The position numbers were made by a program, and so were the translations under genes. Source: [Phialemoniopsis] sp. UDSM-2020 (taxonomy: Eukaryota > Ascomycota > Sordariomycetes > Thyridiales > Thyridiaceae). From it: a stretch of DNA of 64,000 bases. This document shows, piece by piece, positions 1 to 64,000 of this stretch (its first letter is position 1; every line of letters starts with the position of its first letter). The stretch spans positions 3,534,001 to 3,598,000 of the forward strand of contig JAEILZ010000004.1 of assembly GCA_018873225.1 (NCBI GenBank), in the 5' to 3' direction. Below the pieces are notes generated by a model, which saw only the letters and a program-made list of their open reading frames with translations, did not search any database and was not told where the DNA came from.

Positions 1-699
1 TCGCGCGGCCTACCCCTCACTTCGGTCTCCGTGTTATCGACAACGATGGTATATGAAGTGCTGAGAAGGCAACCGGCCGGAGAATTCAAAATAGCAGGAG
101 CTTGGCTTGTCAAGTCACCCAATACTTTTGTGATCTGAAACAATGTTGTGTCGACTCAGTGACATATATGCCCGGGAAATTACCCTCAACTGAGGAACGG
201 GGACCCTGTTGTAAACGTCTGCAGCTACAGCCTGAGCTTCTTGGACTCACATCAAAGTAAAGACTTCGATTTTCAACCAGACCCTGTGAAATGAGTGCAT
301 GCATCATGTGTCACAAGGATCGTGGGGACAGTGTTCCAGCACTTTCTCACCCTAGGAAGATATCTCAGCCTGACATTGTACCATTGAGATTGCCTGGTGG
401 TATCCCATCTTGCAAGGTGTAATCTGGTTGGAAAGACGAAATCCACTAGCCATGTACGCAAGTCGTGGCCGGGCATGCCGACCAATCCCTTGCAAACTCG
501 TGAGCATACCTCATGATCGGGGTGTTCTGGCAACAAGCAATTAATACACACGTGTATAGCGTGGCTTATCATTCTTATCGTCTTGAACATCGCCCATATA
601 AGCATCCTTTTCAACTTCCATTTTGCAAAAGCAACCATCCGGTGGCAGTTGCTCGTGCTTACCAGTCTGCCAATACTTGCACATACTCACAGTTTGAAC
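1..699. other. Gene-poor left edge, upstream of first family copy
   Basis: I see no convincing gene here. The right part is the promoter of the microprotein copy at 700, with a TATA-like element at 595-602 about 100 bp upstream of the ATG. The left part has only short unconvincing open frames. Confidence 0.5.
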
Positions 700-1088
700 A
701 TGCCTCTATCCACCGAAGCCGTCATCGGTCTTGTAGCATTGATTTTAATGTGTATATCAGTTGTTAGAATCGTTTATCGGAAGGTATACCTCCGCCTACC
801 TTTCTCGCTAACCATCGGCACCCATAGCCGCCATCATGCGTCTGATCAAACTTTACAAATTGATTCTCGCTCTGATTCCATTCCTATAACTTCTCATGAA
901 GTTTATCTGTCCTCACGATAGGGGAATCTGGAAATGAGACTTTTGGAAGAAGGAGATTGTGAACATTTTAGTGCCAGAATATCTGGATCTGGCTAAGCCA
1001 ACATACTGAAAACTTGGTATACTGCCAGTAGCACATTCGGAATCTAGCCTTAATTCGAATTTGCGAGCCTTGGGCAGTCCTACGTTAG
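700..1088 (+). pseudogene. Membrane-microprotein family copy 1, interrupted
   Basis: This is a member of the two-exon small membrane-protein family of this window. It starts MPLSTEAVIGLVALILMC, a single hydrophobic span followed by basic residues. In the same frame a TAG at 919-921 interrupts exon 1. The frame then continues into the conserved MRLLEEGDCEH motif, ending at 966. The expected GT donor at 967 reads TTTAGT. A homologous exon 2 is still present at 1032-1088 (HIRNLALIRICE..., stop TAG), after a GTAG acceptor. The stop codon and lost donor make it a probable pseudogene. A C-to-T change (CAG to TAG) would fit repeat-induced point mutation, but that is inference. An upstream alternative donor could rescue a shorter product. 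Confidence 0.65.
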
Positions 1089-2163
1089 GGTCGCGTAATA
1101 TTTCGAAGGCATGTAGGAGGAAACTGGACTTTCTTGAGCGTCGCTGCCCAGACTGGAACATGGTGTTCTCGTTGTTTAGAGTGTTACCATGGCAGATTGT
1201 TCTTGGTTGTGTGTTAGCCTAGGTTTGCAGATCTTTGATCTAAAGCCGTCTTCAATCAGTTACCGTAAAAAGAAATGCAAGAAGCATTGCTGTGATCCTT
1301 CCGGATTGAAGTGACGATGATTTGACTGGGCACGCTATGCGATAAACACAAGTTGAGTATTTAAAAGTACCCGCTCTCGCGTCTCAAACCTATTCTAATT
1401 TGTGTCCAGGACTTTCTCCGTTGTGTCTACAATGTAATCACTGCATTGAATAGCAGTGACGGACAGATTGAGACAAAATTCCGGAGTCTAGCAGGGTAAG
1501 TCCCCAAACTAAGCCCACTGGTCAGTGTCAAAACTGGCTCAATTCTAACACTGGCCCAATTCTAACACTGGATCAAATGCAACACTGGTCAAACCCTCGC
1601 ATCGAAGTGGCCAATCCCACCCTGGGCCTGAACCCTTGCTAATGCTAGTGGCGCCGTGGCTTGTAAGCAGACCGGCTTGACTGGATGGTCAGCGCTAGCA
1701 TGGACGTTGGTGAGTGGGGTATTGATGTATCATCTGGTGTTTGGCAAGACCAGGATTGAGTCCGGACCCTGCCAATCAGTGATAGGTCATTTTCAGCCGG
1801 CCTACATGCACCTGCAGGTAGTTTGGAGCTCTTGGGTTGCTTCACTCGGGTACTACGTCGAGCAGGGGTCAATGCAATTGGGCCGCTGGCTGGTCACTGA
1901 TCATAGGTGTCTTGACGGACACTGCTAGGACAACACTCGGGCTGTGTGCCTGGTGCTGGAACTGCAGGTCGGTTGATGGGTGATCCAAGGGCCGCAGACC
2001 ACCTGCAGGTGCATGCAGGTTGGCTGGCACATGGGAGGATCCAGGGGCCAAGCATTGCAAAGTCTCCGCGCAATGCATATATAAGTCTCCAAGCCGATCT
2101 TCTAAGAGCTGCGTGTCAATGTGGACTCTGAGAAATACTCGCCGCATTCATATCCGCGTCTCA
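1089..2163. other. Intergenic repeat-rich stretch
   Basis: No gene is seen. Bases about 1515-1600 contain four imperfect tandem units built on AATTCTAACACTGG. Bases about 1950-2040 have repeated CTGCAGGT words. A TATA element for the next copy lies at 2076-2085. Confidence 0.5.
2076..2085 (+). promoter_or_regulatory. TATA box of copy 2
   Basis: CATATATAAG lies about 80 bp before the ATG at 2164. Similar elements precede most family copies at 65 to 170 bp, so each copy appears to carry its own core promoter. Confidence 0.5.
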
Positions 2164-2533
2164 ATGTCTCTCTCGGCAGAAGCCATTATTGCCCTGGTGG
2201 CTTTATTCGCCACATGTGTGCCCGCCGTGGCATTCTTCGCCAAGAGCCATCTTCAGTGTCTTGGAAGTCTCCCATTCACATTGGGAAGTAATCATTCGCC
2301 GCAACAATTCTCGTTGGCGTCCCGTAGACATGGAACGAGTAGCATGGATTCCATCCCCCCAACCGAGAATCAAAAGATCAACCCCCGACATCTTGAGGCT
2401 GGGCATGTGCAATATGTCAGTATTCCCATAGGCTCTTGTTGAGTCCAGAGAGTCTCCCACTAAACCAAGGTAGTGCATTCGAGAGATAGAAGTCACCCGA
2501 ATACGGGAGCAGAGTTGGTTCGTGGAGCACTGA
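2164..2533 (+). CDS. Single-span membrane microprotein, family copy 2
   Basis: Two exons, 2164-2415 and 2474-2533, join in phase 0 to give 103 residues. Residues 1-26 begin MSLSAEAIIALVALFATC, one hydrophobic span ending at a basic AKSH. The exon 1 C-terminus is RHLEAGHVQY, just before a GTCAGT donor. The 58-bp intron ends CCAAGGTAG and has a CTAAAC branch-like site. Exon 2 encodes CIREIEVTRIREQSWFVEH then TGA and aligns with exon 2 of the copies at 3497, 8196 and 30758. By the positive-inside rule the C-terminus would be cytosolic (inference). No known domain is recognised and the function is unknown. Confidence 0.75.
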
Positions 2534-3496
2534 CTATGGGCATGAACAAATGCCATACTTGTCTCGGCATCAATTATCCAAAATTGGTCAGCGTTTGGAG
2601 ATATAGGGTTCAGGTTAGGAGGCTTTGGAGTCAACGTCCTAGATGATCAAAAGCATACACGGGCCCCGAGAAAAAGCTCTCGAACAGGCTGGAACTTGGA
2701 TCGTGAATCATGGGGGCCCGAGCATCAATGCATCATTGATTCAAGTCTGCTTTTATTTCGGCTCATAGGCAACACTTGCCCGATTCAGGCATGCGGTAGA
2801 TATAAGGTTTTAGCGTCCATTCTGGTGTGTTTCAGCATGTTCAGTCTCGTGAGGAGTACGGTGCGAAGTATTCAATAAGAGGTTATAGGTCGCAGCCAGA
2901 ATTTGGACGCAAGTGAACACAGTCTGATGTTCTGTGAAACGTGGTTGAGCATTCAATCGCCAGGGTGCATGAGCCTGCTCACCAAAGACGGCGAGCCTGA
3001 GGGTTCACGCAATTCAGCTTCTGGGTGGGACCACATACGCCGCTAGACCTTATTCGTAGCGAGGAATCCTCGCCGCAAATTGGTACTAGCGTGGCCAGGA
3101 AGTAGGTACGAAGTCAATGACGAGACCCTTGGGCATATTCCAATCGCAGCCCCTCAGTGTATCCCTAACGTCAGCCAAACTCGGGATTGCTAGCATTTGA
3201 TGAATAAGTCTCTTAATCTCCGTATGGGTCAGTTTATGTGGCCTAGTTTTCAACCGCAAATTTCAGGCTCACAAAACGAACCTACTGCTATCTCCGAGCT
3301 CCCAGCATTTCCTTTTCTCCAGTGAAGATTATCTCGAGGAATTGTTCATTTGGATATTGTTCTCCCACTACGTGTCAGTGCCAACATATGTCTCGAGCAA
3401 ACTTCCGATATCAGCCTTCTATCTGTTCTGAACAGGCTACGCACTGCACTTGAATTGTTCGGTACTCAATCTCTTTGGGGCCTACCTTACTCCTTC
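2534..3496. other. Intergenic, carries one 25-bp dispersed motif
   Basis: No gene is seen. It contains the dispersed motif at 2793-2817, annotated separately, and otherwise featureless sequence up to copy 3. Confidence 0.5.
2793..2817 (+). repeat. 25-bp dispersed motif, instance 1
   Basis: The core is GTAGATATAAGGTTTTAGCG. It is near-identical to sites at 4035, 8966 and 22007, all on the + strand. This one lies about 260 bp after the stop of copy 2. Its role is unknown. Confidence 0.6.
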
Positions 3497-3866
3497 ATGT
3501 CCCTCACTGCGGAAGCTATCATTGGCCTTACGGCATTGCTCATCACATGCATCCCTATCGTCGGCTTTCTTTTCAAGAAGAGACACCTTCATTTTCCTAA
3601 TCTTCTACCATCAGGATTTAGACGTAACTCCTCCGCGCGGATGCTGCCTTTACCTTTCTCTGGAAATGGCAACATGTCTCCAGGTGTAAGACGCCAACTT
3701 CTGAGTCCTCGGTGTCTGGAAGAGGGATATATAGAAATTGTAGGTACCCGACGAGCTCTGTTTTCCTTTTGAGTAATCAAGATCGTCTCGGGCTAAGTAA
3801 AAGTAGCAGATACTGGAGACAGAGATAACTCGAGTACGGGAGCAAATGTTGACAGTGCGCCGTTAA
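3497..3866 (+). CDS. Single-span membrane microprotein, family copy 3
   Basis: Exons 3497-3739 and 3807-3866 give 100 residues in phase 0. The N-terminus MSLTAEAIIGLTALLITC forms one hydrophobic span followed by KKRH. The linker is serine and proline rich. RCLEEGYIEI directly precedes the GTAGGT donor. The 67-bp intron has GGCTAAGT as branch candidate and ends AAGTAG. Exon 2 reads QILETEITRVREQMLTVRR then TAA, matching copy 2 at I-x-E-x-E-x-T-R-[IV]-R-E-Q. This pairing of conserved exon ends across copies is the main evidence that the gene is real and spliced. Function is unknown. Confidence 0.75.
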
Positions 3867-3897
3867 ATGTGTATCAGGTGCGGATCAGACGCACCAA

Positions 3898-3918
3898 GGG
3901 GGGGGGGGGGGGGGGGGG
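3898..3918 (+). repeat. Homopolymer G21 tract
   Basis: A run of about 21 guanines lies 32 bp after the stop of copy 3. Its true length may be uncertain because such runs are prone to sequencing error. Confidence 0.8.
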
Positions 3919-4034
3919 CCAGATATTCTCAATGTAAGCCGTGGACAGGCCTATTCAGGTAGAAGCACCACCTGGGCAGGAAGCACAGGCAACCCTACAG
4001 GTGTTCAAGCCAGGGGCTTGCCTTCGGGGGGAAA

Positions 4035-4059
4035 GTTGTAGACATAAAGTTTTAGCGTC
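4035..4059 (+). repeat. 25-bp dispersed motif, instance 2
   Basis: The core is GTAGACATAAAGTTTTAGCG, matching the sites at 2793, 8966 and 22007. It lies about 170 bp after the stop of copy 3. Confidence 0.6.
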
Positions 4060-4229
4060 TTGCGAAGGTAATTGAGCTCGTTGACCGTCGACTTTTGATG
4101 TCCCAAAAAAGAACAAGGGCAACGGGATTATCACACGTGAGGAACCACTTCTCGTAAAGCGTGGGGTAATGCATAGTGAGTGCTCGTCGCACTTGAGAGT
4201 CGGGTGTTATTATGCATGTGCGGAGAATC

Positions 4230-4870
4230 CTGAGCAATTTGGTGCCGTTGGTGCGATTGGATTAGACTGGTTCTAATTGGTGACCGTGAATAAGACGATG
4301 TCTAGCGCCGCTAGATGGATTGAGAAAGTGAAGTACGGATATGTGCTTCGTGAAACCATTGGCAAGGGTCCCATGTCTGGTCATTGAAATTAGTAGAACG
4401 CCTAAAACAGCTTCCTTCACCCTGACCTTCTCCATACCCTTGTTTAGGGACTCCGTAGAGAAATTGTGATGTTGTGCTTTGAACGAAGAGCCCGTCACAC
4501 GGGCTGGTGTAGCGCAGGCAGTGTGGAGGTACCTCGTGGGGCGGCTCGATCGGGTGAGACCCTAGCGCCTATTAGATCTAGACCTCCACGGTCAGATCAA
4601 TTACTCTGTCTGGCATATCGGCAACAAAAAGATCTTAAAAAAAATGTTACCGCGACGACACGATGTTCTCGGTGCTCAATCGCACTTGTATCATGGCCAG
4701 GGACAATGCAACACTCACATTGGTGCAGACACGAGTAGGTCACCAGGTCGGCCGACCGGCGAAATGGGAAGCATGCAAGGAAGTGAAAGATGATCACAAA
4801 AGATCGACTGGCACCCAGGTCGCCCACACATTGGATCACATCAAATTTATCGCAAACGGTCGCCAGCGCA
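4230..4870 (+). repeat. Dispersed repeat R1, copy A
   Basis: By eye this stretch aligns over about 640 bp with 18980-19650. Shared blocks include GGGTGAGACCCTAGCGCC, TGGCATATCG and CACCCAGGTCGCCCACACAT. A partial third copy lies near 22755-22930. No open frame is conserved between copies and no terminal inverted repeat was recognised. It may be a decayed non-autonomous transposon. Confidence 0.6.
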
Positions 4871-5993
4871 GAGGTGTGTCGTGATGCGAGTAACTTATTC
4901 CATGTGCTCGGGACGAGGCAAGACGCCGAAACCTTTCCAATGTTCTACCGCCGCACCCTTCAATATGCGCAGAATGGTGGGACGTCAAGCGAGAAAAAGG
5001 AACGGAAAAGCTACCGGTCTCTGAATCTTTGAGTAGATCGCTGCCGAAAAGAAAGCTTAAAGTGTAGCATTACGGGAAATTTTGTGCAATCCTCCCAGTA
5101 GGCTGGAGACGCGATGGGCAAGTGCAGTGCCTGTTTCCGTAGGGCATGGGAATAGGGATACACAGCCTCAGGTGTCGTCTGGCGTTAAGCACAGCGCCAC
5201 ACAGGCGACTCACTGATCCACATCCCTCGAGGTAATGATGTCAATCGGAGCAAGCCGTTGACACGAGGGGTGCAGCCAGATTACACCCGACGGGATGGAG
5301 CCGCGCCTTTCGCCGGGAGTTGGGTTAGGTTATTGCAAGGAGGGGTACATACCGAGTGAAGTACATATGGCAGGGGCCAGGCGTCAAGGCAGGGCAAGAT
5401 GGGACAAAATAGTGGAGAAGAGAGCTTAACAAAGGGGGTGTTGAGCGCCATCGTCCTAGCGTTGCCGGCAGCCTCACTTTTCAAGCAGCATGGCACAGAA
5501 GGTGTGGTCCACCGGGCAGGTCGTGCAGGGGGTCGGTCAGATTGGCAGAACGCACGCACCAGGTCGGCCAGTTGAGTGGTTCAGAGGCGTTACGCAGAGA
5601 GTACGTAGTGAGTGGTCATCCAAATGAGTGGTACAGAGATTGTATGCAGAGGATCCATTCATGAGGGGGAGTGGGTAGTCGAGAGTGTGTCTGCAGACGA
5701 CCTATCCGTCAACACTCGAGTGCTGCCAGAGATCATGGATGGCCAGCCCAACGCTGTCGTCAGAGGTCATGGTTGGTCTACCATTCACGCCATCGGCGAG
5801 GGTCATGGATGGCAGTCAGCGCTCGTCGCCAGGAGCCGTGCAAGAGTAGGTCCAGGGTGCGGGGCATATTCGGTAGATGCTCCGAAGTTGTCGCTCTACC
5901 AGAATTGCAGTCAGCAGGCTACGGCGATCAAGAACGACATCCAGCTGCGTCTGCAGAGCTCCCACTACTAAAACGACATCTCACATGTTCCAG

Positions 5994-6001
5994 TATTTAA
6001 A
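5994..6001 (+). promoter_or_regulatory. TATA-like box of copy 4
   Basis: TATTTAAA lies about 125 bp before the ATG at 6126. Confidence 0.4.
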
Positions 6002-6125
6002 CACAGTCCTTAGCCAACTTGTTTGCGACTTTCAAAGCTGTCTACGACTGTAGTATGATTTGCCTATTCTCGACCTCATTGAGTCAAACACTTTATCTAC
6101 GTAGATATCCAAGCTGACCTGCGCC

Positions 6126-6505
6126 ATGTCACTCTCTGCCGAAGCTATCATTGGTCTCGTAGCGTTGCTCATCATGTGTGTTCCTATCACTAGGACTCTC
6201 GTCAAAAAGGGCCATCTTCGCTTCCTCGACTTTCGCACGACCGATGCAGACCAGTGCAATGATCCTGAGGAGAATATCGGTCTACAGACTCCTGTACATG
6301 GTCCAATTTCTCCAGGTTCAATGACTCCTGATGGCCTTGTGCCATTTTCGAGACAGGCAGAGTTTGATATGCGGCAACTCGAAGAGGGGCGATTGGAGCA
6401 TGTAAGTAGCCCTCCATGTCGGGAAATTTGACCTAGTGCTAATGCAAGTAGTGTGTTTGGGAGGCGGAGCAATCTCGACTCGTTTGGACTCGCGTGCGGG
6501 GATAA
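6126..6505 (+). CDS. Single-span membrane microprotein, family copy 4
   Basis: Exons 6126-6401 and 6452-6505 give 109 residues. It starts MSLSAEAIIGLVALLIMC, with a span to about residue 26 and then KKGHLRF. RQLEEGRLEH ends exon 1 at a consensus GTAAGT donor. The 50-bp intron has GTGCTAATG as branch site and ends AAGTAG. Exon 2 reads CVWEAEQSRLVWTRVRG then TAA. This is the cleanest intron of the class with I-I-G-L-V-A-L starts. The linker is rich in D, P and S and is not conserved with neighbours. Function is unknown. Confidence 0.8.
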
Positions 6506-7194
6506 GCTGGTCTGCGCAGAGATGGTACAGCACTGCGACGTACTGTCGGGTTCGCACTGGGGGCGGTAATGACGTGCAACAAAGCAGAAGGGTAAGTTAA
6601 ATGTTGGGCATAAGCGACGAGGTACAATCTCAGTGGAGCACGAGGTCTGGAGGGACAGTATCGATCGGAGACATTCCCACAGGCCGAGAAAACTCAGGAA
6701 GGGGTGTTGTTGTACCTACCTACGTGATAGGCGAAGCGATGGCCAGCCAGATTCAGCACTCGACGGCTGTTCCGGCAGCTTATTCATCTATCCTACTAGC
6801 GCAAAGAACCCAAGGCACTGGCAGCCTCTGGATACCCACAAGACACTCGCGTTCCTGGTGCTGGTGGGGTTAGTTAGGCGGTTTCAGATATCATCAACAG
6901 AAGCTTTTACTTCAGTAAAGAACTCTTGCGTTAGTAAACATTTCATCTCACTTGTAAACGATTCTTAGGCTACCGAATAAAGCAGTCAAAAGCAGAAGGA
7001 GCTCAGCCCAAGAACATCGATGAAGGCAAACTGTTCCGAAGACTTTAATCTTACAGGGAGGATTTGGGTTCCCTAGGGTCAAGGATGGCCACTTGAATCT
7101 GACAGAGAGACGGTCAGAAGAACGAAGTGGACAAGGAAGTGAAAGGACAGGAAACGCCAAAAGTCGTGGGCGAGCCAAGAGTCGTGGGCAGGAC

Positions 7195-7405
7195 AAATGT
7201 CGAGGACGGGGCAGATGGACGGAGCAGATGGCAGGACGGGGCAGATGGCGAGGGCGGGGCAGATGGCGAGGACGGGGCAGATGGACGGAGCAGATGGCAG
7301 GACGGGGCAGATGGCGAGGGCGGGGCAGATGGCGAGGACGGGGCAGATGGCGAGGGGAGGGCAAATGTCGAGGGCAGGACAAATGGCGAGGGGGGGGGCA
7401 AATGT
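7195..7405 (+). repeat. GC-rich minisatellite
   Basis: About a dozen imperfect units of GGGGCAGATGGCGAGGAC type, alternating with a variant GGACGGAGCAGATGGCAG, run in direct tandem. All frames stay open on both strands because of the repeat, so the apparent Gly/Arg- or Pro/Ser-rich proteins are not credible genes. Confidence 0.85.
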
Positions 7406-7454
7406 CGTGGGCAAGCTAATTAGCGTAAGGTGATTGGCTCGTATCAGTCGGATT

Positions 7455-7590
7455 CTTCTGAGTTGCATGGGTCAGTTGGATTCTTCCTGGGTCACTTGGC
7501 TTTTCCCTGGGTCAATTGGCTTTTCCCTGGGTCAGTTGGCTATTTCGTGGGTCAGTTGGATTGGCCTGGCTTGCCTGGGTCACTTGGCCT
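7455..7590 (+). repeat. Tandem repeat of about 21 bp
   Basis: Five to six imperfect units based on CTGGGTCAGTTGGCTTTTCC run directly downstream of the minisatellite. Confidence 0.75.
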
Positions 7591-8094
7591 GAGAGCAAGC
7601 CAGATGGCCTGGAGCTATTTAGAAAGCAGTGGCCATGCAGCCGGGTAAGCAGGCAGGGATTGGCCTGGCACATCCGTCTCACCGCCGTCTCCAGCGAGGC
7701 ACACTAATTTACTTGTGCAGGCAGGAAACCAGATGGTATGGGAGAGATTTGGGGGGAGTGGGTATCAAATTGGTTGATCTCTTGATGGTACCTTTTACCA
7801 AGAAACGTCACCAATTTTGATACCCACTTGGGTGGCATGTCTGTCCCCAATCCCGGGTGTCGACCCCTGACCTCCCCGTCCTATCAAGACTCTCACCGCT
7901 GATCGCGAGATCTGAACTCCAAGTTCTACGGAGTATGTTCGATAGGTTTTCTATCCTTTCCCTTTTTGGCGGGCTTTTCAAGACCCACTTGACTCGCGCC
8001 AAATCGGGACAAGCTGTGTTGCACCAGGGCATTGTCCACTTCAGCCAATCCCTGGAGCGTCAGATTTACCTGAAGCTCATGAGCAACTCCTATC

Positions 8095-8101
8095 TATATA
8101 A
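8095..8101 (+). promoter_or_regulatory. TATA box of copy 5
   Basis: TATATAA lies about 95 bp before the ATG at 8196. Confidence 0.5.
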
Positions 8102-8195
8102 TGGGGGTGACTGTTCATCGTTTTCTTCCTTGAGAAGAACCAATGCTTGGCTCCAGTCTCACCATCTCTTAAGTCTTTGTTCAAATAGGGGGGCA

Positions 8196-8581
8196 ATGTT
8201 ACTCTCCGCTGAAGCCGTCATTGGCCTCGTAGCACTTCTCGTGATGTGCATGCCAATCATGAAGATCATGGGCAAGAAGACCTATAATCTTCTTGGTGGA
8301 TACCTTGGTAGCACCAGGCAAACCTCAGCTCAACTGCGAGCCTTGATACCTGGGGAGGAGACCATGGCACCCAGGAGACCGGAGCAACAACAACATGCAG
8401 ACTCTTTACCGAAGTACAACGTCTTCGATCCTCGATTGCTGGAAGAGGGACACTGTGACCATGTCGGTATCCCTTCATATGTGTTGTAGTCAACGATGAA
8501 ACCCTAGCTGATTGATAGTAGTACATCCGGGAGATGTCTTCGGTTCGTGTTCAGGAGCAGGCCTGGGTCATTCGACGATAG
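8196..8581 (+). CDS. Single-span membrane microprotein, family copy 5
   Basis: Exons 8196-8462 and 8522-8581 give 108 residues. The start MLLSAEAVIGLVALLVMC is one hydrophobic span followed by GKKTYN. RLLEEGHCDH ends exon 1. The donor is the weaker GTCGGT; it is chosen because the phase-0 junction restores a homologous exon 2. The 59-bp intron ends GATAGTAG. Exon 2 reads YIREMSSVRVQEQAWVIRR then TAG, close to copies 1, 2 and 3. If the weak donor is not used, the frame stops after HVGIPSYVL. Function is unknown. Confidence 0.7.
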
Positions 8582-10022
8582 ATGCTGCGGGCTCGGGTAT
8601 GGTTTGTCGCGTTGGTCAGAAGAACCCCGTTTGTTGGTATGCGGGTTGATCGCTGCAAATCTTTCTCACCTTGTGTCTGAGAAGTCTCTTGGTACAGAAC
8701 ATCGTCCCAGCGAGTTAATTGATAAAATCCTACATGAGCGTCTACACTAGGTTTTCAGGTTGATGGGATCACATAGCATATTACTGAGATTGATTCCGTT
8801 TTGTGTTGTTTATAAAGGATAGGGATGGTGCTACTCAATTTATAAGGATCCATCTTGTAGTTCAGATCAGACAGCTCATAGTCTTGTCATCAAAACGCTG
8901 TGCTTATGCGATACAGAGTGAATCGCCGCCCTTGAGGGCGTCCATGGATCGTTTGATCGGGGCATGCTGTAGACATAAGGTTTTAGCGTCTCGATTGGTC
9001 TGTACCCACATTGCACTAGCTCGCAACGCAAGGCGCGTTTACCTCCGCGAATTGGTCGCATTTCCACCACGAGTGAGCATTAAAGAATCAAGTAATTGTT
9101 GCACTGGTCGTGATCGATACTTGGACGAAGGCGAAAGAGTTTCTAGTTTAAGTTACAAGAGTGTTCGACACAAATGTTCCTGAGCTTTGTGACCGAAAAT
9201 GACGGACCTGGCGGCCCACACATTTCACCTTCTAGTGGAGATGCCCTGTTCCTTGGAGACGGCACAGCTAGTCCCAATTTGTAGCGAAAATTTCTTGGCA
9301 TTAATCGGCGCTGAAAGAAGCCTAGCTCTAATCGCAGGGACGCGAAGGGTCATACAAGCATCAACTTTTACGTGCCGCCTTTGCCAGCCATCGATCTCGG
9401 CAGGACCGGGCGAGTAGGATCTGCAGGCAGAGGAGAAAATAGGTGGATCTCAGCTGCTCTGACAATCTCTCCGTGACTTATGACGTACAGGAAATACCGA
9501 TTGTTTCTGGGCTTCCAAGGTTGCGACGGAGGCGTCCCACTCCAGCGCTGCGTCGCCTATCGACTGTGTAGTAGACAGTCTGGATCCAGCCGAACACGCC
9601 TTTGTACAAGTTCACCATCTTGCATCTTACTTTTCTTTAGCCAGTAAAGATTTTTAATGTCCCAGCTTAGTGCTCTAGGCCTGAGCGTACTGTTGTCGAA
9701 ATGTAGCATCGACACTAAAGATTGTTTAGCGTGCTGCGCAATGGACCCTGCTTTCCAATGCCATACCTGCTGCTTCTGAGCTTGAGGGGCATGGGTGCAA
9801 TTTGACCCCTGTGTGCACAAGCCTTGTACGTATGTACTTGTACATAAGGGTGGGCTTCCCAATAACCCCTGTATGGGAAGGCCTTCACATTCACCCCTGT
9901 ACGGTAGGTGGTTCTGAAGCTTGAAGTCCGATATGAAGTCGGCGCTGCCAGTTCAAACAGATGTAATGGATTTTGGTTTCCAGCTTCACCCAATAAAACA
10001 TAATTGCAGACCTCTTGCTTCC
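8582..10022. other. Intergenic
   Basis: No gene is seen. It holds the 25-bp motif at 8966-8990. At 9800-9905 ACCCCTGTA-like words recur three times shortly before copy 6. Confidence 0.5.
8966..8990 (+). repeat. 25-bp dispersed motif, instance 3
   Basis: The core is GTAGACATAAGGTTTTAGCG. It lies about 385 bp after the stop of copy 5, the same orientation and side as at copies 2 and 3. Confidence 0.6.
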
Positions 10023-10446
10023 ATGGCCTTATCCCCGGAGGCAACGGTGGCTATCGTGGCTTTGCTTGTTGGCTGCATTCCGGGTACTGATGTGCTGCGA
10101 ATGTTGGTTCAGCGGGGCCATTTTAGCTGGCTTCGGTTCTCTTTCCCCAACACCGCCCGCATTACGGATGGTCATGACCGACACAATCAAGCTTGTGATC
10201 ACGCACCTCTCTTCCAAGAATCTGGCTGGCATAACAATCTTCCGGTAATACGAATAGGACTGCCCCTGAGTCCCCGAGCAATCGAAGAAGGTCATTCTTT
10301 CCAGTTGAGTACTAGCCACCACTGTGTAAGCTGTACAGGGTACAGACTGACGTTCATGACATGACTGTCATGTAATACAGAGAATGACGACTAGCGAGCA
10401 TACATGGATGCGGTCTCAATCAATTCAACACGTTGTTCGTGGCTGA
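10023..10446 (+). CDS. Single-span membrane microprotein, family copy 6
   Basis: Exons 10023-10325 and 10381-10446 give 122 residues. MALSPEATVAIVALLVGC opens a span and LRMLVQRGHF follows, the signature of the second class (A-T-V-A-I-V-A-L). The exon 1 end carries RAIEEGHSFQ, then seven more residues to a GTAAGC donor. The 55-bp intron ends TAATACAG. Exon 2 reads RMTTSEHTWMRSQSIQHVVR..., matching the T-T-x-E-H-x-W-x-x-S-Q motif of the copy at 14996. Function is unknown. Confidence 0.72.
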
Positions 10447-11248
10447 TAAGGGTAGAGAATAGGGGAAGAGCGGTCATTGCGGCTGTCTTGATATATTGAG
10501 AAACGGAGAAGGCAAGAAAGGTTGGAGAACATGCTTTGAACACAAGAGATGTAGAGGGTTAACCTGCTTTGTTGCCTCGATGGTGCCGATCAACGGGCGG
10601 GTAGGCTAGCCTCGAAACGTTAAAGCAATGATGACTTCGTGCAGCTGTGTAGCTGAGCCTCAAGGATGTAGATGTCTGAGCCAAACGGACCGAGTGACCT
10701 GTGACAGCCAGTACGACCCGGCACAATCAGAAGACAACCACCACCATCAGCTCCTGCTCAAGAAACAACTGGCTGTGACATGGCTTCACCTGCAGACCGT
10801 TCTACCTTTGGTGACTCCAGTGCAGTCATCACAGCCAGACTACCTGGGTAGTTAGTCCAGACTTGCTAGAGACCAATTAGAATGGAAGCAAAATAGCCCC
10901 AGAGGTTTGTGAAGGCACGAGGTTGTACTGTATATGACACACTACCTGAGGCCAGCATAATCAGTATGTCGAATGTCATTTTTACCCTACCATCGAATGG
11001 TTGATGCCCGTTCCCAGGGTCTGATAACTCCTCCTCCTCCTCCTCTTCCTCCGCACAGATCACATATGCGGCTGCCCAATCAAGAGGAGAAAGCACACCC
11101 CCCTGGTGGGCCTGGCGTGGGTACCTATGTCCATATAACCCAGCGACGCGCTCGTTAGTAGCATGAGCAAAACATTTAGATTTTACTCTTCTGGCATCAT
11201 ACAGCACGTAGCTGACCTTTTGGTCTTTTGCCCGCCAGGTCCGGTGTT
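10447..11248. other. Intergenic
   Basis: No gene is seen. A CTC-rich tract lies at 11028-11052. Confidence 0.5.
11028..11052 (+). repeat. CTC trinucleotide tract
   Basis: An imperfect (CTC)n microsatellite. Confidence 0.7.
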
Positions 11249-11613
11249 ATGGCTTTCTCGAAAGGGATGTCCATTGTCATAGCGGCGTTTCTTATGACCT
11301 TCATTCCCGGTATCAAGTATTTACGGTTTCTCTCGCGGGGAAGCTACATTCGGTCGTGCCTTGTGGCGGCTCTTGATCTTGCTGGAGACTGTATTACCTC
11401 TGTGCAAGATACGAGGTTGCGATCCAACCATGGAACAAGCTATTCTCAGCCCCCCTCTGTGTGTAGCCAGCTAGGCACAAGACCAAGAACGCCGCCTTTG
11501 AACGACCAAGTTGAAGATGCCACCCAGGTAAGTGCTTGTCAATCATACAGGAGCGGATCAGTGCTCACCTTTGACAGCATCCTCGAAGATTCAGAACTCG
11601 CCCACAGAACTGA
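11249..11613 (+). CDS. Divergent membrane microprotein, family copy 7
   Basis: Exons 11249-11527 and 11578-11613 give 104 residues. MAFSKGMSIVIAAFLMTF followed by IPGIKYLRFLSRGSYIRS keeps the span, the I-P-G bend and the L-R-x-x-x-R-G pattern of the second class, but has lost the T-E-A start. V-E-D-A-T-Q replaces L-E-E-G-H and is followed by a consensus GTAAGT donor. The 50-bp intron ends TTTGACAG. Exon 2 is short: HPRRFRTRPQN. It could be a decaying copy. Intron retention would give a longer open frame to 11641. Confidence 0.55.
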
Positions 11614-14600
11614 AGGCAAGGATGCACGATTCGAAATTTAGAAAACGCAAGGGCCGTTGACGTGGCATGGGGGAAATGACCATAGTTCGGTGCCAGGTTA
11701 TTTGAGCACTATTCAGAAGGATCTGTATCAAATAGTGGTGGAAAGTAAGAGGGCAACAGATTGAGAAGCACAGCCATGTGGAAGGAAAGACTGTGAGTGC
11801 AGGGAAGATATTGAATCACAGAGACGACCAGCATTTGGGAACACAACACTAGGTCAGAAAGCACATTAAATGTGACATTAACAGTCATGTACATCGTGTC
11901 TCGATCTTACGCATCATTGAGTAGACTGAATGAAGCTAGCTATGTGGATTATCAGCCAGCACCAAGTGCTCTATATGTGGCCCTACGAAATGAATGCCAC
12001 GAATGCAACGAATGCTATGTGAGATGATCAACATCAATCGGCTTGCGCTCTAGGCAAGACAACCAATTCCGACACAGTACACCCACACACTTTATACAAC
12101 ACAATGAACACAACGAATGTTATAGTTTGCTTGTTCAGGCAGCGCCTGTTCAGTACTGCAGTCGAAGCAGTCTCCCCAAGCAACAATCTGTATGGCAGCC
12201 TGAGTCCTTGAGTATAAGGCGTCTCTTCTCCCCTCCCCACCCCCACTCAAGCAAGATGGTTAGAAGTCGCCATCTTTAGGAAGAGAGAAAGACAGGTTAT
12301 CAAGTTGTGTTCACAGTTTAAGGTAGACATCACAAGAGTAGTGACGCATATCATACCGGGGAAGTCAAGACTCATACAATGACCATGTATGGCTTGGCTG
12401 ACATGCTCGAGTAGCGGATGAGTAAGAGCTGTTCCAGCTTTCAGACTGGAGGCGGTATGGCCGAGGTGCTCGACAGCCGGGGCAACTCGGTACAGGTACC
12501 CTGGTCTACCTAGGGCGGAAAGGATCCGGTGATACTTACACCCCACCCCGCCTCTGCACCTGAGGAAATTGCATTGGAAAGCAATTAAGTTGTGCCAAAA
12601 TAGGCAAAAGAAACACCCTCGGCATCATATCATCAGTCGAAGGTGTTCCCAAGGGGGCGTGCGGTTGTCGACGCCAAACAAAGCCACCCCATGCACCAGA
12701 CCGGAAGGCTCCGGTTCAAGGACTACAAGAGGTCTATCATGGAAGTCGCCAGCTGTCATGAGGGTTCGGATGAGGGCCTCGGAAATGTCATGCTGGGTCC
12801 CGGTTCCCCGGATGGAAAAGGAAATCTCACATATCCTTGCGAAAGCTACTTTAACCCGCGTACGCTGTAGCATTTTGTTTTGGCTCGTGTCGGTGCTGTG
12901 TATAGGTGATTTTCCTTTAGTGTGCTTCGCCAGGCGAGCGAGCCCTAGCTACTGCTGTACGAGCGTCACGGGTGGCTGCCCCTCCTTGGGCTGAAGCCCA
13001 GTCTCACCGTAGCGAAGCTGACGTGACAGATCTTCAGGTCTGAGCGCCTTCTCGAGTCCTCCTCTACGTTGAAACCGCCCAACCCTCCTCTTCGTCATTG
13101 GCCATCTAGGCGGGAAGTTCGAAAATGCCCAGAAATCAAGTACTGTTCAACACAGGCCAAACATTGGAGCCGCTGTCCCAAGAGCTGCATCAGCGCGCAC
13201 GCCAGCTCTCATCCAGACATATCTGCTTTGATTGGTGCCTTCCTCGTTAGGGAGTCTTGCTGCTATCTTGCTACATTCATTACATTCGTTTCGTCCGAGT
13301 ATTGCTATACAAACAGGGTGACTTCGGTCAGTGGGGTGCCTCCCTTCAGATTCGTAGCAAGTCCATCCATGCGCACGCACACAGCCAATGGTGTTGGCTA
13401 GAGGTGGAACAGACCACCCGTACGCATATCATCCCTAGGATACCAGTCCTTTTACCCTGCCTCATCAATCAGGAGACCTAGAAGGCATGCACGTGCTTAA
13501 GTGCGGTACCTACCTGCATCCTTATACGAATTTTGCTTTTTGGAACTTGGTTTTCCGAGAACCTGGTTTGACAAAGTACCTACGTTGGTATCTTTGATTA
13601 ACCGCTGTGCCGGGGCCACGGGGCAAGGAAGTGTAAAGCTTAAGGCTGCAGCGAGACAGGGATCCGGTGAGGGCGCGCCTTGGCAGGGGCAGAAGGGCCT
13701 GGAATTTTGATGGTGGAACCCCGCGGACCTACGGGAGCCAAACCTGTATCATTCTTGATAATGAAGAAGCCGACGCGGAACGCGGGAGTTTGAACCCGTC
13801 CTTAGGCGAGCGGTAGGTGTGCCCCTATCCCTTTGATATCAGTGGATGATGACAGGCGGATAAGGAGAAGAACGCTCTCGCTATGTCCCATTCCGCGTCT
13901 GGGCCGGACAAAAGCACAAGCCATGGTTCCCACGAGTGTTGATCTCTACTGCAGTTCTGTCACTTCTCAATTTCATGATCTCGTAGTCTCTCATGGCGTC
14001 ATACCCCCTTGAATCCCGGCAAGGAATGTCCAATGGAATCTTAGACGGCGAGGAATCTTGCATTGACAGGAAGCATTTGCTCGTCCATATCTTGATTCTT
14101 CAGCAAGTGTTTATTGAACGCTCTGTCCGGCTGCGGTTTGAATCATCACTGTGAATAGTGACGAGGAGCTCTGAGTAATTGATATGGAACGACTTTTGAT
14201 AGAAACATGGATCTCGGAGCCAGGGACCATCCGATCTGGTGGAATGCAGCAGTAGATTTTGCCGATAATCTGGGGTGTGCTGGAAGGGTGGAGCCAGTGC
14301 AGCAATATGCAAGATAAGAGACCTGCCAGAGAGAAGAATTGTAGTCAACGGGGTGTGGCTCTACCGAGTCCGACCCAGCCAGCCCGAAAACTCGGGAAAC
14401 GCCCCAACAAGGCGGAAGAGAAATTCAAGAACTCGATGAGGTGTGAGAGCTAGGACCCGGGAGTGAAACAGTGACCTGTGTCGCCTTTGCAGGGGGCGCA
14501 CAACGGGCCGCGTGGCTGCGGCAAACAAAGCAAACAACCGAACGCAATGATCCGTATGGTCGATAAATCGGGTCCAATATCTGCCAAGCATTTTGTGTTT

Positions 14601-14995
14601 GTCTTGCATTTAACGGCTTCCTTTCTTTTTTAACGTGCAGGCCAGCCTGTCCGAGCCGGCTGGGCCGCATCAATCTGGCATGCTTCCTCGCTTGCTTTGG
14701 GCGGAGAGTAGCGCTGGCGTCATTCACCGACATCACGGTGACTGGGGACCCTTGAAAAGCAAAACCCAGAGTTGGTACAAACAGTGACAAACATAATATC
14801 ATGTGTAAGAATGCCCCTTCAATAAGGCTAACCAGCTTCTGTTCCCTGCCTATCTGGCTCCTCTCTCTTCGTCCGGGTACTTCTGGTGTTGCGTAGGCAT
14901 AAAAAGGCCGACGCTGCCAGCTCGATTTAGGATACTAAAATGGTTCAATCGTACAAGTGTTCAATGTCCAAGAAGGCATCAACACCTGTATCTCG
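11614..14995. other. Longest empty stretch of the left block
   Basis: About 3.4 kb in which I see no gene, family relic, RNA gene or clear repeat. Open frames are short, overlapping and without conserved features. The TATA element of copy 8 is at its right end. Confidence 0.45.
14898..14907 (+). promoter_or_regulatory. TATA-like box of copy 8
   Basis: CATAAAAAGG is followed by CGACGCTGCCAGCT. This resembles the region after the TATA of copies at 20039 and 26952 (TTGTCAGCTT), so the core promoter may be conserved in this class. Confidence 0.45.
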
Positions 14996-15415
14996 ATGAC
15001 ACTGTCTACCGAAGCAACAGTGGCCATTGTGGCCTTGTTTGTCACATGCATCCCCGGCACCATTCTCCTACGAATGCTCATCCGACGAGGGTATCTGAGA
15101 TGCGTCCCTGTCTTCCATACCACGGCAGATCGTATAGCACACCATCAGCTGCCCAGATATTACGACACTTCCCATTCGGCCATGTCCCCGGCTTCGATTT
15201 CTCAAAGTGAGCCTGTGATGACATCAACGACACAAACACCGAGTCCTCGGATGCTCGAAGAATGTCATGCTTACCAAGCAAGTGCTATCACCCACGGTGT
15301 TGAACGGGCTACATACTGATCTACAAGGCAGAATCGTTACGAGACACGGGTCTTTACCACAATCGAGCATGCATGGGTACAATCTCAACAGATATATCGT
15401 AGTCTTAGGGACTGA
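14996..15415 (+). CDS. Single-span membrane microprotein, family copy 8
   Basis: Exons 14996-15277 and 15332-15415 give 121 residues. It starts MTLSTEATVAIVALFVTC and continues IPGTILLRMLIRRGYLRC. The exon ends RMLEECHAYQ. The donor is GCAAGT, a GC-AG intron, as in three other copies. The 54-bp intron ends AAGGCAG. Exon 2 encodes 27 residues, including E-T-R-V-F-T-T-I-E-H-A-W-V-Q-S-Q-Q-I-Y, collinear with exon 2 of the copy at 26952. The histidine- and tyrosine-containing linker is variable. Function is unknown. Confidence 0.78.
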
Positions 15416-15959
15416 GATGGGGAATGTCATAGGAAGGTCAACCGTGGTGGGCATCATCGAGCAGATGACAGGTTCAAGACATCGGGCAGTCGGCGAGAAG
15501 CATACAGGGAAGGAAGGCTGGGAAGTCCTGCGGTGACCAAGCGCACTGAGGCTCGGACACCTTGGAGAGCTCCGCCCGTGGACTAGCATTGGACACCTCG
15601 ACGTATATCGATATATATATATATATCCTGGCTGTACAATTATAACATTGATCTATGGAACGGTTTCTTTGCCAGCGGACGTCTAGTAACTGCCGGAAAA
15701 TTTGAATCGACGCCGACTGGCCTAAGGAAGTCGAGCTGAGCTATCCTTGGATCATGACTTCCATTATGAAGAAAGGCGTAAGAGACATAATAAAGAAGAA
15801 CTTGAAAAAGTCCATATGCAGCAAGGCGTATCCTCGGAAGCTCTCCGCTGGTTCATTCAGATTGACAGGCCATATATTGGAAGGCACTACATCATTACCA
15901 AAGGGTCATAAGCCAGTGACAAGCCCTTTTGACAGCGGAGAGTCGACAGAATAATGCCT
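15416..15959. other. Intergenic
   Basis: No accepted gene. A TA-repeat lies at 15610-15626. A 66-residue basic open frame at 15754-15954 has no supporting feature. Confidence 0.45.
15610..15626 (+). repeat. TA microsatellite
   Basis: A short run of AT dinucleotides. Confidence 0.7.
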
Positions 15960-16330
15960 AATTCACATTCGCTCTCTGAATCGAACCATTCCCGTCTCTC
16001 GTATGCTCAGTCAAGGCTTTTCATAGTTGCCAACATAGAAGACTTACCTGGTGCAACCACTCCGTCTTGACCGGGCTTATCGTTGGCATTATGGGAGCTT
16101 GTGGGGTTGCTGGCTCAGAGGCTGAAAGCCCCAGCTCACTATCAGCTGGCACTCTCTTGCTGGCCCTACTATGCCCGGTTGGATGCAGACCGAGACAGCG
16201 GAGGTGGCCGTTGCTCGCCAGGTATGAGACGGATCATCCTTCGACACTAATCGTAATGACGTACTTGTCCTGGACGGATGTATCATAATCTCACTAAATG
16301 TTTCTTGCAGGGAGTCGCAGAGCGGCGCGA
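15960..16330 (-). pseudogene. Decayed microprotein family copy
   Basis: Read on the minus strand, 16135-16208 aligns closely with the intact copy at 30758. Both contain a block encoding a sequence like C-L-G-L-H-P-T-S (TCCGCTGTCT[CT]GGTCT[AG]CATC) and a shared GATAGTGAGCT segment. The ATG and membrane span are no longer readable. A donor-like CAG/GTAAGT on the minus strand at about 16045-16052 may be the old exon 1 end. A possible exon 2 relic follows toward 15965. Confidence 0.55.
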
Positions 16331-16534
16331 AGAGCATACTATTCAGTCTTGATTTAGTTAGAACTACTGGATCTTTGAAGCCACGCCAATGACCATGTAT
16401 GTAAGGCAAGGAAACGGAGACGTCCTACGTGAGAGAACCCAAGTCGGACGAATCCTTACACCACACTCTTGGTCCGACGCTGGCGATGGTCGGCCTTGCT
16501 AGTCCCAAAATTGACTAGTCCAGTGTGAGAATTA

Positions 16535-16612
16535 GGCACAGTCCTCACACTCATCCAAGTCCTCACATTTGCCCAAATCCTCACACTCGCCCCAATCCTC
16601 ACACTGAACTAG
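16535..16612 (+). repeat. Tandem repeat of about 18 bp
   Basis: Four to five imperfect units based on CCAATCCTCACACT. Confidence 0.75.
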
Positions 16613-16785
16613 CTGATTCTGGGCTGGCAGGGCCATTACCGGTCGATAATGTGAACCGGTCTAGTGACGCTATGTCACCTCTCTCGTGCGTCCAAAAGCG
16701 GCAAGGTCGAAAGGTAGGTGCCAAGTTACTTCTTCGATCCTTTGAAGTTCTCTGAAGGCTGCTAGTGAGCTACAGACCCCTAGAT

Positions 16786-16807
16786 AATATATATATATAT
16801 ATATATT
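16786..16807 (+). repeat. TA microsatellite
   Basis: About ten TA dinucleotides. Confidence 0.8.
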
Positions 16808-17016
16808 AGTCACATGTCATCAATTAATCCCAATCACGAAATCGCAGAGTGTTTCAGACGACTCGCTTCACTCAATTTGGCGTAGGAGAGAATTTTCCCT
16901 CACAAACGGTGTTGATTAATTGATTGGGCGATCCTGACAAGGGTTTCAATGTGTGTGCCTGTGGAGTTGCTGTGGTGTGGGGCCACAGCTAGTTCCCCGC
17001 TTCCTAGAACTCGAAA

Positions 17017-17434
17017 GGAACACACATCTGTGTTCCCTGGCACCCTTAACTCGGCCGAGGCGTGGCCATTGACGCCATTTTGCAGCGAACAAGGATCACA
17101 CATCTGTGTGCCTTAGCACACTGACCTATAGCATGGCGTGGCCATTTGCCCTGGCTTCCCCCGCCCGTGAATTTCGACAGGGACACACATCCGTGTCCCC
17201 TGGCACACTGAGCAAGAGTGTGGCATGGTCATTCGCGTTGCTTCAAGTTTTTTCAATTCGACAGGGACACACATCTGTGCCCCTGGGCACATTGACCTAT
17301 GGCGAGGCTTCATTGTTTGCGGCTTACTGCAACTCACATGAATTACCCATTTACGTACCCTGCAACCAACTCAGAACACCGTATTGTGTCCCTACCCTTC
17401 CTTACAGCTGACCGGGAACACAGAGTTGTGTCCC
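17017..17434 (+). repeat. Array of GGGACACA palindromes
   Basis: A palindrome such as GGAACACACATCTGTGTTCC (17017-17036, 8-bp arms and 4-base loop) recurs in variant form at about 17091, 17180, 17264 and 17414. Early units are 74 to 89 bp apart. The spacers are also related, sharing GGCACACTGACCTAT and GGCGTGGCCATT. It ends about 450 bp before copy 10. It could be a hairpin array, protein-binding sites or a satellite. Function is not shown. Confidence 0.65.
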
Positions 17435-17707
17435 ACACCCTACCTACAATCAAACTAGAACACGGCGCTGTCTTCCTTCCCCTCCTCTTCACTGTCAAAT
17501 GCAAAAAGACGCGTAGCTCCGTACCCTGTCCTTGGTTGATTGTCCCTTTCCAGCTTAGCACGCCGCTGCTAGCTGCAGCCCAGACCGCCTGAGCTGTACA
17601 CCCAGTAACTTGCAAATTTGACCATGTCATCCGTCTCCACACCTGCCACCGGAAGGCCGACTGTCTGTCCATGACATAACTTTTGTGTGAGGCTATGCTT
17701 CTTGCGA

Positions 17708-17717
17708 CTATATATAT
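17708..17717 (+). promoter_or_regulatory. TATA-like box of copy 10
   Basis: CTATATATAT lies about 165 bp upstream of the ATG at 17880. Confidence 0.4.
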
Positions 17718-17879
17718 GTCGTCCCCCCGTTGTGAAAGCCATTGACTCACAAGCTTTGTCGCACGTATCAGCTGTAACCTCGAACATATCGTATCGCGTC
17801 GAGCAGCACCTGATACATCACCCTGTTCTTGATCCCATTGAAAGGTCAATTAGCTCTTCATTTCTCCTCAAAAAGTACA

Positions 17880-18310
17880 ATGTCTCTTTCCCCAGAAGCA
17901 ATCATTGCTCTGGTTGCACTGCCTATCATGTGCATTTCAGGTACGATGATTCTGCGATGTTTCATCCGAAGAGGCTATTTCAACTTGTGTTGCCCGGGGA
18001 GGACACGCGTCAGCAATCGTCCTATTATTGTCCAAGAATATGAGCTAGGCAGCCTTCAGGGAGATGACACCAATTCTCGGCCCCTATCAATTTGGAATTG
18101 GCTTGGTCTCAGACCGAGAGCATCCACCGTCGATCTTCGACTCGAAGACAGCCGTCCAACTCATGTAAGTGTAGAAGCCCTAGTCGAAAGCAGGCTAACG
18201 CTAATTCCTGGAAGCATGGCAACGAGTCGAGAACCATCCGGAGGAGCGAGGTGGCATGGGCGCGCTCTGAGTGCTTTCATCAGGAGGCCCAAGCTCTGCT
18301 TGACGCATAA
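17880..18310 (+). CDS. Single-span membrane microprotein, family copy 10
   Basis: Exons 17880-18164 and 18215-18310 give 126 residues. MSLSPEAIIALVALPIMC is followed by ISGTMILRCFIRRGYFNL. Exon 1 ends LRLEDSRPTH at a consensus GTAAGT donor. The 50-bp intron has a perfect GCTAAC branch and ends TGGAAG. Exon 2, 31 residues, begins HGNESRTIRRSEVAWARSE. This aligns with the E-x-R-T-x-x-x-x-E-x-x-[WY]-x-R-S motif of the other second-class copies. It is among the best-supported splice structures. Function is unknown. Confidence 0.8.
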
Positions 18311-18979
18311 GATAGGGAGTTGGCCTCGTCCCAGAGGAGACTCGAGCGAGCTCCACGGCTCAAGCTCTCACTTAGTACGATATCAAGGTGCGAAGAAATG
18401 TTGAGGAACCTAGGTTCAGAAGGAGAAATCTTGATCATGGAGTCCAAGGTGTGTGTGAAGGGGACCTTGATGTAAATACAGAGACGATTTTTCTTAGGCT
18501 GAAGCTGAGGTATTTACATATGCCGCTGGGCTGCATAGAAATGGCGTAGATTTGCGAAACTCAAGGCAAGGAGTGCACAAAGAACTGACGCGAAATCTGT
18601 GGTGGAATTAAGGTTAAAATCTAGCGTCACTGGTTCATTTTGGTTGATTTAGCTCATCCGTGAATTGCAATCTAGTGGAATCGGGAACCTTCAGTGTCCC
18701 GGGGTGTTTTAGCTCGTCTACTGGTAGACTGCCCGCTTTTGGTAGTCCTAATCAAGTACCCACAGCCACTCTGTACCCACTTGTCATTCTGGGGACGCTC
18801 GCCCCGTTTATGTGCAACATGGCATCAGCTGAAAGGTGTGTGGGAAAGAGTGCTAAACAGAAATTCAGCGCGTACGGGATCTAGCTGGAAACGTGAGGAC
18901 TCGCTGTAGCGAGTGCCTGTCGCAACTTGGAGTTGAGCGTTATCCTGGCCGCTGGTGGAAAATAAATCTGCGCAAGTTG

Positions 18980-19650
18980 GGCCAATTGGAGCCGTTGACT
19001 CTGGTTCGAAACGGTCGATGACCGTCAGTTTATTGCCTGGCTCCAGAGCTATGACCCACAAGTGGCCACCTGGAATCAGGAAGTGAAGTAAGTATTTGCG
19101 TGCTGTCTGGAATCATTGGCGAGAAACCCATGTCTGAGGATTGAGATTAGTAGAAGGACCAAAACGGCTTTCTTTCCATTGCCTTCCCTTCTTTGGTGAC
19201 TCTGTAGAGACATTGTGATGTTGTACCTCGGACAAAGCGCCCGTGACGCAGGTTGGAGGAACTAGGTGCAGGCAGTGTAAACGTGCCTGGTGGGGCGGCT
19301 CAGTCGGGTGAGACCCTAGCGCCCGTCAGCCCAGACCTCGGGCGCTTCCGCGGTCAGGTCAATTACTCGATCTGGCATATCGCCAACGAAGAGACCCCAG
19401 TAAGACAAATCTTGGAGCGACGACACGGTGAAATCGGCGCTCAACTTCGCTTATGTCGGCGAGTGATGAGAATGAACACCCTAATGCAACGCTTGCATTC
19501 ATGCAAACGCAAGCAAGGTTGGCAGGCCGGCCAGTCTGCCTGAAAATGGGAGAGATGCAGGCAATTGAAAGATGGCGACAAGAGATCGATTGGCACCCAG
19601 GTCGCCCACACATGAGATCACACTAGATCCGTCGCAAACGGTCGATGTAA
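18980..19650 (+). repeat. Dispersed repeat R1, copy B
   Basis: Collinear by eye with 4230-4870, sharing GGGTGAGACCCTAGCGCC and CACCCAGGTCGCCCACACAT among many blocks. Both copies lie in gaps between microprotein genes in the same orientation. No conserved coding frame is seen. Confidence 0.6.
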
Positions 19651-19945
19651 AAAAAGGGGCGGGGGACTCTGGGTTTCCCCCATCTCAAGAGAACAAGGAT
19701 TCAGGTGGGCTGCTCAGCTCTCAAACCCTGCATGGTTTGTTAGCCTCGACGTTCCGCGCTCGTAGCCGGCTTCCTTCAATTATTCTGCCAATCCATGTGT
19801 CTTCTGGTCGGCCGAGACTTCGGCAACTTGCCCCATTTGGATATCAGCCACTCCATGCCAGTTCCACGTATTTTGTCTCTGGCCCCGGGTGTCCTCGACA
19901 TTCTGCATCTAGTGGATCTATGAGCAAGGATTAATTTGAAACCTG

Positions 19946-19955
19946 CTTTTAAAGG
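19946..19955 (+). promoter_or_regulatory. TATA-like box of copy 11
   Basis: CTTTTAAAGG is followed by CAGCGTTGTCAGCTTGTC. Nearly the same arrangement follows the TATA of copy 13 at 26857. Confidence 0.5.
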
Positions 19956-20038
19956 CAGCGTTGTCAGCTTGTCCGAATCTTTTTCTGCTCGTCCTTCCAC
20001 ATGCTTTCAGTGATAGAGAGCTACATTCTTTTCTCTCT

Positions 20039-20432
20039 ATGACGTTGTCCACAGAGGCAACGGTGGCCATTGTGGCTTTGCTTGTTACCTGCATTCCTGG
20101 CACGATTGTCCTGCGAATGCTGGCTCGGCGAGGATATCTCAGCTGGCTCGAAATACAGCCTCCGAGGGCTTCCTCACCGACAAATGCTCAGACACCTGGA
20201 TCATATCATCACAGCTATCCAACCTCGCATGCATATCATGGGTTGCCTGGAGAAGAACATCCACGAATCCTTGAAGCAGGTCATGCTATCTATGCAAGTA
20301 TTGACTACCGTCATGGACGGTCGATTGCATGCTAACCGCCGGCTGGGGTAGGATCAACATGAGCTACGAAGTGTTACGGCATGGACATGGACTGCGCAAA
20401 CCTACAGGCAGGTTAGAACTTTCCGATCTTGA
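20039..20432 (+). CDS. Single-span membrane microprotein, family copy 11
   Basis: Exons 20039-20293 and 20352-20432 give 111 residues. MTLSTEATVAIVALLVTC then IPGTIVLRMLARRGYLSW is nearly identical to the start of copy 8. Exon 1 ends RILEAGHAIY at a GCAAGT (GC-AG) donor. The 58-bp intron has TGCTAACC as branch site and ends GGGGTAG. Exon 2 begins DQHELRSVTAWTW, matching D-x-H-E-[LI]-R of copy 13. Function is unknown. Confidence 0.78.
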
Positions 20433-20737
20433 AAAGGGTCATCAGAGATGGCCTCGAGGGTTAGCCAAAAGCAGTTGACGTCGCCCGGTATCTACGCTAT
20501 TTATCACGGGCTGCATCATCATAAGTACCAGCCGGCAAGAGCAAGGACCGTCCTCCTCTATAACTGCAATATTGGGATTTCTCTATGAGATAAATTAGCT
20601 GAATGAGGCCGGCAAGGCATGTAAGCAAAGCAATGGATGTCCTCAAATCGCATTACAGTGGTAGCATGGGATCTCGAAGAAGGAGTCCCTGGTGTGTTGA
20701 AGCAGATGGTGTCCGTAAAGATGTTGCATCTCTAGAT

Positions 20738-21004
20738 CTATATCGATGGATATTGATAGCTAGCTACACACGGAACTCTTCTTGAGAGCACTACGACTCC
20801 TTGTCGCTTTCTAGCATCTTTGCCATCGCTCGCTTGCATTATAGCACGTGGATCAATATTCCAGTATGCCAACTCGTCCTGGAGTTTTGTCAGGTTCCAG
20901 CTCTCTAGATGTCCAAAAAGCATCGATCGGCCCTTCCGTAAGCCTCCGGCGCCAGCGTGGAGCTCCATGACTAGCTCGTCCTTCTCTGTTCGAAGCCAGC
21001 TCAT
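20738..21004 (-). CDS. Possible coding fragment, unrecognised
   Basis: An 88-residue minus-strand frame starts at an ATG and has protein-like composition, including a stretch ESWNLTKLQDELAYWNI that could form an amphipathic helix. No family is recognised, no neighbouring exon is evident and the block around it is gene-poor. It may be chance or a gene remnant. Confidence 0.2.
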   Translation of the reverse strand: MSWLRTEKDELVMELHAGAGGLRKGRSMLFGHLESWNLTKLQDELAYWNIDPRAIMQASDGKDARKRQGVVVLSRRVPCVASYQYPSI

Positions 21005-22006
21005 CAGACAGATACATCAGCGATGATTGAGATACCAAGGTTGTAAACAAGCCTGGAACTTACGCTACTTTACTGAAAATTTGAATCGAGCCCCTACATT
21101 GGAGTATGTTCTCATATATACACGTCAGAATTTGACCAACATGAGAGCGAAGAGGCGAGAGTGGTCTGGTACGATCACCTGCTAATTATCACGATAAGTC
21201 CGATATGAAGTACACTAGGTGATCAACAGTGATTCTCAACTCTGAGAGTTCAACATGGGAGTTCACACACTGTTCAGGTCAAGGAAGTCAGCATTATTAC
21301 AGGTCGAGGATATAACATACCTGACCTGCCAAGAATGGAGAGGTGAGGGCATGCAAATAATCGAAGTCATTTCATTATGCATTGTCTCACTTCCTTCTGT
21401 TACAATTACTGTTGGAGTGCTGGAGTCCCCGACTGGGGATGTCGGGCATACCATGCGTCGACATTCCGTTTCCTCTGTCAATTCGGACACAAAGATCCAC
21501 CACCGGGTTTTCAAAGGTCAAGGAGAGGACGCAATTGATTGACTGCACTTCGTCATGCAGAGTCACTGAAGCCATAGGCGTGCGAATCGCATGTAGCACG
21601 CGATAAAGCCCAAGGACTCGAAGGTGTGTTAAGGCCCATGACTGATAATTCTTGGATTGGTTGGGTGTCAGGCAAGTCAGTCATTTGGACCGTAGGCCAA
21701 CTTCGTTCTTAGACAGGGGTCGACGCCGCTACGGCATGCACTCAGCGGTCAATTATGTAGTTCAGCAATCGAGCAAGCCGGACGCGAGAAGGTTGAGGCG
21801 CGTCTCGTTATTTGTGAGGACTACCTGTCCGAACTCTACGGGCAAGTGCGATGTGTGTCGACAGACACCGCTGGCTCTCATGAATGGTCTGGGCGGCATA
21901 GCGTCTAAAGGCGCTGTGGCTCAGGTGTCAAAGTCGGGGAGATGCTTGATTTTAGGTTCCTGGGGGGAGATGCTCGATTTTAGTTTCCTGGGGGACTTAG
22001 GCAGGT

Positions 22007-22031
22007 GTTGTAGACAGAAAGTTTCAGCGTC
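22007..22031 (+). repeat. 25-bp dispersed motif, instance 4
   Basis: The core is GTAGACAGAAAGTTTCAGCG, slightly diverged. It has no intact family gene immediately upstream, unlike the other three sites. Confidence 0.5.
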
Positions 22032-22334
22032 TTCCATGGTACCTTCTTTCACCTACTCTAGTAGACCCTTGTCTGTTACGCCCGGTTTGTGTGCACATTT
22101 ACTTGGGGGAAAAAGAACGCTAGATCGGGAAAAGAGAAAATGGGCACGAAACACCATTCATTTTGAGATCACGCTTGTTACATGATGAGTGGCAATTGCC
22201 GATGACAACCGTAAGCCTTTAAGAAGTGAGCAAGGAGGCAGGCCGAGGCACCTGGTGAGCCTGACATCCCCTGATCTCTTTGTCGTAGTTCCAAGCGCTG
22301 AAGCTGGGGTTCGTCACCGGGATGCCTCCCCTTA

Positions 22335-22395
22335 TTCTGTTTGCATCATAACCCCTAATGCCACCAAGGCCACCTCCTCACTACTTCCAAAGCAC
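22335..22395 (-). pseudogene. Probable relic of a microprotein membrane span
   Basis: On the minus strand the frame reads SSEEVALVALGVMM before a stop. This resembles L-S-x-E-A-x-I-x-L-V-A-L-x-V-M-C of family starts. The match is short and the ATG is gone, so this is tentative. Confidence 0.3.
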
Positions 22396-23557
22396 ACCGA
22401 GTGAAAGTCATCAATATGTCGGGGCATTTCAAGACAGGGAGTCAAAACGAAAGTTGTGGATACGCAACGTTCTTGAAGTTCCATATTCAATCGCAAGTTG
22501 GAAGGACGAATTCGGATCTCCTGCCAAAACGTCCTGACAGGTGCCTGGAAGCTGTTTTGGGCTGGGCAGGTGGGGTTGGTCCCGACACTGGTGCGCCATC
22601 GCCCAGTGGACCTTCTAGCAATGGCCAGTGGACCTTCTAGCAATGGCCAGTGGACTGGAGGTCCGCCTCTCCAGGGCGGCTTGGAGGGTTTGTACCATTT
22701 TCCTTTTGCCCATTTCACAAGTGATTGCATCGTTGCGCAACGTTTGCATGGTAGAGGCAGTTATGGCGTGGATGTGCCTCGTGGGGCTCAGTCGGATGAC
22801 ACCCTAGCGCCTGTCAAAGCAATATTAATAGAGAGTCAGGAGCCGCTCTCCCGGCGGGCAGTCGATGCATGGTAGATCGCTCAAATGAACCTGTCGCGGC
22901 GACACGGTGACTACACGGCCATCCAGGGGCTTGATGGTGCTCCCCCTACCTATCGCGAGGGCAAGTCTGAACGCACCAGCTAAGGCAAGGCTTGCATTAG
23001 TGCTTGCAGATGCGGAAATGTCGGCGACGGGTCGGCAAATAACCGATCTTGGGAGCCTGGGATCAGGGCGTCCGCGAGAATGAACGAACGACTAGGGAAG
23101 CTGATGGCAAGAGCCCGGATGCCAGACCGTCCAGGTATTGGACTACCTGATCAGATCTCTTTTCAAAGAGCGGCGGCGTGCACGGTACTGGGGGTGTGAT
23201 TTCGCATCCCACACCTTTCGAAGGAGCTCTAGAACCCGGGTAGCTTCCCGGCTTCCGTGCCGCCCCTGGGCGGACGTCAAAGTCCAATACCTACTCCATC
23301 TGCACTCGATGTCGTATGCAATCCCGCCGATGCCCACACCGGCCAATTACCCTTTGTAGGCTCTACGTAGTGTTCCCATTCTGTCCCTGGGGTGCGCTGC
23401 TGTCCGTTGGGTCTTTTGAATCGAACTGATCTACTCCGTACAATCCGTCATGTTTGGTGGGTGGGTCATTGAGCAAGGATCACAAAATCTTCAAAGGTAC
23501 CTCGAAGCAAATGGCGCGGCCAGCTTGAACAAACGATTGCAAATCCTTTGCTTTTTG
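22396..23557. other. Intergenic, partial repeat R1
   Basis: No gene is seen. Bases about 22755-22930 carry a degraded R1 (CCTCGTGGGGC, ACCCTAGCGCC, GCGACACGGTGA). GCAATGGCCAGTGGACCTTCTA words repeat near 22600-22650. Confidence 0.4.
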
Positions 23558-23760
23558 TCTGCAGAGGCAACCGTAGCCGCTGGGTTGCTTGTACTTGGCT
23601 CCCTGGCCTCGATCCGGACATAATTGTCCACCGCCGGGATTCCAATGCCCAAGAAGAGAACGTGCTTAATTCGATGCAAGAATAGCGGTGGCGATGTAGT
23701 CACGCAATCTCATATCTTAAGAGTTGCTGAAGCTTTGGGTGGACGTATCGCATGCCTACA
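23558..23760 (+). pseudogene. Decayed microprotein family copy
   Basis: GCAGAGGCAACCGTAGCCG and the following GTTGCTTGTAC and CCCTGG blocks (23558-23615) match the nucleotide sequence of the start of copy 11 at ACAGAGGCAACGGTGGCC. Small deletions shift the frame. No ATG and no complete span remain. A block at about 23715 may be the old L-E-A-G motif. Confidence 0.45.
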
Positions 23761-24698
23761 GCCGCAGATACACCTAGGTACGCGACAAAAGTTGTCCCTT
23801 TAAACTACGGCGGCGACATTAGGGGGGAATGAATGGGTCGGTGTCTGGACTGGCAACGGTGTCAGAGACGTCATTCAAGATACTCAGTACATGTCTGCAC
23901 TTTGCTAATTTGAAGGCACGGTCCAGGCCTGCCGATAGATTGTCCCATACAAGGCGTCGCGCGGAGTCTAATCCGGACAAGCGAGGCACCACGCGAATTG
24001 ACGTGCTTGGATTGCAAGGCCGCTTCGACACCGACACGGAGATCTTCGATGGGCTGACGGGCGGGTCGTCTAGGGCTCTAGCTCCCCTAGCGGTGGATGC
24101 AATGGTGGTCCTACAGACAGAGGCACAAAGATCCTAGCAAGTACCTGGGCTGTGGCACCCCCTTCCACCCCCCACAACTCGATTTGCTTCTTGTCCCCAC
24201 TGGTAGTTATGCTTCTTCAAGTTGTTCATCTGTGGGAAAATTTCTGCAAGAACCTTGTCTCACTGACCGAACCTCGGGGTACCAAGTGCGCAGATCTCGA
24301 AGCAGGTCTCCAAGCCATCTGACCTGGGCTCCCATCTGATAGGCAAGGTAGGTATCAGTGCGTTCCAAGATAGACAAGAACAATTCTTGCCCTTGCTGCT
24401 TCTTGCTTCAGTGGCTGTGCACTCTGCGCGGGAATCTAGCCACTGGCTTCCTTTTGTCGTTGGGACGGTGAGGCCTGCATTTTGAGGCGCGCTTACTCTG
24501 ATTGAAAAGATATCGAGCCTGCCATACTCAGATGGGCGAGCAAGGTAGGTGGCTTGGAAGATGGAAGTATACCAAACATTCTGATGGCAGCGGAGGCTGT
24601 TGCTACAGTTGGCAAATCCAGGCTCCGCTAACAGCCAAGATCAGCTATCAAAAGGAAAGATTGCGATGGAACGGTTACCACCAAGAATGACTGCTTCG

Positions 24699-24734
24699 GC
24701 AGGCAGGCAGACAGGCAGGCAGGCAGGCAGGCAG
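24699..24734 (+). repeat. AGGC tetranucleotide microsatellite
   Basis: About nine units of AGGC with one AGAC variant. Confidence 0.85.
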
Positions 24735-26856
24735 CTGTTTTCCATGTCGGTGTGGTCCTTGGTGATCGCAGAACAACGCCGTGTACCTGGATTTGGGGCT
24801 GCCATGTTCCAACAACGCCTCAGGACAGGGTAACTGACAAGGATTCTCTTGCCCGACGAGGGAATAGGTGTAGCTCCGGTAGGAGATGCGTTTGGCTTGG
24901 AGAGATGATCAAGCATAGGGGACTTCGGTACCTCCGTGGCATGCACCAGTCCATCATGTGTGAGAAGGGAGAAGTGGCTGACTGTCTTAGGGATGTGGGA
25001 CAGGCCGACCAAAGTTGGGGGAGGGCGTTGGGGGAGGGGTGTGATGATAGTTGGTGACTTTAGGGAGACATTTGCAATCCCCCCCAAGCTGCTTGACGGT
25101 CTGCCAATGCTTCCCCCCGGCGCTAAAAGAGCAAGAGGTCTGGGGCAAGGAACAGCGGGAGCGCGGAACATCCGCCGATTGCATCCACTGTGGATTTAGC
25201 TGAGGTGGATCAAATCTCCCCAAGCCTGGCTGTTTTGTCTGTTTAGTCGCAAGCCACGCGACGCGTGCCTTGTACGTACACATCTTACATTGCTAGACAC
25301 AGATGCAGCTGTAACTGTGTCCACCAACTCTCTGACAGCACCGACGAAGCTTGCTTGCTTGCTACTTCCCTTGTCATGGTCTTGCGTCATTAAGGTACTC
25401 TACTCCATGATCTTGTAAGGTAACACGGGACCCGAGGACATTGATTGAAGAGCCCTCGGCGTTGTATTTCTTTGATCGAGGATTTGTTCGGTTGATCGTC
25501 GTTATGGTAGCTTCTTAGAAAAGCCTACCAAATTTGATCCGACCCAAAGCCAGCAGTGATTCAGAGGAATGGATAGGCAGTACGAGGTCTGGAGACAATG
25601 AGTGTCCAAGCGAGCAGTATTGGTTGCTCACCACGTCCGCACTTCGATCGCGAACAAACTGCTCAAGAGCTTGCAAGGGTGCAATTGGCGCAAAAAGTTC
25701 ATGCATTTGCTGGCCAAGGTGTGCAAGAAGAGGCGCGCTCGCGGGAAAAGCTCGCCATCAACTAATGCTAGGGAACCCCGATCAGGTAACGGTAGTTGAG
25801 GACACACTGTGACACCAAAGTCGTCGGGAATGGCAGGTCACAAAACTGATAGGGGCGTGGCTGTAATCCCGGGTACCACTCCGTTGTCGCGGTGGGAGAC
25901 TCATGGATGCGTTGACTTGCGCCGTTGTAAAAAAGCGCGAATAAGCCCGCGTGGCCCGAGCCGACGACACAGAAGCTGGAGGGAACCTACCCCTGGGCCA
26001 AGGAGCATAGGTACATTAAATTGCTAGGCTCCAACCCCACTCGCCAACTTACTTAAGTACTTTGCCGGGTTGGCCTATCCCATTACGGCGGCGCCTCTGT
26101 GGGCTCTCGATCCTAGGGTCTCTGGTCCCTCTGATCCATTCAGCCCTTGTCACTGGTCCATTGGCCAATTTGGCCAATTTGGTCAATCTGGGCCCCCCGC
26201 GTCCCTCGTCTTGTCGCAAAACGGCGGTGTCCCATTTGTCCCATTTGTCCCTCTCGTCCCTCCCAAAACCGATATTTCATGAGGCAGCACCCTGTTCAAG
26301 CTTGTTTCGAGATACCCTGGAAGCAAGCTAGCGCGCCTTCTCCCTCGATCCGATTGTAAAGAACGATATGTTCTGTCATCCACCATAGCGATGACAGGGG
26401 ACCCCTGATCAAAATACGCTGTCTGTGTATCCTGCACGTAAAGCAACGGGCTTCTTCTCTTTTTGTCATGGAAGGAACCACAGCGGCAAGCTTATTTTTA
26501 CCATCCGAGGAACTCCTCGCGCTAAACACACCCCCTTTGACCGTGTCTTTTCCTCTTCTCGGGGAAGAGATGCTTTTCTGACGAAATCGCCTTCTTTTTC
26601 TGGCCGTATCCTACTCTGTCGGCGGTCTTTCTAACTCACCATCCCTCCTCCTTCGCCTTCCTGGGCCTCACTACCCATTTCTTTTTGAAGCCATGTTCTT
26701 TTCTGATTAAGTGTTCCCCCAAATCTTAGACTCTCTCGTACCCTGCCTTTTCTCTAACCCTCCCACCCCTGTGACCCTGGCCCCCTCCAACCTTGACTTC
26801 GCTCCATCCATGCCTTGGTCCTCTTCACCTGTTATCTCTGACCAGCGTTCGAACAT

Positions 26857-26865
26857 GTATTTAAG
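26857..26865 (+). promoter_or_regulatory. TATA-like box of copy 13
   Basis: GTATTTAAG is followed by TAGCGGCATTGTCAGCTTTC, matching the spacing and the TTGTCAGCTT element at copy 11. Confidence 0.5.
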
Positions 26866-26951
26866 TAGCGGCATTGTCAGCTTTCTCGATAGGGTCTGCG
26901 AGCTCCTCTTTCATGTTTCCTCAAAGGTCAACGATCAAGCATTGTCACTCG

Positions 26952-27375
26952 ATGACTCTCTCTACCGAAGCGATATTGGCCATTGTGGCTTTGTTTGTTA
27001 CATGCATCTCTGGCCCTCACATTGTTCGATGCCTAATCCGGCGAGGATATCTGAGGTGCTTCCATTCTCTACAATCCGCAAGTGAGGACACGGCCCGGTC
27101 CCAAAGTCTTGAAAACTACAGTCTTGCCTCTTCGAGTCCTTCCTCGTCCTTCGACTCAAGTCATGAGCTTGGAGTCGTGGCAAGAGAGCCACCTTCAGAT
27201 CTTCGAATGCTGGAAGAAGGTCATGCTTTCCATGCAAGTACTCGCTGACTACCATTATGTATAGTGAGGTACATGCTGACATTTTACTCAGGATGCCCAT
27301 GAGATACGAACTTTAACGACGAGGGAGCATACATATTCACGATCTCAACGTATATATCACGCTAAACGGACCTGA
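26952..27375 (+). CDS. Single-span membrane microprotein, family copy 13
   Basis: Exons 26952-27233 and 27292-27375 give 121 residues. MTLSTEAILAIVALFVTC then ISGPHIVRCLIRRGYLRC gives the span and basic stop. The linker is serine-rich. Exon 1 ends RMLEEGHAFH at a GCAAGT (GC-AG) donor. The 58-bp intron has TGCTGACAT as branch site and ends TTTACTCAG. Exon 2 includes D-A-H-E-I-R-T-L-T-T-R-E-H-T-Y, collinear with copy 8 over 27 residues of equal length. Function is unknown. Confidence 0.8.
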
Positions 27376-27896
27376 AAGGAAGAAACATACAGGAGGGGCG
27401 GCTCTTGTGGTCTAGACAGGACCAGAGAGGTACCTGAGGATAACAGAAAACGAACGAGGACAGGACAATAACACCAAGCTCAACGATGCTTTGAAGAGTT
27501 GCGATTTATACCTGGGAGTTGCGAAAGGTCTATGACTGAGGCCTGGGATAGTTATGCCGGACTGGTCCTGGTGGAAAACAATATCGTTGAGATGAAGGGC
27601 ATGTGCGCTGGATTCGTTATGGTAGACAAGAAGTGTATCGAAGTGAGTACTATTTTTGGAGATGTATTCTGTGTAAAGCGCCTGGTTGAGAACGTTGAAT
27701 ATGTCTTACGTGAAAAAACTGCTTGGGGTACTACCTTCATAGACTACCCCCTTTCCGACCACAATCTTACCTGGCATGGATTTGTGATTGAGTCTTCCCA
27801 TTCCGGGATCATTCTCCTCTTGCGGTGCATGAACAGTGGGAGACGCACTGCGTAGGTGTTGGTGGCATTCGTTGAGATGATTGAGAAAATAGGCGG

Positions 27897-27959
27897 CATA
27901 GATGGGTACAATCTCAATGGATGCATCGTGGTGTTCGAGGCCAAAGAAAGCAAACATAG
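27897..27959 (+). pseudogene. Orphan exon 2 of the microprotein family
   Basis: One frame reads HRWVQSQWMHRGVRGQRKQT then TAG. At nucleotide level ATGGGTACAATCTCAA matches exon 2 of copy 8 at about 15372 and the match continues weakly downstream. No exon 1 is recognised nearby, so it appears to be a fragment of a lost or duplicated copy. Confidence 0.45.
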
Positions 27960-28364
27960 GGGAAGGGCTGTGACCATCATGTATAGAGCCAGAAGTTGCC
28001 TCAGGATGTCAGGAAGCGGAGGAAAGAATGTCGGGGGTATGCTTGGCAACTACTTGATCAGACGATTATTGATGAACAGCTTGCTAATGAGATCTTCGTC
28101 GACCTTGAATGGTCGATAGTAGATGTGTTGGGTCAATTATATTTTCCTTTGGAGGAAGCTTCACCCATCTGCTAGTTGACATGATGTACATATCGTGCAG
28201 CATCTTTGGGATTGATCACGACAAAATTTACGAAATATGTTCTGCGTCTATGGACACTCGAGAGAGGTGTCTTGGGACCCCTGGGCACAATTGGCTAAGA
28301 CTTTTAGTCCGGGGGACAATTAGGAAATGGTACTGCGTTTTTGGGCAAGAGCAGGGACTATCAG

Positions 28365-28575
28365 CAGCACTGCTTTTTTGACCCTTGTAGGGATTTTTTG
28401 GCAGTACTGCTTTTTTGACCCCTGTAGAGATTTTTTGGCAGTACTGCTTTTTTGACCCCTGTAGGGATTTTTTGGCAGTACTGCTTTTTTGACCCCTGTA
28501 GGGATTTTTTGGCAGTACTGCTTTTTTGACCCCTGTAGGGATTTTTTGGCAGTACTGCTTTTTTTTACCAAGAGC
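28365..28575 (+). repeat. 37-bp tandem repeat, about six units
   Basis: Near-identical units built on CAGTACTGC, T6, GACCCCTGTAGGG, A, T6 and GG are repeated head to tail. The unit length is not a multiple of three. Open frames across it on the minus strand (lysine- and glutamine-rich) are repeat artefacts. Confidence 0.9.
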
Positions 28576-29154
28576 AGGGGTTATCAGCAGTGCTGCCTTT
28601 CGAAACATAAGCAGGGATCGCAAGCAGCACGGCCAGTAGAGAAGTTATGAGTGGGGTAGCACATCCGATCGGGACAACACATCAGTTTCCCAGAAAACTT
28701 AAATTACATGAGAGGCGTCTCGTCTTCTCATAGAGAAGAGGGACTTTGGTGACTGGCTTTTTGGCCTGGGATACATCCGGAACTTAGGAAGTCACTTTGC
28801 CTTTAAATTTACCAATCTTGTATCTCAATTCTTGTCAGGAACCAAAAGGGCCTCATCCGCATCAAGTCTAGTGATGCCATGCTCAGTTTAACGGAGAATC
28901 ATGCTTTATGATCTTGGACAGCTTTAATACACCTTCACCATTTCTGACGGATGAGCAATGCAGTTTACAAAAATGGGTTATGTGAGAAGGTAGTAGCTTT
29001 GGAAACTAAATGGTGAATTGCACCCATCCAAGCAAGGATCATGGGTTTGACCGCCGTTCCATCCATGAATGCTCGGTATCGTATCTTCGTCCCATTGAAA
29101 CTCCATGAGATAACATCGCAAGCCTGCCTGCCCGATATCCCAAGGCAAAAGTCA

Positions 29155-29538
29155 TCATCTTAGCGGGGCAATGGATTTATTCCGGTTCTTTCGCCTCAAG
29201 CGACCAACTACTGTCTCGTGCATGTGCTGATATGGATCAGTCATTGGATACTGTGTCTCCCTTGAACCATGGGTACTCACAGATTGTTCTTGCTCGGTAT
29301 CACTGGACACTCTAGACGGTGAAAAAGACATCTCAGCTGTCTTTGACTCCTCTTGAATGCATCGGAAGGTAATCTTGACGCCGGACCTTGGCCTGGGGTC
29401 GACAAGTCTGCTCGTTGGGTGTGGACTGAGACATCGGAACTGATTCACACATGCGGCGCGTCTCGCAATAATTGCGACGGATATACACATGATAAAGAAG
29501 AGAACGGTGGCAGCCGTAAGTTGGACCGGGAGAGACAT
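29155..29538 (-). CDS. Divergent membrane microprotein, family copy 14
   Basis: Exons (minus strand) 29538-29281 and 29226-29155 give 109 residues. MSLPVQLTAATVLFFIMC then ISVAIIARRAACVNQF keeps the span and basic stop without the T-E-A start. The donor is GTGAGT and the 54-bp intron ends CATATCAG. Exon 2 reads HMHETVVGRLRRKNRNKSIA..., comparable to x-x-H-E-[TI] of other copies. The intron is a multiple of three and open, so retention would give 127 residues. A TATA-like element lies at 29621-29628. Confidence 0.6.
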   Translation of the reverse strand: MSLPVQLTAATVLFFIMCISVAIIARRAACVNQFRCLSPHPTSRLVDPRPRSGVKITFRCIQEESKTAEMSFSPSRVSSDTEQEQSVSTHGSRETQYPMTDPYQHMHETVVGRLRRKNRNKSIAPLR

Positions 29539-30370
29539 GGGTAAGTTGAGTGAGTATGTTGAGAGGGAGGGAAGAAAAGTATCAGATGGTGTGTCAAAGT
29601 CCAAAGTTCATCAACGAATGTATTAAAAGTCCGTAATATCAGATGGAGGTACTAGTCGGATTGGGCGCAGATTTTATGAGATCATCCCATGTACGGAGGT
29701 AGTTGGGGCCGAGCTAGCTACGACTGCCCGGACCAGGTTTTGTCAGCTAGCCCAAAGACAGCAGCTGCGCACGCGCGTGCGGTCGAGACATGCTCGGTTA
29801 AGTGGGGCTTGGGCTCGGTTGATACTTAATTTATGGAGTACAGCATACTGAGGCTTCGGCTGGCTCAAATAACGTTGAAGAGAGTGGGGGTGTGTAACAC
29901 CAGGGGAAGTAAACGGATTCGGGGGCCGTGATGTACGTAGGTAGTTCGATGCTCACACGTAGGCTGACTTGGGCCTTTTGTTGGTCCGACGTGCCTTTGG
30001 TGGCCATTTGAGGCATATGTCTGCATAACCGTTGACGCATATAATTCCTGATCCTATTGATTTATTACTGCGAAGTGTTAAATAAGGAGGTTTGATTTCT
30101 TAGTACCAAGCCTCTACCGATCTCTCCATCATCTCCGTATACAAGAAGCGGAAAAAGTATGTGATGCACATCGTATTCGAAATACCGACGATTTGACCAA
30201 TTCTAACAATGATCTAGCTTTTCATCTCGTGCTTCTGCGACAATCCCTTCTTATCCAAAGTCCGAGCCGCTGCTCGAGATTTGAAAGGGAGGACAATGCA
30301 TCTCTTAGATATGGCGCTATGAAAATTGTCACCCTATCTCCAAGGGGTTTCAGCAATAGTAACCGGATTT
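29539..30370. other. Intergenic
   Basis: This lies upstream of copy 14 and downstream of copy 15, both on the minus strand. No other feature is recognised. Confidence 0.45.
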
Positions 30371-30758
30371 CTACTGACGAGATCGACTATACTGGCGCCG
30401 AAACAGCTTTTGCTCCCTAAGTTGGGTCATTTCAATCTGTTGAATGCACTAAGGCGGCCAGTATAAGTCAAGGCTGATTATCGTGGGCGAAAGGGGTACT
30501 TGCCTCTTCCAGCTGCTCCCAGCGAGCACGACCACCTAAAGAGATGCTAAGATTTGGCGCCGTGGGGAATTCGGGTGTCAGAAGACCGAGCTCACTATCA
30601 GATGATGCCCTATGGCCCGCCATATTATTGCTGGTTGGATGTAGACCAAGACAGCGGAGATGTCCCATCTTCACTAAATACGAAATAATGAAGGTACTAG
30701 GGAGACACATCACGATCAATGCGATCAGGGCGATGGTAGCTTCGGTTGACAATGTCAT
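30371..30758 (-). CDS. Single-span membrane microprotein, family copy 15
   Basis: Exons (minus strand) 30758-30504 and 30448-30371 give 110 residues. MTLSTEATIALIALIVMC is followed by LPSTFIISYLVKMGHLRC. Exon 1 ends RWEQLEE at a GCAAGT donor (GC-AG). The 55-bp intron has CTTGACTT as branch site and ends CGCCTTAG. Exon 2 reads CIQQIEMTQLREQKLFRRQ..., clearly the same type as copies 2 and 3. It therefore combines a second-class start and GC-AG intron with a first-class exon 2. Function is unknown. Confidence 0.78.
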
Positions 30759-31573
30759 GATGAGGACAATTTTGCAACAGGAACATGCAAGGTTCTAGAC
30801 AGTACTGCTTTTCCACGAGCGAAGAAAGTGTCCGGAGGATAGCCAGACTTTATCTTGCTGAGAATTCCTTTAGGGCAAACACTTCATCTCTGACTTTGGG
30901 CCCGCGGATAGGAGGGATCGGAGACTGCTGACACGCATTTCGCTCCTGGACAGGTGTGACCGGAGAAGGAGCTAGTGAGACCGCAACATGATTGGAGGAC
31001 TAGTGAGCACGTACTCTTGCTCCCTCGTGAGTGGCCCAAAAAGCCAACAAGGTGGCTGTGATACGGTGAGGTCTAACAACCCGCGTGCATGATGCATGGA
31101 ACTACAGTTGCCGAAACAGCCATAATCGAGTTCATAGATTTGCAAGTGGTGGTTGGTCCACGCCTGAGGCACTTTGCAACCAGCCGCCGCCCGATAGACT
31201 AAGGGCTTGAGCGTACCAAGTAAATGTGAATTTTTGGGATTGCAGAGAAACGTTGCCACATCTGTACCAATATCCACGAGGATCGGCCTCTAATGTATTG
31301 CTTGGTCTAACCCATTAATACATTGGGGCTTTTGAGTTAGACAGGAAGCTCTGGCTTTGCACTTGTCAATCGACTGATGTCACACCATTCTTCAGGCTGC
31401 TGTAATTTTGCCGCTTGCGACGTATCCTTTCCATTGGTGTATCGTGCGACGTCGTACTGACATGTCCTCAAGCATGAGGTACTAACCTCAACACTCGAGA
31501 GCTAGACTTCCAGTACACTACAATACAGTCCTTATCCCAGCACCATCTACTGGCGCGTCGTAGGCTCATCCAC
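30759..31573. other. Intergenic boundary region
   Basis: No gene is seen. This marks the change from the gene-poor microprotein block to the gene-dense right half. Confidence 0.45.
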
Positions 31574-33262
31574 CTAGTCATACTCCATCATCCACTGGCT
31601 AGGCCACTGCTCCATCTTGCCCACCGCAGCGCTATCGTAGTCCCGTCCCATCACCGCCTTCTCCAGATACATCTCCATCTCCGCAACCAGCGTGTTCAGG
31701 GGGTCTCGCTCGCCTTGGCACATGCGTGGCGCGCAGCCCTGCGGCGGGGTCCAGTGCCAATCCCACTCCAGATGAATGTACAGGCGCTGCAGTCCAGCTT
31801 CACGGAGCATCTCGATCGGCTCCAGGAAGGCGACGTGCCGCCTCAGCATCGAACACGGATCATAGTGCGCGACATGGGCTAGGTGGTCCTCAAACGGCTC
31901 GCGGTTGTTGCTGGCGCGCCGGAGGCAGTTCGAAGGACCGAAGGAGACTTGCATGTGCAGAACAAGAGTCATGTCGGATAGGTTGGCACAGGCCTCCAAA
32001 TAATGGAAGGTATGGAACCAGTTCTCGAAAGCAAGGTCGTTCGGAACTGCCATATGAGAGCGGACATTTCTTGGGGCCGGTTCCAAGCCTGGTAGTACGA
32101 TTTCCAAAGTCTGGAGGTGCTCCAGCGCGTGAGACTCGGCAAGGTCCCGAACGAAAAGCCTCATCTCAGAGAATAGCGCTAGGCGATCCCTCTCTGTTTG
32201 GTTCGAGTCCGGGCAGTCCGGCAGCAGGATGAGTCGGTTGCACGAAAAGAAGACTTTGGAAGCTAGGGCGTGCATTTTGCGGCTGACGAGCATCAGGTCT
32301 GTTGGCGGAGACCAACAATGGCAGCGGTGAAAGTAGCTGCTGTGGCGGACGGAGCAGAACGACCCGGTGACGTCGGTGTGCCAAAGGTGGCAGCTTAGGA
32401 ACTTCTTCGCGTGGTTGATACGGGCATTTGCAGCGCTTTGATCGGCTGCTCTGCAGTTGTGTGTGGCGTTGGTGATGTGAAACTTTCTCCCAGGGCTCCA
32501 CTCGACTTCGGCCCATGGAGTAACGAGATCGGTAAACGTGAGAATTCGAAGCTGGATTGCTTCTGGGAGGTCCGTGAAACGGAAGGGCTCATTTCGCAGC
32601 TCGGTGTCGTACCCCATGACGTGTATGGCGGTGTCGTGGGCAAGTGCTCGAAGGTTGCGGTCGACATTGGACTTTAGACGAATCCCGCACGCTCTGAGTA
32701 CGCCAGGCTGCGCTTGAAAGAGTGGCTGCAGAACCGCTTCCGTCTTTTCGCTGTCGCCAGTGTCGCAGATGAGATTTAAGCCCATGATGCGGGGTCCGGT
32801 ATGTGCCAACAGGTGGGTGCATGTGTCTTGCCACAGCTCTATAGTGCTCCAACTCAATGTGGGTGACGGCGTAAAGGGTTCCGCATCGTGGTCGTCTAGA
32901 GGACCGTCGAGGTAGAGGTGGACGTAGACCAAGCGCAGTTCGGAGCAAATAGCAGGTGAGAGGCCCAAGAGGAATTCAAGACCTTCTCGGACGGCATCGA
33001 TGCTCACGATCAATCTGTTCTGGCTATACATGACAGACTGTACATCCTCGCGAACGGCTCTAGATGCGTTGAAGAGACCCATATGCTCGTTCGGCCACCA
33101 TGGTAGATCGGGACCAGTCTTGACGACGAGATCCAAGAAGCTATATTCGTCCAGGCCAGCTTTCAGGTAGATGAGCTCTCGGACCGGCGCGGAAAGATGG
33201 AAGAAGTTCTTGGTGTGCTTGCAGGACAGGCCCAACCACCGGCAAAGGTGCTGTTGCTTCAT
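31574..33262 (-). CDS. F-box-like fungal protein of unknown role
   Basis: A single uninterrupted frame of 562 residues starts at the ATG at 33262. An F-box-like segment FTDLPEAIQLRILTFTDL lies in the middle, near residue 228. A second related-looking segment (HLSAPVRELIYLKAG) lies near residue 23. Both halves then carry patterns such as L-M-L-V-S-R-K-M and L-E-I-V-L-P typical of fungal F-box or 2EXR-type proteins of unknown function. Such proteins often recruit substrates to SCF ubiquitin ligases, but that is family knowledge, not shown here. No membrane segment is seen. It is transcribed away from the microprotein gene at 47749 and toward copy 15. Confidence 0.7.
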   Translation of the reverse strand: MKQQHLCRWLGLSCKHTKNFFHLSAPVRELIYLKAGLDEYSFLDLVVKTGPDLPWWPNEHMGLFNASRAVREDVQSVMYSQNRLIVSIDAVREGLEFLLGLSPAICSELRLVYVHLYLDGPLDDHDAEPFTPSPTLSWSTIELWQDTCTHLLAHTGPRIMGLNLICDTGDSEKTEAVLQPLFQAQPGVLRACGIRLKSNVDRNLRALAHDTAIHVMGYDTELRNEPFRFTDLPEAIQLRILTFTDLVTPWAEVEWSPGRKFHITNATHNCRAADQSAANARINHAKKFLSCHLWHTDVTGSFCSVRHSSYFHRCHCWSPPTDLMLVSRKMHALASKVFFSCNRLILLPDCPDSNQTERDRLALFSEMRLFVRDLAESHALEHLQTLEIVLPGLEPAPRNVRSHMAVPNDLAFENWFHTFHYLEACANLSDMTLVLHMQVSFGPSNCLRRASNNREPFEDHLAHVAHYDPCSMLRRHVAFLEPIEMLREAGLQRLYIHLEWDWHWTPPQGCAPRMCQGERDPLNTLVAEMEMYLEKAVMGRDYDSAAVGKMEQWPSQWMMEYD

Positions 33263-34618
33263 GGTGCTGCAATTTGTTCAAGTGGGCTAACAGAGTATGG
33301 ACAGGTGGAAGAAATGAAGGCGGTTGACAGGCAATGAGAAAATTAGGAAGACCAAAAAGCTACCAGAGGGGGTAGAATCTGAAGGCAAGGTGCTTAAAAG
33401 AATGACGAAAAAGGTGAATTGGTGGATTGGGGGATGGGAAGTGGGAGGAGGATAGAGATCGAAGTTTGGAGTTCCGCTTTTGTTGTTTGATGCAAACAAT
33501 GACTGAGCTCAAGTCCATTGAATCTCCGCTGATAAAGTGTCGCTAAGACTGGACTGGTTTTCACTGAGGTTCATTGCTCTCAGGAGGTGAACTGGAGCCA
33601 GTATCAGGCCCAATCAATCAGTGCTCATCGTCTCCGTGATTATAACAAGCTGCCCCCCACGGGGATGCATCATGCGTTGTACTTGTTGTAGTCACCGTGT
33701 ACAAAGCTGAATTTGAGGCCGGCCTGAAGGTAGAAAAAAGCCTGATATACCCAAATTATGTCAGGTCCATCCAACCAAGGAGCTGAGATGGTGTAGCGGG
33801 TGAGGTGGGTTGTCACCCCCTTTGCAATGATCACTGTCACCTTTCCTTTAGACACGAATATCCTGACCCCTGCCGGAGGACCTGAGTTTGAACCGCCCGC
33901 GTAGTAACAGCCTCGGAGGCGCGCCGAATAATGTGGAAGTCGTGACGCGAGGTCAGGAGAACGCAAACAAATACCGCCCATACTCGAAAGGGTCGCGGGG
34001 TGCTGTAGCCACTGGCCTGGGCCAGTGGGCTGGACCTTTGAGAAGCAATCTTCTTTTTTTGTTTTGCCTTTTTTTCTTATTCGTACAGTTCTCTTCAGAT
34101 TGACTGGCTCTACAACTTACTCACCATAGACTTATTGATGGCGAACGTCTAAGGAGATCAGGAGGCAAATTATGGATGCAATCCTAGCACATCACAGTCT
34201 CGGCCTCTATATATGGATCTTTCCTGAGAGAACGTGCCATCCTGATGAACAAACAGACATTTCTGATGCGTTCATTATGCGTGGAAGCTTCATGCATGAC
34301 GGCAACTTGAACAAACATGAGACATGACGGATCTGTTGACAGTAAAGCTGGAAGAACATCATGTGCCGGGCGAGCGACGGCAGGATTGCGAAGACTACAG
34401 GTTTTTGGAAGAGTGTTGCGATTGTTGACTTGCCTGGCCTTGAGAGCTCGCTCCAACATTGCAAAAATCACCAATCAAAGCAAGAGCAGCATCGACAGTT
34501 AAGAAGCTGCGAAAAGGAACTACGACTTTATTCCCAAGGAACGTGCTAACCGTTGAACAACATCTACTGTCCGTAGACTGGCTGCGACATGACGACATCT
34601 GTGACCTACTGCGAATCA
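33263..34618. other. Intergenic
   Basis: The left part is the promoter of the F-box-like gene. The remainder is the 3' side of the dimethylglycine-dehydrogenase-like gene. A minus-strand open frame at 33670-33981 has no recognisable feature. Confidence 0.4.
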
Positions 34619-38088
<3,470 letters not shown>

Positions 38089-40521
38089 CTAGTTGAACAT
38101 TGCGCTGTTGAAATTCCCTCCCTCCCACCATGGCGCAGCCCTGTTGTCGCTCATCGCCGTATTGGGATCGTGCCAGCCTATGTCCCCTAGAGTCGCGAAC
38201 TGCGATGGATCCGCGTACAGCCAGGGCGTAGTATTGAATGTGAGATTGTCGACCAGCTCAAACGACGGATCGTTCCAGAGAATGTTTCGCGGTGTCTCCC
38301 CCGTCGAGGACGCCGGAGCAGCATGAGTCCTCCTCGACAGCGATGGCGCCTCTTGCCCACCGTCAGTGGTATCTATCGTGATCTCGGGTGCGGTTGCAAC
38401 AACGATCTCGAGTATTGAATCCTCCTCGTCCTCGTCTTCTCGAGATGTCCTCGGTGTGAGTGAAGCGTCCAGCAGGCGAGCCGTGGGAGCGCCTGCCGTA
38501 TCCACTTTGCAGTTGAAGAGCAGAATATCCCACATGAGTGGCACGCTCAGGTTGAGCTTGGACGGCATCCAGTCTTCGAGGTCCATACCGTCCGGGTCTG
38601 CGGCAATCCGTGTCATTTTGTCGAGACTGTGATCCTGTATGCATGTGAGCCCACGCCCTTCTTCATCATATTGCAGGGCATGATCCTTACCAGTGCCGCA
38701 CAAGCGGGCGAGAAGTGCGAAAAGCTCTGCAGAAACTTCCTGCACTTGGCAAGGTCAGTGTTAGACTTGTGTTTCAACCTAGCGGCTGCCGCGCAGCAGT
38801 AATACAGGTGTACTGTTGCCGCGATGGCAGCCATGTGCCCAAAGAACGGGTCAGTCAGCAAGACCTGCTTCTCAACGATCATATCAATGATGCGGACGAC
38901 CCAGGTAGCATGCAGCAGGGCCAGCTCCGACGACCTCCTCCAGAAGGTGTTGGGGATGGCTAGGTTGGGGTTGTGCTGCGCGCCGACGATGTAGAGAAAG
39001 GGGTGGTTGAGTACGGTGGGGATGGCATGGTAGGTGAACTGCTCCTTGAGCCAGGGGGCCCAGTAATCATGGTTCATTCTCAGGTCCTCCGGGCTGCGCT
39101 CAAAGAACTTGACCGAGTCATATCTATGGCAGATGGGGATCCTGTGCTCCGCCTCCATGAAGTCCGAGTTGACCATCGCGTACGCCGAGTCGTGGCGCCA
39201 CGGCTCCCTGAGTATGTTTTGCGAGCAGTCCGAGACGTACTTCCTCACGTTGCCCCAGATCCAGCCCAGCCGCGCCGCCGTGTTCCAGATCCCGGGCTCG
39301 CCGGGCTCGGCATATCCCAGGTCGTCTCGGGGTAGTGGTGGAGTTTCCGGGCCATGGTCTGATGTGTGCCCATGCATCTCGTTGGTGGGGCCAAAGACCA
39401 GACGCCCCATCTGTGAAGTGACACTTAGAAAGCCGGTGGGACGGCCGTAGAAGTATTCGAGGAGCTGGAGACTCCAAAAGAGTCTCTTCTTGCGTTCTGT
39501 TGATCCATCTCGAGCCGAGTAGGTTGATCCTAGATCAAACATAGCAGACCGGCAGAGTTGCAGGGCAAGACCAAGATGAAACTGGCCCAGGGGGACGTTG
39601 CCATCTGTGCAAGTGTCAGTTGCGATGTCATATGAGGTACTGGGAAGCAGCTGAGATGTTGCATACCTATGAAGGAGGAATAACAAAGAAGGCACAAGCT
39701 TTCGATAGTCTGAAGCGTCACGGTGCCACTCGCTACGCGCTGCATGATTAAATGCCTGGCATCGTCTGCGTACGGTCGGTCATGATTAGATGAGAAGCGC
39801 GAGGTCAACGCCAGGATGCTGCCGACTAGCTCGTCGGGCAATGACCGGTGATCCCTGACCTCTTCGCGCTCAAAACACCACACTGGCTGTCTATGGCAAT
39901 GCTTGAAGTAGACGCGAGTTCCATGGGCGATGTCTGTCAGACTCGGGCGCGACTTTGTGGAAGTTGAGTCAGATATGGCTCCTGACTGGTGGCTGGCTGG
40001 CGTATCTCGCTCGGGCGCTGAGCTCGGCGAGAACGAGCGTTCGGACACCTCAGATAACTCCTTGCGTGAATGATCTGGGCGGCCTGAAGTCGTGTAATTT
40101 GGCCTAAAGTATCGGTTAGCGTCGTTGAACCGTGCTCATCGTGCTTGAGGAAAAGATCTTACAAGCTTCCACTCAAAATCCTGTCCAGCTTCTCCTCCAA
40201 GGTGGCCAATCTCTCTTCCTGCCGAGTGTCAGGAGACGACGTTCAAATTCATTTGCCGCACCGCATGGCGTACCGAAGGACCAGCCCGCGCAGACTTCAT
40301 CACGGGCGCGTAGGTGCATGGCTGATTGAGGCGAGAGCAGCTCGAGCAAGCCGGCTTCTCGCCCGGACACCGCGTCTTCTTCCGCCTGCCACCGCTTGTT
40401 AGCGCGCGCGCGCATCGCGACAAATAGAAAACAGAGTAGGGACTTACCTGCACGGCAAGCAGGCATTGTGAGATCTTCGTCTGCTACGAGGGCTGGTGTC
40501 TCTGTCTGCCGGAGGCGTCAT
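38089..40521 (-). CDS. Zn2Cys6 transcription factor, putative cluster regulator
   Basis: Six exons on the minus strand: 40521-40448, 40385-40274, 40218-40163, 40103-39667, 39604-38691 and 38634-38089. All junctions keep frame, giving 712 residues. The zinc cluster has Cys 21, 24, 31, 38, 41 and 48 (C-x2-C-x6-C-x6-C-x2-C-x6-C), within ACLPCRRKKTRCPGEKPAC. Intron 1 splits it after CLPC. A short coiled-coil linker EERLATLEEKLDRIL follows. The middle region resembles the fungal transcription-factor domain (S-L-C-L-L-C, W-S-L-Q-L-L-E). The C-terminus is acidic (REDEDEEDSI). It lies between two flavoenzyme genes of the putative betaine cluster, which suggests pathway-specific control (inference). 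Exon 3 is only 56 nt, so that part is the least certain. Confidence 0.82.
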
Positions 40522-41249
40522 TAAGCCCAGAGGTCGGTTTTGCGATGACGATGACGCTGCTCCTGTCCAGAATGACTGTGGGGTAAAACACACACAGAGC
40601 AGTACAAAGCATTTGGGCTTGGGCGCGCTGGTGGGCGGGGAAACTTTTGGGGGAACGGCCCAGGAACCAAACAAACAAGGGACAATTACCAATCTAATGT
40701 AGCTGTTAGTGGCGGTTCCGCCGATGCCGGCGATAAGCTATCTCTCTCTAGTTCAAAAGAAGTCTGAAAGGGGGGAACTCTGGGGAAGGGAACTTGTCAT
40801 TTTCTGATCATGCAGCCATCCCTTGTTTCTCGACTAACCTTGTTCCTGTGCTCAACCCCCTCGTCACGCGGACGATCCCAGATAGGCACTTTGAAAGAAA
40901 AGCTAGGCCGAACCGGGGGTAGCAATTGGGTGCCAGCCGTTCAGAGATACGCATAGGTAAGGTATCTATCATTGGGTACCCCGCTTCGATTGATTGCGGT
41001 CATACTGACGGCCAAACTGACGTGGCAACTAAACTGTAAGACAACACCGAGCCTAAAAAGCCAAGCCAAACACGACCTAGTCAGTGTCTTTGAATGAAAG
41101 CTGCAAGCCACGAAGGAACAATCACACTCCCGTCTTCTGCAGTTGACGGCCAGCCAATAAGCAACGCGCGGGAACTAAGCGCTCTGCATCCGGCGGGCGT
41201 TTTCATTTGTCTAAAGATAGTCAAGTATTATGTATGACGCTGTTCGTGT
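40522..41249. other. Intergenic between regulator and oxidase genes
   Basis: Promoter region of the minus-strand regulator. An open frame extends upstream of the chosen ATG but starts only at TTG. Nothing else is recognised. Confidence 0.45.
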
Positions 41250-42696
41250 CTACAACTTGGACGTCCTCTTAGCGTCAAGCAGGTCCGCCATCTCAAATCG
41301 CGGGTAGTCAGGGTTGACCGATGGCTGCGGCCGCTCCCGGTCCCAGGCCCATTTCTGGACCAGCTCGGGCGACAACTCCCCTTCTAGCATCTGCACGATG
41401 TACTTGCCCAGCACAGGGAAGAACTTGTACCCGTGGAAGTTGCCGCATGTGGCAACGTACAGGCTCTTTGCCGCAGAATGCGGAGAAATGATAAAGTCGG
41501 CGCTCGTGGTGAAAGCGTCCCTGCAGAAAGAGTCAGCACAAGGGTCTCACTCTTCACACAATGCGATGTAACACAGACTTACCAGCAGATTCGGTGCTTC
41601 TCCATCGTCCAGCTGGCACCATTCTTGCCGTAGAAGACCTTGTTTGCATGGTTGATGTCCTCCTTGAGCCTCCCCGAGACTTGCCACTGTGCGTAGTCTG
41701 GTTCCGCTGGAGGAGCCGAGAGGAAGCGCCCAGGGAGCACCTCTCGTGTGTTTTTGAAGATGGTCTGCCCCCACCACTTGAGCTCCTTGTCTGGTGTTGG
41801 CGGTAGACTGCCGATAAACGGGCCTGCGGTTCCGAGGTCAGCTGGCCATCGTGCAGTAACACTAGCATGAAAAGGGGCAAATCACCTGTCGCGGCTGTGT
41901 ACCCCTGAACTCCGACCGGCATCGAGGCAAACCTCTTGTACGACTCGTTGTCAAGCTTGGTCATGCCCGTGGTAATTCCACCAGCGACAATTCTCGACCC
42001 AGCCCTGAGATCAGTAAGTCCGCTGCTTGCTGCACTGTACTCTAGCAACTTTGGCGTGTACGCTCCGGTGCAGAGCACGGTATGTGTAGCCGTCAAATCA
42101 TCACCTTTTGATGTCCTGATTCCAGAGCAGCGGTTATCCCTATCAAAGAGCAAGCCTGCCACTTCTCCCACGTGATACTTGACACCCAGATCCAGCGCCT
42201 TGCGCGTCACCGCCCGCAACGCATCACCGGCGGCTGCCCAGCCACTCGTCTTGTTGATCAGCACCTCCTTGACGCCCGTGTAATCGGCGTCCTCGAAAAG
42301 CCCGCCATACAACTTGCGCGCCTCCTCAATGGGGTACGCCGCCAGGTCGGCCGTCCGGCCTAGCTTCTTGTAGTTGTTGATGACGTCCTGCGCGTAGTCA
42401 CTGCGGCACATCCAGTAGATGCCCGTCTCGTGGAAATACGGCTTCCAGAGCGGGTCCGTCTTGAAGATGTCCTGGGCCTCGAGGGCCAGGCGGCAGTAGA
42501 CGATGTCGTCGTAGTCTGCGCGCACCACCTTGTTCCAGTCCCAGGACGCGGCGACGCGGCTCTCGGCGTCGTAGGCGTCCCGGTCGACCAGAGTCACCGA
42601 CGCGTGGGGATACTTCTGGATCAGGTGATATGCAGTCGAGACACCGAACACGCCTGCACCGACGATGATGTAGGACGACGTGTCGGTGGCAGCCAT
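41250..42696 (-). CDS. Sarcosine oxidase / fructosyl amine oxidase-like flavoenzyme, peroxisomal
   Basis: Three exons on the minus strand, 42696-41886, 41823-41583 and 41520-41250, with two 62-bp introns, give 440 residues. YIIVGAGVFGVSTAYHLIQK is the FAD-binding Rossmann motif. The segment RICWDAFTTSADFIISPH contains a Cys at the covalent-FAD position of monomeric sarcosine oxidase and fructosyl amino acid oxidase. ATCGNFHGYKFFPVLGK is the conserved C-terminal flavin loop. The protein ends in SKL, a peroxisomal PTS1 signal, fitting a peroxide-producing oxidase. In this cluster the likely substrate is sarcosine (to glycine, formaldehyde and H2O2). Fructosyl-amine or saccharopine oxidase activity cannot be excluded by sequence alone. 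Confidence 0.85.
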
Positions 42697-43481
42697 GGTG
42701 ACTGACGGGGGGACTGGTTGATGGGAGTGTGCGGGGATCGACAAGGCCAGACACACACAAGACCCTTGCCACGATGACTACGAGCTGACAACGGAGGACT
42801 CAGGAGGCGATTGTATGCAAGACGGTGTTTGAAGACTCTTGAGACAGAAAATCGCATTTATGCTGCAAAAGTGCCAAAGTGCGCTACGGGGTTACTTCCC
42901 GATGTCGTCGGCAGGGCGAAAGGAACCAAAAGGAGGGGTGGGTGGAGCCCGGGAGCGGCCTCTGGCAAGCGGCTCTCTCATGAATATTACTACATTGGCC
43001 GATGGATCTAGACACACTTTGAATGACAGCATGGGGATTCGAAGCACACCTCGATGCTGCCCAAGCCCAGTGCGCTTGCATCCGACTGGACCTCCTGCTT
43101 GGTTGCTGCTGGCTGGTAGTAGTGGTACGGGCTAGCACCGATCAGCTGAGCGTATCTGGTGTGTGGTGCGTATATTGAGACACGGCGATCTTCCCCCGAG
43201 GGCCGATCATGTGATCGCACCGGTCCATGATAAGCTCGAACCGCAGGCATTGTGTATGATGCATGGGGAAGTGTCAGATATCGATCCCGCGATTGGGTTT
43301 GCCTCCCTAGCCAGGTACATGGGCAATGTATAGATAGGCAGAGGCCGATAATATATGAGACGGGCTTGATGGTGCCTCTCAAGAGAGTAGGGGCTCAGTG
43401 TACTAGCAGTTCAGTCGAGCACAAGCTATCAATCTACTCTTTGAGTCCACCTCCAAACAAAGACACAAGTGACAGACCAAA
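42697..43481. promoter_or_regulatory. Divergent promoter of oxidase and Rieske genes
   Basis: A 785-bp gap separates the divergent ATGs at 42696 (minus) and 43482 (plus). It is the natural shared control region for two steps of the proposed pathway. I do not identify a specific operator. Confidence 0.5.
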
Positions 43482-44860
43482 ATGCTGGAATTTACCACAT
43501 TACATTCACCAAATCTTCTTCTCTTTGGCCTGTCGGCCTCCGCGTTTGCCATGATCCTGACCCTGCTGTCGAGATACCTCGGCCGCGGGTCGGCGGCCCA
43601 AACCGAAGATAAGGCATCTGCAGTCAGGGCCCTGCCCGGATCATGGTACACATCCCAGGCCATGTACGATCTTGAGAGAAGAGCGATCTTTTCCAAGAAG
43701 TGGCTTCTTACTACGCACCAAGCTAGACTGCCCAACACGGGAGACTGGCTCCAGTACGAGGTTGCCGACTTCAAATTCATCATTGCCAAGGACCGCACCG
43801 GTTCTATCAATGCCTTCCACAACGTCTGCAGACATCGTGCCTTCCCAGTTGTGACGGAAGAGAAGGGCAACAATAGCATCTTTGCCTGCAAATACCACAA
43901 CTGGACGTACGGTCTCAACGGCAAGCTCACAAAAGCCCCACAGTATCAAGAACTCGAGGGTTTCGACAAGTCCAAGAACGGGCTCTTTCCCATCCATGTC
44001 CACATCGACACCAATGGCTTCATCTGGGTCAACATGGACAGCGCCGAGAAGCCCACCTCGTGGGACAACGACTTTGATGGCATCGACCAGCAAGCTAGGT
44101 TCAAGGCTTACAAATGGGACGACTACGTCTTTGACCACACGTGGGAGATGGAAGGAGAGTACAACTGGAAGATCTTGGCCGACAACTACAACGAGTGCTA
44201 CCACTGCCCCACGACGCATCCCGACATTCCCAGCATTGCCGACTTGGAGGCTTACGCAGTCAAGACGGAAAAAGGCTACGTCCAGCACCTCGGCAACCCC
44301 ACAGCAGAGCAGATCGCCAAGGGCTTCAACGTCTCTGCGACGTACTACTTCCCCAACGCCTCGATGAATGTCTCGTAAGTAGCCTAGAACAACCCAATCT
44401 TCCTCATTCATCAACATCAAATACTAACCTCCTTTGACCTTCAAACAGACCACACTTCTTCTTCATGCAGCGCTTCGTCCCCAAGGGCCCCCACAAGTCC
44501 GTCATGCGCTACGAGGTCTACCGCAACAAGAACTCGAGCGACGACGACTTCAAGGCCATCAACGACATCTACAAGCGCATCATGTCCGAGGACAAGTACC
44601 TGTGCCTCAACGCGCAGAAGAACATCAACTCGGGCGTCTTTGTCAACGGCGAGCTGCACCCGCGCATGGAGCAGGGGCCGTTGTACTTTCAGAAGTCGGT
44701 GCGCGAGGCCGTCACGGCGCACCATGCGCAGGAGGTGCGGGAGAAGAGGGAGATCTGGCCCGCCAGGCAGACGATGCCTGGCTCGGCGACGGTGAGCAAG
44801 GATGATATTGGGTTCTGTTCAACTGTGGACTGTTCGAAATTGAAGGCTTTGGATTGGTAG
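43482..44860 (+). CDS. Rieske oxygenase, choline/glycine betaine monooxygenase-like
   Basis: Exons 43482-44374 and 44449-44860, with a 74-bp intron (GTAAGT donor, ATACTAACC branch), give 434 residues. A hydrophobic segment at residues 11-29 may anchor or target the protein. The Rieske [2Fe-2S] motif is Cys116-x-His118 and Cys136-x2-His139 (CRHRAF, CKYHNW). The catalytic-domain iron site is DNYNECYHCPTTHP, with His241 and His246. These are signatures of the choline monooxygenase and GbcA-type oxygenases. With dimethylglycine-dehydrogenase- and sarcosine-oxidase-like neighbours, demethylation of glycine betaine to dimethylglycine is the best guess. Choline oxidation is the alternative. A reductase partner is not seen in the window. 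Confidence 0.85.
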
Positions 44861-45120
44861 TAGGGGAACTAGCATAACGTATGAGTTGTTAGGTCAGGGG
44901 TAGACGAGTTGTTTCCCAGAGTTAGCATGTAGTAGCGTAGCCCGAGATTGATACTTCAGGGCCAACATTAATGATATTGCTATCTGCATTAGTGTGTCTC
45001 TTGCTAATACGATCGCAACGGCGACCAACCTTTGCCCAGAGGTATGCATTGTCTAATTTACAGTGTCAACAAGTAGAAATGTGCTCTGTAGAGCAACACC
45101 ACGCCGAGATCCAACGATCC

Positions 45121-45742
45121 TCAAAGTGGCCATCCGTTGCAGATCCTCTCCTGACGCTGGCGGTGGACGAGTTCCTCCTTTAGGCCCTCAATCTCCGCGT
45201 CCCAGTCATGCTGGTACAGATTCTGTCGAATCTTGGCCAAGAGATCAACCAAGTCCTTCTTGTTCAGCTTTTCGAGGTTTGCCGGCAAGGCCTCCGCCTC
45301 GGTTGCCATGCCATGGGCGGGTTCGTAGTACTCGTACGCCTGGCGAATCTGGAAGTCCAGCTGGCGGACTTGGACCTTCTTCTGTTCGAGCTCTTCGGCG
45401 TCCAGAGGAATAACGTTGAGCAGAGTTTGCTTTTGCTTTCGAGAGATATGGGCCGTCGTGGAGTCATGGGCCAGCGGGTCTCCTGGCATGTAGTAGTCGT
45501 GCACTGATTGCCAATGGTCAATCAGCGCGTCGACGCGCGCGATCTTTCCCGCCCATCGGCAGCCGGAGAAGTGGCATGCAACCTTATCTCCGACGTTGTG
45601 GGAGGCTTGAACGTGCGTTTTCAACGTATCGTCAAAACTCTCATCACACATCGGGCAGGTTGCGTTGCTACACCAGGCAGATTAGTCAGTTGGTCAAGAT
45701 GATGAATCCAACATGGAGATGGATGACTTACACGTTGGCCAT
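45121..45742 (-). CDS. C2H2-like zinc-finger protein, array member 1
   Basis: A micro-exon of 11 nt (45742-45732, M-A-N-V) and exon 45667-45121 flank a 64-bp intron and give 185 residues. The N-terminus has C-P-M-C (8, 11) with spaced His residues, then a second finger-like unit CHFSGCRW...DHWQSVH. The C-terminal half is a charged helical region: YYEPAHGMATEAEALP, then L-x-K-x-x-L-V-D-L-L-x-x-I-R-x-x-L-Y. Four similar genes follow on the same strand to 52.9 kb. The fingers may bind DNA or another macromolecule. No specific function is known to me. Confidence 0.75.
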
Positions 45743-46412
45743 CTTGTCTTGTTGACGGGAGACTTCTGGTTGAAGTCAGTAAAGACGAAGGCAAGATTAG
45801 ATGGGAGAGGAAGTTAGGGTGGATTAAGAATTGAAATTAATAGTAGCTATGGTAGGTTGCAACTCAGGTTGCCCAAAATGTGGTCGATGCGCGTTATATA
45901 TGGTCAGTGCTCAGAAGATAGGGAAGTGAATGAATGGAACGAGGAGTGAAGTGACCAGAATCTGAATTCCCTTCCAACTCAGTCTTATAATTTCGTGGGC
46001 TTGAGTCAACAGCTCAGAATGTCATGTCTGTAGTTTGGCTTGCTTCATTCAACCCACATCTTAATCCAATGAAAACCGTGGCAAATAAGTCTTAGTTGTT
46101 ATGCTCACAAAGAGAAACGACAGATCAAACAATGAAGTCTGGAAACAATGACTGAGAGTACTGTTCAGTATGTAGCTGTTTAGCTCTGGCTTGCATGGCT
46201 CAGCATGGCTTGGACTTTCGATCTTTGGGGCCATGCAAGGCTGAGACTCAAAGCATCAAGGGACAAAACATATAATTATAGAAACAAAGAGTCTAAGGGT
46301 GAGTGGTCTAATAGTATAGAACAACGAAATCTAACACGACTTGCGAGTCTCCTTCTGGCTAATGAATTGACGAAAGGAGCTTTCTGCTGGGTCTTCCGAC
46401 ACAACACGTCCC
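45743..46412. other. Intergenic
   Basis: Promoter side of the zinc-finger gene. A plus-strand open frame at 46205-46438 shows no recognisable feature. Confidence 0.4.
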
Positions 46413-46781
46413 CTACAGGGGTGTGGGCCATTCATTAACGGCCATCTCCAATCGTTGGTGGTACTCAAGGTCTCCACGGAGTTGATCAATGACGCCGTCC
46501 CAGTCTTGAAACAACCGGGTCCGGATGGAGACTAGGATGTCTACCAAGGCCGCCTTCTTCAGGAACGCGAGGTGGGGAGGTACGACTTCGGGCTCTGTGG
46601 CAAGTCCGTGATGCGGAACCCAGTCGTTATTGATCTGGAAGATTCTGGATTCCAAATCACGGACCCTCTCCATCTTCTCCTCGAGTGTGGCGTGGTCTTC
46701 TTTGATTCGAGTTCGAAGTGAAACACTTCTTAAGTAGCAATTAAAACTGATAGAGTCACAATGAGAATGAGAGCAGCGCAA
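46413..46781 (-). pseudogene. Truncated zinc-finger array paralogue
   Basis: The frame carries only the C-terminal helical half shared with the neighbours: VRDLESRIFQINNDWVPHHG, LATEPEVVPPHL, then ALVDILVSIRTRLFQDWDG and a stop. The finger half and micro-exon are not found upstream. The first about 30 residues of the frame do not resemble the family. It is a 5'-truncated copy, or uses an exon I could not identify. Confidence 0.6.
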
Positions 46782-47748
46782 ACCGGGCTTAGATCAAATT
46801 CACTTCAATCCAGCCTCGATATCATATAAATTCGACTGTCAGTTTGGTAAGAGTGCAACTAAGGCCGAATAAAGGCGTTTCAGGGGTTTGCTTTCTCACT
46901 ACAAACAATTGACTCGATCTCAGCTAGAAGTCTTTATTCGAGATTTCTTGAACGATAATGACGGTAATGCCGAAAGAGAAATGTATCGTGTATTCGATCA
47001 AGGAAATCGGTTCTGAGACTGTGATTATGGACTTTGAGAGATAATCTGGAGAGCTATGTACCCGTGGCCCACTGCGATGATGGTGAGTAGATCTTTTCCA
47101 AGCGGTGTTAGTAGTAATCTGTGCGGGAGAAGGACGCCCCATTAGAAAGCCTCTTCCGCTGAACTATCGGGCGTCGAGGTGGCGGCGGTGGTCCGGACGA
47201 CATCGAGGCGAACGCTACTTGTTGTAAACTAATATGAAAGATATCTGCGTGTCCGTAGGCCTCATTCGTGCCCTAACCACTTTCTGCCACCCAGTCACCA
47301 GGTGAAGTGAGGGTTGCCCCACCTGAAGTACAAGCGAACGCAGCCTGGTGCCTGAGAATGACTCGGAGATTTTCACACCACACGTGGTATGCGACAATCT
47401 CAATGGTCAACAATAGGGGGACTTATGCAACCTCCCAGAAGTCTGTCCCACTCCCCTTCAAATGTCCTCCAAATGTCAAAAGCGACAGTGGGCCCTTATA
47501 TCGTAAGTTGATCTTCCCACCTGCGGTGCCACATCCCGTCCCCTCTTACTCGAACACACTTTGAGAAGCTCAGATATGTCGTAGAAGCAGGGAAGTTTGT
47601 GGTATAAAGCCTATCTCCCATCCTCCCAAAGCGAGAAGAGATGGTCTTCATGCATTACAGTTGATACTTCATTTTCAGTAAACATATAAAAACTGCGATC
47701 TAACATACATCTTCCAGTCCGTCTTGTTGGAAGTCGGCATTGTTGCTC
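46782..47748. other. Intergenic
   Basis: No gene is seen. The right end is the promoter of the microprotein gene at 47749, with a TATA box at 47683-47692. Confidence 0.45.
47683..47692 (+). promoter_or_regulatory. TATA box of copy 16
   Basis: CATATAAAAA lies about 60 bp before the ATG at 47749. Confidence 0.5.
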
Positions 47749-48143
47749 ATGCCTCTCTTAGATGAAGCTACTATCGGCCTTATCGCATTGCTCATCTCGT
47801 GCATCCCTGGTGGCATTGTTGTCAGCAGGTATCTTTCCACGAGGCAGCGTTTTAGGGCTTCTCCTCTGCTTCCTACTGCTGCCGAACTGGCCAGGTCTCG
47901 GGAGTCCAGGCTTCGTCAGGCTGGCTACATTAGCAGAGACTACAGGTACTTGCTCAGTGCTGGCCCCGCGCCGAAGCTCAGTGGTGCAACCAATGTGTCT
48001 GGCCGAGGATCGTGGGAGTCTTTAAACGTATTGTACTTCTTAAATATCTAGAGGAACTGTTGCTGACCTCCCTATCGCACATACAGGTGACGGAGACGAC
48101 CCGCACCCTCCAGCATGCCTGGGAAAGACAGGAGCCACAATGA
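47749..48143 (+). CDS. Single-span membrane microprotein, isolated family copy 16
   Basis: Exons 47749-48027 and 48087-48143 give 111 residues. MPLLDEATIGLIALLISC then IPGGIVVSRYLSTRQRFR gives the span and basic stop. Exon 1 ends RGSWESLN; the donor is GTATTG. The 59-bp intron has TGCTGACC as branch site and ends ACATACAG. Exon 2 reads VTETTRTLQHAWERQEPQ, matching the E-T-x-R-T and H-A-W motif of copies 8 and 13. It lies 17 kb from the rest of the family, on the opposite strand to the surrounding zinc-finger genes. Confidence 0.75.
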
Positions 48144-48636
48144 CAGACACCGAGACCAGTCACAGGACTTCAATTGCGCGACATTGACCAAATTCCGAGA
48201 GCGCATATCGAGAGCTACTATCACTCGTTACACAGGAGCAGGATTGCACTATAAATTTGATGTTGGCTACGCAACGGAAGGAGGACAGTCTTGCCACTGG
48301 CTGAACATCGGGGGCCCCGACGTGGAGGCTCTTCAGAGAAACGATTATGTATAGGGCTGCCATTGGACCATCCTCATGCACGATGTTAACTCAGCACTGG
48401 GTTGGGCTTTTAGACTAGGAGGAGAAAATCAAGTTCATTTTGGTACAACAACGCCTTGTTTCATAATTAATTGCCCAGTGGGCCAAACCATAAACTCCAG
48501 CCCAGTCGGGCTTTTAAAGACAACCAACATCTCGCCTTGAATGGCAACGCAAGCACTGACCAACATCCCTAAGGTTTCCGTGTCTCCTCTCAAACCACCC
48601 AAATTTCCACAGCATGGCCCGCAGTGGCCTTCCCAG
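48144..48636. other. Intergenic
   Basis: The 3' ends of two convergent genes meet here. No other feature is seen. Confidence 0.4.
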
Positions 48637-49398
48637 TTACATCTCCGACTCGTCCGAGGTATCTTCCGGCTCCTGGGCGTCGCTATCTGGAATCTCGCCA
48701 GAGCGAGACAGCTCCAGGAGAGCTTGGGCGGCATTGGCCTCGTCGGAGTGGGCCATCTCAACCAGGGCTCCAGCAGCAAGATTGGCCGCATGAAACTCGT
48801 TCATCTCGAAACGCTCGCGGGTGTCCCGCAGAATTGCCCTCAGCTCTGGGATGCGAGGCGCCCAGTCCTTCTCCGTCTCCTCACGGATTCTGATGAGCTG
48901 CTGGGCAAGGCCCTGCTTCGTGAGGGTCGGGTGGTCGGCAGGGAGCTGGTATAGTTTCCACTCCTGTGGTGGCTGGTAGGACTGGTCATACTGCCGGATC
49001 TCGTTCTCGAGGCGCTCGATCTCGGCAAGCTTGCGCTCGAGGATGCGAGCTTCGTCAGGAACCATCTGGCGGAGGAGGGCCAGGTCCTTGCGCTTGAGAT
49101 GGCTGGCGTTTTGGGAGTACGCATTTGGGTCTTCGGCAACGTAGGCGTCATGTTTGGAGCACCAGTGGTCGAGTATGACATCAGGGCGACGGGATGGAGT
49201 CTGGTAGTTGCAGTTGGCAAAGTTGCAGAAAACAAGTTTCTTGTTTCCGAGTGTGTGATGCTCTGCCACGTGGGCCAAGGCACTGAGGCCCCAGTGGCCC
49301 TGGCACCATGGGCAACGGGGACTATTGATCTGTCAGTTACTGCCGCGAGGTCATTGACGGCTTGGGCTGGGGAAGAAGACGTACAATTCGAGAACCAT
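48637..49398 (-). CDS. C2H2-like zinc-finger protein, array member 2
   Basis: A 14-nt first exon (49398-49385, M-V-L-E) and exon 49321-48637 flank a 63-bp intron and give 232 residues. The finger region CPWCQGHWGLSALAHVAEHH is followed by FCNFANCNYQTPSRRPDVIL and DHWCSKHD, the same two-unit layout as member 1. The helical region EIERLENEIRQYDQSYQPPQ and a longer acidic tail (EPEDTSDESEM) distinguish it. Same strand as the other members. Function is unknown. Confidence 0.75.
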
Positions 49399-49923
49399 AG
49401 TGATGGATGGTTCGAGGCTTGATTAGGCTGAAGAACCGAAAAGGCTTCAGGGGCAGGGAAGAGAGAGGAAGAGCAGAAGAAGGCAAGAGAACAAGGAGAA
49501 AGGAATTGTTGAGGATGGGGCACAATGCCTCAGCAGAATTTGGATATTTGTGGGTGCTGAGTTGTGTTGTCACATGCGAGCCTCGTGGGGACGCGGCTGT
49601 GGAGTTATCACGACAGAGGGGTAATGGCTCTTTGTTTTGAATGTTCTAAGTAGCTGCAGAGAGAGTAAAGCGGAGCATATACATCACGCACTAGAGGTGC
49701 GGGTCACGTCCAAGCACAACATAAAGACCGGTGTGTGCACCTTGCGAGGTGTGCAGATGTAGATTCCATTACGCAAGATATCAGAATAAACAGACCTTCG
49801 CAGATATCAGCTCTTCTTTCAGATGAATGAAATAACTACCAAAAGAGATTTTATTTACTCCTTGCAGTAACTCAAACAATGCTCTGTCAAAGTTTAAGTT
49901 GTCATTCTTTCAAGTACCCCTAA
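49399..49923. other. Intergenic
   Basis: Promoter of array member 2 and 3' side of member 3. No other feature is seen. Confidence 0.4.
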
Positions 49924-50565
49924 TCATTCGCTCTCGCTTTCAGCCTCGGACTCAAAGACCTGCTGGCGTCGTGGGTGTTCCACGTCGTCTCTCAATCCGT
50001 CCATTGCAGTATCCCAATCCAGGTAGAGTTCCTGTCGAATGGTTAGGAGGATGTCAATCAATTCCGCCTTGGTCTTGTTCGTCACATCTGGTAGCACACC
50101 AGGAGCCGTTACCAAGCCATGCATCGGAACATAGTTGGGATTGCGCTGCATAATTTCTTCTTCGAAAAGCCGGACTCGCATCTTAAACGTTTCGTGGGTC
50201 ATATAGTCCGAGTCGATCGACTCCAGCAGAGCCACAATCGTTTTACGCCTCAAGTGCGCTCGGCTCATACTACGGGCCAGCGGGTCACCAGGCCGGTAGA
50301 AGTTGTGCTCACTACTCCAATGATCGAAGATGACTTGGGTCCTCTGAGCAGGATAAGACCAGGTGCAATTAGCAACGTGACAGTGTACCCTGTCGTTGAT
50401 GAGATGATGTTCCCTAATATGGGGGACCCAAGCTTGAAATTTGCTGAGTGCCTGGTGACACCACGCACAGACTTGGATAGGAGGATTTGTCCTGTTGAGA
50501 CGTTAGCTTTCTGATCTGAGTTCAGGGTTGGCTTGATGAAAGAAGTGGACTTACTGTGCAGCCAT
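49924..50565 (-). CDS. C2H2-like zinc-finger protein, array member 3
   Basis: An 11-nt first exon (50565-50555, M-A-A-Q) and exon 50491-49924 flank a 63-bp intron and give 192 residues. It has CAWCHQALSKFQAWVPHIRE followed by HH, then CHVANCTWSYPAQR and DHWSSEHNFYRPGDPLAR. The C-terminal half, NPNYVPMHGLVTAPGVLPDV then KAELIDILLTIRQELYLDWD, matches members 1 and 4. The acidic end is ESEAESESE. Confidence 0.78.
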
Positions 50566-51454
50566 GTTTGATAGAATCCTTTCGCATGCTCCGTGGCACT
50601 CCGATTCAGGCGATGGAATTCCAGGCTGTAGTTTCAACAGATATTCCAAGGTATCGTAGCTATCCTCTGCTCAAGAGATTAAGGGGCAAGTACTGAGAGT
50701 CTTGATGTCTTCCAGTAAAGGGGTAGAGCACCGATCGTTGAGAGACATCATTTATATATCTGTCCATTGCAAATGACTCTACATCAGTACAAAGATAATC
50801 AAACGGCTTATGCGCACGAACAGTCCGTGAAGTGTTAATACAATGCGGGCATTATCTTCATTGTGTTGCATCAAATGTGTAAGTGCTTTGTGTTCGAGTT
50901 GCTTACCCCTTTTTGTTGCAAGGCTTTGGAGTGGGTCGGCTCTTGGCCTCGAGCTTTGAAGGAGACTGGCTCCGGGGTTTCACGGAACAAATGGCGTCAA
51001 ACACCTTCAGATTCACGGATGGGACTGGAATACCTTACTTCCAATGCATTACTTTGACATGATCCGGGTTCAAAGTGTCAGGTGATGCCCGATAGTGCAT
51101 GTCGTCGTTTTGTACCGCTCGCTGATGCATCCGGGGCTGATAAACTCTTCGTAAATCTTTAGAGTGATGTCGTGGGTGACAGGGTGGTCCTTCGTCATCT
51201 CAGCAGGACAACCTGCAACTGTGATAGGGGTGTCTGTGTATGCGTGGACTGTTCTCAGTGCTGCCGGCGGCAGGCCGAGAGGGGCCTGAGTTTGACTACG
51301 ACCAAACCAGGCCATCAGCAAGAGATGCACGGTCCACCAATACGCGAATCATGTGTCTACACCACAGTATCCTCGGCTCTAACGCCCCAAATACCTTATA
51401 GGGTAGAATAGCACTCACCTTCCCTAACGGCGATGAAAAACCGGCAACATGCCG

Positions 51455-51552
51455 TAGTGGTCGGATGAGAATGTGATAGTTTAACTCCTGTGCCTATGCA
51501 AGCCAACGCTGGGTATCTTGATGACTGCGGTTCGATTCCAACAAGACCACTA
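51455..51552 (+). other. tRNA-like segment, possibly a pseudo-tRNA
   Basis: An 8-bp perfect inverted repeat, TAGTGGTC and GACCACTA, encloses a D-arm-like GAG...AGTTTAACTC and a T-loop-like GGTTCGATTCC. Spacing (98 nt) would allow a long variable arm or intron. The T stem does not pair fully and the anticodon arm is unclear, so I do not call a functional tRNA. Confidence 0.25.
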
Positions 51553-51783
51553 TCTCGCCTATTTTTTCTTTTTCTTTTTGCTTTTTGGTGATGGAACAGG
51601 AGGCATTTCCCATTCTGGTCGTGTGAGCGAGATGCGACACAAGGTGAGGAGTATATCACTGCTGAGTGAGGAGGAGGCCCCTGGCTTCTGACCCCAGACA
51701 CGAAATTGTTGTTTTGTAGTACCTTGCTTGACTTCTGCTGGCTTTTTATTCTCCATCGATGGTTCATTGTGGCCGAGACTTTA

Positions 51784-51960
51784 TTAGAAGATGCCCATCT
51801 CCGGAAAACAGAGCTTCTGCAACTGATCGAGGATGTTGGCAAGTCGCTTAGCAACCTTGTTCAAGTGCAGCTCTGGAATGGCCATAGCCACCATGCCGTC
51901 CAGATCCTGACCAGGGCTGTAGCTAATTTCGGCTAAGGCGACCACGGCGAGATGCGCCAG
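51784..51960 (-). pseudogene. Fragment resembling a fungal regulator C-terminus
   Basis: The minus-strand frame ends with LDGMVAMAIPELHLNKVAKR and LANILDQLQKL. This resembles the helical end of some fungal Zn2Cys6 regulators (E-L-x-K-x-x-x-L-L-x-x-L). No zinc cluster or upstream exon is found, so it is at most a remnant. Confidence 0.2.
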
Positions 51961-52323
51961 TCTTTGCGAAATCGCGTCTATCCATGCAAAACTTGGTTCG
52001 ATGCAGCAACATTTCAAACAGCAAACATATTCCAATAAGTTTCGAGCACTAAGGGAGATGAAAATGAGGTTTGTTGAATCAGCAGACCGTTCTACCGATT
52101 TGAGAAGTCATTCACTTTATCCTAGGTCTTCTCCTCCAGTCATATCCGACATGACAGTAAACCCCATTGTTGAACCGAAACCGTGACAACACCAGCCGTC
52201 TATCTCTGTGATTCCCCGGCGAATGACCAAAATGATGCCAACCCTAAGTGCGCTCTTTGAGCAAGGTCTGTGGCTGCGAAATCGTCGGCAGCACCTATGC
52301 AGGCAACTCGGGGAGTCTAGCCT

Positions 52324-52910
52324 CTAGTTGGCGACCAGCTCGAGTACATTCTGTAGTGTCTCGGTGGTCCAGTCCCAATCTTGAAGCAGGTGCAGACGGA
52401 TCTCTTGCAGAGCCCTGACCAACTCGAGCTTCGTAAGGTGTTCGAACTCTTGGGGTGCCAATTCCGGGTCCGTGCCTAGCGAATGTATCGGAGTGTAGTC
52501 AGGATCGTAGAGTCGTATCGCGGTCTCCAGGTCTCTGATTCTCTCCTTCTTCACCTCCCGTTCGTGGTGGTCTGCCACAATCGAGGCAATCAAGGCCTCA
52601 CGCGTCTTGCGCTTCAAGTGTAGTTCATCCATAGTGCAACTCAGCGGGTCATCTGGCCGGTAGAAGTTGTGGCTCTTGTGCCAGTGGTCAACCAGCGCAT
52701 CCATTCGCCGGACCGGTGTGCTCCATCCGCAGTTGAAGTGGCAGGCGATGATACCATTGTTCGAATGGTTTTCGCGCATATGCTTTGACCAGGGATTCTC
52801 GATTTGGACGCCACAGTATGGGCACAGGGGAACAGCAGGCGCCCTGCAGGATGGTCAGCGGTTGCGATAGTGAGCACAGGGGCTGAGAAACAGACTTACT
52901 GGGCAGCCAT
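52324..52910 (-). CDS. C2H2-like zinc-finger protein, array member 4
   Basis: An 11-nt first exon (52910-52900, M-A-A-Q) and exon 52843-52324 flank a 56-bp intron and give 176 residues. CPYCGVQIENPWSKHMRENH is a classical C2H2 spacing. ACHFNCGWSTPVRR and DHWHKSHNFYRPDDPLSC form the second unit. The C-terminal half IRLYDPDYTPIHSLGTDPEL and LVRALQEIRLHLLQDWDW is the family signature. It is the best reference copy for aligning the array. Confidence 0.8.
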
Positions 52911-53551
52911 GATGCAAATTGATTGCGAGACTGTTCGGATGTGTTCTTGAATCGAAGCGTGCGATGAAAACCGGGTGCGAAATGTGTGGTTGAGTAGTCA
53001 CTGGTGGAAATGATAGTGTTGTTTGATTTTCGCTCGATCGCGTTGAAGGGAGAAGACGCGAAATCTTGAGTGGAGAGTTCAGGGCGAAGATTCAAATGGT
53101 GGAGTCACTTATATACAAACAAATCTTTTCCAGTCTGTCACAGATTGCTCAATTTTATCTGTGGTGTCTTGATAAGTGAACAGATTTTGAAGATGGACTC
53201 AGTTTGCCGGTGAAGTAGGTCGTGACAAGCTAAGGTCGGAACCTCGCTGACAGGTTCACACGATGTTTTCCTTTAGGTTGGGTAGAGTTCTCAATGAGCT
53301 TTTGCCAACGGCTGGTAGACTCGCATATAAAATCAAAGGATTGAGCCTAACTGTGTCGGGTTCACGAGCCACCGGCACACCTTCTCCTCACTATTCTTTG
53401 AGAACCTGCATCAACCATGATCATCTCCCAGAGGGTTGAGTTCGTAGATTGAGCCAAGAACTGATTCTTCGTTGATTTGAAAAGAACTTTTACTATATTC
53501 CTGCATGTTGGTAAGGCAGTGATTTACCATGCGGATTAAATGGGCAATATC
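52911..53551. other. Intergenic
   Basis: Promoter of array member 4 and 3' side of the SnoaL-like gene. Nothing else is recognised. Confidence 0.4.
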
Positions 53552-54014
53552 CTAATTTGGCTCTTTGTCGACTGGAGCTGAGACAGAACGCTCCACCAAT
53601 GACTCCAATCTACCACTCTCCTTGTCGACTTTGGCAAACATGAAAGCTTCAAAAGAGGTCTTGGTCTCTCCTATGTTGATCGACCCTGAAATTCGTGCGG
53701 CCAGCTGGTCTTTGTCCCTGAGGAAATCATGCCTTAGTGTGGCAGATTAGTCATCTGCCCAAGGACGGGTGGTGATACAGGAGAAAAAGAAAAGGCTGCG
53801 CTTACACGACTGCTTTGTACTCGCTGACTATCCCGCGCATGTTGGCGATGTGCTGCACACATTCCGAGTACCCACGCTTCTGCCCATTCATAACTTGGTA
53901 GAAGTCGGGTGTCCACAAGGTCTCGCCGTAGATATGCGCTTCCTCGGGCTTGCCAGTAAGGCTCCAGATCATTGCCTTTTGGAAGCCCTCGCGGGTAGAC
54001 GTGTACATCGACAT
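53552..54014 (-). CDS. SnoaL/NTF2-like small protein
   Basis: Exons (minus strand) 54014-53806 and 53732-53552 flank a 73-bp intron (GTAAGC donor, GACTAATC branch) and give 129 residues. The layout, with an N-terminal helix EGFQKAMIWSLTG, then YGETLWTPDFYQVMNGQKRG, then strands including V-V-H-D-F-L and S-F-E-A-F-M-F-A-K, fits the SnoaL-like/NTF2 alpha+beta fold. Members act as cyclases, isomerases or unknown small enzymes. Catalytic residues cannot be assigned. Confidence 0.65.
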
Positions 54015-54373
54015 GGTTCTTCACAACGTGTGGAGCGATGCGAAGAGAATGAGGGTTCCGCGCGACGAACGGGGACAGGCTAGAGTATTTATGTTCAACG
54101 AAGTAAGCACTTGCGGCGGCCCATGAGTCGTGGTGGGGCCGGAAAGCGTTTTCAATCTGTGGCTGAAGAACCAGCAACCAAAAACATGTTTCCCCTACTA
54201 TTCGTACTTGATCCATACAGAGATACCAATTTCTTGTCAATTACATTGTCTCTTATTGCTTGATGACTTCCCAAAGTTCCGTATTTCCGCTGAAGCTGGC
54301 GACCTCCAACCTGCACAGGACCGCCGACCGCAGCCCTGGCGTCATCACCAGCCGCACTCCGACCCAATAAGGA

Positions 54374-54805
54374 CTAATCCGTTCCAGGGCATGGATGCTG
54401 AAACGGCTTATAAGTAAACTCCAGCTCATGCCCATCTGGATCCAGCACACTGCCCGCGTAGTAGTCCGAAGCGTAGTACTCTCGGATAGAAGGAGCTCCT
54501 CCATAAGTCAGGTCTGGCTTGCCTCCCTCCTGGATAGCTATTTCATAGCAGGTGTCGACCTCCTTTTTGCTCTTGCACGCAAAGCCGACGTGACTCGGCC
54601 CTTTGACGGCTCCGGGCTTCACCCAGAAGAAGTATCGCCTGTCGCGACCAAAGCCGTGGAGATCGGGGTGATTGGGGTGAGCGCCACTCGCCTTCCATGA
54701 TAGAGGGCCTGAGATGCCGAGAGGAGCGAGGACCTTCTTGTAGAAGGCGATGGACCGTTCCACGTTTGTGACGCTGAGGAAGACATGGTCAATTAGGGAC
54801 GCCAT
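54374..54805 (-). CDS. Glyoxalase/bleomycin-resistance (VOC) family protein
   Basis: A single frame of 143 residues starts at the ATG at 54805. IDHVFLSVTNVERSIAFYKK is the first beta-alpha-beta VOC module, with its metal-ligand His. KGPSHVGFACKSKKEVDTCY opens the second, and VLDPDGHELEFTYKP carries the final Glu. Length suits a single-domain VOC protein that dimerises. The substrate is unknown; lactoylglutathione lyase activity is not implied. Confidence 0.82.
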   Translation of the reverse strand: MASLIDHVFLSVTNVERSIAFYKKVLAPLGISGPLSWKASGAHPNHPDLHGFGRDRRYFFWVKPGAVKGPSHVGFACKSKKEVDTCYEIAIQEGGKPDLTYGGAPSIREYYASDYYAGSVLDPDGHELEFTYKPFQHPCPGTD

Positions 54806-55107
54806 CGTGATGAAGCAGGGCAGTGTGGTGCGTCCAAAGTCGTTGCACGAGACACAGCAATGATGATGGCCAGATGTGCGTATCGGGTCTTGATATAAGA
54901 GACAGTGCTGGCAATGTTGACAAAACAATAATGTGTAGGCCGAGGCATTGTAAGATTACTAATAGTCGTGGAGGCAGCAGCGGGCAGGAATGCATGGCGT
55001 CTGACAAAGTCTCCACCTGTACTCGGAGCACCGAGTATGCCAAGTAACCTTGGAGGAGCTAGCCGTCATGCACGCTTCTTCAGTCTCGCTGCGTTATAAT
55101 CGTTCAA

Positions 55108-57097
55108 CTAAAGTAAGGGGGCTGCAAATCCGTCTCCTCTCATGTCACTGCCAGCAGAGTACACCCGCTGTCCATTGACAGGATCGTGATGCACCCTGAT
55201 GATCTGACCGCGACCGAACAAAGATCTTCCCATGCCCTTCACATACTTGATCTCGTAGCCCATTGACACCAACCCTTGTGCAACGTCTTCCGCAATTCCT
55301 TCCTCCAGATACACAGTGTCATCAACCTTCTTGCTCGGATCTGTCGACTTGCCAGGCAGGTTGATACCAATGCAGATCCTTGGTGCATCGAGTGCGACTT
55401 GTGGGTTCATGCCAAAGAGCAGCATATTGAGCAGGACCTGGACATGACCCTGCGGCTGCATCGCCCCGCCCATCACTCCAAACACAGTGTGAAGGCTGCC
55501 GTCATCTGCATTCGTCACGAGGGCAGGGATGATTGTGTTGTACGGCCGCTTCCCGGGAGCGTATGCGTTGGGGTGGTCTGGGTCAAGGTGAAATCCGGAA
55601 CCGCGGTTTTGGAGAACAAAGCCAGTCCCTGCAGCACCGATGCGGCTTCCGAAGAGATCCGCAACGCTGTTGACTAGAGAGCAGGCATTCCCATCTTGGT
55701 CGGTAACAGCGAGATAGATGGTATCGCTTGTCCCTTTGCCAGGTGGATGGCCGTGACTTGGTGATGGTGTCGCTTTGTCGGGCTCAAAAAGATTCGCCCG
55801 CTCTGCTAGGTAGTCCGAGTCGAGGAGAGACTCCGGGCTTGTTGACATGTTGTGAGGGTCGGTGATATACCGTGCCCCGTCTGCGAAAGCTATTCGGAGT
55901 GTCTGAATAAGGGCATGGAGATATCTACTTCAAGTCAGTCGCTACACAGTACTCCTTTTCTGTGGGCGATAGGCTAACATACCTTGGAGAATTGTGGTCT
56001 TTATGTTCAAATTTCGATATTTTGCCACTCTTTTCAAGTTGTTGGAAGAGACCGAGTCCTATCTGTGCCACCAGCCCCTGGCCGTTCGGGCCGTGTTCCC
56101 AGAAATCCAGATTCTTGTCATCGCAAACTAACATCGGACTGTCAAGACATAGCTTGATAGGCGTGCTAACCTCACTGCCTATTTCTCCGTGCTTCTTGAG
56201 ATCTTCCAACGTGAGGTAACCTCCAAGTTCTCTGCTGACGTCGGCGATTGCTCGGGCCACGGGACCTTCGTAGAAGCCAGCTCTACCTTGTTCTCCCAAG
56301 AGTCGAAAAGTCTGTGCTAGATTTCTATTCGTGTAATGCTCGCCTGCGCGTGGTGATCTGAGGCCTTGTGGTGCCTTTGGATCGGCCTTCAAGACCTCGC
56401 TTCCGTTTGCCGATTTCAGCAGCTGGCCCTCGCATTTCACCCACTATTCGCAAAGTGTCAGCTAATATCAAAACATGGTCGATGTCACGGACACTTACAG
56501 CATAGCTTGAGATCTCGCTGACCGCGAAACCATTCTCAGCGAGCTCGATGGCTGGAGCGAGGACCTGGGACAGCGACAGAGTGCCAGATCCATACTTCTC
56601 CACGATATCGACCCACGCTGCCGCTGCCCCGGGTACAGTGACAGAGTGGATGGACAAGGGTGGGATGGATGCAGTAGCGCGATCCGTAACCTCGAGAGCG
56701 TTGCAGATGTCATCGAGAGTCGCATTAGCTGGGGAGCGGCCCGAGCCGTTGAGGGCATGCACCTGCTTTTCCTTGGCGTCGTAGAAGAGACAAAAGGCAT
56801 CACCACCAATGCCAGTCATGGAAGGGTCGACTAAATTGAGCACTGCCGCAGCGGCGATGGCGGCATCCTGTTGAGTTGTCAGACACACAAAATACGAAGA
56901 TAAATGCAGAAATTCTGGCTTACAGCTGCGTTTCCTCCTTGCTCCAAGATCCGGATCCCAGCCTGGCTTGCTAGAGGCGACGTTGTGCTCACAATGGCCT
57001 TTGTGCTATGAACGACACTGCGCCTTCCGGGGAAGACGGTGAATTTCTCGTCATCATGTGGGTAGAGACCACGAGGTCCTGATGCTGAACCTGCCAT
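55108..57097 (-). CDS. Gamma-glutamyltransferase family (glutathione hydrolase-like)
   Basis: Four exons on the minus strand, 57097-56924, 56867-56499, 56443-55983 and 55927-55108, with 55-56 bp introns, give 607 residues. The N-terminus has AIVSTTSPLASQAGIRILEQ then GGNAADAAIAAAAVLN, the conserved start of the fold. DPSMTGIGGDAFCLFYD follows. GTSDTIYLAV contains the predicted nucleophile Thr near residue 404, which becomes the new N-terminus after autocleavage. NSVADLFGSRI and the later MGGAMQPQGHVQVLLNM are further signatures. No signal peptide is evident, as in the cytosolic YwrD-like branch. The substrate is unproven. Confidence 0.87.
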
Positions 57098-57793
57098 GCT
57101 ATATTGGGCCAAATATGAACTCTGAGTGCTGGATTTCCTCTGGAACCTTGGTGTTTTGAGAAGAACCGGCTGGGTATGGTGACCTGATATCGCTGCCCGA
57201 CATCGGAAAGAGCGTCACAGCACACCATCGCTGTATGTAGGATTGTCTCACAAGTCATCAAGCAACCCCTCATTGGCCACCCCGCGCACAGTCACAGACG
57301 CCCAGGAATTAATCCCACATAGGTGTTCTTGGGAGCAAACTATGTGGCGCAACGATGATTTTTCAGGAAAGAATGGAAACTCCGAATAAAGCCTCAGTTG
57401 ACCCAAAATCTGATCAAGCCATCAAAGTTTAAGGGAACGAGAAGTCTCGAGATATAGTGATTTAGGAACGCCGGTTGCACAGCTAGAGAGCATTTGTTAC
57501 GGCGTGTTACAGCACCCAGAAACGCTAATCCGGATACGAACAGGTGTGGCGGTCAGGGCGGGATCCACTGATAACCCGGGGTGCTGGCGCCGCCAAGGCC
57601 TAGAAGGGTAGCCTAACACTGGTCGTCGTCATCAGCCGCTTCTTGTCGAATGACCCGTCCCGTGTTCCCCCAAAACACCAAACCCAAGTTCGACCGCCCG
57701 ACACGATCCAGCCTCCTCTCACCCTTTGCTCGTCACTCCAATGCGCCTCAATACATATCTTGTACCCTTATCGCGTTGTTCTAAACTGTGTAC
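57098..57793. promoter_or_regulatory. Divergent promoter region
   Basis: This 696-bp gap separates the divergent gamma-glutamyltransferase and CLN3/Btn1 genes. No specific element is identified. Confidence 0.4.
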
Positions 57794-59236
57794 ATGAGCC
57801 GCTCGCCAGCGTCTTCGGGGCTGCTGCCCGTGCCAGGTTCGCCCGCGTCGTCCTGGGCCGTTTACCGGTCGCGCTTCGTGTCTGTCTTTCGCAATGCTGA
57901 TACCTCGGTGATTGTGGCCTTCTGGCTGTTCGGTATGTCTTTCTACTCGTGGTGACCCCTGTGTCTTGTCGTTAGAGCTGCCTGACTAACCTTTCTGTTT
58001 CGTGACGCAGGCCTGATCAACAATGTCCTCTATGTCATCATCCTCACCGCCGCCCAAGATCTCGTCGGAGCAGATGTCCCGAAAGGCGTCGTGCTCCTCG
58101 CCGATGTGCTTCCGTCCTTCTTCACCAAGCTTGTTGCGCCATACTTCATACATCGAGTCCCATACAAACTGCGAGTCCTGATACTGGCTGTTCTTTCCTC
58201 CGCTGGAATGCTGCTCGTGGCCCTGACACCGTCGACTTCATCTGTCGCGGTCAAGCTCGTCGGCGTCGTCCTCGCGAGCCTCAGTAGCGGTGGAGGAGAG
58301 CTTAGCTTCCTCGGGTTGACACACTACTATGGACACATGAGTCTGGCTGCGTGGGGTAGCGGCACGGGAGGTGCTGGGCTGATTGGTGCAGGGTTATATG
58401 TGATGCTGACGGACTGGATTGGGCTGTCGGTCAAGACCAGTTTGCTCGCCTCTGCAGTCCTGCCGGTCTTTATGATTTTGAGCTTCTTCGTTATTTTACC
58501 TCTTGGGCCGCTACAACAAGGGACAGCTAAGCGCTACGCAGCAGTACCGAATCGGGATCTCGAAGATGAGGATCTTGAGGACATGCCGACGGGAAACGCC
58601 GCCTCAAGTCTGCTAGCTCCGGGCCCGGGAATCGCCTCAGCCGCTATCTCTGCTCACCCTGGTCAAGACACATCGTTTGCCGCCAACTTGAAGCGCTCGA
58701 AATCACTGTTCTTTCCCTACATGCTGCCTTTGCTTCTGGTTTACATCGCCGAGTACACCATCAATCAAGGCGTCGCACCTACACTACTGTTCCCACTCGA
58801 GTCGTCGCCATTTTCTGAATTCAGATCATTCTATCCTTTCTACGGATTCCTCTACCAATTGGGCGTCTTCATCTCGCGCTCATCGACACCATTCTTCCGG
58901 ATCCATCATCTGTACTTTCCCTCGTTTCTCCAGATCGGCAATCTTATCCTCTTGACCCTCCACGCCCTCCTTAATTTCATCCCTTCCGTGTATCTCATCT
59001 TTGTCATCATCTTCTGGGAGGGTCTTCTCGGTGGAGCCGTCTATGTCAACACCTTTGCCGAGATCATGGAGAATGTGCCTCCCGCCGAACGCGAGTTTAG
59101 CCTCAGCGCTACCACCGTCAGCGACAGCGGCGGCATCTGCATTGCTGGGCTCATCGGCATGGTCATGGAGGTCTGGCTGTGTAACTGGCAGACGCAACAT
59201 GGTCGCGACTATTGCAAGCGAATTGAGGCGAGCTGA
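57794..59236 (+). CDS. btn1: CLN3/Btn1 (battenin) lysosomal/vacuolar membrane protein
   Basis: Exons 57794-57932 and 58011-59236 flank a 78-bp intron and give 454 residues. [20 protein letters not shown] is the conserved first transmembrane segment of battenin. [35 protein letters not shown] and [11 protein letters not shown] are further family signatures. About ten hydrophobic segments are seen, with a hydrophilic acidic loop ([11 protein letters not shown]) in the middle. Length and layout match fungal Btn1, which acts in vacuolar pH and amino-acid homeostasis. Confidence 0.92.
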
Positions 59237-59249
59237 TCGCCAAGTGCGA

Positions 59250-60018
59250 CTACTTCTTCTCCACGACAGATATGTGGATATGTCGCCAGGACGGGTTGTG
59301 CTGCCTTCCCTCGCGCTCAGCAATACGCACTGCCATATTGAAGCTCTTGAGCTCCGCTTTCTGCGCCTTGGCAATGATCTCCCTTGAACAGTCTCCATAG
59401 GACCAATCTGCCCCGAACCGGTGAAGCAAGGTGACTGCCTGGAGATGTGAGAAACGCTGGCAGAACTCGACTCCCTTCTTCAGCCGGCCCATCACCCAGT
59501 TAGGCTCGACACCCCAGTCCATAATAAGGAAACGGAGGTTCTCGAAGAGACCTTCATAGATGACAGGATGTCGGACTGTGATATTGCGAATGGTTAGTTT
59601 TCTTCCTTACAGTAGGGTACGAGATCTCAAACTCACATGGTCTTTGGAGGTAGAACCTATCCATCTTCCAGTTGACGAATATGCAATGTGCATCATTCTC
59701 CAAGTTGTCCCATCCCCAGACGAGTTCATATCTCCGAGGGTGCTCTCGGTTTGGCTCCGGACCTTCCGGTTGCAGGAAATGGTAGCGGCTCTCCTGGCAC
59801 ACTTGGAGAAGGCGAGGAACAGGTCTGCGAAGCGACATTCTCTGCTTCTTGTTGTTCCACTCCTCTTTGACACGACTAGGGCCGCTTGCAGCGAAATGCC
59901 AGATCATCAGGCGGATCTCGACCGGCAGTCTTGTGAATTGAGGGAAGGTCTGGATAGGTGTGACGCCGCCCAGGTCGATTTGCCCAAGCAAACGTGCCTC
60001 AGCCTCAATCGTCGCCAT
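59250..60018 (-). CDS. 2EXR-domain protein
   Basis: Exons (minus strand) 60018-59637 and 59575-59250 flank a 61-bp intron and give 235 residues. FPQFTRLPVEIRLMIWHFAA is the typical opening of the fungal 2EXR domain, followed by PRLLQVCQESRYHFLQ and DNLENDAHCIFVNWKMDRFY. Such F-box-related proteins are numerous in filamentous ascomycetes and of unknown role. The stop lies only 13 bp from the stop of the CLN3 gene, so the two genes are tightly convergent. Confidence 0.82.
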
Positions 60019-60710
60019 GGTGAAGGTCTTATTAACGCTTTGAAATGCTATGTTTGGACCGTTGATGATTGATAAAATCAATGATAAATCAACGATAAAA
60101 TCAGAAAATAGAAAGCGACCCTGTTCTATTGGGATCAAGTGCACGTTCGGATGTGACCGGGGAATCCAAAAGAAATATATACTACGGTCTAGGATTCATC
60201 TCTTGTATTCACTGTCATCTGTCGCGCAGCGGTCGCGCACAGGACAACATTCATCGCGATACGGGCTCGCTTTGTCGAATCACGCCCAGGAGCAACCCGT
60301 TGTCTGCGACCAGATCCTCGGTCCCTTGTCCCTCAATAACATTGTTCGCCGGCTACAATCACGAGTCTCATTCGCATATTCTGAGCCAACAAAGCACTAT
60401 TGACCCCTGATCCGGATCCATTTGGACATTCAATTCAAAGCACCAGCAATCAAAGAGACCCTGGAGTCGACGAATATAACTATTCACGACGATGAGCATG
60501 TCAACAGAAGTTCATCACCCGGGGCATTCACATGTTATTTATCGCCTATCAACTCGTAAAATTCTCCATCAGCCTAGGTAAACCATGACAAATGTCATCT
60601 ATCAAGAAGGTTGATATGACCTATCTATATACCCTACTAGTCTCAGAGGGTGTTGCTTGCTATTACTATGATGTCCAAACATGTCTAGTCTGCCCCATCC
60701 TCTCTAAATA
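60019..60710. other. Intergenic
   Basis: Promoter of the 2EXR gene and 3' side of the methyltransferase gene. No further gene is recognised. Confidence 0.4.
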
Positions 60711-62121
60711 CTACCTCAGTGTGACTTCTAGGATACTGACAGACTCGCCCTTCGGTGGCATAATGACCTTGCTGATAGCTAGTCTCCCGTCGCTGGACGT
60801 CTTGAGCAACTGCTCCCACATCTCCAAGGTGCGCTCTTGAGAGTTGAGCTGGGCAAGCATACTCTGTAACACGGTCAAATGTTAGTATCAAATCACGAAC
60901 GTATTGATGACAGGATCACTCACCACGTCGAAGCTGCGAAGAACCTCTTCCTGACACTGCGGCAGCACCCCAGTAGGCGGCATCACAGCATCAGCGATGA
61001 CGAGCCTGCTCTCGGGGCCCATAGCCTCGACAACATTGCGCAGTATCTTGCTCGCGTACGCATCGGACCAGTCGTGCAGGATGTACCGCATGAAATACAC
61101 CTCCGCGCCCCGCGCTTCCTCCGGCTGCGCCTGGAAGAAATCATGCGGCACCCAGCGCACCCGCCCGGCCACACCCTCCGGGGCCGCCGAGATCAGCGCA
61201 GCAGCCTGCTCCGCCACAGGTGGCTGATCCTCGACGATAAACTCCAGCTCGGGAAACCTCTCCGCGATAGCAAGCGAGATATGCCCCGCCGCGCCACCAA
61301 CATCCACAACCTTCGCAACCCTCGGCAGCGCCGCCCAATCATAGCAGTCGCGCATATGCGCGCTGCCGTCGCCCGCGCTCCAACTCCCCATCGCCGTCGC
61401 GAAGCGCTGCATCGTCTCGGGCTGCTTCATCTTGCGCTCGAAGAAGCTCATCCCACCAAACGCCAGGCTAAAGGGGCTCTCGCCGGGCTCGCCCGTGCCG
61501 CGGGGGAACTGCTCGAGGGCGTCGACGATGCGCGCCGATGCGACGAAGGCCTCTTCCGACATGTGCGCTACGAGGGCCTGCATCTGCGGGTCCGTGCCGA
61601 GGAGGAACGAGGCGGCGGTGTGCGCTATCTGCCCTGGGGCCGGCTCGGTGAAGATGCGGGCTAGGGCGGCGCGGCGGACGAAGCGGGCTGCGTTGAGCTC
61701 GGTGAGTCCTGTCGCGGCGGCGAGGTCGGGCAGCGAGATGGAGCCTGTTGCGGGAACGGCCTGGGCGACTTTGAAGTGCGAGATTGCGTGGAGGCTTGCT
61801 GCTAGGGTGTGGTCCTGAGGAAATGTTAGGATAGACGATAATAGAAGCAGGAAAGGTGTGACAACTGACAGTCATGATCATCCATTTGAGCGTGTCGTCG
61901 GGATAGGAGACGAGGTCCCTGAGCTCCTTGGTCGCATCGATGAGCTTGTGGCGAGCCGCATGGATGTCGCTTTGTTCCGGTGATGCGGGAAAGCTCTTTG
62001 GCCCGCTGGCATTGAAAGAAGGTTGCGGGAGATTGTTTGACGTGAGATACTCGTCCAGCTGCTTCGCCTGCGCGAGGATGCTTTCAGCAAGCTGAACTAA
62101 AGATCCTGTGGTAGACGCCAT
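60711..62121 (-). CDS. SAM-dependent O-methyltransferase
   Basis: Three exons on the minus strand, 62121-61870, 61814-60924 and 60863-60711, with introns of 55 and 60 bp, give 431 residues. The N-terminal part is the dimerisation domain (ARHKLIDATKELRDL). SAM motif I is VVDVGGAAGHIS near residue 253. FIVEDQP and VPHDFFQ follow. YFMRYILHDWSD carries the predicted catalytic His near residue 331. This is the layout of fungal secondary-metabolite O-methyltransferases of the caffeic-acid type. No polyketide synthase or other backbone gene is present in the window, so the substrate is open. Confidence 0.88.
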
Positions 62122-63394
62122 GGTGATGTTGTGTGGTGTTGCGTAGACTGTTCAGATCAATCCAGATGACGAGAGAACAACGTCGCCCAAAATAAGCGTG
62201 CGGAAGCTTGAACTGTTGATCCATCATGGACCTGAGTACCTCTTTATATATATTAGCTGTAGGGCTGAGCTTTGCGGCCCCCAAAGTTGGAGCTTTCTCC
62301 ATGAGGCAAACTCGGTGTCGAAGATAGTGGGCGGAGTCCGAGCAAATAGCGCATTGCGTAGAAACTCCATTGTCCAGGATGCAGAGCAGAAAGGTCCTCT
62401 TCAGTGGCACAGGGAGTGTCTGAAACCTTGTTAACCACCCCATAGTGCACGCATTAGTGGATGCCAAAAGCTGACATGCTTAACAAGCGGAGCAGATCGA
62501 AGCGAGTAGCGTCTGGAAACGCGGCTGATGCCCAATCGCTGCCAGCGTTGATGCTAGGTTTACCTTGGCTGCCTTGGAACCCGCACAAAAGAGGGGGATG
62601 GAGCTGGAATTGGTAGGTCATTCAAGCTTCTGGTGGTCAGATGTCGGACATAAGGATTCAGAAAAGGGAAACTTACATGCGATGTTGGAGGTGGCCCAGG
62701 CACTGCTGAGGTGGCTTTCTGCGCCGCAATGTTGCAGTAGGGGTCTAGGACCGAGAACAGATTCAGTTATTGAAGGTTGCACAAAGAACGACAGAGAAGA
62801 AGCTGGTTCTCTTTGTTCTGGAAAGCTCAGTATGATTACGAATCGCGAGAGATGGCAGTTTCACTGCGCCGGCACAGCCGCCTTAGAGCTAGATCAGCTT
62901 TGAACAATCGTCTCTCCACTTCCTTGATGCTATCTCTCGAAACTTTGGGTAGAAATGGGCGTTCAGTTGCAGTCTCTTCTTGAGTTGTTCAGGGCCAATC
63001 AAATATCGACCATCACCGGCCTGCAGAGCACTCCAATGCCGAGTAAGTGAGATCTCTTAATGAGTTATGATTGATTCATGCGATTGACACATTTGAGCGA
63101 CTGACTTCTTGGCAATGAGGCAGATTGCGAAAGGCTATTGGATACTGGCTATGTTGTTGTGGAAACAATCGGCGGCGGTCAGTAGAGTCATCGCCGAACG
63201 CTCCACCAGATGAGCTTAGGCATATTTGATTCAGTTCTCTGCATGAACACCCGCATACAACCATAAGTGACCACCAAGCCAATAGTCTTGAGCAAGACCA
63301 ACAAAAGCCGGATTAAAGCAGCTTAGAGCATCCAGGACACCGTGAAGTCTTCATCCCGACGATACTTCCTACATCACCCCGAACGGGAATCACT
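62122..63394. other. Intergenic
   Basis: Promoter of the methyltransferase and 5' side of the edge gene. Short open frames only. Confidence 0.4.
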
Positions 63395-64000
63395 TTGTCT
63401 GTTCCACGACATCGCACCGGCGCGGGCAGTTTTGCGGCTTTCCATCAAGTACGAGAAGGGCAGATACTACAGTATATGGGCCTGAAGCTGGGGCAGCTGG
63501 GCCGCAAAGCACCGAATCTGAGCGCGGTCCTAGAGTGCAACAAGGCCGTGATGCCGGAGGATGGACGCCTTACCATGAAGCTCAGCGTCACCTACGACGC
63601 CAGAGCAGACAGCCCGCCTATCATATTCCACACCCATGGGTTCAAAGCCTGGCTGCATCTGTACTACCGACCACAAGGGAATGGCCCATGGGAGCGCTGG
63701 TTTCCGGACGGCGCGGGATGCATGATCATCGACCTTCCCGATGAAGCGGTTAATGTAAGCCAACACGAAGACTTTGCGAGTCTTCAACCGGGAACTACCT
63801 GAAGCATGTCGCACGACATGTGGGGTGACGGGTCAGGATATTTGCCTGACGAGATGGAATCGGGTGATGAATTTCGCTACAAGTTTGTCGGCATGGAGAT
63901 GGACTGGTGGAACTGGGGAAGCAAGGAGGATCATGTGATGACCATTGTCAAGTTGCCCTGCTATATCAAGGGGAGAGTGAAAGATCCAAAAGACAACGAC
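63395..64000 (+). CDS. Unrecognised gene cut by the window edge
   Basis: Two protein-like stretches suggest a spliced gene that continues past the edge. The first is an open frame to about 63754, including YDARADSPPIIFHTHGFKAW. It is followed by GTAAGC. The second is a frame from about 63806 or 63854 to the end, including EFRYKFVGMEMDWWNWGSKE. The start is uncertain: the frame at 63395 opens at TTG, and the first ATG is at 63476. The acceptor is uncertain too; GAG before 63854 restores frame. I do not recognise the family. Confidence 0.45.

What the first reader, a model, noticed from the sequence alone, without database searches (positions are those of the whole stretch)
700..48143. Dispersed family of at least 14 two-exon membrane microproteins, apparently undescribed
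Small genes of 100 to 126 codons recur every 1 to 7 kb through the first 31 kb, with one outlier at 47.7 kb. All share a start like MSLSTEAIIALVALLVTC, one hydrophobic span, a basic stop, a variable linker, an intron at the same place and a short conserved exon 2. I can name no characterised protein with this layout. I have a vague memory of similar N-termini in uncharacterised fungal proteins, which I cannot verify. Conservation of span, junction motif and exon 2 against a diverged background suggests selection on a real protein. This is the strongest candidate for a new system in the window.
Basis: partly seen in the sequence, partly recalled or inferred. Interest (0 to 1): 0.88.

Follow-up and report, generated by a model that had tools for sequence, protein, structure and literature searches.

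The report
Fungal array of small membrane proteins
A fungal chromosome carries a run of small, duplicated genes for one-span membrane proteins whose opening stretch natural selection has preserved; similar openings occur in unnamed proteins of other fungi, and their job is unknown.

Summary
A profile scan of the window finds 12 copies with an intact start, 11 in the first 31 kb and one at 47749. Eleven have a two-exon frame of 100-126 aa with a phase-0 intron of 50-76 bp. Copy 700 is broken; copy 10023 has lost its splice donor. Three more (11249, 16230(-), 29538(-)) are diverged or truncated. Six further copies lie outside the window, two 9-11 kb upstream and four on contig C1. Codon positions 1/2/3 of the first 36 codons differ at .41/.24/.60; the fast linkers of the 17 complete copies hold 0 stops in 911 codons against 24 and 51 in shifted frames, broken copy 700 left out. 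Exon 2 is recovered leave-one-out in 14 of 18. No Pfam, NCBIfam or PDB match in 12 of 17 scanned; no transposon signature. The same span with other tails occurs at two more places in this genome and in hypothetical proteins of named ascomycetes. Best reading: membrane-anchored adaptors with a short outside N-terminus, conserved span, disordered cytosolic linker and C-terminal motif. Topology follows from sequence; function is inference.

The parts
700..1090 (+). C1, broken copy: intact start and span, in-frame TAG in exon 1, donor lost (TTTAGT); exon-2-like remnant near 1032
   Evidence: exon 2 not recovered leave-one-out
2164..2533 (+). C2: exon 1 2164-2415, intron 58 bp GT-AG, exon 2 2474-2533; 103 aa
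3497..3866 (+). C3: exon 1 3497-3739, intron 67 bp, exon 2 3807-3866; 100 aa
6126..6505 (+). C4: exon 1 6126-6401, intron 50 bp, exon 2 6452-6505; 109 aa; exon 2 weak
   Evidence: exon 2 not significant
8196..8581 (+). C5: exon 1 8196-8462, intron 59 bp, exon 2 8522-8581; 108 aa
10023..10446 (+). C6: exon 1 10023-10304, would-be intron 76 bp with donor TTGAGT, exon 2 10381-10446; 115 aa if spliced; probably not spliced normally
11249..11641 (+). Strongly diverged, marginal copy; open frame with span and a GTAAGT donor
   Evidence: (E=0.05)
14996..15415 (+). C7: exon 1 14996-15277, intron 54 bp GC-AG, exon 2 15332-15415; 121 aa
15960..16233 (-). 5'-truncated copy: post-span part of exon 1 from 16230 down, exon-2-like motif at 16004
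17880..18310 (+). C8: exon 1 17880-18164, intron 50 bp, exon 2 18215-18310; 126 aa
20039..20432 (+). C9: exon 1 20039-20293, intron 58 bp GC-AG, exon 2 20352-20432; 111 aa; exon 2 weak
   Evidence: exon 2 not significant
26952..27375 (+). C10: exon 1 26952-27233, intron 58 bp GC-AG, exon 2 27292-27375; 121 aa
29155..29538 (-). Diverged copy with span retained (MSLPVQLTAATVLFFIMCIS...)
30371..30758 (-). C11: exon 1 30758-30504, intron 55 bp GC-AG, exon 2 30448-30371; 110 aa
47749..48143 (+). C12, outlier: exon 1 47749-48027, intron 59 bp, exon 2 48087-48143; 111 aa; longest branch in the tree

Best explanation
A locally multiplied family of small single-span membrane proteins that act as anchored adaptors. 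SHOWN BY SEQUENCE: protein-level constraint on the N-terminal 36 residues; invariant L3, E6, A13, L14 and C18 in the 17 complete copies; one hydrophobic span with no second one; an acidic or neutral N-flank and a basic C-flank; a fast linker that stays open; a short C-terminal motif of the type ..LEEGH..H / CIRETETTRTREQxWVRR, split by a phase-0 intron, in most copies. INFERRED: the short N-terminus lies outside the cytosol and the tail inside it (positive-inside rule); the conserved span (E6, A7, A/G10, A13/L14, C18, P20) packs against a constant membrane partner or against itself; the linker is a disordered spacer; the C-terminal motif binds one conserved cytosolic factor. The copies would then differ in spacer, or in when they are made, not in anchor. 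The array arose by repeated local duplication with steady loss of copies.
For: 12 copies in the window and 6 more with full models in the genome. Codon-position differences .408/.235/.598 in the first 36 codons of 17 copies.255/.088/.528 in C6, C7, C9, C10. NG86 in that stretch, 13 chosen pairs: dN 0.08-0.41; dS 0.65-2.64 in 12, not computable in 1. Linkers of the 17: 0 stops in 911 codons against 24 of 894 and 51 of 894 in the shifted frames; the 18th copy, C1, left out of that count, has 1 stop in 53. Exon 2 recovered in 14 of 18 leave-one-out. Charge layout: N-flank -2 to 0, the 15 residues after the span +1 to +4, in 18 of 18. AlphaFold model of exon 1 of C7: helix 5-30, blocks of residues 1-30 at pLDDT 84-88, the rest 49-65. 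Tree: C6-C10 together (starred), C1-C5 with U1 and U2 one fork at 90/90, the four C1-contig copies with C12 at 86/83, as local duplication predicts; only 3 of 15 inner branches are starred. The same span with a different tail at C4:3653381 and C1:4769085 and in outside ascomycetes.
Against: No expression or splicing data; the function is not shown by anything here. Exon 2 has no helical amphipathicity above shuffles, so an amphipathic or coiled-coil reading of the motif is not favoured. Exon 2 is weak or absent in C1, C4, C9 and U1, and over all 17 its second codon position (.539) is no more conserved than its first (.494). Outside the first 36 codons dN is 0.40-1.23 with dS 1.16-3.11 (10 of 13 pairs computable), in C9/C10 1.09 against 1.17, so tail constraint is weak and a constant tail function may hold for only some copies. 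Exon boundaries were chosen by eye for resemblance before the leave-one-out test.
Confidence: 0.45

Rival explanations
1. A genetic-conflict or self/non-self family: small membrane proteins whose fast tails and copy turnover are driven by recognition between strains, possibly with a nearby NLR as partner.
For: Rapid tails and gain and loss of copies. A NACHT/DUF7791 ORF lies about 4.5 kb from copy S2 on contig C1. In Neurospora, lineage-specific genes cluster with HET-domain genes (PMC10684091, only the start of the abstract seen, in the listing).
Against: No NLR or HET domain in the 20 window ORFs scanned, nor in the ORFs scanned beside S3 (2) and S4 (4); shorter or split genes were not scanned. 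The exon-2 profile reported no match in that NLR ORF. A 19-residue exon-2 query found 3 places in the genome at E<=10, all in family members (S1, C2, S4); it missed the other copies, so its sensitivity is low. Fungal genomes hold many NLRs (general knowledge), so one neighbour is weak evidence.
Confidence: 0.18
2. Secreted small proteins: the hydrophobic stretch is a cleaved signal peptide and the tail is exported.
For: The stretch is at the very N-terminus, and small multi-copy genes with fast mature parts are typical of exported fungal proteins (general knowledge).
Against: No K/R before the stretch and a basic cluster right after it in 18 of 18, the reverse of a signal peptide; no fixed cysteine pattern in the tail (alignment). 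The predicted helix runs unbroken through residues 5-30. No signal-peptide program was available.
Confidence: 0.1
3. Cargo or remnant of a mobile element.
For: Copies on two contigs, some broken. One 109-bp direct repeat pair (73%) lies either side of U1 (L044:8317-8424 and 9852-9951), and one 42-bp inverted repeat lies before C2 (1794-2026).
Against: In the self-comparison of 12 loci (E<=1e-4, 60 bp or more) similarity between copies stops at the genes; neither of those two repeats recurs at other copies. No transposase domain in the 40 ORFs scanned. Constraint on the span. The genome searches list about two dozen copies or partial matches in 44 Mb, a lower bound. The 583-bp non-genic pair (4316-4862 / 19071-19644), searched by its 426-bp core, occurs only twice.
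Confidence: 0.04
4. A dead array: ancient genes now drifting, with open frames left by chance.
For: C1 broken, C6 donor lost, 16230 truncated, exon 2 not distinguishable in C4, C9 and U1; near-neutral tails in some pairs.
Against: 0 stops in 911 linker codons of the 17 (1 in 964 with C1), against about 38 in 911 at the rate of the shifted frames; second-position constraint in the span between old duplicates.
Confidence: 0.05

Closest known systems
Uncharacterised ascomycete proteins with an N-terminal [ST]xEAIIALVALFVTCxP span (P0004 A. udagawae IFM5058_00942; P0011 Pleomassaria siparia; P0012 Xylaria curta; P0013 Penicillium canescens; P0014 A. heterothallicus)
   Same: Same extreme N-terminal span, basic stop after it, small size (72-164 aa)
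   Different: Tails do not align with each other, and I saw no LEEGH / CIRETET motif on reading them; E-values 5e-5 to 1.5e-2, so the weaker ones could be convergent
P0024 (environmental, 178 aa) and P0001 (environmental, 89 aa)
   Same: Best N-termini found: E=7.7e-7 with a joined profile of 12 copies holding no outside protein, and 1.5e-3 with the window-only profile
   Different: Downstream sequence differs; intron and exon 2 could not be checked because the contigs were not available
Two loci of the same genome with the span alone: C4:3653381 (MSMSTEAIIALVAVFLTVLGALWRIWRHYRRR...) and C1:4769085 (MALSAEAIIALIALFIAIIPVTSMI...)
   Same: Same start, span and basic stop
   Different: Open frame ends about 50 codons in; no exon-2 match downstream of the C4 locus; C1:4769085 not tested with the exon-2 profile
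Fungal small secreted proteins / effectors (general class, recalled)
   Same: Small, multi-copy, fast-evolving outside the N-terminus
   Different: Charge layout is that of a membrane anchor with an inside tail, not of a signal peptide
S. pombe wtf meiotic-driver family (recalled, not tested by sequence)
   Same: Clustered multi-exon genes for membrane proteins with many broken copies (recalled)
   Different: wtf proteins have several spans (recalled); these have one

Membership tests
Fungal N-terminal STEA-span proteins (unnamed) | Span of the type STEAIIALVALFVTCxP within a few residues of the start | tested here: met
   12 window copies (the profile selects for it); outside relatives
Fungal N-terminal STEA-span proteins (unnamed) | Basic stretch right after the span | tested here: met
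   +1 to +4 in the 15 residues after the span, 18 of 18 copies
Fungal N-terminal STEA-span proteins (unnamed) | Same tail or intron | tested here: inconclusive
   Tails of 19 of the 23 proteins do not align (P0016, P0019, P0021, P0023 were left out); their genes could not be read
Secreted effector | Cleavable signal peptide with basic n-region | tested here: not met
   No K/R before the span, basic after; no signal-peptide program was available
Transposon-encoded gene | Shared element boundaries or terminal repeats around copies | tested here: not met
   Self-comparison of 12 loci: matches between copies confined to genes; apart from them one 583-bp pair, local tandem repeats and one repeat pair either side of U1 only
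NLR-linked cell-death or amyloid-motif partner | Motif shared with an adjacent NLR | tested here: not met
   Exon-2 profile reported no match in the one NLR-like ORF near S2; only that ORF piece was tested
Any Pfam, NCBIfam or PDB family | Profile or sequence match | tested here: not met
   12 of 17 complete proteins (A3): best E 0.069 (Pfam), 0.13 (NCBIfam), 0.46 (PDB)

The most novel reading that the evidence does not exclude
The span is the founding piece of an unnamed superfamily spread through filamentous ascomycetes: one conserved membrane helix reused with ever-changing cytosolic tails. In this fungus it has become a 60-kb locus whose copies compete or diversify in recognition between strains, with a private C-terminal motif as the docking signal.
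Probability: 0.2. Interest if true: 0.75.

Novelty: new variant of a known kind. Interest (0 to 1): 0.45.

Why it matters
Small single-span proteins are easily missed in fungal annotation, above all when an intron, in some copies with a GC donor, splits off the last 17-31 residues. This family gives a selection-backed case with 17 complete gene models in one genome, a conserved helix and motif to test, and outside relatives in Aspergillus, Penicillium, Xylaria and Pleomassaria, which belong to several ascomycete classes (classes recalled). If the span docks to one constant partner, finding it would give the whole group a function.

Tried and rejected
Amphipathic C-terminal helix: exon 2 plus the preceding 8 residues has no helical moment above shuffles (17 copies, z -1.8 to +1.4); the mean moment is highest near 140 degrees, which I cannot interpret.

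NLR-partner motif: no match in the one ORF tested.

RIP as cause of divergence: TpA/ApT 0.70 and (CpA+TpG)/(ApC+GpT) 1.30 in 1-31000, much as in the rest of the window and six other loci; no RIP signature.

Known RNA: no Rfam family reaches its gathering score in the window.

Relatives in prokaryote and viral contigs: 118 and 51 pattern stretches, none confirmed; a DNA pattern of the N-terminus had 0 matches in viral contigs. Expected for a fungal family.

Literature: 6 searches. No paper on such a family appeared in the listings; only PMC7072748 was opened, passages only.

Weak outside hits: P0021 and P0023 (WW-domain proteins, E 2.2 and 4.6) look convergent and warn against trusting matches above about 0.1. 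In this genome a hit at C4:946146 with stops inside was dropped as chance, since the profile scan found nothing convincing in that locus (L053). A frame at L048:6364(+) (ISFSFEAGVALVVFIITCVP..., no ATG) entered the profile and so scored E=2e-16; I did not count it as a copy. A hit at C4:3653381 I first set aside after a look at one strand only; read on the right strand it is a real match to the span without exon 2.
Full report
WHAT IS THERE. The window is C6:3534001-3598000 of a 44.2 Mb, 11-contig genome, fungal by my reading of its genes, short introns and relatives. An iterated profile of the N-terminal 40 residues finds 12 starts in six frames of the window at E<0.01. Adding loci from elsewhere in the genome brings in 29538(-), 16230(-) and, marginally, 11249. 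Whole-genome searches with single proteins add U1 (C6:3522869) and U2 (C6:3524894), 9-11 kb left of the window, and S1-S4 on contig C1 at 662247(-), 664151(-), 6839034 and 4998603. Two more places carry the span with another tail: C1:4769085 and C4:3653381. One further frame, L048:6364(+), scored only after entering the profile and is not counted. These searches score only the best candidates, so the totals are lower bounds.

GENE MODELS. For 17 copies the end of exon 1 and an AG-preceded exon 2 give proteins of 100-126 aa with a phase-0 intron of 50-76 bp. Donors: 12 GT, 4 GC (GCAAGT in C7, C9, C10, C11), 1 TT (C6). GC-AG introns are 1.009% of annotated fungal introns in PMC7072748 (passages seen), so four of 17 is unusual, though C7, C9 and C10 sit in one clade and need not be independent. 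Leave-one-out exon-2 profiles against 1500 random stretches of the window: 14 of 18 copies were matched by at most 2 stretches; C1 (606), C4 (289), C9 (206) and U1 (344) were not distinguished. I chose the exon-2 boundaries by eye first, so this tests consistency, not splicing.

SELECTION. In 17 copies codon positions 1/2/3 differ at .408/.235/.598 in the first 36 codons.663/.640/.719 in the linker.495/.441/.685 in the LEEGH stretch and .494/.539/.658 in exon 2. In the four C1-contig copies exon 2 gives .264/.405/.603. In exon 2 the second position is not the most conserved, so its protein-level evidence is weaker than that of the span. NG86 on 13 chosen pairs: first 36 codons (30-36 aligned) dN 0.08-0.41, dS 0.65-2.64 with one pair undefined; the rest dN 0.40-1.23, dS 1.16-3.11 with three undefined. 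dS is near saturation, so ratios are rough. The linkers of the 17 hold 0 stops in 911 codons while the two other frames hold 24 and 51 in 894 each. C1, left out of that count, has 1 stop in 53 linker codons; the 18 copies were picked by their N-terminus, not by an open linker. The span is under clear protein constraint; the tail stays open but changes fast.

ANATOMY. Invariant in the 17: M1, L3, E6, A13, L14, C18; nearly so A7 (16), S4 (15), P20 (15); position 10 is A (11) or G (6). One hydrophobic stretch, usually residues 7-25, mean Kyte-Doolittle 1.99-2.77; no second one beyond residue 45. Charge before it -2 to 0, after it +1 to +4. By the positive-inside rule (established knowledge) the tail is cytosolic. 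The AlphaFold model of C7 exon 1 (18-row alignment) is a helix 5-30 followed by low-confidence chain, mean pLDDT 63.9. Exon 2 has no amphipathic helix above shuffles.

SURROUNDINGS. The first 31 kb has 2 stop-to-stop frames of 200 aa or more over six frames, the next 33 kb has 19; at 150 aa it is 11 against 40, with 2.85 and 4.75 in shuffles. Among 20 window ORFs scanned, those with Pfam matches begin at 34.6 kb: a dimethylglycine/sarcosine-dehydrogenase-like protein (DAO, FAO_M, GCV_T), a second DAO protein and a Rieske ring-hydroxylase, then a glyoxalase, gamma-glutamyltranspeptidase, CLN3 and an O-methyltransferase. Left of the window are esterase, sugar-transporter, MFS and luciferase-like ORFs. 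No partner gene recurs beside copies among the 40 ORFs scanned. A NACHT/DUF7791 ORF lies about 4.5 kb from S2. DNA similarity between copies is confined to the genes. The other repeats are local tandem arrays, a 109-bp pair either side of U1, and a 583-bp non-coding pair at 4316-4862 and 19071-19644 (71%), whose 426-bp core occurs twice in the genome.

RELATIVES. A window-only joined profile of 11 copies found one protein, P0001, E=1.5e-3. An exon-1 profile that included P0001 and other copies of this genome gave 23 hits at E<=10 among 7994 scored candidates, 12 of them below 0.01 counting P0001 itself, whose E is inflated by inclusion. Nine of the 23 carry an organism name, all ascomycetes. 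They share the span and mostly the basic stop; 19 aligned tails do not match. The joined profile A3, 12 of 17 complete proteins and none from outside, found P0024 at 7.7e-7 and nothing else up to E=10. No Pfam, NCBIfam or PDB match in those 12.

HOW IT PROBABLY WORKS. Anchored adaptor: constant helix in the membrane, flexible spacer, short docking motif. Helix, orientation and constraint follow from sequence; partner, location and role are inference. That the same span carries other tails at two more loci of this genome and in other fungi fits an anchor with a constant partner. Rivals are listed with odds. NOVELTY. The proteins are undescribed as far as these searches reach, but the kind (small, multiplied, single-span proteins with fast tails) is familiar.

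Noticed in passing
window 4316-4862 and 19071-19644: 583-bp non-coding stretch, 71% identical; its 426-bp core occurs only at these two places in the genome. Blocks are better conserved than the linkers of the microprotein genes; possible regulatory or RNA element, or a duplication relic.
   Followed up: partly
window 34619-44378: Dimethylglycine/sarcosine-dehydrogenase-like protein (DAO + FAO_M + GCV_T), a second DAO protein and a Rieske ring-hydroxylase side by side: looks like a betaine breakdown cluster.
   Followed up: no
window 1-31000: 31 kb with few long open frames apart from the microprotein genes, without RIP signature; unusual for a compact fungal genome.
   Followed up: partly
window 27896-27935: Exon-2-like stretch (80% over 40 bp to that of C7) with no exon 1 that I could recognise before it.
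   Followed up: partly
window 28327-28601 and 7168-7582: Tandem arrays: a 37-bp unit, and G-rich 18/66-bp and 20-bp units.
   Followed up: no
C4:3653381 (L061) and C1:4769085 (L052:4085): Span-only relatives in the same genome (MSMSTEAIIALVAVFLTVLGALWRIWRHYRRR... and MALSAEAIIALIALFIAIIPVTSMI...); the second lies near an ORF with a weak ankyrin match. Perhaps other branches of the superfamily.
   Followed up: partly
L044:8317-8424 and 9852-9951: 109-bp direct repeat pair, 73%, either side of copy U1; the first begins right after the sugar-transporter ORF, so it may be a duplicated gene end.
   Followed up: partly
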